Below, piece after piece: positions 1 through 64,000 of a stretch of DNA of 64,000 nucleotides. The notes under the pieces were generated by a model. That model made no database searches and had not been told where the DNA came from. It worked only from the letters and a program-made list of their open reading frames with translations. How positions within the stretch are numbered: position 1 is the stretch's first letter; each line of letters opens with the position of its first letter. Location of the stretch: contig JABLTG010000058.1 of NCBI GenBank assembly GCA_016618085.1, positions 37,578 through 101,577 of the forward strand, given 5' to 3'. This DNA comes from Neovahlkampfia damariscottae. Lineage: Eukaryota > Heterolobosea > Selenaionea > Neovahlkampfiida > Neovahlkampfiidae. Made by a program: the position numbers and the translations under genes.

Positions 1-122
1 ATAAATAACTTGATTTAAAACTCATTTACAATCATAATCTTTGAACCCAATAATATAAAAAGAATCGAAAATTTTTTTTGGTGGTTCTTTTTGTTGCAGT
101 TTGGTAGATTTTGAAGTCATTG

Positions 123-127
123 ATTGG
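123..127 (+). promoter_or_regulatory. ATTGG box beside the start of the PDI-like gene
   Basis: The sequence TGATTGGTCA ends only a few bases before the ATG at 135, with seven bases between ATTGG and the start codon. This is the clearest example of an element that recurs, in either orientation, upstream of most genes here. It matches the core bound by NF-Y (CCAATCA/TGATTGG) in other eukaryotes. That it is the core promoter, and that transcripts begin within or just after it, is inference. Confidence 0.55.
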
Positions 128-134
128 TCAAAAA

Positions 135-1763
135 ATGTTATTCAACAAAACCGTTTTAGCCTTTGTTTTACTTTTCATTTTTTTTTCTTTTGTTCAGTCA
201 AAAAAGAGACCACAATTATTTGAACCAAAAAACTTGGATGAATTTGAAAAAGTCAAAACAAAAAAATTAGTAGTTGTTGTTTTGTAAGTCAAATCTTGTT
301 TTTTAACATTTTTTCAAGACCACCTTTATCAATTAATCAACAATTAAAAACAGGTCTTGAAAGACTTTTAATGTCTATTTCAATGAGAGTTGATGATGTA
401 ACTTCAGTTTCTGTAGATTTGAAAAAGATACCGAAATTTCTTCAAAAATATGAAAAATTAACATCAAGTTGGAATTTTTATAACTCAGAAATGAGGTTTT
501 ATTTCATTTTTTAATTTTTTTTTCAGTCCTTTGTTTTTAATTTTTCGTTATGGCATTGGTAAAATTTACACTGGTGCATATGATTATATAAGTTTTTTGA
601 AATATTTGAACAATCAAAGATATGCTAAAAGATTAAAAAATGAAAGTGATATTGAAAAATCTGATGTTTCAATTGTTGGTTATTTCAAAGATGACAAAAA
701 ATTGAAATTGTTTAAGCAATACTCTTATATATCTCAAGATGAAGCAAATTTTTATTATACTACAAATCCAGTTAAAAAGTAAGTTCATATCATTATTTTT
801 TATATTTCATTTTCAGCTTGGAAAATAATGATATTTTGTATAATGATGTTTTTGGAACAACAGAAATTTTGAAAAATGAAAAATTGAGTTATTCAAATTT
901 AATGAAATTTATGAACAAAAATGAAAATAAATTGATTAAAAAAATACATTCAATGAATTTAAATGGTAATATTTTGACTTTTTTTAATGATGATTTTTTG
1001 AATAGATTTTTATCAAAAAAATGATCATTTGATTATTGCATTTTCATCAAATTTTGAAGGTGAAAATGGAAATTTTTTGAAAGAATTTAATAAATTCTCA
1101 ACAAAATTATCTCAAGAAACCAATTGTAATGCAGAAAAAGCTGATACATGCTCAATAAACTCATCAGATGAAAAAATAGGATTTGGTTACTCCACAGGAA
1201 AGGAAGTTTTAAATTTACTTCAAAGTGTTCAATTATCAGCATTTGACTTTCCTTCAATTCTTATTCTTTCAAAAAAAACACAAAAAAACATAATTGTTGA
1301 CAAATCAAAATTTGACATTTTTTCATCAGAAAGTATTGACAAATTTTGGCAAGAATTCAAATCAGGAAATGTAAAATCATTCTTGAAAAGTGAAGAAGAA
1401 CCAGAAAACAATGATAAATCACACTTGAAAACAATCACTTTGAATAACTTTGAAAGAATTGTACATTCAAATAAAAAAAGTACAATGGTTTATTTCTGGA
1501 GAAATATGTGTCCTCATTGTACTGCATTATCACCAATTTATGAACAATTATCAAAAGATTTTCAAAATTCAAATGAAATTCAATTAGGAAAAATGAATGT
1601 TGAAAAAAATGCTCTTCCAACCTATGTCAAAGTTGATTATTTACCAACACTTTTATTCTTCCCAAATTGTAACGAAAAAGAAAAAGAAAAATATTTAGAA
1701 TATAGAGGTGAAAGAAATTTCATTGACATCAGGAATTTTATGATTAAAAATAAATGCCAATAA
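135..1763 (+). CDS. Protein disulfide isomerase-like secretory protein
   Basis: Five exons: 135-283, 319-495, 527-778, 817-965, 1006-1763; introns of 31-40 nt; 494 residues. Residues 1-22 form a signal peptide. The first thioredoxin-like domain keeps the fold (a FRYG strand followed by YTGAYDY) but has no CxxC. The last domain has the redox motif CPHC at about 411-414 and a following cis-proline (YLPT). Expected role: oxidising or isomerising disulfides in the ER, with only the C-terminal domain redox active. No KDEL-type tail is present; the protein ends KCQ. The intron at 966-1005 is inferred: it joins two frames that otherwise appear shifted. The TAA lies inside AATAAA. Confidence 0.8.
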
Positions 1764-1837
1764 AAACCATGCGCCAATTTTATCCAATCATATTTTAGTT
1801 TCCAATTTTTCCAACAAATCGACGAAAGTAACAAAAC

Positions 1838-2430
1838 ATGAAGTTGAACAGGATGAAAAAAGAATTAAAAATTTTGAATGATTCACCACCACCAGGCATT
1901 TCTTGTTGGCTCAAAGACGAAGATAAACTGGATGCTCTTGAAGCAACAATAAAAGGACCAAAAAACTCACCTTATGAAAATGGAACTTTTCATCTAACTG
2001 TAAATATACCAGAAAGATATCCAATTGAACCACCTGTAGTTAGATTCATAACTGAAATCTATCACCCAAATGCAAATAACAAGTTGTTTTTTTTAACCTT
2101 TTCTTTTTAGATTGATAATGCAGGAAGAATCTGTTTAGATCTTTTAAATTCACCACCAAAAGGAAATTGGAAACCAATTATAAATATTTCAACTCTTTTA
2201 ACTTCCATTCAACTTTTAATGTCTGAACCAAATGCAGATGATGGTTTAATGGGAGATATTGTAAGATTAAATAAAATTAATTTTAGACACAACAATTTAA
2301 AGAAAATAAATCTGAATTTCTAAAAGTTGCAAAAAAAATGACTGAAAAACATGCAATGAAAGAAAAATCAAAAAAAAGAGTTTTAGAAGAAAAAGAAAAC
2401 TCCGAAGAAAAGAAAATAAAAATTCTTTAA
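1838..2430 (+). CDS. Ubiquitin-conjugating enzyme, UBE2T-like
   Basis: Exons 1838-2071, 2111-2260, 2287-2430; 175 residues. The N-terminus (PPPGISCW), the HPN motif, the GRICLDLL segment with catalytic Cys86, and the PPKGNW and LLMSEPN stretches all match the UBE2T subfamily, the E2 that monoubiquitinates FANCD2/FANCI in Fanconi anaemia repair; Cys86 is also the human position. The lysine-rich tail is shorter than in animals. The first intron (2072-2110) must start with GC for HPN to join IDNAGR in frame; the nearest GT breaks the frame. The second intron is only 26 nt. The stop codon overlaps that of the convergent CSN7 gene. Confidence 0.88.
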
Positions 2431-3211
2431 AATTTATTTTTTTTTCCTTTATGTGAACCACCATCACCTCCAGCTTCAATTATTTCTTTCATATTCTTTT
2501 TTAATTCTTCAACTTTTTTTTCGTACTCTGAATTTGATTTTTTGGCTTCATCAAATTTTTTTTGAGCTTTTGTTGAGTTATCTTCCATATTTTTTTGAAT
2601 ATCTTTACTATGATCCATCCATTTTTTAAGTGTTCCAATTAATGAATCAATATCTTCAATACGAACATCTCTTCCAACTGTTTCAAAAATTTCAACACAT
2701 TTTCCTTTTTGATCAAGTTTTCCTTTACAAATATCAGCATAAAAACAGTCAATCAATAAATCTTCAAGATTACGAACATTATCAATGTCCAAAGCTTTTA
2801 AAAGTAAATTGTAAGATAAAACCTATGAGAGTTTTTTTGAAATGAGTTTTATATTTGTCTTACTCTGTGGGAAGAAGCTAAAGAAACAACTGAAAGTTGT
2901 TTAAGTTTATAAAGTTGTTTTTCATTCAAGTCAACATAATTTTCTTTGTTTTTTTTATAATCTGAATATGTTCCATAACAAAATAATGATAAAGTTTCAA
3001 AATCTTTTTTAGTTTCAGTTAAGTCTTTGAGCTATTTTTTATTTAATTCTAATTTTCAAAAACTTACTGCTAGAATTGAAGGAGTATTTATAAGCTCTGA
3101 AAAGACGAAACAATTTGATGAAGAAGTTGCTTGTGAAATTACAGAAGCAGCTTGTTTTCCTTTAGCTGATTTTGCTAAAACAACAAATTGATAAATTGCT
3201 TGATTGGACAT
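2427..3211 (-). CDS. COP9 signalosome subunit 7 (PCI domain)
   Basis: Three exons (3211-3068, 3031-2864, 2822-2427), 235 residues. It reads through a PCI/winged-helix domain. Family landmarks are the Phe-rich segment CFVFSEL, YGTYSDY, the SLASSHR stretch and NLEDLLIDCFYAD, then GKLDQKG and GRDVR, followed by a lysine-rich coiled-coil tail. CSN7 is a scaffold subunit of the complex that removes NEDD8 from cullins. The codons after ATG contain CCAAT, so the promoter-like element overlaps the 5' end of the ORF; another copy lies about 46 nt upstream. Its TAA overlaps the UBE2T stop. Confidence 0.85.
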
Positions 3212-3305
3212 GTTTTCTTCTTCTCAAAAACTTGCTCCTAAAATAAAAGTGATATGATTGGTCTATTTCTCAAAAATTAAATTAACAAATTCCTCCAGAA
3301 AATTT

Positions 3306-6300
3306 TTATTTATTTAATTTCATGGCTTTTTTAAGTTTTAACGTTTCAATAAACTCCAGTTGTTTTCTTTCAACTTCATCTTTTTCAGAATCATTTGTTC
3401 TCAATTTTTCAATCTGTTGTGTCAGTTCAGTTGTACTTTGTTTTGGTTCATCTTTTTTCTCTTGTGGGAAATAAGGATTGGGATTTGAATCTAACATCTC
3501 AATCAATGAAGGCAATTGTCTAATAGGATCATCAAGAACTCTTTGTTGTCCAATTTGTGTTGTTGACATTTGTTGATTTGCAAAATAATTCAAATTGGGT
3601 AATTTACTCAAATCAGAATGTTGAAATGGTTTTTGTTTGTGAATTGTTCCAATTGGTTGATGTATATTCGTCCATTTAAATCCCATTGAAGCTCCATGTT
3701 GATTTTGAGGAAATGATGAATAATTATTTACAGGTTTGAAGAAGCTTGATTGAGTTTGATTCGATATTGATGGTTGATTTATTTTTGGATTCAAACTTTG
3801 TTGATAATTATCATAAAGACGATAAAATTCTTTTTCTGGATAAACAAGAGTTTTGTAATGTGGGGGTTTCTTCAGAACAATTTTTGGTTTCAATTTCAAT
3901 GTTTTTGGTTGAATTGATTTCATTTTTGGTGATGAAATTGTACCAGTTGCTGGAGCTATTGTTGAATCAAATTTACTCATCATAGTTTTCTGAAGAGTAG
4001 GAGGTGGAATTGACTTTGTTTGTGCTTGTTTTGTCAAGGGTGTTGATTCATATTCTTCATCTTCATCTTCTTCTTCATCTGGTGCTTCAAATGCTTCATC
4101 ATCATCATCACTTCCAATACTTTGGGTAAATGAAGAATTTCGATGAGAATTTGATATTTTTTTTCCTTTTTTTCTTGCCGTCTTGGCTTCAATAATTTCC
4201 AAAAACTTTTCTGCCATTTTTATTTGTTCAGCTGAAAACAAAGAATCTCCAGAATTAACAACTTTGAAGATTACTTTCCAAAGTGATTGCTGATAATCAA
4301 TGGTTGCTGTTGAAGAGCTAGTTGTTCTTGCTTTGACACCTTCACAACATGTTTTTAATTTTTGAAAAAATGAATCTTTTTGTTCTGTTGTTTTTAAATA
4401 TTTTTCTGGATCTAATAGAGAATCATATAGAGTATCTGGGTCATCAAGTCCTTCAGGGATAATTTTTTCCCAAAATTTATCATCATCCCAATCAACTTTT
4501 TCACCATTCACTTCTGAATTGAAATAAACACTTTCAATTTTTCCTGTTTCAACTGGTGATTCTTCACTTTGTGATGAAGTATATTTCAAGACTCTTGCTT
4601 TTTCAATCAATTCTTCAATATTCGTATTCAACAATTCTTTGTCTTTTTGATTAGCTGATTTATCATCTTCTAAAAAGAAATGATAAGCACCTTTTTGTAA
4701 AAGCATTTTTAATTCGTCTGCTGAATTTTTTTGTTTAACATCTTTGTCGAGTACTAATGCACCCAGAGTTAATTTAATTCCAGCTCTTTCAAGGATATAC
4801 ATCTCATAAGTATTTCTGGCAATCAATCTGTAAACGGTAACATTTCTTAACCGGTTTAAAGAAATTATAAGACTTACTTTGTTTGACCAATTCTATGACA
4901 CCTTGCTGCAGCTTGTGAATCATTGAAAGGATTGAAATCAGTATCATAAATGATTACATTGTTTGCTGCTGTCAAATTTATACCAACACCTCCAGCTCTT
5001 GTAGATAACAAGAAAACAAAGCAATCAGGATTTGTATTAAATTCATCAATACTTTCAACTCTATTTTCAATATTGGTTGATCCATCCAATCTGACATATT
5101 CATAATTTCTATAATCAAGATAATCTTCAAGAATATTCAACATATCTAAACTTTGTGAGAAAATCAAAACTTTTTCTTTTTGTCCTCTGAATTTTGCAAG
5201 TAATTTATCAACAACAACCAATTTACTTGAGCATTGAATTAAAGCATCTTCATCAGATAAATTTGGATCTTCTGTTTTTAGTTCATCAGTAACTGACTCT
5301 TCAACATTTGTGTCCAACAAGTATGGATGATTACAAATTTTTTTGAGAGAATTGAAAATTGCACCACCAATTGATTTTTTGAATTTTTGTACCAAAAATG
5401 TTCTTTTTCTTTCATAAACTGCTCTATATAATGTCTTTTGTTGTTTTGTTAAATCAACTTCAACAATTATTTCCTTCTTTGCTGGAATTTTTAAGTCCAT
5501 TTCTTTTGCTTCTTTGTTTCTCCTTAAAATATAAGAATTTGAAATTTCATCAATAAATTCATTCATTTCTGTTAAATCATCATCATCATCATATTCTGAA
5601 AATTGTTCAAATTTTTCACTGTTCTTAATTTTTTGAGGATTTAAAAAATGTAACAAAGTGTAAAGATCTAACAGTGAATTTGTTAATGGTGTTCCAGTTA
5701 AAATCAATTTGAAATCACATTTTATCAAAGTAGCTACTTTATGAACTTCAGTATCAGGAGATTTTAATTTATGACCTTCATCGTAAACAACTGCACTCCA
5801 ATACTGTTTTGTGAATAGTTTTTTTCTTTTTTTGAAAACTTCATATGTTGTCAAACATATATTGATATCATCTGATTTTTGAAATGTCAAATAATTCTTT
5901 TCGTAAATAATATCATGTACTTTTATACTATTCATTTTTGTCCATTTTTCAGTTTCTCGTGACCAATTTTCTATTTCAAAGGTTTACCAGTTTTTGATTT
6001 TTTTACCTAAAGTGGATAACGGAACAACGATTAAAAAAGGCAAAATGAATTTTTGAATTCTACAAATTTCTGATAAGAAAACCAAGGTTTGAATTGTTTT
6101 TCCTTTGTAAAAATTCAAAAATTTTTTTTTTTCTTACCTAGTCCCATTTCATCGGCCAATATACAATTTCTGTGTTCAAACCAATTCTTCAATAACCAAT
6201 TTACTCCTTTTACTTGATAATTTTTCAAACTTAAATTCTTGAATTTTGGAAAAACTTCTTTATAATCTTTAGCTTTTCTTTGTAAATGTTTTTTGATGAC

Positions 6301-6669
6301 TGCTTCATTTAGTTTTGGATTATTTTTTTTTCTTTTCAAAATATTGATTTCTTCCTCAAGACTACTTTCAGAAGATGCTTCTGAGGTTTCTGAGTCAGCA
6401 TCACTTTCAGATGTTTCATCATCATATTCTTCTTCTTCTTCATCTGATGAGAAATTTGATTCTGATATTAAACTTAGTCGCATTTTTTTGTGAGGTAGTT
6501 TTGTATACCAATTTGAATAACTTGCTGATTTTCTTTCAAAAGGTGATGGTGGATGTTCTGTCTTCAATATCTCCTCTTCTACTTCTGAAAATTTCCTATG
6601 GAGGTCAAATTGTGTTCCTATATCTTTTGAAAACTCTTTGTAAGGAAGAGAGGCGAAACTCTTGTCCAT
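3306..6669 (-). CDS. SNF2-family chromatin remodelling ATPase, CHD6-9-like
   Basis: Exons 6669-6138, 6102-6007, 5970-4878, 4845-3306; 1086 residues. Residues 1-170 are acidic and serine-rich. The ATPase follows: Walker A DEMGLGKT split by the first intron (about 173-180), VVPLSTLENW, DEGH at about 273-276, [18 protein letters not shown] and HRIGQTK near 570. The post-ATPase part ([21 protein letters not shown], a DDDKFWEKI stretch) resembles the CHD6-9/Kismet subgroup. Expected role: ATP-driven nucleosome remodelling in the nucleus. No chromodomain is visible in the short N-terminus, which is odd for a CHD protein. The proline/glutamine-rich C-terminus looks disordered. Confidence 0.85.
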
Positions 6670-7595
6670 TTTTTCGTTGAAGAAGTTGAAAAATTTGATC
6701 CAATCAAATTATTTCACTTCCTTTTATTTCATTGGTCAAATGGATTAATGCAAAGCTGGTATCAAATTCTGATACTTTAAACTGAAACAAACCTAAACAA
6801 TGAATCAAGTGAGACAAATTGGAGGGAAATACATCTAAAATGTATGATCATCGATCTTGGATGGAACCTATTCTGCTGGCATTGATATTTTGAAGACTGA
6901 GACTTCCTTTGGAAATAAAAGATGAAGGCATGAGGAAAATTTATTCAAAATGAATTTGATTATCAGAAAATTTTGAGTTCCAATGTAAAAAAATATTTTG
7001 AAATATCCATCAGAATCATCATGATTTTCCAAGACTTCACATCAATAGTCGAGATGTGCTTTCTCTGGAAATGTCTTCATGAAACGTCACCTTATTAAAA
7101 TTAATGATTGAATAGCAGCCATTTCATCAAATTGACTGACAAACTAAATTGAAGATATTGAAAATAGGAGACCGATTTATTTTTTGAAGAAAGATGTTTG
7201 AATTTTTAATTGTAAACACTTAATTTTACTATCAATTGAATGAACGACTACCCCGTTTGAATTATTATAAAATTGACACTGGAATATTTTCCTTTCAGAA
7301 ATGAAGAAAATTGAAGAACCTTTTTCATCATGAAATTCATCCACAAATTATTTTTTCCTAATACAATTTTCACAATCAATCCATTAGTTCCATCATATGC
7401 TGCAACATTTTGATCGCAATCTTGTGGTTTTGCTGCTGAAATGACATACTATATATCCAATGCTTGGTTCTAAGGTTTTGTCCTCAAAAGTTGAAAGAGT
7501 TCTGATTGTAGTTTACTCAATTTGTTCACTTGAATTTACGAGTACTAACTCATTAAGCTGTGCAAAAGAGTTTATCTTTTTGATTGGTCAAAAAA
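6670..7595 (+). other. Gene-poor stretch, probably decayed coding sequence
   Basis: No intact gene is visible. Short coding-like stretches occur on both strands but are broken by stops. On the minus strand, about 7250-7445 is open for 64 codons without a usable ATG; on the plus strand, about 7330-7470 starts with ATG and is cut by an in-frame TGA. I recognise no family. The first 30 bases or so (ATTGG-type box at 6700-6704) are probably the promoter of the CHD gene. An ATTGGTCA at about 7583 lies next to the kinase stop codon. Confidence 0.35.
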
Positions 7596-8615
7596 TCACA
7601 TGTTTATTATTTGGTCGACTTTTGAAGGAGCAATTGTAAAGATATTAAAGTTCTTCTTTACGTTTGATTTCACAAATGGATGGTTCAAAAGCTCATTTGC
7701 AGATTTTCTTTCACTTGGATCAAATTTCAGACAACCATCCAAAAAATCTATAAACTCATCAGACCACGCACATGGATCTAATTTTCCTCATTAAAAAAAT
7801 GATAAATTTACTTTTCAATGTTGGAGGTGGATTTTTTGAAACATGTTTTAAAATGGCATTTGTAGATAATTCCATGTAAGGTGGTTCTCCATCAGTTAAT
7901 TCTAATAAAGTTATTCCCAAAGCCCAAATATCAACTTTTTCATTAAATTGTTTGCCAGCACATAATTCTGGTGACATCCAATATGGAGAACCACTAGAAT
8001 AAATTTAATTTGAAGACAATTCTTACCAAAGATATTTCTCTTCAATATTATTGAATTTACATGAAAATCCAAAATCACATAATTTCAATTCACCCTTTGA
8101 GTCTGATAGATTTAATATAAGTTTATTTGATTACTCAATAATATGTTATCTGATTTGATATCTCGGTGTATAATTTCATTTTCATGTAAATATTTCAATG
8201 CTTTCAAAATTTGATAAGAAATTTTTGAAATTTCAACTTCATCAAATGTTTTTTTTTTAAAAATTAAATCAGTGAGTTTTCCATAATTCATATATTCAGT
8301 GACAATCCAAACGTTCTTTTCTGTGGTATAACTTTCGAAAAATGATACAATTCCAGGGTTAGAGTGATTTGAAAGAACAGAAATTTCGTTGTAATAAAAA
8401 TTTAGATATTTCTCATCTTTTGAAATAATTTTTACAGCAAACTTTTTTTTTAATTTTTTGTGAAGAACTAAATATACTTTTGCCGTTGCTCCTTCATCTA
8501 ATTCTACAATTTTGTCGTATATTTCGTATGGGTCTTTGCTTGGTGTTACTTTTTCTTGAATTAGGTCTTGTTTTAAAATTAAATTCTTCTTCACAGAGAC
8601 CATTAATTTTCTCAT
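7596..8615 (-). CDS. STE20-like serine/threonine protein kinase
   Basis: Exons 8615-8135, 8102-8027, 7993-7812, 7777-7596; 306 residues, almost only a kinase domain. Visible motifs: ATP-lysine strand FAVKI, catalytic loop HRDIKSDN, DFG, an activation segment ending GSPYWMSPE, and DIWALG. The splice joins restore DNILLNSKGELKL and CGSPYWMSPE, which supports them. The glycine-rich loop is degenerate: in LDEGATAKV only the middle glycine of GxGxxG is kept. HRDIKSDN and the APE-like region point to the STE20/PAK or CDC15 groups. The last intron has a possible alternative acceptor nine bases earlier in transcription, which would add three residues. TGA stop. Confidence 0.85.
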
Positions 8616-8856
8616 GTTGGTTATTATTCAGTTTTTCAAAATTGAAGCGTTATTTATAATCCAAATTTCAGTTGAACTTCGTTTGAGCATCCAACGAAAA
8701 AACCAACATTTCTGGTGAATGATTGGCGGAAATTTTCAAAGGGAAAAAGAGAAATTTAAAAGAGAATATACTTATAATCAAGAATAAAATTGATCATTGC
8801 AAAAAAATTTAATTCATGTTCAATGTCATTGGTCAATCATACTCCGAAAATTTTCA

Positions 8857-9938
8857 ATGACAACTACTTACGCAGTAACAGGCGCTTCAGGCTATATCGC
8901 TTCAAATCTCATCAAGTAACAAATTAATCACTAAAATTATCAGGAAACTCCTCGAAAAAGGTTATAACGTTCATGGAACAGTTAGAGATTTATCAAACCA
9001 AAAAAAAGTGAAACACCTCTTAAGTACAGTCAGCAATGAAAGTCAAAAGGGAAAACTCACTTTATTTGAAGCTGATTTACTGAAAGAAGGTTCTTTCAAA
9101 AAATGTTTTGAAGGAGCTTCTGGAGTTTTTCATGTTGCTTCACCTTTCCAAAGACAAGTAGAAAATCCTCAAAAAGATTTAGGTTTGAAAAGTCACTAGT
9201 TTTAACGATTTAAGTTGAACCTGCTGTTAATGGAACAAAAAATGTGATTAATGAAGCATTTAACAGTAAAACAGTTGAAAGAGTTATTGTAACATCTTCA
9301 ATGGTAAATAATTTGTCATTAAACATTTTTAGGCATCAGTATGTGGTGACAGACCACCAGAACATAAGTATACCGAAAAAGATTGGAATGATACAGCTAC
9401 AATTGAAAAATCACCTTATCCATATTCAAAAGTTAAAGCAGAACAAGCTGCTTGGGAATTGGTTGAAAGTTTGACCAAAAATGTAAAAGATAGAAAATTT
9501 AGTTTGGTTGTAGTCAATCCTGCATTTGTATTGGGACCTCCTTTATCAGATCGTGATGATTCTGTTTCAGTTGGTACAATCAGAGCTATTCTTTCTGGAG
9601 CAATGAAAGAAATTGATAATTCAATGAAATTTGGAATTATTGACGTTAGAGATGTTGTGAAAGCACATATTACAGCAATGGAAAATGAAGATGCTGCTGG
9701 AAGAATTGTGACTTGCCATTCAAAAAGTTATTATGTTTCAGAATTAGCAGTCATCCTCAAAGGGAAATTTCCAAAATACCCAATCACAGATAAAACTGTT
9801 GGAAATAAAGATCCAGTTCGTGAATACGAGAATGACAAACTTTTGAAATTGATTGGAGATTTAATCCCCGTTGAAAAAACATTAGTTGACATGGGAAATT
9901 CATTGATCGATTTTGGATTGGTTCAAAAAGTGGAATAA
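8857..9938 (+). CDS. NAD(P)-dependent extended SDR, dihydroflavonol reductase-like
   Basis: Exons 8857-8915, 8944-9182, 9215-9303, 9333-9938; 330 residues. The N-terminal nucleotide-binding motif is GASGYIA (9-15), the variant glycine motif of extended SDRs, and the catalytic YPYSK (Tyr158, Lys162) is intact. HVASPF and the TSS strand before the active site fit the DFR/cinnamoyl-CoA-reductase/methylglyoxal-reductase group, which reduces small carbonyl compounds in the cytosol; the substrate cannot be read from sequence. ATTGGTCAA lies about 25 nt before the ATG. The TAA lies in GAATAAAA. Confidence 0.88.
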
Positions 9939-10052
9939 AAACTGATAAATTCAATTATGAATAAATTTTTAAAAATTGAAAAGAAACATTCTTCAAAATC
10001 AACCTATTCATTCAAAATAATCATGATTGATAATTCATTCCACCTTCGCTCA

Positions 10053-10357
10053 ATGAAACAGAAAAACAGAAATTATTTGGTCCAATCAGCGCTATTGGTT
10101 GAAGTATAAAATTATTTGATTGGATTTTCGAAACTTAACCACAAGCAGTGGCTTCAACTTACGTATCTCATTATTTTCTTTTTCCATTCTTTATAGATAA
10201 TAATTTTAGTCCATACGAAACATCAAAAGACCTTGTCTTGAATAAACTCCTGATAAAAGAAAGAAAGGTTTCTTTTTTCTAATTTAAGCAAACACTGGTC
10301 CAAATCAAACATCTAAAAGAAGAGTTGATTGAATTTTCTAGGATATTCAACATATGA
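10053..10357 (+). CDS. Small four-exon protein of unknown function
   Basis: A model with exons 10053-10103, 10146-10162, 10210-10267 and 10289-10357 gives a continuous 64-residue protein, leucine- and lysine-rich and probably helical (LVQIKHLKEELIEF near the end). All three introns are GT-AG (42, 47 and 21 nt); the second exon is only 17 nt. I do not recognise the family. Against the model: two CCAAT-type boxes fall inside exon 1 instead of before the ATG, so the start or first exon may be wrong. The downstream exons are better supported than the first. Confidence 0.42.
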
Positions 10358-10434
10358 GCTTTCTTTCTCAATTTTTTAAAAACAGAAATTTTAACCAATA
10401 AAATTGTTGCTGCATCAAATCGAACAATAACAAC

Positions 10435-11537
10435 ATGTCCAAAAAAAAATCCTCAAAGAAAGTATCCTTACAAGACTTTTTATCTGAAAAAACTTCAAAA
10501 TCCTGGGGTGAAAGAGAGGAAGAAACTCCAAAAGAAGAAACAAAACCAACAGAAGAACCAAAAAAAATTGAAACTCAACAATTACAACCAGAACAACCAA
10601 AAGAACAACCAAAACAAGAAGAACAACCAAGAAAATATGAAGAAAAACCAAGAGAACAAACACAACAAAAACGTGTCTACGAACCAGTGGATGAATCAAA
10701 AGTACCTACAAATCCACCTTTTGTAGCATACGTTGGAAATTTATCCTTCAAAGTCATTGAAGATGATATCGCTCATTTATTTGGAGAAGAAGGAGTAAAA
10801 AAAAAAAAAAAATTTACCTCATTTAGTTGGCGAGCATAAATATTCCTTTAGACAGAGAAAGAGGAAAACCAAAAGGATTTGCTTATGTTGAATTCACTAC
10901 TGCTGACGCATTAAAAGCTGCTTTAAAATTTAATGGCACAGAATTTTTCCAACGTGATTTAAGAGTAGATGTGTCTGAACAAAAACAAAAAAGTTTTGGA
11001 CATAGAGATGAAGGATTTCAACAATTCCGTAATAACAGATATAACAAAAATGACAGAGAAAATGGATCACGTTACGATACTTCACGTTATACAGGTGGCT
11101 CAACTGAAGAAGAACCATCAAAAAGTGATACTGAAGAAAAATGGTCAAGAAAAACAAAAGTACAACCAAAACCAAAAGATTTTGGAGGACAATCATCAAA
11201 ACCAACTTTTTCATCTTCTTCTTCTTCATTTGGAGACTCACAAAAAAAATCAGTTGACAAACCAAAAGATTTATTTGGTGAAGGAAAAGCATGGGAACCA
11301 AAAGATGATATTGAAAAAAAAATTGAAGAAAGACTTGAAAGAGAAAAAGAAGAAAGAAGAAAAAGATTAGAAGAAGAACAAAGTTCAAGAGGAGGTTACC
11401 AAAAGAAAAGATATGGTGACAAAAAAAAATATTCATCAGAAGACAAAGAAAAAAAAGAATTTGTTAGACAACAACCAAAAGAAACAAAAAAATCTACAGC
11501 TTCATCAAATGCTTTTGATGCTTTAACTGAAGAATAA
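10435..11537 (+). CDS. eIF4B-like RNA-binding translation factor
   Basis: Exons 10435-10794 and 10827-11537; 356 residues. The N-terminus KKVSLQDFL matches the conserved start of eIF4B. After a Gln/Glu/Pro/Lys-rich linker comes one RRM (about 103-180) with RNP2-like AYVGNL and RNP1-like KGFAYVEF, interrupted by a 32-nt intron carrying a long A run. The rest is charged and low in complexity (Arg, Glu, Ser, Gly), as in eIF4B C-termini. Expected role: stimulating the eIF4A helicase during mRNA recruitment in the cytosol. eIF4H is the alternative, but the N-terminal motif and length favour eIF4B. The stop lies in GAATAAAA. Confidence 0.8.
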
Positions 11538-11577
11538 AATTTTATCAACAGTTTTTTTTTTTCAATTTCATTGGTTG

Positions 11578-12802
11578 ATGAAACCTTCAACAAGAACATC
11601 ATGTTTTTTGTTCATTGTTTCAATTTCTTGTATCATTTTCTTAGGATCACATTTTCTTTTGTTTCGTCGTTTGACAAGACACAAACCAAGATATTATTTA
11701 AAACATGAAAATTTTGAATATAAAAAAGATCACATGCATGATGATTTATTAATCATATCAAATGCTAATGAATTGTATATGAAATTAGAAGGAAAAGAAA
11801 ATTTAAAAAAATATTCAAAAACAGGAGATTTATCTTCACAAACAACTGTTATCACTCAACTTTCCGAAGATCGTTTTTCAAGATTATTATCTTTAGTAGA
11901 AAGATGGAAAGAAGAAATAAGTGTTTGTTTATATGTAAAATATAAAATTGAACCTTATCTTTATGTTGAAAATTTATATAAAAAAAATCCAATTTTATTT
12001 CAAGACAGAATTAGACTTCATTTGGTGTTCAATAAAACTAAAATGGAGTACCCTTTGAATAGATTAAGAAATATTGCATGGGAGCACTCTTATACAAAAT
12101 TTGTATTTTTACTTGATGTAGATTTTATTCCAAATTCTGAAATTCATCACGGGTTGGATCAATTGCACACCAAATCACCTGAACTATTAAAGCAATTAGA
12201 AAATAATGAAATTGTGTTTGTTCTTCCTACATTTAATTATCTATGTCGTGATAACACCAGGATAGGTACTTAATTGTTATTTTTTATTGTTTAGAGACTT
12301 GTTGGACTTCAAATGAGATTTTAGGAGTTCATCATCAAGCAACGAAACCAAAAAGATGGTATCACTCAACAAAACCTTATCAGGTGAAATATGAATTATT
12401 TTACGAACCATATATCATTGGTCATAGAAATATGCCCAGATATGATGATAGATTTACCATTGGTAATGATAAAGTGAGTCATATTTATGAACTAGCTGCA
12501 GCTAAATATCAATTTTGGGTTTTGACCATTGGATATATTGGTCATGTTCCTCATGATAAAGATATCATTTGGTCTTTAGATCAAAAAGATTATAACAATA
12601 CTGCTGCGTGGTTGAAATTTTTAGATTTCACAAAATATGTTTATTTAAAGTATAATTATTTTAAATTATGTGGTGATCATGTATACCAGTAATCCAAATT
12701 TTTATTTTCATTGTTTTTTTTGGTAGTTATTCTATTCCTCTTTTAGGAGAGCATTGTAAAGAGATGTGGAAAATTAGAAACGAAAGAGAATCAAAAAAAT
12801 AA
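11578..12802 (+). CDS. GT49-like (LARGE/B4GAT1-related) Golgi glycosyltransferase
   Basis: Exons 11578-12265, 12295-12688, 12727-12802; 385 residues. A short basic cytosolic tail and one membrane segment (about 9-27) give type II topology. The lumenal part has PLNRLRNIAWEH followed by the metal-binding LDVDFIP, typical of the second catalytic domain of LARGE and of B4GAT1, which transfer glucuronic acid onto xylose; the actual sugar here is unknown. A conserved FYEPYIIG and a C-terminal HYSIPLLGEHC region follow. The start is chosen at 11578 because ATTGG ends only three bases before it. Confidence 0.8.
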
Positions 12803-13064
12803 TCAAAATTTTGGACATTTTGAATGGAAATCTTATCAAATTTTCAAGATTTGTTAAATCTTTCATTTTTTACTATTTTGGTCGATATTTTTTGTTATCA
12901 TTTTGATGAGGAAGAAGTTGGTATTTTATGCGGTATTTGCCGGTGTGAACAAGAATTGATTGGTCATTGGTTCAAAAAATTTAATCTTTTGTATATTCCA
13001 AGAATTTTATTGGTGGTTTATTGACAATCTGATTGGCCATTCTATTCCAACAAAAAAAATCCTC
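12803..13064 (+). other. Intergenic stretch with ATTGG boxes
   Basis: About 260 bases with no convincing gene. A 66-codon frame at 12824 has no family match and contains two ATTGG boxes near 12960, so I regard it as chance. ATTGG at 13032-13036, 28 bases before the next ATG, is the probable promoter element of the downstream gene. Confidence 0.4.
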
Positions 13065-13940
13065 ATGTATTGGTTGCTTATTATCACCTTAGTATTGCTT
13101 TTCGTGCTTCCTATTGTTTTTTATTGTATTTTCATTGCAGATTCAAGAACAAAAAGAACATGGAAGAACATCAACTTTCCAAAAATTCAAATTCAAAAAT
13201 TCACGGATAACTTTTACGTTTTTTCAGGGACAAACCCTAGTGATCCACTTCCAAGAAATATGGTAGTTTATAAAATTAACAATAAAGAACTTTTACTTCA
13301 TAGTGTCATCGCAATGAAAGAAGGTTCGGAAAAATTGAATTCTAAAATCTTTAGAGGACATGAAACAACTTGAATCAATTGGAATTCCAAAGATCATCAT
13401 TGTTCCAAATTCTTTTCACAACATGGATTATCCATTGTATCAAGAAAGATACAAAGACATCATTGTCACAACTCCTTCATTTTATGCAAAGAGTTTAAAA
13501 AATGTTGATTCAAGTATTGAAGATTGGTTGAATAAAAATGAAGAAATGAAACAAAAAATTATTATTCACAATCCAACAGAGGGTCAATTTGAATATTTGT
13601 ATGAATTCCGAATGGATGAAAATAGCGCAGCTGCTGTATTATGTGATCAAATGTTTAATCTTAAAAAGACAGGAGGATTTGCAGGATTCATACAATATCA
13701 AATGGGATCCAGTGGTTTTTTTGGTGTTTCATTCATTGGGAGAATGTTATTGAAATGTATGGGAAAAACTAAAATGTTCAAAGATGTAATTTTTTGTTTT
13801 CAACTTATATATTTTATATTTAGTGGTTTTCAAATATTAAAGAGAAAATTCCATGTTTGAAGTTGATATGTGTTGCTCATGGAGGTGTTGTCTCTGAAAA
13901 TTTGGATGATAAAATAAAAATTGCTTCCGATATGCTATAG
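13065..13940 (+). CDS. Membrane-anchored DUF4336-like (metallo-beta-lactamase-fold-related) protein
   Basis: Exons 13065-13323, 13355-13785, 13824-13940; 268 residues. An N-terminal hydrophobic segment (about 2-25) is a signal anchor. The body follows the DUF4336 pattern: a KELLLHSVIAM strand, LESIGIPKIIIVPNSFH in the place of the usual Pro-Asn-His segment, and a late AHGGVV strand. DUF4336 proteins are distant relatives of metallo-hydrolases, but the classic HxHxDH is absent, so activity is uncertain. The stop is TAG, with AATAAA about 10 bases further on. Confidence 0.65.
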
Positions 13941-14180
13941 CTGGCAAAAATAAAATATCACTTTTATTCGAAATGTATATTTTCACTTGTTAAAGTTGAA
14001 TATTGAACAATGACCAAAAAATACCCAGCATTTGAAATTCGTGTGACCAAGATTGATGAATTCCAACAAAAATAATGTTCTTTTCTTTTGAAAAGTAGAA
14101 TTTCCATTTTTCGCTTGATTTTAGACATTTATTTATACACCAATCAGATAACAGTTTATCAAAACAAAAAATAACTGATA

Positions 14181-15444
14181 ATGTCCACAAGACCTTCAAG
14201 AAAAAGAAAATCAGAAGAAGAAGAAAGTCCAAATAAGAAAATAAAAATGCCATACAAATGGGAAAAACATTCCGATACTCTTCACATCCTAAATTCATCA
14301 GAAATTAAACCAAGCACAAAAGTCATCGGTTTTGACATGGTAAAACAAACTAAAAATTAAAAACAAATAAAAGGATGATACTATAATCACTCCAAAAAGT
14401 GGAGCAAAATTCGCAAAAGGAAGAAAAGATTGGGTTTGGTTGAATGACTCCATTCAAAAGAAATTAAAAGACCTCAATGAAGAAGGATACAAAATTGTGA
14501 TATTTACAAACCAAGCTGGAATTGAAAAAGGAAAAACAAAATTACGAGATATTCAAGGAAAAATAGAAGACGTTATGAATGAATTAGGTTTTTGTATTCA
14601 AGCTTTTGTAGCAGCTGGTACAGATCAATTTAGAAAACCAAACAATACAATGTGGGAAATATTTGAAGAAAAATATAATGGCGGTATTACATTGGAAAAA
14701 GCAATGTACATTGGAGGTATGCTTAAAGAAAAAAAAAAAAATTGATTTTTTCACTTAGATGCTGCTGGTCGTAAAAAGGATTGGAAATCTGGTATGAAGA
14801 AAGACTTTTCATGTAGTGATAGAAAATTTGCAAATAATAGTGGAATTGACTTTCAAACACCTGAAGAATTTTTCTTAAATGAAACAGCAACTAAAAATTG
14901 GACTTGGGGTGAAACAGACCCAAAAGAATTTTTAAAAAAGTATTCTGAAAATGAATTACCTGATATTGAACCTGCTGAAGCACAAGAAATGATTATAATG
15001 GTAGGTGTTCCAGCATCTGGTAAAAGTACATTTTCCAAAAAATTTGCAAAATTTGGTTATGAAGTTGTAAATCGTGACACTTTGAAAACTGTTCAAAAAT
15101 GTGAAAAAGTTGCAAGAGAAGCTCTTGAAAATGGTAAAAGTGTTGTTGTTGATAATACAAATCCTGGTGTTTCTGCTAGAGCTGGGTTTATTGCAATTGC
15201 AAAAGAAAAGAGAATTCCAGTTCGATGTTTTCACATTAATACAGATATTGAATTAGTCAAACATTTAAATTTGTTTAGAGAAAGAACAAAAAATGTTCGA
15301 AGAATTCCAGATGTAGCTTATAATATGTTCAAGAAGAATTTCAAAAAACCAGATTTTGAAGAAGGTATTCAAGAAATAATTGAAATTGATTTTGTACCTG
15401 AATTTGACAAAAAGGATGAAAAATACTTTATTCATCGTTATTAA
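14181..15444 (+). CDS. Polynucleotide kinase 3'-phosphatase (PNKP)
   Basis: Exons 14181-14339, 14374-14716, 14759-15444; 395 residues. A HAD phosphatase comes first (FDMDDT at about 51-56, IFTNQAGI, and YIGGDAAGR spanning the second splice), then a P-loop kinase with Walker A GVPASGKST (250-258) and DNTNP. Together they restore 5'-phosphate/3'-hydroxyl DNA ends before ligation in nuclear break repair. The FHA domain of animal PNKP is missing; a short Arg/Lys-rich N-terminus probably serves nuclear import. The usual DxDGT is DxDDT here. CCAATCA lies 36 bases before the ATG. Confidence 0.92.
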
Positions 15445-15513
15445 TTTATGAAATAAAAATTTAACTTATTACTTTCTTATAATGGTCAGTTTTTTGATTG
15501 AATTTTTTGACCT

Positions 15514-17599
15514 ATGAAAATTATCCATCAGTTGTTTTTTGTGATTGTTGTTTGTACAATCACTTCAAAAGTTTTTGGTGAAAAAGTAACATATCTTCCT
15601 TTATATGGAATTCCAGATGAAACACAATATTCAGGACATCATGAAATATCAACAAACAGTTTTCTTTTTTACTGGTTCATTGAAAAAAAAGCAACTGATG
15701 TATCAAAAGAACCTTTAATAATATGGTTCAATGGTGGACCAGGATGTTCATCAATGACTGGAGCCTTTGTAGAATTAGGACCTTATAAATTTGATATAAA
15801 AAATGACACAGATTATAGATTAATCAAAAACAAAAATTCATGGTTGAATATTGGACATTTATTATTTATAGATCAACCTTTAGGAACAGGATTTTCTCAT
15901 ACTCATGATACTTATGCAAATACACAACAAGAAGCAACCAATCATCTATTTAATTTAATTCAAGGTAGATTTTGACATTGTTTTTAATTATTTTTAAAGG
16001 ATTCTTTAAAAATCATCCAGAGTATTCAGATTGTGACATTTTTATTGCTGGTGAAAGTTATGCTGGAAAATATGTTCCTTCATTGGCCAACAAATTTTTA
16101 GATGAAAAATTTCCATTCAAAGGTTTATTATTAGGAAATGCTCTTGTTCATCCTATTTATCAAAGATTGATCAAAGCAGATCAAGTTTATAATGCAGGTT
16201 TTATTGATTACAAACAACGTCAAAAACTAATCAACATTGAAAGAGAATGTATTCGTCACATGCAACAAGGATTCACAAATGAAAAAGAATCACCATGTCA
16301 TAATATACAAGAATATTACAAAATTTCATCAGGTGGAATCAATTTTTATGACATTACAAAATTTGATCCTTCTTACAATCGCGCAGTAATTCAAGGCTAT
16401 ATGAACAGAAAAGATGTTCAAGAAAACATTCATTTGAAACATAATACGACTTTTCAAAGTTGTTCTTCAGTTGTTTATGATCATTTCAAAAATCAAGTTT
16501 TGACATCATCAAGACCATTCATTCAAAGAGGTTTTTTTTTTTTTTTTATTTTTTTGATTTACTTTTTAGTATTGAAATCAAATATTAGAGTTTTATTGTT
16601 CAATGGTATTTATGATACTAAAGATTCTCATTTAGGAACTGATAAATATATCTTTGAATTAGATCCAACTTATTCATACACTCCAAGAGTATTCATGATT
16701 TTTTTTTAATTGATTTGTGATTAGAATATTTGGACAGTTGATGGTAATGTTGCTGGTTATGTTAAAGAAATGAAATATTTGACATTTGTGGCGATTCATG
16801 GTGCTGGTCATTTTGTTCCTTTGGATCAACCAGAGCATTCATTAGATATGGCAAGAAGGTTTATCAATAATATATCTTTTTGTTCAGAGTCTTCACCTTT
16901 GGTTACTTATATCGATGAAGATGGAGAACGACAAACTCAAAAATGTTTCATAGCTGACGAATTATGTTCTCTTTCGTGTAGAAATGGAAAATGTGATTCT
17001 AATGGTGAATGTGTTTGTAATTCAGGTTAGTTGATTCAAATTGATTTCTAATTGTGATAGGATTTACTGGATTTGAATGTGCTTCAAAATTAATTCAAAT
17101 TGAAGAATTCACTGATTTAAATGCTCAAAATGTTGTTATTGAACAACAAGAAACAATATTTTTTGAAATTAAACATTCTCGTGATGAATATCCAATGAGT
17201 ATTAATGTTATTGAGAAGTTTAACTCAACAAATACTATATTCCCATTTGGATCAACAAATAAGGTTTGTTTATCTGGATACAAAAAAAGAATAAAAAAGA
17301 CACCAGATATCACAAAATGTTTTGATGGAAATCCTTTTGTTATTCAATTGGAATCATCAAGATGGTTGATATCATTCTACAATGATAGAAATTCCAAAGT
17401 TGGATTAGATTTTCATGTTCAATATCTCAGTTCAAAAGTTGTAGGATTAAATTGGGTTTTATTTTTTGGTATTTCAGTTACTATTAATTTGATACTTGTT
17501 GCTGGTATTGTGATTGGAATAGTAGGAGTGACAATTTCAACATTTTTGAAAAAATCAAAATCCAATGAATTGGATTACGACATTCAATTGGATGAATAA
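15514..17599 (+). CDS. Serine carboxypeptidase (S10) with EGF-like motif and membrane anchor
   Basis: Exons 15514-15964, 16000-16530, 16570-16688, 16725-17025, 17061-17599; 646 residues. Signal peptide 1-22; oxyanion segment WFNGGPGCSS; catalytic Ser170 in GESYAG, Asp near 343 and His396 in GAGHFVP. Behind the peptidase lies one cysteine-rich EGF-like motif split by the last intron (CRNGKCDSNGECVC), then a beta-rich region and a transmembrane helix near the C-terminus with a short cytosolic tail. S10 enzymes remove C-terminal residues in lysosome-like compartments; membrane anchoring plus EGF is unusual. No exact ATTGG box occurs just upstream. The stop lies in GAATAAAA. Confidence 0.9.
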
Positions 17600-17632
17600 A
17601 AGATTTATTTTCAAAATTAGTTCTTCGTTAAT

Positions 17633-20538
17633 TTACAATTTAAAGTTCATCAAATAATCTCTTCTTTCTTGATTCAAATTAGTTTCACTCAAAATCATAT
17701 TTGATAATTTTTCATTTTCCAATTTTAATTTTTCAATTTCTTCTTGTTGGAAAATCAATTCTCTTTTCAAATTTGATAATTCATTCTTTTCCAATTCTTC
17801 TAATGCTTTTTGTGATTTCCTTCTTTCTTTTGTCATATAATCCAATAAATCCTTTTTCCTTTGATTTTGTTGAGTCAAAGTAGTAATTTGAGTAGAAAAT
17901 GATTGATTTTCTTCTTGTGTTGATTTTAAATCTAATTCTAATGTTTTAATAGTAATATGTTGCATATTATTTTTCAAATTCAAATTTTTAAATTCCCTCT
18001 TTAATTCATTTAAAATTTCATTTATTTTTGAATCTTTAAGTAATTCATTATTTTTAAGTGATTCAATTTGATCAAATATTTCTTCTTGTTTTGTCTTCAA
18101 ATTTTCAATATCTTTTTAAAATTAAAATCAAATCCATAATGAACTTACCATCAACATTCTTATTTCTATTAGTAAATAAATTCTCATCTAAATTTTTCAA
18201 AACAACAACAGGATCTTCTAATTTATAAATTTCTCTTGATTCAATAAATTCTAATAATTTTGATTCTTGAATGACTTCTTTTGATTTTCCAAAATATCTT
18301 TGAAATGATTTGCTATCATTTCTCAAAAAATGTAATAATAAATAATCAATTTCTCTTCGTTTTGAATTTAATCTATAAATTATAGTTGAACCTAAATTTA
18401 ATCTTTTTTCACATTCTTCTAATTTCAATGTCAATTTTAATTTTTCTTCTTCATTTTGTTTTATTGTATTTTTACCAATAGAACCATATTTATAATAATC
18501 AAATATTTCTTCTTCAATATTTAATAATTCTTCTTTTCCTTTTTCATAAAATTCATATAGTCTTTCAAAATTTGGTATTTTATTCTTCAGTTCTTTTGTG
18601 ATATTTTTTTTTGATATTAGAATCTCATTCAATTTTACTTTTTTATCCAATCCAGATATTAATTTATCAATCTCTTTTTGTTTTAAATGATTTAATTCAT
18701 TTAAAATGTTGATTGATTTTTCTTCATTTTCAAATTTGATTTTCATTTTTTTAAAGAGAAATTCAAATTGAAATTCGTTTGAGTTTGTGATGTTTGTTTC
18801 TAAAAATACTAAATGGAAGATTCGAATTTCTTCTTTTTCATTTGATGATGTAAATAGTATTAATACATCAGAAAACAAATATAATTCGAATTGTTTTTCT
18901 TCGGAAATTTGTTCGTCTATTTGTTGGAAATATATTTTTTTTTCGTAGCCAATCAATTGACGATGTGGTTGAATAATATTTTGATCAAAATTAATAAATT
19001 TTTCGTTAATAGTTTCAATAATTGAATTCATTTCTCTTCCTTTTGAAAATTTATCCAATAATTGATTCACTTCAATCATTAAAATTTCTGATTTTTTTAT
19101 ATCAGAATAATCAAAATGAAATTCAGGTGTATACTTCAATAACTCATGTAAAATCAATTGATATCTTGGTATTCTTTGAATTGGTTGAATTATCAAGTTA
19201 CTCAAATTTTCTCTTCCTTCTTTTTTTTTGATTTGTTTTAAACTTGTCGAAAAAGTTGAATTTTTTTCAATTAATGAATTCAATAAACTTTGGGCATCTT
19301 CAAAATTCGTAAAATAAAAAGCATATACTTTCAAAAAAGGTGCAAATTTTCGAAATATCTCTCCAATAGTAATTTTTCCTTTTGTTGATTTTAAAATTCC
19401 TTTTACAGCTTGTTGTCTTGGTGCAAATACAATATTCGATTTTTCTTCATTTAACACCGGTTTTACTTCAATTTTTTTGAAAGACAAAGATAAATCTGAA
19501 TTTTTCATTAACGAAATAGATTGATGAGTTTCCAATTCATCTTCTTCATCTCTTATTCGCTCACTCAATGATCCAGTATTAACTCTTTTTGGTTCAACAG
19601 TATCAACACCATCACTTTTCCTCCTTTTCTCCAACTCTTTAATTTTAGGTGATTTCAATCGTGGACTTCTTGGAGTGAAGAATTTTTCAATTAATCCAGT
19701 TCCTGAATTTCTCTTTGGTGATCTATTTTGACTAATTAAAGAGCTTCTTCTTCTTGATTCTTTTGCAATTTGATCAATTTTTTTATGTTGAAATTTCTCT
19801 CCAATTTCTTCATTTTTCGATGTTTGAAAAATATCTGTGAATGATTGTCGAACTTTTTTTCGAGTTTCAAGTGAGGGCATTGTTTCAATTTTGATTTCCG
19901 GTGTTAATTTAAAACTTTCTTTTTTTTCTTCTTCTAATTCTTCTTCACTATCTGATGTATCAGGTGAAGCAATATGAACAAATACTTCATCATCTTCATC
20001 TCTTTTTTGAAGTGCTATTTCATCTTTTTCCATGTATTCTACGATAACTTCTTTATGTAAATTAACTGTGGATGAATATTTTAATTTCTTTAAGGCTGAG
20101 ATTTTTGATGTTCTTCTATTTTTATTTTCTAGTGACTTTTCAGTCTTCAATAATTTCAAATTTTCCAAAAGAGACTTGTTAATGTTATATATCAAACCAA
20201 CTGTTTTTATGAATATAAAAAAAAGAGTACCATTTCCAAAAATAGAGTCTATTTCTTTGTCTGAAATTAAATTTTTTTTTTTCAGTTGAGGTTTGTATAT
20301 TTCAAGCATTAATGACAATTTTTCGACGTATTCTGTTTCTGTTTTTATGATTTCTTGAATTACATGGTTTCGATTTTTATTTATTTTTGAGAGCTCTATT
20401 GAATTTTTTTAAAAAACTGTTTTTTAATTTTTTTATTTTGATTACAAATTTTTATGTACTTCTTCTCCAAAAGATCAATTTCCATCTTTTTTGCAGGAGA
20501 ATCAAACCTTTTAAGAATTTTTCGTCTTTTGCTTCCAT
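17633..20538 (-). CDS. RhoGEF with IQ-like, DH and PH regions
   Basis: Exons 20538-20460, 20395-18149, 18111-17633; 934 residues. The N-terminus has an IQ-type helix (LLQKRWKLIFWRR) leading into the first DH helix (HVIQEIIKTETEYVEKL). The DH domain is interrupted by a roughly 250-residue Ser/Lys/Arg-rich insertion and resumes at FAPFLKVYAFY, with the signature IQPIQRIPRYQLIL. A PH-like region follows (LYLFSDVLILF), then long coiled coils to the end. It should activate a Rho/Rac GTPase at membranes. The first intron (64 nt) is one of the two longest in the window; its removal restores the DH start. Confidence 0.85.
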
Positions 20539-20723
20539 CGACAAAGAAACAAAACGTTTAAATTAAAAAAGTGAGATAATTGGTTTATTTTACGGTCAAA
20601 AAAAAATACAATTAAAATCAAGAATTTCAGATGTATGGAGTTTGTGGAATTATTGTACTTAAAATGGAAAATGGTGTTTGATTGGATTATTCTGGCTTCA
20701 GCAGAAAAACGGTTTAACAACAA

Positions 20724-20966
20724 ATGGCACTAAAATTCAAAAGGTTTTATCATGGAGTACCACCACAACAAAAAAGAAGAGATTTTTTATTGACTCTTGG
20801 AGTTATTTCTGCTTGTTTTGGTCTGTCTTTTCAAATATTCGTTTTGCACCAACACCATGAAAAAATAGATAAACAATTGAAAGACTTAACATCGTTAATT
20901 GAAGCAAATTCAGAAAATATAGCAAATAACACAAAATTAATAGAGGAAAGAATGAAAAAAAATTAA
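20724..20966 (+). CDS. Small single-pass membrane protein (paralogue of its convergent neighbour)
   Basis: 80 residues, no intron. A basic N-terminus (about 1-20) is followed by one membrane helix (about 21-40) and a heptad-like C-terminal helix (KQLKDLTSLI, ENIANNTKLIEE). I do not recognise the family; size and topology would suit a mitochondrial or ER membrane subunit, but that is a guess. It aligns with the gene convergent to it: RD..L...GVI, FQI.VL, then a spaced NI..NTK..E pattern. Its stop TAA shares bases with the neighbour's stop in one TTAA. ATTGG lies 38 bases upstream of the ATG. Confidence 0.65.
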   Translation: MALKFKRFYHGVPPQQKRRDFLLTLGVISACFGLSFQIFVLHQHHEKIDKQLKDLTSLIEANSENIANNTKLIEERMKKN

Positions 20967-21247
20967 GAACTTTTATTCAAAACTTTTAATTTTTCGAGTC
21001 TTTTTGTATTATCCACTATTTTTTGTTCATTCACTCTAACTTTTTCCATTAAATGTTCTATTTCTTCCTCTACTTCTGGATGCCATGGGTATAAGACTGA
21101 AATTTGAAATGCCAATGCACTTAAAGAAAAAATAACTCCTGCCCATTGCAGTGTGTCTCGTGTTGCTTGAAATCTCCTTTCTTTTTCCTCTCTGAATCTC
21201 ATCGTATTCTTTGAAAAATTTCTTTTGATGAATTTACTTATCAGCAT
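20963..21247 (-). CDS. Small single-pass membrane protein (paralogue of its convergent neighbour)
   Basis: 94 residues from the ATG at 21247; an in-frame upstream codon at 21277 is not ATG and was not used. Basic N-terminus with Arg/Lys and Phe (possible mitochondrial presequence), membrane helix WAGVIFSLSALAFQISVL, then an acidic, charged helix ending NTKRLEKLK. Similarity to the gene read towards it covers the membrane helix and the C-terminal helix, so the two look like an inverted duplication. Function unknown. Confidence 0.65.
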   Translation of the reverse strand: MLISKFIKRNFSKNTMRFREEKERRFQATRDTLQWAGVIFSLSALAFQISVLYPWHPEVEEEIEHLMEKVRVNEQKIVDNTKRLEKLKVLNKSS

Positions 21248-21325
21248 TGTGACGTATCGGTTGAGAAAAAGGAACAATTATCGTTGGCTAACAAATATCT
21301 CCAAATTAGGATATTCAAAAATCCT

Positions 21326-22313
21326 TTATTCCGAAATTTTTTTCAAGGAAGGATCAGTGAAATAAAACTTTTTTGCACCAAATAAATTCATTACTGTATC
21401 AAAAATACCAAATTGACCAGCTGTGATCAGTGAAATCATCACGCAACGTGTTGGTAATCCAACAAGACAAATTTTTTTGAATCCCATTTCTTTTGAAATA
21501 TTAACAATTCTTGACATTGTACTTCCTGAACCACCTGCTCCTTTTTTATTAATTTGACTCAAAATAGTATCAGCAGGATGTGAAGCAATAGCAGCAAAAA
21601 CTCCAGCGATTAAGCCTGCACAAATTGAAATCAATAAATTGAATTGATTTGTTGATGTATGTGGATTTCTATTGAGTGATTGATAAATCATTTCTGATGC
21701 TCTTCCTTGTACTACAAATTGTGTCATTACATAAGGAATTTGTTTGAAAACAATTGGAAAAAGACCTGAATAAAGTTGAGCAAATCCTTCATTTTTGATC
21801 ACTGTTGACATTCCTCCAATAACTCCTCTTGGAAAATTGGCATCTGAAACAGATTTTATTCTAATTGCTTCAAATGGACATAACAATAAATCACCAATGA
21901 ATTCAGCGAGACATGAAGCGCCAATATAAATTTTTGTTCTATTTTTCCATGCTTTTTCTTCACCTAAATAATTGGCCAATTTGATTTTGAAGTATTCTGT
22001 TCCTCCGAATTTACAAAATCCTTGAAGGAAATATCCATAATTTGTTGCACCCAGTCTTGTGAAATGTTAATTATTTTTTTGCAAACCCTGCTGTCAAAGA
22101 TTGAAGTCCTTCTGTTTTGTAAACTTGTGAAAATGTTGAAATCATCCCTTTGTTGTATTTTAGTGGATCAAGTTGCATTTTTGTTTTCACTACATCAATT
22201 GGAACTACAATGCTATGTGTGAATAAACAACAAATTCCACCCGCAACTCCACTCTTGGCAAAATAACTTGGTGTAAAACTGTTTTGCTTTATAGTTGTTT
22301 GTTGTGTTTGCAT
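21326..22313 (-). CDS. Mitochondrial phosphate carrier (SLC25A3-like)
   Basis: Exons 22313-22087 and 22055-21326; 318 residues. It has the three-repeat carrier fold with signature motifs PIDVVKTKMQ in repeat 1, PFEAIRIKS in repeat 2 and HPADTILSQINK in repeat 3. The subfamily-specific LGATNYGYFLQGFCKFGG block, created by the splice, and NYLGEEKAW match phosphate carriers. It imports phosphate with protons across the inner mitochondrial membrane for ATP synthesis, so the organism should have a phosphate-using mitochondrion. CCAAT lies seven bases before the ATG. The stop lies in GAATAAAG. Confidence 0.92.
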
Positions 22314-22734
22314 TTAACGAATTGGAAGGATGTTAAACCGAAACGAATTTCGTTGGTCAATAAATTTGTCCAATTTGAGCGAATAAAAAGTCTAAATTGG
22401 CAGTTTATAGAACTGTGTGTTTTTATGTTGTTATGGAACTTTTTTTTTTGAAATAATTTAATCTCAAAGCCAAGTTGTAGAATTTTTTTTTTTTTTCATT
22501 TCTTCAAAGCCTTCTTCTTTCTTGAGCTATTCTTGTGTGGAAGTTCTCGTCTTGATAACCATGGAGTTACGGTGAATGGTAGTTAGGAGTTGACAAAACA
22601 TTCTGCATCTGGAGAAATAAATGAATTGTCCAATGGTACTGGTTTTTAAACAAAACACCATTTTAGGAGAAATTCTGAATAAAATAAAATTGAAATTGAA
22701 ATGAACAATTGAGTTGGAGAACTAATTTATTAAT
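22314..22734. other. Intergenic region with a broken coding-like fragment
   Basis: No intact gene. On the minus strand, from about 22641 down to a TGA at 22496, one frame reads as plausible protein (ending in a lysine-rich KKKALKK) but is broken by an in-frame TAA. A different minus-strand frame gives a 44-codon ATG ORF. I cannot decide between a pseudogene, a tiny gene and chance. The segment at 22314-22400 carries the promoter of the phosphate carrier. Confidence 0.3.
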
Positions 22735-24540
22735 TTACATTTCAATAATTTCATCAATGTTTTCTTCGTCATTTCTATCAATATCATTTATCTCATCTAC
22801 TTTAATTTCCAATGTATCAATTTTTGGAGACGAATCAATTTTTTTTTCTGGTGAACTTTCGACCAAATTTTCATCTTTCTTTTTTTGTTCTTCCATATTT
22901 TGTTCTTTCTTCATTTCTTTTGATTCTCTTGTTTCAATTTCTTTCAATTCAATTTCAATTGATTTCTTTGGAACACTTGCATTTTTCTTTTCTTTTGCCA
23001 TTTTTTCTAATTTTTTAAAAAGAACATTAGTTTTAATTTCTTTATCTTCTTCTGTTTGAATTTCAGAAAATCTTGTGATACTTCCTGTTTGTTGAAATGA
23101 TTGTGTTTGAAAAGTTCTATTATTGATTGTTCTTGAAAGTGTTTTACCTTTTGGTGGTGGTAATGCCACACTTTCACGTTCACTAAATGCATAAGGAGAA
23201 TACATTGCTGATGAATCAGTTTTCCTTTTTGCAGTATTTTTTTCCTCTTTCTTTACTTCTCCATTTTGTTTTGCCAACTTTTTAACAACATGATCACTTG
23301 AAAATAAAAACGAATATGCAGCGGAAACGAAAACAAAACTACCAATCATATTTCCTATTCCTGTTGGTATGATATTCCAAAGGACTGAGTTTGAAATGGT
23401 TAAAGTTGGAACATTCAATGATTCAGAAAAAAATGATTGGTGAATAAGACCAATACTAAAAAAACCAATATTAGCAACACCTTTCAGAAATAAAATTAGA
23501 AATTCAATAGAAAAATGTACAATGATCAACTCCAGTTGCAACAAAAGACACAACACCAACAAACATTGCTATAACTTTTCCAGGAACATCTTTTGACATA
23601 TTGGACAAAATAACACCTGTTCCTAATATCATATTTCCTAAAATACTATAAGTTTTAACATTTCTTATTTTTTTCTTACCCTAAAAAAAATAAACACAAA
23701 AAATATAGTACCTGACAACAGAATGCCCCACCAGCCATATCTACCATATTCCATATGATGAAGTTTGTACTCTAATACGTAGGACAATCTATCTTGTACT
23801 TCTTTTGAACGAACAGCAAGACTTATGTTGAACATTACACCCATGAAAGCACAACCAGCACCTTTTTAATAATTAGATTTTTTCTTTTTTTTCTTTACAG
23901 TTTCCAATAAATGAAACTAACCAAAATCGTATCGTTTTGAATAAAGACCTTCTAAATTTAACATAATTTACAGGTAAAATAACATTTTGCTCTGTAAATA
24001 ATGCAGAACCAGTGAGAGAAGACATAATCAATCCAGAGCATAAACCAACGGCCATAAGCAATCTCTGAATTCCATAATATGGCATACCAGTACTCAGATA
24101 TACACTTAACATTACTCCTAAATATTTGAGTTGAAAAATTTATAAAAACCTGAGCAGACATAAATTCCTGAATAGAAAGACAAAGTTATTTGTTTGATTA
24201 AACTAAATTTTAAAAATCCTTCTGCTTTTTCAGATAAGGCAATCAGTACTTCTAAAGTTGATCTTCTGTCCTCTGGTCGAACAACTCCTGTTGATCTTAA
24301 CTTTTTTGTATGTTTGTTCAATTCTTTTTCCAATATGTTTGGAATGAAATATAAAACTTTGTTCAAGTGATTGTATATGTTCGAAACTCGTTCTTCAGTT
24401 TCTTTTTTCGCAAAATATTTTTTTTTTTTTGGGGCTCTTGGTATTCTTTCTGATCGTTTTTCATAGTCTTTACTTTTCTTTTCTGTTTTTTGTTCAGTTG
24501 TATTTTGTTTGTTAAACGTTGATAGAGATTGATCAAACAT
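22735..24540 (-). CDS. Formate/nitrite transporter (FNT) family channel with long tails
   Basis: Exons 24540-24150, 24117-23899, 23861-23712, 23637-23521, 23480-22735 (last acceptor exact to one base); 540 residues. A charged N-terminal tail of about 110 residues precedes six predicted membrane segments with FNT landmarks: SGIYVCSGVMLS, CSGLIMSSLTGSALFTEQN, the GVDHCVANIGF segment created by splicing, and NIIPTGIGNMIGSFVF. FNT pentamers carry small monovalent anions such as formate, nitrite, hydrosulfide or lactate with protons. The 200-residue C-terminal tail is Glu/Lys/Ser-rich. The 74-nt third intron is the longest in the window and contains internal GT and AG sites. Confidence 0.83.
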
Positions 24541-24639
24541 CTCTTCTCACCTCAACGAACAAAATAAGAATGAAATTGGATGATTGGATATTGGCAGATT
24601 AAGAAGTCAGAATTTCTAAATTCAGCAAAAGAAATTTTT

Positions 24640-25779
24640 TCATTCATTTTTATAATTTTTCATTAAATTTTCAAATGTTGAATATCTTAGTTGTTTAACT
24701 ATTATTTTGATATCAAAATCTTTTCTCAATTGAAATAGAATATCTTGCAAGTATTTTGGATAGTTCGCCTTTTTAATATCAAGGGCAAAATCTTTCTGAG
24801 ATAGTAGTAGGGGGCTTTCATGAACACCTTTGTGTTTTTCGTAAATCTTCAGAATTGAGGCACAAATGATGTCAAATCTCACCATTAATTCATCATATTC
24901 CTTTTTGAATTTTGGGAAATAGACTAGAAATTCAGATCCTTCATTTGTGTATAATATTTTTAGTAGTTGATTATTTTTTGAATTTTCATCATCAAACATC
25001 AAGTGACTCAATAGAACATATTGTGGTGATTTTATTTTCACACGATTGAAATTTTCATCGCAAACAACATAACCCTCACAGATTGTTGGATCCAATTTAC
25101 AAGCCATTTCTTTCAATTCATCTAATGATTTCACAGATATTTCTAATGGGATGATAGATTTCCAATTTAATTTCTTTACAACTTCAACAGGATCTAATTC
25201 TTCAAGTGTTGTTAAATCTCTTGCTCCTAACAGAATTAAATCTTCTTTTTTATGTTTAACCACAAGACCATGTCTATAAGTAATCATTTCAAAAACATAA
25301 CATAGATTTGTATCATTCGGTAAATCATATTTCAATGCATCAAAAATCTCCCAAAATAATTGACGAAATGGAATCACCTTTTCATTCTCATTAACAAAGC
25401 ACATGTGACTACTCCCATCACATCTACTTGTAGATCCTACATGCCACTTTTTATCATAAAAGTATAAAATTGCCATTGACCCATCATGTTTTTCATAAAT
25501 TTTTGATTTTTTTATGTCTATTTCTTTAACTTGTTTTTCACCAAAGTTGAAAAATTTATCAAATGGATAACTTATTATTTTAAAATCATTTTTTACATCC
25601 AAAACAATTCCTCTACATTCCTGGACAATTTCGTTTGAAAAATCGGATAAAGTTTGGTTGTATGAAAACTGAACTAAATTTGAATAATTTTCGTGTTTAT
25701 AAACATTCAACAAGAAAGTTTCCTTCAATTTTTCAACTCCATTTTTTTTCAAATAGTCCACTGTTTTAATGTTTTCCAT
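24640..25779 (-). CDS. T4 Rnl1-like RNA ligase
   Basis: 379 residues, one exon. The nucleotidyltransferase motif I is EKHDGS with the adenylation Lys97. Upstream, CRGIVLD and FFNFGE match the N-terminal segment of T4 Rnl1-type ligases, and downstream GSTSR, FEMI, EGYVV and RVKIKSPQYV give motifs III-V. It should seal 5'-phosphate/3'-hydroxyl RNA ends with ATP, for example in tRNA repair or splicing. Eukaryotic homologues of this phage-type ligase are patchy, which suggests transfer or loss. It shares a 36-nt divergent promoter with the PRCC-like gene; ATTGG ends nine bases before its ATG. Confidence 0.85.
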   Translation of the reverse strand: MENIKTVDYLKKNGVEKLKETFLLNVYKHENYSNLVQFSYNQTLSDFSNEIVQECRGIVLDVKNDFKIISYPFDKFFNFGEKQVKEIDIKKSKIYEKHDGSMAILYFYDKKWHVGSTSRCDGSSHMCFVNENEKVIPFRQLFWEIFDALKYDLPNDTNLCYVFEMITYRHGLVVKHKKEDLILLGARDLTTLEELDPVEVVKKLNWKSIIPLEISVKSLDELKEMACKLDPTICEGYVVCDENFNRVKIKSPQYVLLSHLMFDDENSKNNQLLKILYTNEGSEFLVYFPKFKKEYDELMVRFDIICASILKIYEKHKGVHESPLLLSQKDFALDIKKANYPKYLQDILFQLRKDFDIKIIVKQLRYSTFENLMKNYKNE

Positions 25780-25815
25780 TTTCACAAACCAATCAAAACT
25801 GCTATTGCTTCAATC
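25780..25815. promoter_or_regulatory. 36-bp bidirectional promoter with one CCAAT box
   Basis: The ATGs of the RNA ligase gene (minus, 25779) and PRCC-like gene (plus, 25816) are only 36 bases apart. The gap holds a single CCAATCA (CCAAT at 25789-25793), nine bases from one ATG and 22 from the other. Both transcripts must start here or inside each other's coding region. The bidirectional function is inferred from geometry. Confidence 0.6.
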
Positions 25816-26772
25816 ATGCTCGGTTTAGTGGACTATGGTTCAACTGATGAGGAAGTAGAAGAAAAACCTGTAATACAAGAAGAAAAAGAGAAAAAAATAA
25901 AAACGCTATCTTTTCCGGTTCAAGAGACCGAAACAAAAAGAAAAGAAAAAAAAAAAAAAAAGAAAAGAAAATTCTCCAAGGCGGAAATTTTCCAACGACT
26001 AGAAATTGAAAACAATGAAGGTGATGACTTTGATGAAATTGAAGAAGATTTGAGTTATCAAGTTTCAAAAAAACAAAAAATTGAACCTGAAATGATTCAA
26101 TCACAACAATTGAATTTCAACAGAAACTCAACTTTTACACCTTCATCAAAAAGTTTTTATGATAATATTGTTCCTGTATCAAAAAATTCATCTGATTTTA
26201 TGAGTAAACTGAGTAAGATTGTGTCAGGTGAACAAAAAATTTCCGAAAGTTCAACAAGTGATTTAAAATTTGAAGCACAAGAAATTCCAAAACAAATAAA
26301 TAAATTTGATACCAAAGAAACCATTGAAGAAGAAAATTATGATGAAGATGACTTTGTTATTGATCCAGAGGAATATGTTGAAGATGAACAAGTTGAAACA
26401 TTTTATGAAATAGAAAAAGCACCAATTCAAGAAACAACAGAAAAAAAAGTTGAAGATAACATTGATGATTTAAATATACCAAAGGATGTGTTGGATAAAT
26501 TGAAGAGTGATCATTCAATTATTGATATAGCAGATGCAAAAAAAATGAAAGAAGAAAGGGAAGCAATGAGAAGAAGAGAAATGATAGAAAAACACAAAAT
26601 GTCAGTGTATGAGAATAAACAACCATTGAAACAATTTTCCAATTTAGAAAAATCAAAGTCTTCACTTTCCTATCTGGCAAATGAATCAAGAAGAACTGAA
26701 TATGAAAGGGCACAAAGAAAAGAAGAAGCAGCAAGAAATCAAAAGAAATCTCGTTCAAAATATGGATGGTAA
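25816..26772 (+). CDS. PRCC-like splicing-associated protein
   Basis: 318 residues, no intron. It starts MLGLVDYGSTDEE, the typical opening of PRCC proteins, and ends with SLSYLANESRR..RSKYGW, matching the conserved PRCC C-terminus that finishes KYGF in animals. The middle is acidic with a lysine-only nuclear localisation run (about 45-52). PRCC is a nuclear factor linked to pre-mRNA splicing and the Mad2B checkpoint protein. The stop TAA runs into AATAAA; the convergent neighbour's stop is six bases away. Confidence 0.75.
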   Translation: MLGLVDYGSTDEEVEEKPVIQEEKEKKIKTLSFPVQETETKRKEKKKKKKRKFSKAEIFQRLEIENNEGDDFDEIEEDLSYQVSKKQKIEPEMIQSQQLNFNRNSTFTPSSKSFYDNIVPVSKNSSDFMSKLSKIVSGEQKISESSTSDLKFEAQEIPKQINKFDTKETIEEENYDEDDFVIDPEEYVEDEQVETFYEIEKAPIQETTEKKVEDNIDDLNIPKDVLDKLKSDHSIIDIADAKKMKEEREAMRRREMIEKHKMSVYENKQPLKQFSNLEKSKSSLSYLANESRRTEYERAQRKEEAARNQKKSRSKYGW

Positions 26773-26778
26773 TAAATT

Positions 26779-28018
26779 TTATTCAAATTCATTTTCTCTT
26801 GATGATTTTTTGAATTGATCATCTTTCTTTTTCCAAATTTTTATCCACTGAAATGTGTCCCAGTATTTCAATTCTTTTGGAAAATAGTAGGTTATATTTA
26901 CAATAAAAAATCCTAAAACAACTAAAGATGATCCTATCAAGTATTGAATTCCAAAAGTTTGCAAATGCTTCTGCAAAGTAAAATCGAATGCAATCGAAAG
27001 TGGAATTGACAAAGAGAGTCCAACAGTTGCGATTACAGGTTTTGTTAAAATGACTAAAAATGGATTAGAAATACCAAGAGTTACCGCTTAAACACCAGAA
27101 AACATCTGATAAAACAGTTCCAAATGATGCATTTAAAAATAAGAATCCCAAAACTTCCCATGATGGAATTTCAAATTTCTCCAATCCGCTAAAATGAAAA
27201 ATAATAAACAATGGCCACATTAATATCACATTGAATAGTCCAACAAATGCTGAAAGTTTTTAGTGTTGGAAAATCCGAACCATAAAGTAACAGAACCATA
27301 CTTGGTGATTCATTAGGTACTCTTTTTTTCATAAAAGTAGTATAAATTCCATACATAAATGCACCAGTTAAACTCAATATATGACCAATAACTGTATCAT
27401 TTCCACCTATAGAGCTAGTATCACTCAATGTCACTAAACAAACACCTGAAATTACGATAAAAACTGAAGTTAATCTAAATGATGAAAATGAATCAATTCC
27501 AAGTAAAAAACTTAACAAAAATGTGAAAATACTGCTGGTGCTGCTCAAAATTGTGTTTGATGAAACGGAAGTCAAACTGAGTGCTGAATTGTAAGACAAA
27601 ACCGCTCCGAACCACAAAGGACATAAAATTAAACCGTTGACAGCAATATCAAAAATTGTTTGTGATTGTTGATGTGACAATGGTTTTAATATTAATTCTC
27701 TCCATGTAGATGAAAAAAAGAAACCAAAAAAATAAACTGTGAATAAAGCGGTTGAAAAGTATGTGACGAACAAAGGCTTTGAAAAATTTGATGTATATAT
27801 TAACTAAATCATGTTAGTTTGTTTTTTTGATTCACTTGAATTAATTCACCCGATGAAACCCATAAGAAAACCACACAAAAAACACATATTAAACCTATGA
27901 TGTTTTTCCATCTTTCTGGACTTTCTCCGACTGATTTTTTCAAGAAACTTATTGTTTTTAGACTGATTGAAGCTCTTCTTTGGACATTTGGTAATTCTTC
28001 TTTTTCTTCACCAAGCAT
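26779..28018 (-). CDS. SLC35F5-like drug/metabolite-superfamily transporter
   Basis: Exons 28018-27836, 27803-27281, 27249-27085, 27053-26779; 381 residues with about ten membrane segments. Family-specific stretches: SSGELIQ in helix 1, AVLSYNSALSLTSVSSNTILSS, FVGLFNVILMWP, GTVLSDVFW and GLSLSIPLS, all restored by the splices. SLC35F proteins sit in Golgi or endolysosomal membranes; their substrates are poorly known. The start is placed at 28018, eight bases downstream of TTGATTGG; a longer in-frame reading starts with TTG and is unlikely. The stop lies in GAATAAAA. Confidence 0.85.
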
Positions 28019-28144
28019 TTTGTGAACCAATCAATTTGTGGGAAAGAAAATGAATATTTTTTTGAATATTGTGACTTTTTGAATTATTTAAATTGCACAT
28101 TTCAACTCCGATAAAAGTTGAATTGTCCAATGAAAAGATTCGTC

Positions 28145-28855
28145 ATGTCCAACAAAAAAGTGCTTGCAGTAGACGTTGATGAAGGTAAATAAATTTTATA
28201 AATTCAAAAATCAGTAATTTGTCACTTTGTCCCACATTTAATTGATTTCCATAATGAAAAATACGAAACTGACATGGTAGTTGATACATTTCATAACTAC
28301 AGTTTTCATAAAGGTAAATCTCAACAAAATAAATCTCCTAACCAACTCAGTATGGGGTGGTACACCTGAAGAAGCATCAGCAAAAGTTGAAGATTTTTTT
28401 CAATCAGATCATTTCAAAAATTTACTTCCGATCAAAGGAGCTTATGAACAATTACAAGAATTGAAACAAGATTTTAAATTAGTCATTGTTACATCAAGAC
28501 AACATCAATTACGTGAAGATACAGAAAGTTTTATCCAAAAATATTATCCAGATACTTTTGATGAAATGCTATTTGGCAATCATTATGGAAGTAAAAAAAA
28601 AAAAATCAAATTTACCCATTTTTTGAAGAGGTTGGAAAAAAAATGACAAAATCTGAAATGTGTAAATCAATAGGAGCTGAGTTATTAATTGATGACAATC
28701 TTCATTATGCAAATGATTGTGCTACAAATGGTATAAAAGCAATTTTATTTGGAAAATATGCTTGGAATCAATATGATGATGAATTGCATGAAAACATTCA
28801 TCATGTTCATCACTGGGATGATGTAAGTGATGCAATCAAAAAATTATTAGAATAA
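28145..28855 (+). CDS. HAD-like 5'-nucleotidase (NT5C-like)
   Basis: Exons 28145-28184, 28215-28313, 28351-28590, 28629-28855; 201 residues. Catalytic motif I AVDVDEVICHF (Asp nucleophile and Asp acid/base), motif II strand IVTSRQ, and motif III/IV LLIDDN with HYANDC fit the NT5C-type HAD family, which dephosphorylates (deoxy)nucleotides or related phosphates. An upstream in-frame ATG at 28130 overlaps CCAAT; the start at 28145 leaves the box 13 bases upstream, as in other genes. The stop lies in GAATAAAA. Confidence 0.8.
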
Positions 28856-28861
28856 AATATT

Positions 28862-29775
28862 TTATTGAAGAATATTTTCATCTTCACGTTTTACAAATTC
28901 TGACCATTCCATTAAGTCCACTTTCTTTTCACAATTGCAATTTTTTTTTGATACTCTTGATTTGATTCTTTCCATCTGTCTTAAGTTGATTTTCACTTTT
29001 TCTTTTTCTTTTTTTGTTAGATGACAAAGAATGCAAATTTCAGTTCTTTGATCATAATTACAGCATTTTAATGGATTCATGAAACAATAATTTTCATGGA
29101 ATGTGCTTATTCTTTTATATGGTATATAAGGTTTATCAATGATAAATCTACCTTTTGAATCAATTAATTCTTGACGAATGGTTAAGAGTTCTTTTTTTAA
29201 ATTTTTTTTTCCATTTTCAAGTAATCCATTATGATAAACTCTAACATGTTTTGAAACAGATGACTCAATATTTTGACTTAATTTCATGTAATTTTGATAA
29301 ACTTGTTTCAAATATTGTTCTGTTTCTTCAGCAGTTGATGAATATCTTATCTTCAAAGTTGTTTCATCTGAGACAATTTCAACAACTATCACTGAGGTTT
29401 CTCTTTCAAATATTGTTGAAATTTTTTCTATTTGTGAACTACTTATAGAAATTATTACATCTTTTCCTTTGTAAATATTTTCCAAAACAGATTTTGGTAT
29501 TCCTTGAAGTAATGAACATTCTTCCCACCAGAATAAGAGTTCTGATGTTTCTGTTTTAGTGAAGAATTTTTGAGCATCTCTTCCGTAATTCAAAGCAATA
29601 TATCGATTTTCAATAATAAAGTTGTTTTTTAATAAATCTTTTTGAATTCCTTGTAGCATAGCTTTCTACTTTTGTGAGTAGTTTTTGATCTTACTTTTTC
29701 GACTTGACTTGAACTCCAAATTAAAAATATGTAACCTTTTTCTTTCTTCCTTCTTGAGGTTTGTTTTTGACCCAT
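28862..29775 (-). CDS. PhnN/guanylate kinase-like protein with altered P-loop
   Basis: Exons 29775-29695 and 29665-28862; 294 residues. The order of elements (hydrophobic strand, IIENRYIALN, ELLFWWEECSLLQGIPKSVLENIYKGKDVIISIS) fits ribose 1,5-bisphosphokinase PhnN and related guanylate-kinase-fold proteins. The expected P-loop GPSGxGK is replaced by WSSSQVEK, so ATP binding may be lost. The C-terminus adds a cysteine cluster (KCC, CILC, CNC) that could bind zinc. The family call is tentative; a pseudoenzyme or a different GK-like family is possible. The stop lies in CAATAAAA. Confidence 0.5.
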
Positions 29776-29890
29776 TGTGATTTAAGTTGAAAAATTTGTT
29801 CAATCAAAATTATACTTGAAAAACTGATATCGTTTTTGATTTCATTGGACAAAATAATGAACTATCGAAATACTAATGATTGGTTAATTA

Positions 29891-30672
29891 TTAATCAAGT
29901 GAGATAACTCCTAAATTATGGAGAATATAAAAACAAATCGTTTCTTTTTCTTTAATCAATTCTTTGGATGTTATTAAATTCTCCAATGAAATAACTAACA
30001 AATCATTATGAATGGTTGATTTTGATGATAATGTGTGCAGTAAATCCAAATATCCATCAATACAAATTGAACTTTCGTTGAATAAAATTTTGAAATTTCT
30101 TACTGGTGAATGGATTCAATAAAAGAATTAATTAATGATTCCAAATAATTTTTAGATAATGTATTTGATATTTTTTCATCATAGTAACTTGAAGTATTCA
30201 ATAAAGCTAATGTATGTTTGATTAATTCATCAACCAATGAATTTTCCAAAATCATGACGAAAAAATCCAAATGATTGAGTATTTCTGTCAACCAAGGTTC
30301 TTTCTTTTCTTTAATTAATCTAATAGACAAAAATTTAATCATTTCTGACAATAATTCAATGTTTTCTAATTGTAAATTTTGAAAAAATAAATCTGTGTCA
30401 AAATCAAAACTGTGACTCAAGGAACAATTTGAAAGTACACCAAAATATATTTCTTTCAACCTATATGATGGTTTTTCTTTTCTTAATTCCATATTAATAA
30501 TCTCTATCAAGTGTAAATCGTTAACTAAAAAATTAACAAATTTTTTATCTGTGGTTATGTCCCATATAAAGCAACCTGAGTCTTTTTTTTCATCTTCAGA
30601 ATAGTTTCCTTTTAAAATTGAAACCATTTTTTCTATTAACTTCAGGTCAATTGTTGTTTCGTTTTGATTCAT
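29891..30672 (-). CDS. SAAL1-like armadillo-repeat protein
   Basis: Exons 30672-30104 and 30071-29891; 249 residues. The opening block (GCFIWDITTDKKFVNFLVNDL, then LKEIYFGVLSNCSL) matches the conserved start of SAAL1 proteins, predicted helical-repeat proteins of unclear function linked to proliferation in vertebrates. The rest is leucine-rich helices. The start is at 30672; an in-frame TTG upstream was rejected. TTGATTGG lies 14 bases before the ATG and is shared with the divergent gene. Confidence 0.65.
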
Positions 30673-30699
30673 CCAAATCGTAGTGGCCAATCAAATACA
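30673..30699. promoter_or_regulatory. 27-bp bidirectional promoter with one CCAAT box
   Basis: Only 27 bases separate the ATGs of the SAAL1-like gene (30672, minus) and the small secreted protein (30700, plus). The gap contains GGCCAATCA (CCAAT at 30687-30691), 14 bases from one start and 8 from the other. It is the shortest divergent gap in the window. Confidence 0.6.
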
Positions 30700-31095
30700 A
30701 TGAAGTTTTTATTTCTCTTGTTGATTTTTTCTTTGATATTCGTTTTAAATAGTAGTCCAAAGTATGGACGAAGTGAAATATATTTGACTGATAATGTTGA
30801 CGAAGTAGTGGTTGATGTTTATCTTATTCCGCCTGAAGCTGTTTTTGAAATCCAACAACAAGAACTAATGAAAGTTTCAACTATTAAAACTCTATGTGAA
30901 GAATTTCAAACAAAGACTTCAAAATTTCCAATTTTACTTTTTATTGATGAAAATGGATCAAGAAAAGTTTTGAATGAAAATTATTATACAGATGTATGTA
31001 CTTTAAAACTTGATAATAAACCTAAATTAATGGTACTAAAGGAACTAAATGTTCAAAATGTACTTCTAAGCAATGTATTTTTCAATTTTGAATAA
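30700..31095 (+). CDS. Small secreted protein of unknown function
   Basis: 131 residues with a clear signal peptide (about 1-18, MKFLFLLLIFSLIFVLNS). The mature part is acidic with two cysteines and strands such as FPILLFIDENG and PKLMVLKELN that recall thioredoxin-like beta strands, but no CxxC is present and I do not assign a family. The stop TAA lies in GAATAAAC, the usual gene end here, which argues that the gene really ends here and that the decayed DNA downstream is separate. Confidence 0.55.
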   Translation: MKFLFLLLIFSLIFVLNSSPKYGRSEIYLTDNVDEVVVDVYLIPPEAVFEIQQQELMKVSTIKTLCEEFQTKTSKFPILLFIDENGSRKVLNENYYTDVCTLKLDNKPKLMVLKELNVQNVLLSNVFFNFE

Positions 31096-31199
31096 ACAAT
31101 TTAATGTTCTTTTGAATAAAAAAATATTACCTAGACAACATCTTCACACTTTTAGGCAAGATAAAATAAATATGAACCACTTAGGAAACTTTTATTCAA

Positions 31200-31658
31200 T
31201 TAAAATCATGTCATCCCCTTGGAACAACATATTATGCTGGAGAAGAAATGATCGGCTATATAAAATTCAACTCTCAAGTTCTCCTACTATGATGATCAAA
31301 TGTTTCAAAAAAATTAGAATACTCCAAAGATGTTGATAACTTTCAATCCAATATTTTTTATTATTTGCTCAAAATTGAATAGTAAAGAATCCTCTTTGTA
31401 ATTGAAATTACCAAATAATTCATATATCAAAGATGAGTATTTTGATGACTTAAAGGTTAATTAGAACATTCAAGTTGTGGGTTGAGTTTATTTGATTATC
31501 AAATCAAAGGTCCAACAATTGATGTTGATATTTTAATTTCATCCCTATTTCCGGATTCAGAAAGTTTGTTCAAATTGAAAGAGAGTTTGAAGTTGGATGA
31601 TGAAATAATTTCAAATGAAAACAATTTTACAATCAATGACTCAACATTAGTACAATAG
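31200..31658 (+). pseudogene. Decayed arrestin-like gene fragment
   Basis: Reading frames are broken repeatedly (TGA TGA near 31290, TAG TAA near 31380, frame changes near 31460). Fragments resemble the adjacent PX-arrestin protein: TTYYAGEEMIGYIKF against VYYSNEEIIGVVEF there, and IDVDILISSLFPDSESL against the IEIPVMISSPLP region. No splice set I tried restores one frame. It is best read as a degenerate tandem copy of the arrestin part of the next gene. Confidence 0.5.
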
Positions 31659-31801
31659 CTGGAATGAAAATTTGATATTTTTTGTAAAATAAAATTATTT
31701 CTTTTTGGTATTATTTTTCGCATTTTATTGGTTGGTTTTTGGAATGGCAGGAAATCCTATTGGTTGGTTCGTTTTAGCAATTGTTGGGTGTATTGTTTGA
31801 T

Positions 31802-33643
31802 ATGGTGATGATGGATGAAGATGAAAACTTAACTTTCAAAATAACAGATTTTTCAATGGAAAACAAAAAAACAATAGTAAAAAAAAATCAAAAACTAATT
31901 TACCCGAAGGCGTTTGACATCCAAATTCATCAAGGTGAAAGAAAATGGAAAATAAAAAGAAATTACAAACAACTTGAAAAACTTATACAGGAAGTAACCA
32001 TAACAAAAAAAAACTCACAAAAAAGCTGAAAAAAAATTTCGAAGTGAAACAAACATTTCCAAAGGATTTGTCAAAAATGGAAAAAACAAAAATTCAAGAA
32101 AAAATGAAAGAAATAGATGATTATTTTGAAGAAATGATCAAATCTAAACCAATTAAGGTAAATAATATAACAAGTCTTAATTTTGAAGAATTCTCAAACA
32201 CTGAATCATTTTTTAAGTTTGAATTATGAAAGTACAACGACAAAAAGTAAAGGATCAAGATTTTCATTATTCTCTTCAAATGTTGAATCATTCACAGCAC
32301 CTCCTAGTTTTCGATCAAGAAGTAGTTCAACCAGAAAAAGAGCATCTTCATTGACAGAAGATGAAATTGAATTTGATTCAGAAAAAATTAAAGAAAAAAT
32401 GAAAGAAGAAAAGAAAAATAAATCAGATGGTCAATTAAAAAAAATGCAACAAGAACAACAAGAAGATGAAGAAAAAGATGATTTAATTGAAGAAAAAAAT
32501 AAAATAATAGCTGAAACGATTGATATACCAAATTATGAAAAGTTTTCTTTAATTTATGAAAAATCATCAGGTAAAGAATTCTTAAAATTGTATACAAATT
32601 ATTCGAATGTATATTATTCAAATGAAGAAATTATAGGAGTTGTAGAATTTCATAACGAAAATGAATCATTTCCAAAAATAAAAATCCAATGTATAAAAGA
32701 AATTAATGCAACAAAAGATCCAAATCAATATATTTCAACAACAAAATATATTAATCATTTAATTACTTGTAAAGAATCACCTTGTTGGTTTAAAATCAAA
32801 ATACCAAAAAAAGTAACTTTTGGGAATTATGAATTTGAATCAGATACTTCAAATTCATTCTCTGTCAAAATTAATTATAAAATTAATATAAATATGTTGA
32901 CAAAAAAAAATATCAAAAATTTATATGGTTTGATTGGTTTTTCAACAAAAAATCCAATCACTATTTATCCAAAACCATTATTGGAACTATCTAAAAAGAA
33001 AGAAAATACAATGATTGAAGCAAGATGCGAAGAAGAAAAATTTAAAAATAATCAATTAAAAATCAAACTTCATAACAAAATTTTATTTTGTGGGGACAAA
33101 GGAAAAATAGCAATTTATTGGAAAAATAATCAAAAAGAAAATTCAATTCATTCCTTTAATATTTTTTTAATTCCTCAAATTTTAATTAAATTTCGAGCAA
33201 AAGAATCAAAAGGAAATTCAAATAATCAGTTTGATAGTATTATGAAATCACCTAGAATTGAAGGAATTAATCAAAAATTATCTTTAAAGAAAATACATCT
33301 GGGATCATTGGATGTTTTGAATTCAAGTTTTCAATTACAATCAAAATCATTTGCATTTGAAGTTCCATCAAATATATTCCCAAATGAAGATTTCCATGAA
33401 GATTTTTCAGTGAACTACAAACTGATAATTACAGCATCAACTTCAACAGAACAAAATGAAAAAGATCCAAAAATTGAAATTCCAGTGATGATATCTTCAC
33501 CTTTACCAAAGAATTTTGAAGAAAGATTTTCAAATATTCAAAACGAATCAACATCAAATTTTGGAGTTGTTGAAAATGAAAATGTATTTTTTAGTTTTGA
33601 AAGTACTTCTGGAATTGGTTCTTTATCAGGTTTCAAACTTTAA
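31802..33643 (+). CDS. PX domain-arrestin-like fusion protein
   Basis: Exons 31802-31993, 32026-32157, 32189-33643; 592 residues. An N-terminal PX domain (FDIQIHQGERKWKIKRNYKQLEKL, then TFPKDL, then a C-terminal helix ending FLSLNY after the last splice) should bind phosphoinositides. A Ser/Arg-rich linker (about 115-200) and an arrestin fold follow (VYYSNEEIIGVVEFHN, CWFKIKIPKK, CGDKGKIAIYW, IEIPVMISSPLP). A role in cargo sorting or receptor down-regulation at endosomes is likely. The start ATG is the first Met in the PX frame; two ATTGGTTGG repeats lie 40-70 bases upstream. The stop overlaps that of the convergent SRA gene. Confidence 0.75.
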
Positions 33644-34784
33644 GGCCAATAAAATTCATTAATATTCAATAATTCATCAATGGTTGTTTCTTCTAATTCT
33701 TCTTTTCTATTCTCTTCTTTAACAATTTCTTCAAGTGAATTCAATTTTTTAGTTGCTGATCTAATTCTAATTTCATTAATTTCATTTCTTTGTTTTGCAA
33801 TGGTTAACTCTTTGTTTGTTAAAACATTACTCAAAATATCAATTCTTTCATTAATCAAATATTTTTCAAAGTCATCATTAATTTCAAAATTCAATGAATT
33901 TTCTTGTTTCATTGAACAAATAGTTTCAATTTTTTTTAAACAAATTATATTATCAATATCAGAATTAAGTCTTCTTTTTACTTTTACACCTAAAGGAGCC
34001 AATGAATATTGATCAATCCATGGATTTGATTCAATATCAATAATATCATTTCTCCTTTTTAAATTAACAACTTTCATTGAATTTCCTTCTTCTTCAATAT
34101 CATCTTCTTCTTCTTCTTTTACTTTTCTTCTTTTATATTTTGGTATCATTTCATCATCATTTATTTTTTTATTTTTTTTTAGAGTTACATTCAGATATAT
34201 ATCTCTTGTTATTTTTTTTTTTGGATTTTGTGAAGGTCTCCAATTTAACTGTTTTGGAATTTCATTTTTTGTATCTGCTTGAATCAATTTAAATTTATAC
34301 ACAAAAGGACCATTTCCATTTTGTCTTTCTTTCCAATAATTTGTTACCCAGTATAATCCATCATAACGATATCCTCTTTTGGGTGCATATGGTGATTCTA
34401 AATTCTCTCCACGTATTAATCGAACAGGTATCTTTTTTTTTTTATTTTTTTTTTTTTTTTACTCTTTTTTCTCTGTTTATAGATAAACTTTGATTATATC
34501 TTGTTAGTATTTGATCTTTAGTACTTGAACCTCCTTGTCCCATATAAATCATTATATTTCCAAAATCACCTCCTGAATCATCATATCCACCACCAGAATT
34601 TGCTACAACTGAAGTTGCAGGTATTTCACTCATTCCAGCTTGAAATATATTAATTCTTTTTTTTGAATTTACCAATTCCTGCTACTGTTGGAGCATGAAG
34701 TTTTGCAGCAGCGACATCTTTTCTTTTTTCAAAATGTGAAAACAATGGAGAAGTTGCCACATGACCATAGATTTTATCATTCAT
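33640..34784 (-). CDS. SRA-YDG domain protein
   Basis: Exons 34784-34673, 34638-34463, 34431-33640; 359 residues. Residues from about 10 to 160 form an SRA domain: HAPTVAGI, SGGYDDSGGDFGN, YMGQGG, DQILTRYNQSL, IPVRLIRG, YAPKRGYRYDGLYWV and NYWKE all match the UHRF1/SUVH family, which binds methylated or hemimethylated cytosine in DNA. No RING, PHD or SET domain follows; instead there is a Lys/Arg/Glu-rich tail. The protein is nuclear by inference. Only 43 bases separate its ATG from the upstream gene's stop, and that gap has no ATTGG box. Confidence 0.88.
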
Positions 34785-34827
34785 TATTTTTGATTTTTTC
34801 CATTCTATTTAAAATAATTTATAACAT

Positions 34828-35244
34828 TTAAATTTTACGGTTCAATTCTCCGAAATATTTTAAATCTTCTTTAGTGATTTTTGATATTTCTTGATCATTA
34901 TATTTGTTTTTATTTTCTTCATTTTCTTCATTTCCTTCATTTTCTTCTTCTTCTTTTTCTTCTTCTGTTGAGTCTGGATCTATTTCAATGAAATTACTTT
35001 CGATTTTTAGAAAGTCTTTATGTATTTCAACTTCTGGTATTTCTTCTTCAAAATCTACTTCTTTCAATAATTCATCTAATTTTGTTTTTTTTGTAGGTGT
35101 TTCATTTTCATCCTTTGATTTTTTCCTTTTCAGAGAAGTTTCAAGAATTTCTTGACTTTGCTCATCAACATCAATCTCTATATTTGAATAATGTTGATTC
35201 AAAGAATCTAAACTATCAAAAGCGATTAATTCATCCTCGTCCAT
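34828..35244 (-). CDS. Acidic, probably nuclear protein of unknown function
   Basis: 138 residues from ATG 35244; in-frame codons upstream encode a hydrophobic stretch but do not start with ATG. Composition: Asp/Glu-rich with two basic clusters (LKRKKSK and TKKTK) that could be nuclear localisation signals, and a run of Glu/Asn near 105-125. No family recognised. CCAATCA lies about 30 bases upstream. Confidence 0.5.
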   Translation of the reverse strand: MDEDELIAFDSLDSLNQHYSNIEIDVDEQSQEILETSLKRKKSKDENETPTKKTKLDELLKEVDFEEEIPEVEIHKDFLKIESNFIEIDPDSTEEEKEEEENEGNEENEENKNKYNDQEISKITKEDLKYFGELNRKI

Positions 35245-35352
35245 CTTTTGTTCAATAAGAGAAAAATCAATTTGATTGGAGAAGGGGAAAAAACATTTTC
35301 TTTTACACACAAGAATAAAAATCACATAATTTGGAAATTTTAACATTTTTAT

Positions 35353-36367
<1,015 letters not shown>

Positions 36368-38735
36368 TTATTCCTTGAACTCAAAAAAACCAGAATTTCT
36401 TCCATTTTCGTTTCTGAAAGGGGAAGAAATATAAAATCCTTTTTTGCCATCTTTTTCAGCTTGTATCATAGAATGACCAAATCTTGATTGAATCTTTCCT
36501 CCTCTCCAGATTTTTGAAGCTACATTTTCAATATTTAAAATATTTCCTCTCGGGAACTTAGAACCACTGTCAAGTTTATAAACTGCTCCTGTGTCTCTCC
36601 CAAGTGATGTTCGTCTCATCGGTTCACTAATCCACATTTCATCAGTTCCATCATTATTTAAATCTGAAAACCCAATTTCCCATCCTAATCTTGAATAACC
36701 TCGATTTGAAACAAATGTTGTAATTGAATTTAATTTCTTTAATTCTAAATTACCAATTAAATTCTTATAGTCAATTATTGAAACTATTCCTCCTTGTCTA
36801 AAGAGTATTAGAAAAATATTACTTACGGATTTGATCTTGGATTCATTGTTTCTTTGGTTGATGATGAAATTGCGATTACTTTTTGATCTTTATTAAATGG
36901 TTTTCCGATAGCAAAATTCATTCCTGTTTGATCAAATTTATTTGATCCTTGAATAGAGAATTTCAAAATAAATTTGTTTTCTTTAAATTCATATGCATAA
37001 AGACATCCTCTGGAATCAATTCCCTCTGCACTCATTTTTGGAGCACCAATGAACAACATTGGATTTTCATTTTTTTCAAAAACAATTTTTGTTCCAAAAT
37101 ATGAGAAAACAGATCCAAAGATATTAAGATTTGAATCTTTTACATTTTGATAAACTTTTGATATTTCTTTTCTCGCAAAGTATACAGTTACTGAACCTCT
37201 TCCACTTGATTCAAGAGGCGATCCAATAATCAAATCATCAAAACCATCACCATTTAAATCTCCAACAGTTAATGATCTTCCAATATTGGAAAATTGTTTT
37301 GCATCACCAAAATCACCATAAATTGTTGAATCTGGTGTGTCTTTGAATTTCATTGATCCATCACCAAGGAAAATATAAACTGCTCCTTTTGGGTAATAAT
37401 TTGATGGTGAAGCTCCAAATTCAGGTCCTGATACAACTAAGTCAATTTTTCCATCCATATTGAAATCTAAAAATGTCATTGCGTATCCGAATTTTGAACT
37501 CAAATCTTTCCCCACAATTTCATAATTCTCATTAATAAAACTGATTTTTCCTGTGTTTGGTTTCCCTTCAATACCAAATCCTGGAGATGAAACAACTACA
37601 GTATTTCTATATTTAGCAAAAGAATATCCCTTGTAAAAATAAGAATCATCATTGAAATTTTGTTCATATTTTTGTTTTTTCATTGTTTTTTCAGTATAAA
37701 ATAAAACACCATTTTTTGTTTTTTTTATTTTTGGTTGGAGTAATTCAATAACTTTTGATTTGTATTTTTTTAATAAATTTAATTTATCATTTTTATCTTC
37801 TCTATGTTTTATTTTTTGATTAAAATTAATATTTGAAGTTGTATTTTTCTTTTCAATTCTGTTTATCATATCTCTCCAATAGTATAATGTTCTATGACTC
37901 ATATCATCAACACCACCAATAGGATAACTAAATAATTCATCAACTAAAAACATTGAATCTTTTCCGTACAATGGATATGCTAAATGAGCTAAATTTCTAT
38001 CATAGATTTTTATGAAAATATTTGACTTTACTTTTCAATCAACATAATTAAATATTGAGTGTATGAGCATGCTTCAAGTACTGATGCTCTTACCACAGTG
38101 TTATTAAAAAATTTTTGATACATTTTAGCAATTCCTTCGCTTGGAAGATACCTAAAAATTAAGAGGTCGGAAAAATTAATTTACCATTTATCAGTGATAA
38201 TATCACTGTCTATTTGATGACTCATGACTAAATCACCTCCTGTATCAGCGTTATCATGAGATCTTTGAAAGTGTCCTTTAAAAGCAATTTTCGCATTTTC
38301 TCTGATAAAACCGTTATTTACTCCTCCAATACTATGCCAGACAATATCTGTTATTGAATGACTTTGTATTCCAAATAGTAATACGACTAATTTTATTGTT
38401 TCTTCATTCCATTTGGATGGATCATTTCCAAATTTTTTGTTAAAATAATCAAACATCCAATTGAGCATTTTTGGCCAATGTATCTCTTCAGCATAGTCAT
38501 GGTATCCACACATATAACCCTAATATTTAATTATTGTTTTTTTTACCCAGTCCGGAAAAGGTAGAGCTGCTTGAAAAGTTTCCTGATTTTTTTCAATGAA
38601 TTCTCTGTAGATTTTGTGTTTGGATTCTAAAAACTTAAGTGCTCTGTAGCCACATTCTGCATGGTTTCTGAGTCCACAGGAGTACACAACTAATATTATC
38701 GATAGAAGTAAAACAGCAGTGGTAATTTTCTTCAT
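36368..38735 (-). CDS. GPI-specific phospholipase D-like protein
   Basis: Exons 38735-38547, 38519-38185, 38151-38032, 37996-36827, 36797-36368; 747 residues. Signal peptide 1-20; then the zinc-dependent catalytic domain typical of GPLD1: CGLRNHAECGYRALKFL, FPDWGYMCGY, EEIHWPKML, LLFGIQSHSITDIVWHS, GGDLVMSH with metal-binding His/Asp. The second half has several FG-GAP beta-propeller repeats with DxNxDGxxD calcium loops (DFNMDGKIDL, DLNGDGFDDL, DLNNDGTDEM). Animal enzymes cleave GPI anchors outside the cell or in the secretory pathway. The starting Met follows TTGATTGG by 22 bases. Confidence 0.9.
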
Positions 38736-38870
38736 CGATTTTGATTGAGTGGAATATCCAATCAAATCATATTGGAAAGCTTCACAAATTCTTTCAATAT
38801 TTTTTCATTAAATCGTGAATTATCAGCTTCATTTAGTATCATATTTTTATCCAATCATTTAAATTCATAA

Positions 38871-39258
38871 ATGTTGGTGAGAGAAATAAAACAAGGAGAC
38901 AGTGAAATATACTCAAAACGATTGTTCATCGCTGGATTTTTCTTTTTACCGTTCATTTGGGTTTTAAACATTATTTATTTTCATAAGACATTAAAAATAA
39001 AAGAAAACGAATCTGAAGAAAGAAAAAATGTGCGAAAATGTAAAATTACATTTATTTAACTGAAATATAGTTGTCAAATATTCAATTTATGCTTTAATAA
39101 TTTTTTCAATTCTTCTTTTGATTTATTGGATCATAATGTTTTTTTTTGGAAGTGAATATGGACTTGTATCAGAAGGTAAGAATTGGTATTTGATTTTAAT
39201 AATTAAAAAAGGACTTCCATGGAGAGAATATTTTGATTGGGTTTTAGCCATGCTGTAA
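38871..39258 (+). CDS. Gamma-secretase subunit PEN-2
   Basis: Exons 38871-39039, 39071-39175, 39212-39258; 106 residues. The segment RLFIAGFFFLPFIWVLNIIYF matches the first half-helices of PEN-2, followed by a charged loop and the second membrane segment (SIYALIIFSILLLIYWIIMF), then a short lumenal tail. Size and topology agree with the family. PEN-2 activates presenilin in the intramembrane protease that cuts Notch/APP-type membrane stubs. CCAATCA lies 15 bases before the ATG. The gene is easily missed because only its first exon exceeds 60 codons with readthrough. Confidence 0.75.
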
Positions 39259-39394
39259 AAAAACAAATCCTTTATGTTATAACAACATAATTAATTTTAA
39301 CGATTTTTGAGTGATGTAAAATAGAAAATACAAGTAATTTTTTATTAAAAATTGTCATTTTTGTTATTGAAACTCATCAGAAATTCTTTGATTT

Positions 39395-41159
39395 TCAATC
39401 CAAATCGTCTTCGTATTTAGCTAATATTTGAATCAAAAATTCTTCTTCCTCTCTCATTTTATAAAATAAATGGTCATCACGAAGTGGATGATCGCAATGA
39501 GAATGATCAAATGCTTTCAACTGTCTGAAATCAATATTAAAAAAAATTCCACTGATTACCTGAAACATTCACCCAATACAGTAGCTCCGTATCGAGACAA
39601 ACCTAAATTTTCATATTTCTTTTTAATCCAAGAAACAGTCTCACTTCCCAAAAATACAGTTCTGTAAGTCTTCAAATGATAAGTTCTATTCCTAATATCC
39701 AATCCATCGTCTCCAGCAAAAGCGAGATCATAAAAATCCTTCACACTTTCAGAACTCTGAATAAATTTATGAACAATTTTAAATTGTTTAAAATTCTCAG
39801 TTATTTTGGTGACAAAATCACTATCCAATAACTTTGATCCTGAAACAGGTTTTGTAAATCTGAAAAAAGCACCATCATCTTGAAATAATCGATCTTTATC
39901 TGAAACATGTTCAATTGCTTCTAAATCGGTTAACAGTTGAAGGAGATGAACAATATCTTGTTTTATCAATTTTCCAAACTTATCTTGATGATACTTCAAA
40001 TTCCAAAATAAAAGCCATTCAGCCACTTCTGAACAAATGAAACAATTAGAATAAGTCTTCAACAGATGTTTCCTATTTTGAATCGCATAAACTTTGTTTA
40101 AATGAACAATAATATCCGAAAAATAATCCTTAAACTAACAACAAATTACTCTTTAAAAAAAATATCGTTTACCTTTTCTTCATCCAATGTCATGACGTAA
40201 ATATTTTCATTCCAAATGGTTGTATATTTTGATGTTGAAGGATTGTATTTTGAAGTAATCACATGTAAAGAAGTTGAACTTGACGAATTTGGATTTGATT
40301 TCATCGAACCTCTTTTTAATCTTTTAAAAATACCTTGATTTTGAGTAGTCACAGGTGAGTGCGAAAAGGATTCAGTTTTATGTTTCATTGATGATTTTTC
40401 AGATGTTTTGGTCACTTCCAATGGTATTGAACTGTACTTTTCATATTGTGATTTTATGAGCTCTGAGTCAAATATTTCTTCATAATATTCAATAAAGAAA
40501 ATAATTAATGTCTTTCCATTCAATAAATTCTTTAAAAATTCTTTTGAAGCTACTTTTGACTTTTGTTGAATCAAAAAAGGAACAAAACAAATTCCTAAAT
40601 TATCACTCGTCATTTGATTTTGTTTTGAATTTGAATGTATCTTATTTAACAATGAAAACAGCAAGCCATATGATATATATTCATTTGTACTAAAATTTTG
40701 AAGAAAATTTTCAGCCATTTTTGAAAACTTCTCCTCGGTATCTGTGCAAAAAAAAAGTTGAATTTTTTTTTTTTCATACTTATAATTTTACAATAGTCTT
40801 CCACTTGATCAACTGTAACCAGTGATTTTGGAAGAGTGTGAAAATAATGAAGGAATATTCCTGCCACATCTTCAACATTTAGCTTTTTAAAGAAAAGTAA
40901 AAAAATAGAAATTAAAATTACATCATCAAGAGACTGTACTTCTCCTTTTTCATAACTTTTTACCCACTCTTCTATTTTTGAGAAACTTCCTGATTCTCTG
41001 AAGATTCCTTTCGTTCCTAAAATATCTATTTTGTGTTAAAATTAAGTTTTATAATTCTTTACTTTTATCGTACATGTTCAACAGTATTTGTGATAGCAGT
41101 TGTATTGATTTTTCAGTTGGATCTTCACTAAAAACTTTTGTCGTTGTATTTTCAGTCAT
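39395..41159 (-). CDS. RhoGAP-DEP domain protein
   Basis: Exons 41159-41063, 41025-40922, 40882-40780, 40741-40173, 40134-39560, 39524-39395; 525 residues. The N-terminal half is a RhoGAP domain: GIFRESGSFSKIEEW contains the arginine-finger segment, and VAGIFLHYFHTLPKSLV, then NQMTSDNLGICFVPFL complete the motifs. The C-terminal half contains DEP-type winged helices (FICSEVAEWLLF; TYHLKTYRTVFLGSETVSWI). Expected role: switching off Rho/Rac GTPases at a membrane reached through DEP. CCAATCA lies 11 bases before the ATG. Five introns of 35-39 nt. Confidence 0.82.
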
Positions 41160-41298
41160 TGTGTGATTTGATTGGTTTTCCAAACTTGGCGTTAAATTTC
41201 CGAGAATCATTTTTCCAAACAAATCTCAAAATTTATTTGCTTTTATTTCACAACAAAATGAATTAAATATCCCACCAAATTCCAACCAATCAGAAAAA

Positions 41299-43090
41299 AT
41301 GTCGAACAGAGGTAAATTTTGAAATTGATGTTAAACTTTGAAGGTTTAAAAAAATTAAAAAAAAACCAAACTGAAGAGGAGTTGGAAGAAGAAGACTTAG
41401 AAACCCAAGTGTTCAATCAATACAACACAAAAAAGAAAAAGAAAAAAAAACCAAAAGCCAATATTCCAACTGAAATCACAGAAACAATTGATGAATCCAT
41501 CAATATTGACGATTTAAATGATGAAGAATTGGAAGAATTAGAAAGAAAATTACAAGAAGAAGAAGAAGAAATCAAAAAACTTGAAGAAGAATTAAAGGTA
41601 GAAGAAGATGAAACAAACCAACCAGAAAAAGATGAAATTATACAAGAAGAAATTGAAGAAGAAAAAGAAGATATCAACTTCAAAAATCAATCCAAAAAAA
41701 AAAAGAAAAAAAAGAAAAAACAAACAGACGATGATTTTTTAATTGACAAAATTGAAATTAAACCAGAAGAAATAAAAAAAGAAAAAGAAGTTTCAATTTT
41801 AGAAATTAAAGTTTCAAATTTGAATCCTGATAATGAAATTAAGAAAATTTTTGGTTCAAATGTTTTAAGAAGTCAAAAAAAAAAAATTACAAGAACTACT
41901 TATTTTGTCACTCCAAAAGATCATTGGCCACCTTATAAAAATCCAGGTTTAGAAATGAAATTAATTAATTCAGATGTTTTTGATACATTTGAATTAGTAT
42001 ACAGTCCTGAATATTTAAAAATTGAAGAAAAATTCAAATTTTGTGTTGAATCACATGATCCAAATAATTTAATGGAATTGTTGCATCACCATCCGTAATA
42101 TTCATTTTTTTTTAAAAAAATCTATATAGATATCATATCAATACATTGCTTCAATTAGTGGAAGTATTTATTATTCAAAATGATGTTGATCAAGCAAATG
42201 ATTTGATTGAAAGATCTTTATTTGCACTTGAAGCAACTTGGGGTCAAGTTTTTTTCAAATCAGCATGTAAAGGAAATGCATTCCTTCCAGTTGAAAAAAA
42301 TTCAAATTTTATGGTTTATGCAAGTTTAGTCAAAAGAATTCATTCCATTGGAAAAACAGGATGCAACAAAACGGCAATTGAACTTTCAAAATTCCTTTAT
42401 GGATTAGATAAGAAAAATGACCCTTTTCATGTCTGTTTATTCATTGATTATTATTGTAATAGAAGTGGAAATTATGATTTTTTATTAAAATTCATTGAAC
42501 ATCAAACTCAATTTGGATTAAATTCACTTCCAAATTTTTTATTTGGAAAAGCATTCGCCTTACATAAATTGAATGATAAAACAGCATCTTCAATATTACA
42601 ACATGCTTTGTTATTGTTTCCAATGGCATTACCAATTTTAATTGATAAAGCAAAATGGGATATTGGAAAATGGAATCCAATCATTACTGACACATACTTT
42701 ACTGATTTAGTTTGTACTTCAAAATTATTTTCATCATTAATTTCAATTTCAATTGAAAGAAATGCTGAAATATGGGATAAAGATATTCAATTTTGGGTCA
42801 TGGATAACGTCAAATTATTGATAAATCTTTTGAAATCAAAAGACGGTGAAAAAATGATGAAAGATTATGATAAAGTGAGAAATGACGTTTATATTCAAAA
42901 TTGTTTTAATCCATATAAAAATGTTACACTTGCTGAAATTCAAGGCAATGTCTTACCAAGTCAAGAATTAAATTTAGATTCTCAATCAAGTATTTTTGGA
43001 GCTAATGCTATTTTACAATTTTTTTCGACTTTATTACCTTGGAATAACCATGAAGAATTATATAATCAAAATATACAAGAAGAAGAATAA
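41299..43090 (+). CDS. TCF25/Rqc1-like ribosome quality control protein
   Basis: Exons 41299-41311, 41344-42094, 42130-43090; 574 residues; the first exon is only 13 nt. N-terminus MSNRGLKKL fits the MSxRxLR start of the family. An acidic and poly-lysine region follows, then the TCF25 domain: PKDHWPPYKNPGLEMKL, a LLHHHPYHINTLLQL join across the second splice, FHVCLFIDYY, QLPNF-like SLPNFLF and FPMALPIL. Rqc1 is part of the complex that tags nascent chains on stalled 60S subunits for degradation. CCAATCA lies eight bases before the ATG. The stop lies in GAATAAAA. Confidence 0.87.
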
Positions 43091-43215
43091 AATTAATAAT
43101 AATAAATTTTATTTATTTTTTTTTTCTCCTCTACCTAGAAGGTATTTTATTGGTGGGATTGTTTAACCAATCAGCCAAACTTTACTACCACGAATCAACA
43201 AGAGCGTTTTCAACC

Positions 43216-44248
43216 ATGAAAAAATACGAAAAAATTGAAAAAATTGGAGGTAATGAATCAAAAATACTTCTTAAATAAAAAGAGGGCACATATGGTGTAG
43301 TTTTTAAAGCAAAAAATAAAGATACAGGTCAAATTGTTGCTCTCAAACGAATGAGACTTGATTCAGAAGAAGAAGGTGTTCCTTGTACAGCAATCAGAGA
43401 AATCTCTCTTCTTAAAGAACTTAAACATGATAATATTGTTCGACTTTTTGACGTCATTCATACAGAAAATATGCTCACTTTAGTTTTTGAATATCTAGAC
43501 AGAGGTGACCTTAAACAATATATGGACGTTAGAGATGGAAAACTTTCAATGTTTAAAGTCAAAAGTTTCCTTTATCAAATGCTTCTTGGTGTTTCATTTT
43601 GTCATGACCACTCTGTACTCCATCGTGACTTGAAACCTCAAAACCTTTTAATTAACAAAGTAAAAAAAAAAAAAAAATACTGATTTTTAAAGAACGGAGA
43701 ATTGAAACTTTGTGACTTTGGACTCGCGAGAGCGTTTGGTATTCCTGTTAAGAAACTCACACACGAAGTTGTTACTTTATGGTACAGAAGTCCAGATGTT
43801 CTTTTAGGTTCACAACGTTATGGAACTGCTGTTGATATGTGGAGTTTAGGTTGTATCTTTGGTAAAACTACTTTTCAAAATTTATTTTTTTTTTATAGGT
43901 GAAATGGTGAATGGAAAAGCTTTATTTCCTGGAAAAACAGAAAGTATTCAATTGTTAAAAATATTCCAATTTTTAGGTTCACCAACTGTTAAAGATTGGC
44001 CTGGTATGAAAGGATACTCAAATTCAACAAAATTACTCAGTGATTTTGATGAAGAATATGAACCAATTGATTGGAAGAAATCATTTCCAACTTTAGATTC
44101 AAATGGTATTGATTTATTATCAAAAATGCTTCAATTTGATCCAGCTAAAAGAATTAGTAGCTCTGATGCTTTAAAACATCCATTCTTTGATGATTATTTG
44201 GAAGAAATAAAAAAAGAACAAATTAATACAGTAGAAAAAAAAGAATAA
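43216..44248 (+). CDS. Cyclin-dependent kinase, PCTAIRE/CDK5-like
   Basis: Exons 43216-43249, 43283-43659, 43693-43861, 43899-44248; 309 residues. Glycine loop IGEGTYGVV (split by the first intron), ALKRM, cyclin-binding helix PCTAIRE (45-51), [31 protein letters not shown] and [19 protein letters not shown] defines the CDK16-18 group in animals, while VTLWYRxPDVLLG and the short length resemble CDK5/PHO85; the protein has no N-terminal extension. It should be a cyclin-activated Ser/Thr kinase. The stop lies in GAATAAAA. Confidence 0.92.
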
Positions 44249-44393
44249 AAAATTTTATGTAATTTTCAATTTTGAATTTGCATTTTCAATTCTACAACGT
44301 TGTTGGATTTCATTGGTCAAAAAAAGCTTAAATTAGATTCTAATAAGATGAGGTTTCAATTTTTCACAAAGACGAAAAAACAACGAACAACTC

Positions 44394-44618
44394 ATGCAAC
44401 CACTAACACCAAAAGATGATGATGTGATAAGAGATTTTCAAAAGAGTTTATATCAAGAGGAGGCTAAAAGGATGTATGAAGAAAGAGCACAAAAATTTCT
44501 TTCACAAAATCAAAAAGTGCAAAACCAACAGGATCTGTTAATTCAAGGTATTCTTAGTGTTGCTTTATCAAAGAGGTGTAAATTGAAAAATAATAAAACG
44601 AAAAAAATTACAAAATAA
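44394..44618 (+). CDS. Small basic protein, related to the next gene
   Basis: 74 residues, intron-free. A charged helix (SLYQEEAKRMYEERAQKFL) is followed by LLIQGILSVALSK and a lysine-rich end (NKTKKITK). The last third resembles the C-terminus of the gene at 44891 (LIQ.ILS.AL.K...LK..K.KK). No known family recognised. ATTGGTCAA lies about 78 bases upstream. The stop overlaps a double AATAAAATAAAA. Confidence 0.5.
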   Translation: MQPLTPKDDDVIRDFQKSLYQEEAKRMYEERAQKFLSQNQKVQNQQDLLIQGILSVALSKRCKLKNNKTKKITK

Positions 44619-44890
44619 AATAAAAATTAAGTTATTGACAAAGTGAACTGAGTCACTTTGTTATTGACATGGAGGAGTTTTTTTTAATTCCAGATTATTG
44701 ACATGTATGCTTTTAATCAAGATACTTTGTGATTGGCCGTTTATCCGTTCAAAATTGAAAAACATGAGATGTTTATTGGTCCATGTCACCTATAAATAGA
44801 TCTTCAACTTCAATTTGCAATTACAACTTAAAAAAAACTCAGTGAACATCAAACAAAGTACTCACTGATAAATTTCAAAAACTGAAGAAA
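44619..44890 (+). promoter_or_regulatory. TATA-containing promoter and leader
   Basis: This gap contains the only clear TATA box placed before a gene here, TATAAATAG at 44791-44799, about 92 bases before the ATG at 44891, preceded by ATTGG at 44775-44779. The arrangement (CCAAT-type box, then TATA, then a leader of perhaps 60 bases) differs from the start-proximal boxes elsewhere and suggests a regulated gene. This is inferred from sequence only. Confidence 0.45.
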
Positions 44891-45259
44891 ATGATTACCC
44901 ACCTCTACAACCCAAACGCATTTCCAAACACTTGTACAAATTTCAAACAAAATGAAAATCAAACCTTCAAAGCCAATTCTCAAACAACTTCTTCTTTCCA
45001 AATACCTGAAGAAGTTGATGAAATGAATGCAGAGGGTTTTGTAAATAATGTAAATATCGAAACTCAACAAAAAGTCGAACAATTTTCCTTCGATTTTTGT
45101 TCAAAAGATGTACCTGAAAAAAAGATGGATGTGGAAGGATTAATTAAAGAAAAATCTCAAGGATTAATTCAAGAAATACTTTCCTCTGCTCTTGAAAAAT
45201 CAAAATCTTTGAAACAAAAAAAGATGAAAAAATTAAGAAAAAACAATTTTGACAAATAG
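44891..45259 (+). CDS. Small protein with basic C-terminal helix, TATA-driven
   Basis: 122 residues, no intron. The N-terminal 70 residues are polar and rich in Asn, Gln and Thr; then comes GLIQEILSSALEKSKSLK followed by a Lys/Arg tail, similar to the end of the gene at 44394. The two could be divergent tandem copies. A nuclear role is possible from the basic tail; function unknown. The stop is TAG with AATAAAA just after it. Confidence 0.5.
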   Translation: MITHLYNPNAFPNTCTNFKQNENQTFKANSQTTSSFQIPEEVDEMNAEGFVNNVNIETQQKVEQFSFDFCSKDVPEKKMDVEGLIKEKSQGLIQEILSSALEKSKSLKQKKMKKLRKNNFDK

Positions 45260-45414
45260 AATAAAATTTTCTTCCCAAACCCAAAAATACCATTTTTCTT
45301 ACTGACCAAATTGATGCAGGATACACTTGATCGAATTTGGTGAAAATAAAATAATCACTTGATTTAGAAAAGAGATACTGATTGGTGAATCCCATCAAAA
45401 CTACAACCTAAAAA

Positions 45415-45842
45415 ATGCCAAACAGAACTGTGTTCACTTATCACCATGATTACACGTAAACTAAACCTACTATTTATTAAAACATAGTGACCCATCCGAA
45501 GCACCAGTAGATAGACATACATCAATGAGAATCTCATTAGTCAAAAGCACAAATACTTGTTTATTTGACTTTCATGTTTTGACTGAAACGTATGATAAAA
45601 ATTGGAAGTGTGATAAAAAGAATTCTGATGGTGCATGTATTTATTCAGTTGAAGCAAAAAAACTTGATGATGTAACTTATTCATTTACTTTTACATTGGA
45701 CAAAGAAACATTTCATCAAGGCAATGAAAAATATATTTTAGTTTCTGCAGTTTACAAAAAAACAGAAGGAATTCTCACTGTATGTTTTAAAGATCAAGAA
45801 GCACATGATTTTCATCGTTCAAAAAAACAGGACAAAGAATAA
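45415..45842 (+). CDS. Two-exon protein of unknown function
   Basis: Exons 45415-45455 and 45488-45842 give 131 residues starting MPNRTVFTYHHDYT. The body is rich in beta-forming residues with four cysteines (CLF, KCDKK, ACIY, VCFKD) and alternating strands (YSVEAKKLDDVTYSFTFTLD), which would fit a small beta-sandwich. No signal peptide. A shorter reading from an internal Met at 45525 drops the first exon, but the splice is clean and ATTGG lies 29 bases before the upstream ATG. The stop lies in GAATAAAA. Confidence 0.6.
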
Positions 45843-45868
45843 AATTGTTATTTTGAAAAACAAATTTT

Positions 45869-48800
45869 TTATTGTTGATATTTTTCTTTACCAGAATGCA
45901 TTGTAACTTGATCATATTTATGTACAGTAAATGAAGCATAAGCTGTATTATGATTTGGTCCAATTGGTCCAATTCCTCTTTCTGTGAATGAAGCAGGAAA
46001 TTCTTTAACATAAAAATCAAGTATATTTTTTCCAGGTGCATTCAATTTCAAATTAATTTTATCACTTGGACTTTCTTGAGTGAATCTACAACCTCCATTT
46101 CCAGAACTAAGATTTGCAGGAGTGAGTGATTTTCCATAATATAAAGTGTTGAAACCATCTCCTAAGTGAGCATCAAATGTTGTGAATTTCACATTTTCTG
46201 CTCTGATGATATCATCACCTGAACCAGTTGTAACATGCATTGAACTTGTATATGGAGTATAAAGAATGAAACAAAGATGATTTTCAACGTTATAAGGTTT
46301 CAAAGAATCTTTCATCCAATTTGTCAAAGGTTCTAATTTGACATTTGGATTTCCATCTTTGTCAGTTGGAGAATAACAAATATTATCAACTTTTGAATAA
46401 TGTGGTTTTTGACCTTGTAAATTCATTCGAATAATAGATTTATCATTTGAATTACCGCCTCCTAAAATAGCGATTTGTGATTGAATTCCAGACAATTGAA
46501 GTTGTTGTTGTTCACAAATGAAACTCTTTGGACCAATAGAAATATCAGCAACACCAAAGATTGCAATATTTGAACCTGCACTTGTTGAACAAATTTGTGC
46601 CATTTGTTTTGAATTTAAATATTGATTTGGATAATAAAGTTGATATTCTGTGTATTTTGGTGTTCCAATTGTCACAAATTGTGTTGTTTCTTCATGACTA
46701 AAAAGGAATTTCATTCTTTTGATATTTGTTGTTGCAATAACTAAAGCAAAATCTGTATTCACTGGATCATAAATACGAATTCTACTGTGATCAACACCAG
46801 AATTCATCCAATATTGTAATTTTCTTGAATCTTTTTTTGCATCAATGATAACCATATATTCATTATTATCATCACCAACAATATCAATATTACAATGTAA
46901 ATGAGAAACAGATCCACCATCTCCAATGAAAACTGTTTGAGAACCACCTCCATTTAGGAAATGTCTAATATTTTGTCTTGATTCACAATTTGTAACATTG
47001 ATATTAATCATACTATTCGGTTTATTTTGTGTTGTGATTTTAACATGATCATGAACATCAAGAGGCATAATTGAAACTTGTGTTCTTGTTTTATCACCAG
47101 ATTGAATGATAATATCTTTGTTTGGAACATTATTTGTGACAATTGTTTTTTTGAGATTATTTCCATCCATTGCAGTTAACATTGTTCCAAAAATACGTAA
47201 GAAAGCACCTTGTTGTGGAATTTGTAATGTTGTTTGAATTTTATCATTGATTCCTGCAATTCCATTTACAACTAATTTACCAATATCCCAAATGTTATGA
47301 ATAAAAAATGTATCTTTTCCAACACCTCCATTAACACGAACATCTGTTTCTGCATGAGTTGATTTAATCTGAAAGACATTATCAGTTTCTTTTGCATTAA
47401 TTTCAAGTGTATTAAGATAAGTTGTTGTTTCAAATAATTGTTTATCATTGATTAATAATTTATCAGTTTGGATTGTATAAACAGTTCCTGGAATATTCAC
47501 AATTAAATCACCTGATTCTTTGAGTGTTAATTTCTTTCCTTCATAACTTGACATTTCACCATTCAATTGAATTTTTGAGTCTTTAATGTCAATATTAAAT
47601 TCACAAGGAATTCCATTCAATAAAAATTCATTATTATACATTGGATGATTGATATTGACTGTTTTACATGTTGTAATTCTCAAACCTGAAGATCCAGTAT
47701 TTGGTGTCACTCCATTTGAGTTGATCATGATTGAATCAATATCAGGGAATTTACTTACATCAAAATTGACTTCAATATTATTTGAGGGTGGAACAACAAC
47801 TAAACCTGGGTAATCTTCAATGTTATAAATCATTGGAAGTGATCTATGATTTCCAAAGTAATTAATTTGATTTCCCATTTTTGTTGATGCAAGTGGAATT
47901 GAATTTGGATTTTGTGCATAACTTACATATTCTTCAGTGAATGTATAAGTATTTTCTCCACTTCCTGCTTTATCTAAATTGACACCTCTGTGATCTGCAG
48001 CTTTTGGAATTGAAGTTCCTCCAATTTTCCAAGAAGCCAATCTGTATGGTCCAAAATTCTTTCTGATTAAAGTCCAACATTTTCTTTTCCATAAGATTTT
48101 AATACATGCTCTAATATCAAAACCAAATCCACATTGTAAAATGATTTCAAAACTTGCATGTCTTGGTAAATTCATAACTTGATCAAAAGTCACATAAGGA
48201 CTTCCATTGACATCAAGGATATAGAAATTTGCAAGTAATTCAAGATAAAACCAAGCTCTGCCATTGAAAATGAAAACAGATATTGAAACACCAGCAGTAA
48301 TTTTGAATGAACCTTGAATTATTGGAATTGGTGTTCCATCAAGATTTCTTGTTTGTAATTTGATACCTAATCCTAAATGTTGGATTTTACGAGTTCTTAC
48401 AGCCTCTGCCATTCCAGTTGTTGATAAAATGATCTTTGGAACTTGAATTCTAATACCAATTGCAACAGCAAAGAACAAATCAACTTTTGGTGGGCAACAA
48501 TAAATTGTAATTGGAAAATAAGCTGAAATTCCAAGTCTAACAGGTGGAATTGTAATTGCCAAAATATCAATATCTTCCCCTAATAAAATTGAAACAAGAA
48601 TTTTTGGAATATTTTTTGGTGTTAAATTGAATTCAATATTAAATCCATGTTTTCCTGTTAAATCTTTCCATATTCCCATGATATCACCTCTTCTTCCTTC
48701 TAAACTTGAATCCACGATTTCCACTTCGTCAGCAACTTCTGCACCAAAATGTTTGATATCTTTTGGATTGTTCATATTAACTTCAAAATTTGAACCTCTT

Positions 48801-51800
48801 TTAATGACACCACAACCTTTTCCAGTCAAAAATGGTTTCAAATGACTATAGATATGAAGGATTTTTGTTAAAAATTTGTAAGTTTCTAAGATTTCTCTGA
48901 CATTAACAGCTTCACAGACTCCTTCACAATCTGAACTTGCTAAAAGAATGGCATATTCTCCAACTGTCAATGTTCTACCATAAATGAATTTGGTTGGTGG
49001 GATTTTTTTCATCAAGAAACTGTCAGGACCTGCAATTTTTTCCAATGGGTCTAAAATTCTCCCTGCTTCTTTTCTGAATCTTCCAACTAATTTCATGAGA
49101 AAATCACCAATACACATTTGAATATCACTCATTCTGATAATTGGTCTTGGTTGACGTACAAAATCATGTTCAAATAAGAATTCCATATCCATTTTGAAGT
49201 GTAAAAATTGTTCAAGAGGATTTGATCCAGCTTGTTGTCTCATTTTTAAAACATCTCCTGCAATACCTGCAACCGCTGAAACTCTTAAATGTGATTTTAA
49301 TTTATAGTCCCATGTCCATTTATCTTTGTTGTGACGAAGATCAATACCTGCACCAAATGCAGTGTTATCTTTGATTTTTAAATCTGCACCTAAAATTCCA
49401 AGAGTGCCACTTAATGAACAATCTTGTAATGGAAGTGCAAATTTTGAGGTAATTACTTGTTCATCATCAAAATGGAAATAAACTCCTCTATTTTTTTCAT
49501 ATACTAATGTGATGTTGAAACGTAATAATAATTCCATTTTTGGTGTACATTTTGCTTTGAACTTGGCCCATGCTTTATTTCCAAGTTGAAAATCTAATTC
49601 AGCAATTGTTTTAGATATTCCTTTTTCTAATAACAATTTCCATCTGTATTGTGGATCTTTAACATTTGGTACTTTTGGTTTTTCTCTTAAAGGTAAAACA
49701 GAATATAATGTTTCAGTGAACAAAGCCAATGCTCTTTGTTCCATTGATGTACGATTTGTAATTTCACTGCCCCCAATGATATCCCGAATATCTTGAATTT
49801 CGTTGGCGAATTTATTTGTAATGTCATTTCCTGCTAATCCTCTAATTCCTTCTTCAAATAATTGTGGAATTGCAAATTTGACAAGTGGAGCAGATAACCT
49901 TAAAAGTTTACCAAATGAACCTGATGACTTCCAATTTTTCATTGCATCACCAATACTATTCTTCCATTGTAACACAAAAACACCAGGATCTCTAAAGAAC
50001 CCAAAGAATGAAAATTCATCAAATACTTTTCTTAAAGCTGTTTCAAATGATCCTTGACAAGATCTTTGATCAATTTCAATTCCACTACCATCTTCAAGAT
50101 ATCTATAAACGTTTGGAACAGAAATTCCAATTCTACAAATTTCTTTATCAAAAATATGAATAGAAGATGCAAAGTCTGCATTTCCTGAAATGGCAAATCT
50201 TCCAGGTTGATTTTTGTTGAAAATAACTTTCAATGTAAGAGCTTCTGGTTCACCTAATCTGATATGAGCTTGAGCGAGTCCAATTGAAAGTGGACCAAGA
50301 AATGCTTTGAGACTACCTTGTAATTTTGTGCTAATTGTTTGACTAATTGAAGCACCGTCAACTATATCAAGACTGAATTGATGATTTTTCCAATTTGCTT
50401 TTAATCTCATTTCAAGTGAAGTTGATGTTGAAATATTCAATGAATTTTCAACACTTATCATTGGTGGTATTGTTTTAGCATTGATTAAATTTTTATGAAT
50501 ATTCATAGCATCACTGAATGAATGAGATAGAGCATCAATTTTCAGAGTAACTTCGAAACTCTTATCACCAGCCACTTGATTATGACAAATTTGTTTGTTA
50601 AATTGTGATGAAAGAATTTCACAAAATTTAGCTAAAGAAAGATCATATCTTTCTTGGCAAACTTGTTCTTGAGCCATTTTAAATCTCTTTTCAATATTAT
50701 TTTGAAATATGGATTCAAAATTATGTGAAATAAATGGAATAGTGGCCTTCATGAGTTTATTCTCCATGATTTGATGTAATTTTTCTAAAAATGATTCTAA
50801 AACAGTACAAAGGTTATTTGAATTAAATTCCGAAAGCATTTGATAAGTTTCTAAAACATTTTGTTCTTCATTTTTCAAAATCATTTTCAAATTTTGAAGT
50901 TTTGAATTTGTTGCTTTGTAGTCATCTCTATTCAAGATTTTCCATTGATTTAACCATTTGAAATTTAATGAATCCAAGGATGGATATTCATCACTCATGT
51001 CAACTGCAAAATTTGGATAATTCAAATTTGAATCTGTAAGAATGTTGATCATAAAGTCTTGGATCATTGTAGTTGATTTGAGTGGAGTAAATCTTCTGAC
51101 ATCCATGAAATCAGATTTTTGAATGCAAGAAAATTGTGCTTTTCCAGAACCAACAACTTTTGAATCTTTAGTTGTGTCAATATTCAACACACCAAATGAA
51201 CCAGAAAGAATTCTACCTTTGTAATCAAAATTTGAATTAACTGTAAAATTTGATTTGCTCAATACAACAATTTCTGAGCTTGGTGTATTTCCTGAAACAT
51301 TTAATCCTGGAACAGTTGAGTTTGAAATTTCTAATGAAATTGGTAACATGTAATGATCATCAGAATATCTAGTTCTGTGTAAATGAATTTGTACTTGAAT
51401 ATCTTCATCAAATAAAGTAGAAATATCAAATAACGAAATATTCAACATTGATCTAATCTCTTGTGGAAATTGTGTTGGTAACCATCCAATTAATGAATCT
51501 TGAAGAGTCATTCCTATTGGTAAATTAATCTCTTTGGCAATATAAATAGGCTTTGTTTCTAATTGTTTCTTTTCTTGTACTCTCATTTTAATAAAAAATG
51601 AATTTTGATTTTGTCTAACAATTGAATTCAAAGTTGTATTTTCACCATCAACATTTGTAAAAATGGTAATGTTATTCAAACCAGAGACATCAACAGAACC
51701 CAATTGAAAATCTAAAATTGTTTTTACATTTAAATTTTCTGTAGTTTGATTCATTAAATTTAAATGAAATGTTGATTTTGTATCATTTGAGCTCTTTAAT

Positions 51801-54800
51801 TCATTTGATAATATGATATTATCAATTGTATGAAATGCTTCAAAATGTAATGGAAATACATTTGTAATATATTCTTGTGGATAAATTTTGGTTAAATATT
51901 CTGGAATTCCAAGTTCTCTTTGTGTAATTGTGACTCTTCTTGAACCTGAGAATTCAATACCAAACATTGAGTTCATCATCCAAGAAAGTTCTTTCCAAGT
52001 ATTGAACACAGGAAAGACATTTAAACGAGAACCAAATCCAACATTTTGAGTTGATGGATTTGGTTTTGCTTCTCCTTTAAGATCCCAGATATAATTTGTT
52101 TTTCCTTTTGCTGGATAAATTGGAATTGAAACATCATTTTCAGGTGTTATTTCATCAATATTTGTTGGTAATTCAGCAATAAGGATTGAATCTAATTGAC
52201 ATCTTTTAAAAGCACTATTTACATCATTGACCATTGTTTGAATTGATGTTCTATCAAATTTATCAATTGCACAAATGAATTTGATATCATTAAGTGTGAT
52301 ATTAAATTGAGGATAAGAAATATAATTATTTGCAATTTCTACATAAAATAAAAGATTCTTATCATCAGTTTTTGGTGAAGATGACCATTCAGTAAAAGCA
52401 GCTGAATCTTTAACCCATGTATTTGTCAAATCCATTGGATGTTGCATTAATGGTAATGTGATATTAAACCAATACCAATCAGTAAATCTAAAGATTTTTT
52501 GTGTAATTCCATCTAACACTTCAAATGGTGATAAAAATAATTCTTCTTCAGCTCCAAATAATTTTACAATAACATTGAGTCTTTCATCAGTCAAAGGAAC
52601 TGATTTAATTGTAGCATGCATATCTTCATTATGTTCATTAACTATGTCAAAATTCATGTCAATTTTTGCGTTATTTGGAAAATTAATATCAACTTCAATT
52701 TGACTTGATTTTGTCAATGATGAAGTCATGTTGAATCTAAATGGAATAGCGACTCCTAATCTTTTAGTTTTGGAAGTAACCATGTATTTAAAGTTATTTG
52801 CGACATCATTTTGAAGATCTCCACTCATAAGCACATTTGATAAAATTCTTAAGTCAACACGTGACGAATATGAAAAAATAGTTCCATCATCAGATACAAT
52901 ATTCATAGCAACTAATTTTTTATAAGTTAAACCAAATCTAAATCCTGAATTATCTGATAATGGAATTGCTATAACAGAAATGATACTTTCACATTGTTGA
53001 ACATTTCCACATAAATTTTTGAAGTAATTTTCTATTTTTTGTTTTAATTCAACAATTTCTGTGAATTTTTCTTTTTGAATTTCTTTCATTGCTTCATTGA
53101 ATGCATCTTCGACAGTAATTTCTCCTACAACATATCCAAATTCATTTCCAAAAACAGGTAAATTTTGAGCTAATAAAGTTCCATCAAAGTTGATTAACAT
53201 ATTTTCAAGAGAAATAGCAACAGATGTTGTATTAAGTTTAACAGATTCTGAAATTTCATTTTTTGTATTCAAAGCTTTTCCTTTACAAATAATATTTGAT
53301 ATTTTTGATTGATAATCATAAGTTGCAACTAAATCAAGTTCTTCTGATTTGATAATTACGGATGATGCAATTTTTAAAGAATCAATAATTTCCAAAGTTG
53401 GTTTTGAATCAAAAATTTGTGAAATTTTAAATCCCATTGTTGAAATACTATTGAATTCAGTTTCATTAATTTGATCTTGATGGTCAAGTTTCACATTAAA
53501 TAAATCAATCAAAGTTGTATTAATTTTGGAAATTGCAACATCTTCAATTGATAAAATATCATCAGAAAAATGATTCAAAGTGAAATACATATAAGCAGAT
53601 CTGTCTTGATTAATTGCAAGTTTAAATCCAAGAATTTCTGAAATTCTATGAAGAAATCCAAACAAAGTTGGAACGTGATTTTCAACTTTATAAGTATTGA
53701 ATATACCTTCAATTTTCTTTTCTGATAAATATTGATTGATAAAATCATCATGTATTTGAACACCAGTTTTAAGATTTTGACGCACTTTTTTGAATAATTC
53801 CAAAACATTATTCTTTGAAAGAGAAGCGTCTTCAATAAAAATACCACCTGGAACATCTGAAAATAAGCTATTTCTGATTGTAGTATAAATTTTGTCATCT
53901 TTTTGAATTGTACCAAAAATCTCACCATGAATATTTGATTTCATTGATTTGATAATTGCTTTAATAGTTTTTGAACTTAAAGATAATTCGTTGATCCACC
54001 ATTCATTTGAAAATGAAGTAAATAAAATATGAAGAGAAATGAAACCATTATTATCACATTTGAATGTTGAAGTTGTATCTGCTTGTATATTTTTCATATT
54101 TGATTTTTTTGAACCAACAAAAACTTCTAATACATTTGAAGCATGAAAAGTACTAGGTACAATTTCAACTGTTTCACATTTTGAACCAACTGTTTCTTTA
54201 ACAATTTCTTGTAAAGCATGAACTATAATTTTACCACATTTTGTTACATCTGTGCAGATATGATGTTTTTGAGCGTAAACTCCTTCATCTGAAAATTCAT
54301 TTTTTGAAGGTAAGTAAATCCTTCCAAAAGTTTCTTTCATTTTTTCTTCAGTTGTTGTTGTAATGTTTTTTAAAAAGATATTTCTAATTGAAGGTGCATG
54401 TAAAGATGTTGGTGATATTTTTCTTGAATCGATGAATGAAATTGAATCAATCATAATATCTCTAAGTTTTTGGTTTGCTAATGTTTCTCTTTGATAAAGT
54501 TTGAAGTTTTGTTTTTTTAAACTGAACAAAACTGGAATTTGTCTGTCAAATAAATCCAAATCTATAACTCTAATTTCACTTCCTGAATCACTGGAAACTG
54601 CTCCTGTCCATCTGATTAAACTTGTATCTGATGTTTCATAAAATAAGTCTTGTATTTTTTTTTGCAAAATATAAGTCACTTGCAAATTTCTAACAGGAAC
54701 ATTTGAAATAGTTCCACTTTGAAATGTTGTAATTTCAATTGTTATGTTCATGTTCATTTTACTTTTTTCTAAAACACCATTTGCTTTTCTTCTGATAGTC

Positions 54801-55069
54801 ATTTTGTTGACGAGTAAAGTTTTTGGTAAATAAGTTTGTGAAAAGGCATCCTTTAATGAAATTTCACCTGAGTCATAAGAAACCTGACGACGGTCGCCTG
54901 TTAATTGGCAGAAGTTTTTTGTCCAGGTTGAATCTGAAAATACTGAACCTTCTAAGCCATCTGGTTTAATTCTGAACTTGGTAAGTAAGTTTAAAGCCGT
55001 GCAACTTTCACTGTTGACGCTTGCAAAAAGCAGTGACGCAACAAGTAACAGAAAAGTCATGAACTTCAT
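45869..55069 (-). CDS. Giant secreted protein, 3066 residues
   Basis: A single 9.2-kb exon. Signal peptide 1-20 (MKFMTFLLLVASLLFASVNS). Residues 20 to about 1700 are beta-strand-rich with many Asn-X-Ser/Thr sites, probably glycosylated. Around 1750-2330 a Cys-containing region with repeated hydrophobic blocks (SAYFPITIYCCPP, ITAGVSISVFIF, LNLPRHASFE-like) recalls very large predicted secreted proteins of bacteria and some protists. From about 2500 to the end a beta-helix-like part has GxGxDTFFI and GDGFNTLYY motifs. No membrane anchor is visible. A matrix, cyst-wall or adhesion role is a guess. ATTGG lies six bases before the ATG. Confidence 0.75.
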   Translation of the reverse strand: MKFMTFLLLVASLLFASVNSESCTALNLLTKFRIKPDGLEGSVFSDSTWTKNFCQLTGDRRQVSYDSGEISLKDAFSQTYLPKTLLVNKMTIRRKANGVLEKSKMNMNITIEITTFQSGTISNVPVRNLQVTYILQKKIQDLFYETSDTSLIRWTGAVSSDSGSEIRVIDLDLFDRQIPVLFSLKKQNFKLYQRETLANQKLRDIMIDSISFIDSRKISPTSLHAPSIRNIFLKNITTTTEEKMKETFGRIYLPSKNEFSDEGVYAQKHHICTDVTKCGKIIVHALQEIVKETVGSKCETVEIVPSTFHASNVLEVFVGSKKSNMKNIQADTTSTFKCDNNGFISLHILFTSFSNEWWINELSLSSKTIKAIIKSMKSNIHGEIFGTIQKDDKIYTTIRNSLFSDVPGGIFIEDASLSKNNVLELFKKVRQNLKTGVQIHDDFINQYLSEKKIEGIFNTYKVENHVPTLFGFLHRISEILGFKLAINQDRSAYMYFTLNHFSDDILSIEDVAISKINTTLIDLFNVKLDHQDQINETEFNSISTMGFKISQIFDSKPTLEIIDSLKIASSVIIKSEELDLVATYDYQSKISNIICKGKALNTKNEISESVKLNTTSVAISLENMLINFDGTLLAQNLPVFGNEFGYVVGEITVEDAFNEAMKEIQKEKFTEIVELKQKIENYFKNLCGNVQQCESIISVIAIPLSDNSGFRFGLTYKKLVAMNIVSDDGTIFSYSSRVDLRILSNVLMSGDLQNDVANNFKYMVTSKTKRLGVAIPFRFNMTSSLTKSSQIEVDINFPNNAKIDMNFDIVNEHNEDMHATIKSVPLTDERLNVIVKLFGAEEELFLSPFEVLDGITQKIFRFTDWYWFNITLPLMQHPMDLTNTWVKDSAAFTEWSSSPKTDDKNLLFYVEIANNYISYPQFNITLNDIKFICAIDKFDRTSIQTMVNDVNSAFKRCQLDSILIAELPTNIDEITPENDVSIPIYPAKGKTNYIWDLKGEAKPNPSTQNVGFGSRLNVFPVFNTWKELSWMMNSMFGIEFSGSRRVTITQRELGIPEYLTKIYPQEYITNVFPLHFEAFHTIDNIILSNELKSSNDTKSTFHLNLMNQTTENLNVKTILDFQLGSVDVSGLNNITIFTNVDGENTTLNSIVRQNQNSFFIKMRVQEKKQLETKPIYIAKEINLPIGMTLQDSLIGWLPTQFPQEIRSMLNISLFDISTLFDEDIQVQIHLHRTRYSDDHYMLPISLEISNSTVPGLNVSGNTPSSEIVVLSKSNFTVNSNFDYKGRILSGSFGVLNIDTTKDSKVVGSGKAQFSCIQKSDFMDVRRFTPLKSTTMIQDFMINILTDSNLNYPNFAVDMSDEYPSLDSLNFKWLNQWKILNRDDYKATNSKLQNLKMILKNEEQNVLETYQMLSEFNSNNLCTVLESFLEKLHQIMENKLMKATIPFISHNFESIFQNNIEKRFKMAQEQVCQERYDLSLAKFCEILSSQFNKQICHNQVAGDKSFEVTLKIDALSHSFSDAMNIHKNLINAKTIPPMISVENSLNISTSTSLEMRLKANWKNHQFSLDIVDGASISQTISTKLQGSLKAFLGPLSIGLAQAHIRLGEPEALTLKVIFNKNQPGRFAISGNADFASSIHIFDKEICRIGISVPNVYRYLEDGSGIEIDQRSCQGSFETALRKVFDEFSFFGFFRDPGVFVLQWKNSIGDAMKNWKSSGSFGKLLRLSAPLVKFAIPQLFEEGIRGLAGNDITNKFANEIQDIRDIIGGSEITNRTSMEQRALALFTETLYSVLPLREKPKVPNVKDPQYRWKLLLEKGISKTIAELDFQLGNKAWAKFKAKCTPKMELLLRFNITLVYEKNRGVYFHFDDEQVITSKFALPLQDCSLSGTLGILGADLKIKDNTAFGAGIDLRHNKDKWTWDYKLKSHLRVSAVAGIAGDVLKMRQQAGSNPLEQFLHFKMDMEFLFEHDFVRQPRPIIRMSDIQMCIGDFLMKLVGRFRKEAGRILDPLEKIAGPDSFLMKKIPPTKFIYGRTLTVGEYAILLASSDCEGVCEAVNVREILETYKFLTKILHIYSHLKPFLTGKGCGVIKRGSNFEVNMNNPKDIKHFGAEVADEVEIVDSSLEGRRGDIMGIWKDLTGKHGFNIEFNLTPKNIPKILVSILLGEDIDILAITIPPVRLGISAYFPITIYCCPPKVDLFFAVAIGIRIQVPKIILSTTGMAEAVRTRKIQHLGLGIKLQTRNLDGTPIPIIQGSFKITAGVSISVFIFNGRAWFYLELLANFYILDVNGSPYVTFDQVMNLPRHASFEIILQCGFGFDIRACIKILWKRKCWTLIRKNFGPYRLASWKIGGTSIPKAADHRGVNLDKAGSGENTYTFTEEYVSYAQNPNSIPLASTKMGNQINYFGNHRSLPMIYNIEDYPGLVVVPPSNNIEVNFDVSKFPDIDSIMINSNGVTPNTGSSGLRITTCKTVNINHPMYNNEFLLNGIPCEFNIDIKDSKIQLNGEMSSYEGKKLTLKESGDLIVNIPGTVYTIQTDKLLINDKQLFETTTYLNTLEINAKETDNVFQIKSTHAETDVRVNGGVGKDTFFIHNIWDIGKLVVNGIAGINDKIQTTLQIPQQGAFLRIFGTMLTAMDGNNLKKTIVTNNVPNKDIIIQSGDKTRTQVSIMPLDVHDHVKITTQNKPNSMININVTNCESRQNIRHFLNGGGSQTVFIGDGGSVSHLHCNIDIVGDDNNEYMVIIDAKKDSRKLQYWMNSGVDHSRIRIYDPVNTDFALVIATTNIKRMKFLFSHEETTQFVTIGTPKYTEYQLYYPNQYLNSKQMAQICSTSAGSNIAIFGVADISIGPKSFICEQQQLQLSGIQSQIAILGGGNSNDKSIIRMNLQGQKPHYSKVDNICYSPTDKDGNPNVKLEPLTNWMKDSLKPYNVENHLCFILYTPYTSSMHVTTGSGDDIIRAENVKFTTFDAHLGDGFNTLYYGKSLTPANLSSGNGGCRFTQESPSDKINLKLNAPGKNILDFYVKEFPASFTERGIGPIGPNHNTAYASFTVHKYDQVTMHSGKEKYQQ

Positions 55070-55251
55070 TAGAAACCAATTCTATTGGTCAACTCCAAAA
55101 CTGGAAGATTTTAAAATAAAACAAAAATAAAATATCCAAAATTTTTCGAAAAACTAATTTTTTTTATGTGGTGAAAAAAAAAATAAAATGAAAAAGAACT
55201 CATAATAAGCGAATTATAACTTTTAGAAAATTTTATTTCACATTTTGGAGA

Positions 55252-58200
55252 TTATTCAACAATTTCATCAACTCCAGTGATACTTCCAAGTTCTTCTTCA
55301 ATTTCATCAACCTCCTCTATTTTGTTCTGTGCACTATCATTCTTGATTAATGTTCTCGACTCAATGTCTTCACTCTTTGAAGCAAAAAGACCATCAAAAC
55401 AATTCAATAAACTTGCATGTTTGTCTAAAACTAAATTGCCCATGTCAGCTTTTTCTTGGTCAGTTTTTGGAATTGCATTTTTACATGATGTGCATAATTT
55501 AACTTCTATCACCAACAATTTTGCAAGGATTTGGCAGACTCCTGAAAAAAATGACAATAAACACCAAGTAATAAAATAATCATATCCTTCATATTTCACA
55601 CCTGAAATGAATAATCCTCCAAAAATCATTCCAATAAACCATAAAATCAATGAAGCAATCCATAAGCAATAACCAACATAAAATTGAATGTTTTGACAAA
55701 AGTTAAAGCATTCTTTGATATTACATTTGAAAATGTCACGATGATTCTTGATCAAAACAATTAAAGTTTCAATTAATGTTGTAAGTCTTAAAATTGAAAA
55801 AATAATATTGGAAAAGTGAACAGAAAAAAATTCAAAGGTTCCAAAACTGATCAATGAAAAGTAATTAATCAATATGATGAATATCAAGTAACCAAAGAAA
55901 AATGGGAAAAATAATATGATCTTCTTTTTTGTCAATCTATATTTAGTTGCGATGATAATAATATAAAGGGCAACAACTATCAAAAAAATAATTAAAAGTA
56001 CTGTTCCTTGCATATAAACGACTGAAGGCAAAATAAAAATTGAAAATAAAACAAAAATGAACTCCAGTTGAATTTTGAATTTTCCTAAATCTTGTTGAAT
56101 CATTTCAACAAAATATGGTTTTTTTGTTGTTTCATTAATTTTTAAAATTTTGTTTTTGATTTTAATAGATTTGATTAAAATATAAATTCCATTTAAAAAG
56201 AAGATTGCAATAACAGCTAAAATGAAAAATATGTACGAAAGCAATTGATAGGTGGAAAAGTAATCATAACAGATCCATCCGGATGAATTTCCAGTAATCA
56301 TGTTGCTAACATCCACAATAGTTCTTGCATCAACAGACCAATTTGACAAATCAGTGTCAATTTGTTCTGCAATTCCTGCCAATAAAATGTTTGATTGACC
56401 AAAATCGATAATGTGAAATATTGGGAACGTTAATGACAGCAATGACATAAATGCATAAAATAAGAATATCCATGATGGAAATTCAAATTTTGGTTCTTTC
56501 ATGTCAGTTATAGAATTGAATTGAATTGATGTTTCATTGGTTGTTGAATTGCAATAAAAAATTTGTGAATCAGCGTTGACTATCAGTCCAATGTTATTGT
56601 CACACATTTTTCTATAATTTTGATGTAAACAAGTTCTTTCATAAATCTTGGCATCAACCCAAATTTGAGGAATACATTGCATTCTTGGTAATAAGCAAGT
56701 ACTTTCGTCCCAAGATAAAGTTTCAATTAAATTTGTCTTTGGATTGAAATATAATTTGGTTTTTGAAAATTTTATATTGGCATTTTTTTGAAGTGCAAAT
56801 GATACATTTGATGTTTTTTTAAAATTTATGGTTGGTGGAAAAACTTCATTTAATTGTTGTTCCACTTGAATATGAGATGTTCCTTCTTCAACTGAAATAG
56901 TAGTTTTCAATTTATGATTCCAAAATAATTGATGTTTTTCATTAAATTTAATGGATTGGTCAAAAATGGAAAATTTGTAATCTTCTGTAAATGTTGTAGT
57001 TTTTGAAACTTCATAAAATATTTCTGAGTTATTTGAAGCATCAATGAGATTAATTTTTGGAACTAAACTTGTCGTTTCAATATTACAAATCAAAGTTGAA
57101 ATTGAATCAGATTTTAATTTCATCAAAGGAGAAATGGTGTCATTCAAGCAATTGATGGAAAATTTTGTTTGATCTGAAGCTAAATAACTTTCAATTCTCA
57201 ATTCACTTTGTTCACAGAAATCAGTTGAAATTTGAATTGATTTTCCTTCTGAAACTGTTAAATATAATCTGTCCAATAGTATTAATTCAGTTGCCGTTAT
57301 TTTAACGGATAAACATTTTTTGTCATCAGATAACACAATATTAGAATTTAAAATTTTCAAAAATCTAATATTTTCCATCCAGTCAATATTTTTAGTGAGA
57401 ACTGTTTTCTTTCCTAAAATTTCTACTTGTTGAATTTTTGTTGCAATGAATGAGCATTTTTCATTAACAGGAATTCCAAGATCAATAGCTTGTTGTTTGA
57501 ACCATTCTGATTTTGGTTTTACATCAAAGTCATTTTTTAAAATGCACCCTTGTTCAATGTTCAACAAATCAGTTTCTCCAAAGTTCAATTTTGTCACTGA
57601 ATTATTTCCAGCAACAAATAACATTCCATTTGACATTGAGATATCTTTTAATAAATCTGTTTTTGTTGAAACAAAAATAGCACCATTTGAAATATCATGA
57701 ATACTTGCCATTGATTGAGAGCCTGATTTAATAACAACCTCAGAACCATAAGGGGAATCATTCATTTCAATATCACATTTCCCATTATATTCAACTAAAA
57801 ACTCTCCAATTTGACAATCTCTACAATGAAATTGATCAATTTTAAATGAAGTTGCGTTGATATCCATCTGACAAAAATCAGAGTTTTGAAAGTGAACTTC
57901 AACAAGTCTTGAAACTGAAGAGTTTGTACTTTTGACATTAAAAATTTGATTCAAAATTTGAGGTGAATTATAATTTATCACCCAATCACTGACATCTCTC
58001 ATGTCATAGTTCAAGTTATCAATATTCATCCAATTGATATTAAATAAACCAATATCATCATCATGAATATAAATTGTGGTATTTTCCCATGTAATTTGTC
58101 TCAATACATCTTTTGAAAATGGTAAATATTTTTGAGAAAGTGATAAATCTAAAGACTCTAGTCTACTTTGAAATACAAAATTTGGAATTATTTTATCAAC

Positions 58201-59382
58201 TGCAGGACAAAGTTTTCCATTGAATTTTGAAGTCTTCCAAGATAAGACTGAATTCTCTAAACAGTTGAAATTCCAAGTCATATTATTCGTTGATAAATCT
58301 GATTTATAAAAAAAATTTACATCTTTTTCAAAAGAGTTAAAAATATTAACTTTATGTCCATTGAGTAAATTTATAGTAAAATCATCATTCACAAAAATTG
58401 ATGAATCTGATAGAAAAATTGATTTCCAAACATTCAAATCTTTGTATTCTAAATTTCCATTTTTCACAGTTAATATTTGAGTGTTGTTTTTTTTAGTAAT
58501 TTGTGAAGCCAAAATAAATGGTGTTTGAATGTCAATTTCTTTAATGAGATGTGTGTAAAGTGAGCAACCATTTAAAGCTTGATTTGTTGGAAACCCATAA
58601 TATTCCATTTGTGAAATGTACCAAGCGGAATGAGTTGGATTTGTTCTTTGTTGATTTGCAATCAAACAACCATCTAAATATGTCACTTTTTCATTGGCTG
58701 TTAAATTTACAACAATTTTTGTTGTGTCTCCAACAAAATGCATTGTTTTATCTTCATTGAATAATTTAGGATGTGGTGTAATTATGGCATTTGAAATTAA
58801 AATTGAACTCCAAATATCTTCTAAAAGAACTGTTGACTGTGAAGTTAAATCCATAACAGCACTGGTACCAATAGGTGTACCTTTTAAATCCATAATTGTT
58901 TTACTCTTAATATTAAATTTCCAATTCTGAACATTTGTTAAATATAATTCTAAAGTCGAAATTGAAACTTTCGATCTTCCTGGATCAGCAAATAACCAAT
59001 TTTCAAAATGATAAGGTAAATTTGTATTAACAGGAGGTGGAAATTCAGCATATATAGTACCGTTTGTGTTTGGATATGATTCAATTTTAATTTGGTTGGA
59101 CATTGTTAGATTTGGCAAAAAGAGATTCACATTCCAATTTGTAGTTTCTTCTGTTCCAACAAAAATGACAGCTGAACCTTTAGCAATTTCACCAACGGAA
59201 TACTCTTCATTTGAACCAAGAGAAACTCTGAATGTGAAACCTTCTCTTGTGTTATTTATCCATCTTACTCCATTTACAATAGTTATAAAATTTGTTTCAT
59301 CATTTTCTGTTGAAACTGAAGATTTTATGGAAACAAAAAAAATAAATAACAACAACAACTGCAAACAATTTTTCACTTCCAT
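55252..59382 (-). CDS. Large receptor-like membrane protein with about eight TM segments
   Basis: 1376 residues, one exon. The start at 59382 gives a proper signal peptide (MEVKNCLQLLLLFIFF); the longer in-frame ORF adds 13 residues and would put the ATTGG box inside the coding region. A 960-residue extracellular part of short strands and many N-glycosylation sites looks like a beta-helix. It is followed by WIFLFYAFMSLL and about seven more membrane segments to about residue 1290, then a CTSC motif and an acidic cytosolic tail. It may be a surface receptor or channel; no known family recognised. ATTGG lies 12 bases upstream. Confidence 0.7.
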   Translation of the reverse strand: MEVKNCLQLLLLFIFFVSIKSSVSTENDETNFITIVNGVRWINNTREGFTFRVSLGSNEEYSVGEIAKGSAVIFVGTEETTNWNVNLFLPNLTMSNQIKIESYPNTNGTIYAEFPPPVNTNLPYHFENWLFADPGRSKVSISTLELYLTNVQNWKFNIKSKTIMDLKGTPIGTSAVMDLTSQSTVLLEDIWSSILISNAIITPHPKLFNEDKTMHFVGDTTKIVVNLTANEKVTYLDGCLIANQQRTNPTHSAWYISQMEYYGFPTNQALNGCSLYTHLIKEIDIQTPFILASQITKKNNTQILTVKNGNLEYKDLNVWKSIFLSDSSIFVNDDFTINLLNGHKVNIFNSFEKDVNFFYKSDLSTNNMTWNFNCLENSVLSWKTSKFNGKLCPAVDKIIPNFVFQSRLESLDLSLSQKYLPFSKDVLRQITWENTTIYIHDDDIGLFNINWMNIDNLNYDMRDVSDWVINYNSPQILNQIFNVKSTNSSVSRLVEVHFQNSDFCQMDINATSFKIDQFHCRDCQIGEFLVEYNGKCDIEMNDSPYGSEVVIKSGSQSMASIHDISNGAIFVSTKTDLLKDISMSNGMLFVAGNNSVTKLNFGETDLLNIEQGCILKNDFDVKPKSEWFKQQAIDLGIPVNEKCSFIATKIQQVEILGKKTVLTKNIDWMENIRFLKILNSNIVLSDDKKCLSVKITATELILLDRLYLTVSEGKSIQISTDFCEQSELRIESYLASDQTKFSINCLNDTISPLMKLKSDSISTLICNIETTSLVPKINLIDASNNSEIFYEVSKTTTFTEDYKFSIFDQSIKFNEKHQLFWNHKLKTTISVEEGTSHIQVEQQLNEVFPPTINFKKTSNVSFALQKNANIKFSKTKLYFNPKTNLIETLSWDESTCLLPRMQCIPQIWVDAKIYERTCLHQNYRKMCDNNIGLIVNADSQIFYCNSTTNETSIQFNSITDMKEPKFEFPSWIFLFYAFMSLLSLTFPIFHIIDFGQSNILLAGIAEQIDTDLSNWSVDARTIVDVSNMITGNSSGWICYDYFSTYQLLSYIFFILAVIAIFFLNGIYILIKSIKIKNKILKINETTKKPYFVEMIQQDLGKFKIQLEFIFVLFSIFILPSVVYMQGTVLLIIFLIVVALYIIIIATKYRLTKKKIILFFPFFFGYLIFIILINYFSLISFGTFEFFSVHFSNIIFSILRLTTLIETLIVLIKNHRDIFKCNIKECFNFCQNIQFYVGYCLWIASLILWFIGMIFGGLFISGVKYEGYDYFITWCLLSFFSGVCQILAKLLVIEVKLCTSCKNAIPKTDQEKADMGNLVLDKHASLLNCFDGLFASKSEDIESRTLIKNDSAQNKIEEVDEIEEELGSITGVDEIVE

Positions 59383-59479
59383 ACAGCTTCTGAACCAATC
59401 AAATAACACCATGGTTTCCAAAAATAAAAATACATTATTTGAAAATCAAAAGAGAATTGTTTAATTATAAAAATATTTA

Positions 59480-62400
59480 TTAGACGTTATATCTATCAGC
59501 TAATTCTTCAATTAAGCCACCTTTGAGTGAAAGATTTTTTTGAATTTTCATCATAATTCTTTTATTTTTCTTTTGTCTTCTGCCTTTACACTGAAGTGAT
59601 TTTAATTCTTTTTGAAGATCTTTTGAAACTGAAATTTGTTTTTTCAATTGATATTTGAGACGTTTGATTAAAGCTTTCTTTCCAGGTCTTGGAACACATC
59701 TAGTTCTTCCTCCAAATGAAACTTCTTTGAATCCTGGTGGACAGTTCTTTTTAGATTTTTCACACTCTGAACCTTGATATTTTGGATTACAAACACAAGT
59801 GTTTGGAGCAGTGCATTTTCCATGACAAGAACAAACTTGTGGATCTGTTGATAATTTTCCGTAACATGAAATTAATTCACATTGATTTCCAGCATGACCT
59901 GATTTACAAGCACATGTATCTGGTGCAGTACATGTACCATTTCCATGACAAACAGATGGATCTGTTGAAGGTGTTCCATAACAAATAGTTGATTCACATT
60001 GTTGTCCTGAATATCCTGTTGAACAAGTACATTGATTTGGTCCACTACAACTTCCATGTCCTGAACAAACATTTTCATCGTTTGATGGTTTTCCAAAGCA
60101 TACATTTAATTCACATTTGTCACCAGCATATCCTGAGTTACATTGGCATTGGTTTGGTCCAATACAAGAACCATGAGCAGAACAAACATTTGGATCTGTG
60201 GATTGTTTTCCAAAACAGATTTTTAATTCACAATTTGGGCCTCCATGACCTGCTTCACATGTACATTGATTTGGAGAGTTACATTGACCTTTTCCTGAAC
60301 AAACATTTGGATCTGAAGCTGGTTTTCCATTACAAATAGCATCTTGACAATTATTTCCTGTGTAACCTGTTGAACAAGTACATTGATTTGGAGCATTACA
60401 AGCACCATGTCCTGAACAAACAGTTGGATCATTTGAAGGTTTTCCATTACAGATTTTGAATTGACATTGAGCTCCTGAATATCCTGTTGGACATTGACAA
60501 GTATCTGGTGCTGTACATTGTCCAACACTTGAACAAACTGTTGAATCTGTTGATGGTTTTCCGAAACAAGTTGGAAATTGACAGTTGTTTCCTGTATGAC
60601 CAGCATCACAAATACATTTATCAGCTGTGTTACATGAACCGTGTCCAGAACAAACTTCTGGATCTGAAGAATTTTTTCCATAACAGAAAATAGTTGTAAC
60701 TGTTTCACATTGATTTCCTGTGTGTCCAAGTTGACATTTACATTGATCTAATCCTTCACAAGTACCTTTTCCAGAACAAACATCTGAATCTGTTGAGTTT
60801 TTTCCATAACATGAAGGGAAATCACATTTAAGTCCTGAGTATCCTGTATCACATGCACATTGATTTGGTGCTGTACATGTTCCATGTGGTGAACAAGCAT
60901 CTGGATCATCTGATTGTTTTCCATAACAAACGCTTAATTCACATTTTTCTCCAGCGTATCCATTAGTACAATTACATACATCAGGTTGAGTACAAGAACC
61001 ATGTGAAGAACAAACAGTTGAATCTGTTGACGGTTTTCCAAAACAAATATTGGATTGACAATTATTTCCTGTGTATCCAGTTGAACATTGACAAGTATCT
61101 GGTGCAGTACATGAACCATGGGATGAACAAACGTCCAATTCTGCTGAATTCTTTCCAAAGCATACATTCAATTCACAATTGTTTCCAGCATATCCTGTAT
61201 TACAAGTACATGAGTCTGGAGCTGTGCATGTTCCATGAGCAGAACAAACTTGAGCGTCATTTGATTGTTTTCCGTAGCAGATACTAAGTTCACAGTTATT
61301 TCCTGAGTATCCAGTTGAACATGTGCAAGTATTTGGTGCCGTACATGAGCCATGTGATGAACACACAGTTGAATCTGATGAATTTTTACCGGAACATACA
61401 TTTAATTCGCAGTTAGCTCCTGTATATCCAGCGTTACATTGACAAGTATTTGGTCCTGTACAAACTCCATGTGATGAACAAACAGTTGAGTCTGTTTGTG
61501 GTTTTCCAAAGCAAATATTCACTTCACAGTTTGATCCTGTGTATTCAGAAGAACATTGACAAGTATTTGGAGCAGTACATGTTCCATGTGATGAGCAAAC
61601 TTGTGGGTCATTTGAATTTTTACCAGAACATACATTTAATTCACATTTAGTACCTGCATATCCAGTGTTACATTGACATGAATCAGGTGCAGTGCAATTT
61701 CCATGAGAATTACATACACTGTTATCAGTTTGTGGTTTTCCAAAGCATGTATTTAATTCACAATTATTTCCAGCATATCCAGTTGAGCACGAGCAAGTAT
61801 CTGGTGCTGTACATTGTCCGTGAGCAGAACAAACTTGTGGGTCACTTGAAATTTTATCATTACAGATTGACAATTCACATTTTGAGCCTGCATATCCAAT
61901 TAAACAAGTACAGTTTTCAGGAGCAGTACAAGCACCATGTGAAGAACAAACAGTTGGATCTGTTGAGTTTTGACCAAAACAAATATTTGAGCTACATTCT
62001 GGTCCAATATGTCCAGTATTACATTGACATGTATTTGGAGCAGAACAAGTACCACGTCCAAAACAAACTGTTGGATCATTTGATGGTTTTCCAAAGCATT
62101 GATTAAGTTCACATTGTGTACCTGTGTATCCAGTTGAACATTGACAAGTTTCCGGTTCTAAACATAATCCATGAGAATTACAAACTGTTGGATCTGTTGA
62201 GTTTTTACCAAAGCAAATACTTGATTGGCATTTATCTCCTGTGTAGCCAGTGTTACATTGACATGTATCAGGTCCTGTACATGATCCTTTTCCTGAGCAA
62301 ACTTCTTCATCATCTGAGTTTTTACCAAAGCAAATATTAAATTGACAATCTGTTCCTGTGTAACCTGCTGCACAAACACAATTATCTGGTGATGTGCATG

Positions 62401-64000
62401 TACCATGAGCTGAACAAACATCTGGAGCATTAGAGTTCTTTCCATTACAGACAGATAATTCACAATCATTTCCAGTGTATCCAGTTGAACATTGGCATGT
62501 ATTTGGAGCAGAACAAGTTCCATGTGACGAGCAAACTGATGAATCTGTTGAATTCTTTCCATTACAAATTGATAATTGACAATTGTTTCCTGTATATCCA
62601 GTTGAACATTGACATGTATCTGGTGCAGTACATGAACCATGGGATGAACAAACTGTTCCATCATTTGATAATTTTCCATGGCAAATATTCAACTCACATT
62701 GATTTCCAGCATATCCTGAGTTACATTCACATGAATCTGGTCCAGTACATGAACCTTTTCCTGAACAAACTTGAGTATCATCTGATTGTTTTCCATAACA
62801 AATGCTGAATTGACATTGTGTGCCTGTATAACCAGCAGAACAAGTACATTGATCAGGAGCAGAACAACTTCCATGAGAAGAACAAACTTGAGGATCATTT
62901 GAGTTTTTACTGAAGCAAACATTCAATTCACAATCATTTCCAGCGTATCCAGTTCCACATTGACAAGTATTTGGTCCAGTGCATGATCCATGAGCTGAAC
63001 AAACTTGAGGGTCATTTGAAGCTTTTCCATTACAAACATTTAATTGACAATCATTTCCAGTATAACCAGCACTACAAACGCAAGTTTCTGGAGCAGTACA
63101 TTCTCCATGATCAGAGCAAACAGCATTATCTGAAGCTGGTTTTCCATTACAAATAGCATCTTGACAATTATTTCCTGTATAACCTGTTGAACAAGAACAA
63201 GTATTTGGTCCTGTACAACTTCCATGTCCTGAACAAACGTCTGGATGTGTTTGATTTTTATCTCCACAAACGTTCAATTCACATTGTTCTCCAGTGTATC
63301 CTGCTGAGCAAACACAATTATTTGGTCCTGAGCAAGTTCCATGAGCTGAACAAACTTGAGTATCATCTGATTGTTTTCCGTAACAGATTGTATGTTCACA
63401 TGTTGTTCCTGTATAACCAGCATTACATGTACATTGGTCTGGAGAGTTACATTGACCTTTTCCTGAACAAACATCTGAATCTGCTGAAGTTTTTCCATGA
63501 CAAATAGTTAATTCACATCCAGCACCTGAGTATCCAGCGTTACATGTGCAAGTATCTGGACTTGTACATGAACCTCTTGAAAGACATACAGTTGAATCAT
63601 TTGAAGATTTACCAAAGCAAATATTCAATTCACATTTAGCTCCAGAGTGACCAGTGCTACATTGACAGGAATCTGGTCCAGTACATGAACCGTGTCCTGA
63701 ACAAACTTGTGGACTTGATGAATCAATTCCAAAACAAACATTTAAGTCACATAAAACACCTGAGTACCCTGTGTTACATTGACAGGTATCTGGTCCAGTA
63801 CATGAACCGTGTCCTGAACAAACTTCTGGATCTGATGAATTTTTTCCATTACAAATTACAAGTTCACATTGTTGTCCTGAGTATCCAGAAGTGCATGTAC
63901 AATCATTTGGACTTGTACATGAACCATGAGCAGAGCAAACTTGAGGATCATTTGATGGTTTTCCAAAGCAAACGTTCAGTTCACAGTTATTTCCTGAATA
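59480..64000 (-). CDS. Giant tandem-EGF surface/secreted protein (5' end beyond the window)
   Basis: The frame is open from the right edge to 59480. At least 36 tandem six-cysteine EGF/tenascin-type units of about 39 residues are present, each following the pattern C-FGK-S-DP-VC-S-HG-C-PD-C-C-GY-G-C. The C-terminus leaves the repeats at about 59755: CPPGFKEV, a basic stretch (GKKALIKRLKYQL), then a helix and YNV, with no membrane anchor. Such arrays form rod-like, adhesive extracellular proteins. The Met at 63628 is internal; the true start is outside. No intron in the visible part. Confidence 0.88.
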   Translation of the reverse strand, partial: YSGNNCELNVCFGKPSNDPQVCSAHGSCTSPNDCTCTSGYSGQQCELVICNGKNSSDPEVCSGHGSCTGPDTCQCNTGYSGVLCDLNVCFGIDSSSPQVCSGHGSCTGPDSCQCSTGHSGAKCELNICFGKSSNDSTVCLSRGSCTSPDTCTCNAGYSGAGCELTICHGKTSADSDVCSGKGQCNSPDQCTCNAGYTGTTCEHTICYGKQSDDTQVCSAHGTCSGPNNCVCSAGYTGEQCELNVCGDKNQTHPDVCSGHGSCTGPNTCSCSTGYTGNNCQDAICNGKPASDNAVCSDHGECTAPETCVCSAGYTGNDCQLNVCNGKASNDPQVCSAHGSCTGPNTCQCGTGYAGNDCELNVCFSKNSNDPQVCSSHGSCSAPDQCTCSAGYTGTQCQFSICYGKQSDDTQVCSGKGSCTGPDSCECNSGYAGNQCELNICHGKLSNDGTVCSSHGSCTAPDTCQCSTGYTGNNCQLSICNGKNSTDSSVCSSHGTCSAPNTCQCSTGYTGNDCELSVCNGKNSNAPDVCSAHGTCTSPDNCVCAAGYTGTDCQFNICFGKNSDDEEVCSGKGSCTGPDTCQCNTGYTGDKCQSSICFGKNSTDPTVCNSHGLCLEPETCQCSTGYTGTQCELNQCFGKPSNDPTVCFGRGTCSAPNTCQCNTGHIGPECSSNICFGQNSTDPTVCSSHGACTAPENCTCLIGYAGSKCELSICNDKISSDPQVCSAHGQCTAPDTCSCSTGYAGNNCELNTCFGKPQTDNSVCNSHGNCTAPDSCQCNTGYAGTKCELNVCSGKNSNDPQVCSSHGTCTAPNTCQCSSEYTGSNCEVNICFGKPQTDSTVCSSHGVCTGPNTCQCNAGYTGANCELNVCSGKNSSDSTVCSSHGSCTAPNTCTCSTGYSGNNCELSICYGKQSNDAQVCSAHGTCTAPDSCTCNTGYAGNNCELNVCFGKNSAELDVCSSHGSCTAPDTCQCSTGYTGNNCQSNICFGKPSTDSTVCSSHGSCTQPDVCNCTNGYAGEKCELSVCYGKQSDDPDACSPHGTCTAPNQCACDTGYSGLKCDFPSCYGKNSTDSDVCSGKGTCEGLDQCKCQLGHTGNQCETVTTIFCYGKNSSDPEVCSGHGSCNTADKCICDAGHTGNNCQFPTCFGKPSTDSTVCSSVGQCTAPDTCQCPTGYSGAQCQFKICNGKPSNDPTVCSGHGACNAPNQCTCSTGYTGNNCQDAICNGKPASDPNVCSGKGQCNSPNQCTCEAGHGGPNCELKICFGKQSTDPNVCSAHGSCIGPNQCQCNSGYAGDKCELNVCFGKPSNDENVCSGHGSCSGPNQCTCSTGYSGQQCESTICYGTPSTDPSVCHGNGTCTAPDTCACKSGHAGNQCELISCYGKLSTDPQVCSCHGKCTAPNTCVCNPKYQGSECEKSKKNCPPGFKEVSFGGRTRCVPRPGKKALIKRLKYQLKKQISVSKDLQKELKSLQCKGRRQKKNKRIMMKIQKNLSLKGGLIEELADRYNV
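59777..64000 (-). repeat. Tandem ~117-bp EGF-coding repeats
   Basis: At least 36 head-to-tail units of about 117 bp. Units diverge but share cysteine codons and the CATGG- and GAACAAAC-containing segments on the plus strand. The repeat leaves extra reading frames open on both strands, so many spurious ORFs appear here. Confidence 0.9.

What the first reader, a model, noticed from the sequence alone, without database searches (positions are those of the whole stretch)
123..59399. TGATTGG/CCAATCA box fixed next to start codons in either orientation
By eye, roughly 27 of 38 genes have ATTGG or CCAAT within about 50 nt of the chosen ATG, often 3-15 nt away: 3 nt for the GT49 gene, 7 for the PDI-like gene, 7 for the phosphate carrier, 8 for Rqc1 and for SLC35F5, 6 for the 3066-residue gene. 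The best copies read TTGATTGG. NF-Y normally binds this core 60-100 bp upstream of the transcription start. Here it would lie at or inside the start site, so it may act as an orientation-independent core promoter or initiator with ultra-short 5' UTRs. Some copies even overlap the first codons (CSN7).
Basis: partly seen in the sequence, partly recalled or inferred. Interest (0 to 1): 0.78.

Follow-up and report, generated by a model that had tools for sequence, protein, structure and literature searches.

The report
CCAAT boxes touching most start codons
In this stretch of a compact eukaryotic genome most genes carry the same short DNA box, CCAAT(CA), within a few dozen letters of the start codon and in either direction, which suggests a tiny, two-way promoter in place of the usual longer one.

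Summary
On 36 curated gene starts, a CCAAT or ATTGG lies wholly within 50 nt upstream in 29 of 36 (shuffles: 4.9, SD 2.0). CCAAT/ATTGG is the most enriched 5-mer upstream of genes and CCAATCA the most enriched 7-mer. Automatic gene models that ignored the box give 20 of 36, against 17.5% of other ATGs. Orientation is even, 16 to 14. The surplus is not just compactness: random placement in the same intergenic regions gives 18.7, SD 2.3, against 29. Flanks fit the recalled NF-Y consensus: 15 of 44 boxes against 10 of 210 genic copies. Two divergent gene pairs have start codons only 27 and 36 bp apart with one shared box.

Most likely this is an NF-Y-type, orientation-independent promoter box in compact promoters with very short leaders. 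It is not an initiator in the strict sense, since spacing and orientation are free. Transcription starts are unmapped, and two indirect tests of a start at the box were inconclusive. No NF-Y domain turned up among the window's genes, no genome is held to search, and the organism is unidentified. New variant of a known kind.

The parts
121..127 (-). TGATTGG on plus; ATTGG ends 7 nt before ATG 135 (thioredoxin/PDI-like gene g01)
   Evidence: Pfam Thioredoxin
3201..3207 (-). CCAATCA (minus strand) inside codons 2-4 of CSN7-like gene g03, ATG 3211
   Evidence: CSN7a_helixI E 4e-4, below Pfam cut-off
3255..3261 (-). second CCAATCA of g03; CCAAT 45 nt upstream of ATG 3211
6700..6706 (+). CCAATCA, 30 nt upstream of SNF2-type gene g04, ATG 6669 on minus strand
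   Evidence: Pfam
8828..8832 (-). ATTGG 24 nt upstream of ATG 8857 (Epimerase-family gene g06)
11570..11574 (-). ATTGG 3 nt upstream of ATG 11578 (GT49-like g08)
   Evidence: Pfam Glyco_transf_49
20679..20685 (-). TGATTGG 38 nt upstream of ATG 20724 (g13)
22321..22325 (-). ATTGG on plus (CCAAT in gene sense) 7 nt upstream of ATG 22313, mitochondrial-carrier gene g15
   Evidence: Pfam Mito_carr
24575..24594 (.). three successive CCAAT boxes (gene sense) 34-49 nt upstream of ATG 24540 (g16)
25789..25795 (+). single CCAATCA between divergent ATGs 25779 (minus, RNA ligase-like g17) and 25816 (plus, g18); 36 bp between the ATGs
   Evidence: Pfam RNA_lig_T4_1
28027..28033 (+). CCAATCA 8 nt upstream of ATG 28018 (SLC35F-like g19, minus strand)
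30687..30693 (+). single CCAATCA between divergent ATGs 30672 (minus, g22) and 30700 (plus, signal-peptide-like g23); 27 bp between the ATGs (72 bp if g22 starts at 30627, the automatic choice)
36081..36087 (-). TGATTGG 40 nt upstream of polyubiquitin ATG 36042 (minus strand)
38758..38764 (+). CCAATCA 22 nt upstream of ATG 38735 (FG-GAP protein g27, minus strand)
38851..38857 (+). separate CCAATCA; CCAAT 15 nt upstream of ATG 38871 (PEN-2 gene g28), divergent partner of g27
41169..41175 (-). TGATTGG on plus (CCAATCA in gene sense), CCAAT 11 nt upstream of ATG 41159 (RhoGAP gene g29, minus strand)
41286..41292 (+). separate CCAATCA, CCAAT 8 nt upstream of ATG 41299 (TCF25/Rqc1 g30), divergent partner of g29
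43167..43173 (+). CCAATCA; CCAAT 44 nt upstream of ATG 43216 (CDK-like kinase g31)
45379..45385 (-). TGATTGG 29 nt upstream of ATG 45415 (g34)
55076..55088 (.). inverted pair CCAATtctATTGG, 6 and 14 nt upstream of ATG 55069 (3066-aa signal-peptide-like gene g35, minus strand)
59395..59401 (+). CCAATCA on plus (TGATTGG in gene sense) 12 nt upstream of ATG 59382 (g36, minus strand)

Best explanation
The box is a general promoter element of this genome: a binding site for an NF-Y-type (CCAAT-binding histone-fold) complex, used in either orientation. It clears the short gap between genes and recruits the transcription machinery within a few tens of bp, so that transcription starts next to the box and messages carry leaders of a few to about 40 nt. 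One box can serve two divergent genes. Shown: enrichment, position, symmetry, flank consensus, and lack of a general TATA box. Inferred: NF-Y as the binder, opening of chromatin, sharing of one box by two genes, and the place of the transcription start.
For: Box within 50 nt in 29 of 36 genes against 4.9 by shuffling. Top-ranked 5-mer and 7-mer upstream of genes. Orientation 16 to 14. NF-Y-like flanks: RRCCAAT(C/G)(A/G) in 15 of 44 against 10 of 210 genic copies, P = 4e-7; CCAATCA in 20 of 44 against 17 of 210. Closer to starts than random placement in the same regions (29 of 36 against 18.7, SD 2.3; 0 of 20,000 placements reach it). One box between divergent ATGs 27 and 36 bp apart; in three wider divergent pairs (gaps 185, 135, 139 bp) each gene has its own box 8-40 nt from its ATG. 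TATAAA in sense upstream of only 4 of 36. No ATG in 682 positions between box and start in 30 genes. Weak: 12 genes with a box within 15 nt have 3 ATGs in 336 positions 18-45 nt upstream, outside the box, while 17 genes with a box at 22-45 nt have none in 277 positions inside it (too few to count as proof).
Against: No RNA data. Permuting box distances among genes shows no significant link of ATG avoidance to the box (P = 0.115; 0.56 for all 34 genes with a box within 120 nt), and none for the base-composition change at the box (P = 0.40 and 0.12). Two genes have no box within 120 nt and five none within 100. Of seven divergent pairs, two fit less well: g05 has its nearest box 106 nt away, and g20 has one overlapping its ATG and otherwise one at 98 nt. 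Density is also raised at 100-149 nt. The median nearest distance over all regions is not significantly below random placement (29.5 against 39.1 nt, P = 0.13). In human cells NF-Y sites are depleted near the start site and can inhibit initiation depending on position (PMC11269187, passages), so a box touching the start is not how known NF-Y works. One window of one unidentified organism; starts curated by eye.
Confidence: 0.6

Rival explanations
1. An ordinary proximal CCAAT box, squeezed by genome compaction. NF-Y binds as elsewhere, but many starts of transcription lie upstream of or around the box, or inside the neighbouring gene, and closeness to the ATG is only a by-product of gaps of about 100 bp.
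For: Gaps are short: 16 of 29 start-bearing regions are under 150 bp, one of them cut by the window end. Random placement already puts 18.7 of 36 starts within reach. ATG avoidance is not clearly tied to the box. Oomycetes carry CCAAT boxes with equal orientation, most within 150 nt of the start codon (PMC3599244, passages).
Against: 29 of 36 exceeds every one of 20,000 random placements, and in the 23 regions of 90 bp or more it is 23 of 28 against 12.8. In three wide divergent gaps there are two boxes or more, each start with one near it. In Phytophthora the box sits a median of 83 nt upstream of the initiator, which cannot fit boxes 3-15 nt from the ATG.
Confidence: 0.25
2. A core promoter element bound by a different, lineage-specific factor (for example Myb- or homeodomain-like), with CCAAT a coincidence, comparable to the Inr and M5 elements of Trichomonas.
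For: The 7-mer CCAATCA and further A/T preferences around it go beyond the pentamer. Close-to-ATG core elements exist in Trichomonas (PMC7370421, passages; the type of factor that binds them is recalled).
Against: The flank preferences are those recalled for NF-Y. NF-Y occurs in protists such as Entamoeba (PMC6581852, passages). Core elements of that kind have one orientation (recalled); this one is even.
Confidence: 0.12
3. An RNA-level leader or translation signal next to the ATG.
For: Very close to the ATG in 12 of 36 genes (wholly within 20 nt).
Against: Equal use of both orientations and single boxes between divergent genes point to double-stranded DNA; spacing varies from 3 to 45 nt in 29 genes.
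Confidence: 0.03

Closest known systems
NF-Y / CCAAT box (HAP2/3/5, CBF)
   Same: CCAAT core with purines before and C/G, A/G after (consensus recalled); either orientation; general promoters
   Different: In mouse cells NF-Y sites lie a median of 94 bp upstream of the transcription start (PMC6624317, passages); in human cells such sites are depleted near the start (PMC11269187, passages). Here many lie 3-45 nt from the start codon.
CCAAT motif of Phytophthora promoters
   Same: Equal orientation, A+T-rich rather than GC-rich flank, linked to steadier expression (PMC3599244, passages)
   Different: Median 83 nt upstream of a separate initiator where both occur; 1953 hits in a genome of 17,797 gene models
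Entamoeba NF-Y / CCAAT
   Same: Protist NF-Y binding CCAAT shown by gel shift (PMC6581852, passages)
   Different: Spread over 500 nt upstream with no preferred position; 354 of 900 cyst-specific genes
Start-codon-proximal core motifs: Spironucleus C-rich motif, microsporidian CCC motif, Trichomonas Inr/M5
   Same: Short motif near the start codon; Spironucleus motif around 10 bp upstream (PMC3916229), microsporidian CCC upstream of 977 genes in T. hominis (PMC3486916), Trichomonas Inr/M5 with short leaders (PMC7370421); passages only
   Different: Other sequences; Trichomonas elements set the start site in about 90% of genes and have one orientation (recalled); the Spironucleus motif is in 16.7% of genes

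Membership tests
NF-Y CCAAT box | CCAAT pentamer enriched in promoters | tested here: met
   15.9 per kb in the 100 nt upstream of starts against 3.7 in genes; top 5-mer
NF-Y CCAAT box | flanks RR before and (C/G)(A/G) after (consensus recalled, not from a call) | tested here: met
   15 of 44 against 10 of 210 genic copies, P = 4e-7; most of the 44 still miss at least one flank position
NF-Y CCAAT box | either orientation | tested here: met
   16 CCAAT to 14 ATTGG among the nearest boxes of 30 genes
NF-Y CCAAT box | 60-100 bp upstream of the transcription start | tested here: not met
   In 29 genes the nearest box is 3-45 nt from the ATG, so it cannot lie 60 bp or more upstream of a start site that precedes the ATG. 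Rests on the start codons being right; transcription starts are not mapped, and some genes have further boxes higher up
NF-Y CCAAT box | NF-YA, NF-YB and NF-YC genes and binding | not testable with these tools
   no genome held for the window; no NF-Y domain among the Pfam hits of 36 window gene pieces, which says nothing about the rest of the genome; no binding data
Initiator (Inr) element | one orientation and fixed spacing over the start site | tested here: not met
   16 to 14 orientation; spacing 3-45 nt in 29 genes
TATA-type core promoter | TATA box in sense at a set distance upstream | tested here: not met
   TATAAA in sense within 100 nt of 4 of 36 starts; both strands 2.2 per kb upstream against 2.0 in other intergenic DNA and 1.5 in genes

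The most novel reading that the evidence does not exclude
In this lineage the NF-Y box itself is the core promoter: a bidirectional element that sets transcription starts within about 10-30 bp on either side, without TATA or initiator, so that a whole promoter for two genes fits into 27-36 bp and messages are almost leaderless.
Probability: 0.3. Interest if true: 0.8.

Novelty: new variant of a known kind. Interest (0 to 1): 0.58.

Why it matters
NF-Y is known as an upstream factor that keeps promoters open; in human cells it can inhibit initiation depending on where it sits relative to the start (PMC11269187, passages). A genome in which its box touches the start codon of most genes would show that a conserved upstream factor can become the core promoter, and would offer a natural test of how little DNA a two-way eukaryotic promoter needs.

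Tried and rejected
Chance or AT-rich background: rejected (shuffles, k-mer ranking, 3' flanks, random placement). Over-spliced gene models: my first two gene finders drifted to 737 and 324 introns and were dropped for a stricter one and forced-start models. Several forced models are imperfect (for example g02, g19, g22, g23, g28, g29, g36 are over-spliced or cut short), but their starts were kept; ten gene ends were set by hand. Transcription start at the box by ATG avoidance: inconclusive. By change of base composition at the box: not significant. Avoidance of boxes in the first 100 nt of genes: 4 observed against 7.3 shuffled, P = 0.14, not significant. TATA or an Entamoeba-like initiator: not general (TATAAA in 4 and AAAATTCA in 0 of 36 upstream stretches). 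RNA families at gathering score and tRNAs (bacterial-code ARAGORN) in the window: none.

Relatives: searches of viral contigs gave one distant hit each for polyubiquitin and SNF2 and none for TCF25 and the kinase. A scan of genome contigs with polyubiquitin gave 79 loci in bacterial and archaeal records, some perhaps stray eukaryotic contigs. Of all 81 fetched loci, the 18 below 42% GC were listed and carried 0 to 0.81 CCAATCA/TGATTGG per kb (the window has 45 in 64 kb). None was shown to be a relative, and their gene starts were not examined. An Anaeramoeba origin was considered: A. ignava is 80.65% A+T (PMC11550330, passages) against 71.4% here; not supported, organism left open.
Full report
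What the window is. A 64-kb piece of a eukaryotic nuclear genome, 28.6% GC, read with the standard code, with genes packed at short gaps. Of the 30 introns in the strict automatic models 26 are 29-40 nt long. No whole genome is held for it. Pfam names among the gene pieces include Thioredoxin, UQ_con, SNF2-rel_dom, Pkinase, Glyco_transf_49, AAA_33/PNK3P, Peptidase_S10, RhoGEF, Mito_carr, RNA_lig_T4_1, SAD_SRA, FG-GAP, PEN-2, RhoGAP, Tcf25 and ubiquitin. The organism was not identified.

The observation. I curated 36 start codons. A CCAAT or ATTGG lies wholly within 50 nt upstream of 29 of 36 and within 100 nt of 31 of 36. Dinucleotide shuffles of the same 100-nt stretches give 4.9 (SD 2.0, maximum 12 in 1000 runs) and 10.0 (SD 2.7, maximum 17). 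In the 100 nt upstream of starts the pentamer has a density of 15.9 per kb, against 4.6 in other intergenic DNA and 3.7 in genes; CCAATCA/TGATTGG has 7.4, 2.3 and 0.30. In a ranking of the strand-merged k-mers that occur there, CCAAT/ATTGG comes first of 381 5-mers and CCAATCA first of 1493 7-mers. The 3' flanks that are not also upstream of a start hold 2 in 1339 positions.

Bias checks. My starts were chosen by hand with the boxes in view. Automatic models that ignored the box give 20 of 36 starts with a box within 50 nt. Of the 15 automatic starts that agree with mine 14 have a box; of the 21 that disagree, which I take for internal exons or late ATGs, 6 do. Among 2530 other ATGs, 17.5% have one. 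ATG ORFs of 150 aa or more give 11 of 28. Since gaps are short, I also placed the 60 observed boxes at random within their own 29 start-bearing regions: 18.7 of 36 starts (SD 2.3) then have a box within 45 nt, against 29 observed, never reached in 20,000 runs; for the 23 regions of 90 bp or more, 12.8 against 23 of 28. The median nearest distance alone is not significantly shorter over all regions (29.5 against 39.1 nt, P = 0.13) but is for the larger regions (32.0 against 51.4, P = 0.026).

Anatomy. The nearest box is CCAAT in 16 genes and ATTGG in 14, read in gene sense (30 genes with a box within 80 nt). Edge-to-ATG distances are 3-15 nt in 12 genes, 22-45 in 17 and 68 in one. Density is highest below 50 nt (14-28 per kb), about 10 per kb at 50-99, 13 per kb at 100-149 and 3 per kb at 150-249. 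Seven gene pairs are divergent. Two have ATGs only 36 bp (25779/25816) and 27 bp (30672/30700) apart with one CCAATCA between. The first pair of starts was also chosen by the automatic models; for the second, those models put the minus-strand start at 30627, which would widen the gap to 72 bp, while the ORF list has 30672. In three wider pairs (20538/20724, 38735/38871, 41159/41299) each gene has its own box 8-40 nt from its ATG. The other two fit less well: 8615/8857 has boxes 106 and 24 nt away, and 28018/28130 has one at 8 nt from the first start, 98 from the second, plus one overlapping the second ATG. Starts at 30700 and 55069 are backed by signal-peptide-like beginnings, read by eye.

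Who binds it. The flanks of the upstream boxes differ from those of genic CCAAT: two purines before in 22 of 44 against 51 of 210, C after in 20 of 44 against 30 of 210, A or G next in 35 of 44 against 95 of 210; the whole NF-Y consensus in 15 of 44 against 10 of 210. The NF-Y consensus is recalled. An initiator-type element is unlikely because orientation and spacing are free. TATAAA occurs in sense upstream of 4 of 36 starts.

Where transcription starts. For boxes 3-15 nt before the ATG the start site must lie in the few bases after the box, inside it, or upstream of it; none of these is the known NF-Y place. Between box and start there is no ATG in 682 positions over 30 genes, while the 0-20 nt above the box hold 8 in 511. 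Genes with a close box have 3 ATGs in 336 positions at 18-45 nt, genes with a farther box 0 in 277 between 18 nt and the box. Permuting distances among genes shows that the absence could come from ATG avoidance near starts in general (P = 0.115; 0.56 if the four genes with far boxes, which hold five leader ATGs, are included). A base-composition switch at the box is not significant (P = 0.40 and 0.12). So a start at the box is plausible and unproven.

Comparison with print. NF-Y sites lie a median of 94 bp upstream of the start in mouse cells (PMC6624317). [quoted passage not shown] Phytophthora CCAAT motifs are orientation-free but a median of 83 nt upstream of the initiator (PMC3599244). Entamoeba CCAAT motifs show no preferred position (PMC6581852). 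Start-codon-proximal motifs of other sequence exist in Spironucleus (PMC3916229), microsporidia (PMC3486916) and Trichomonas (PMC7370421). All of these were read as passages only. My searches (two of them returned nothing) listed no paper that I recognised, from titles and abstract starts of the rows shown, as describing CCAAT boxes abutting most start codons; most subscription papers are not in that library.

Verdict. The best reading is an NF-Y-type two-way promoter box in extremely compact promoters (0.6). The bolder reading, that the box is the core promoter, is open (0.3).

Noticed in passing
stop codons, e.g. 9938, 11537, 43090, 44248, 45842: In 16 of 35 genes with a recognised stop codon, AATAAA spans the stop (xAA-TAA-A), so a poly(A) signal may overlap the stop codon (no shuffle control was run). 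Similar overlaps are known in Trichomonas (recalled).
   Followed up: partly
gene pairs g02/g03 (about 2427), g13/g14 (about 20963), g24/g25 (about 33640): Convergent gene models overlap by 4 nt at their stop codons; the other convergent gaps are 6 to 136 nt.
   Followed up: no
44730-44800: The gene at 44891 has a different promoter layout: two ATTGG boxes, then TATAAATAG at about 44791, some 90 nt before the ATG.
   Followed up: no
24640-25779: RNA ligase of the T4 Rnl1 type (RNA_lig_T4_1) sharing its 36-bp promoter gap with g18.
   Followed up: no
33640-35244: Protein with an SAD/SRA domain, a type that can read methylated DNA (recalled).
   Followed up: no
59480-64000: Long array of cysteine-rich, EGF-like repeats running off the window end; seen by eye only.
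   Followed up: no
6670-7758: A 1089-bp gap with six boxes (two close to g04) and no convincing gene; perhaps a decayed gene on the minus strand near 7250-7450, by eye.
   Followed up: no
upstream stretches, e.g. of g14, g15, g16, g32: CAACGA words are also enriched upstream of starts (6 against 0.5 expected); CCAACGA might stand in for CCAAT in g14, which lacks a box.
   Followed up: no
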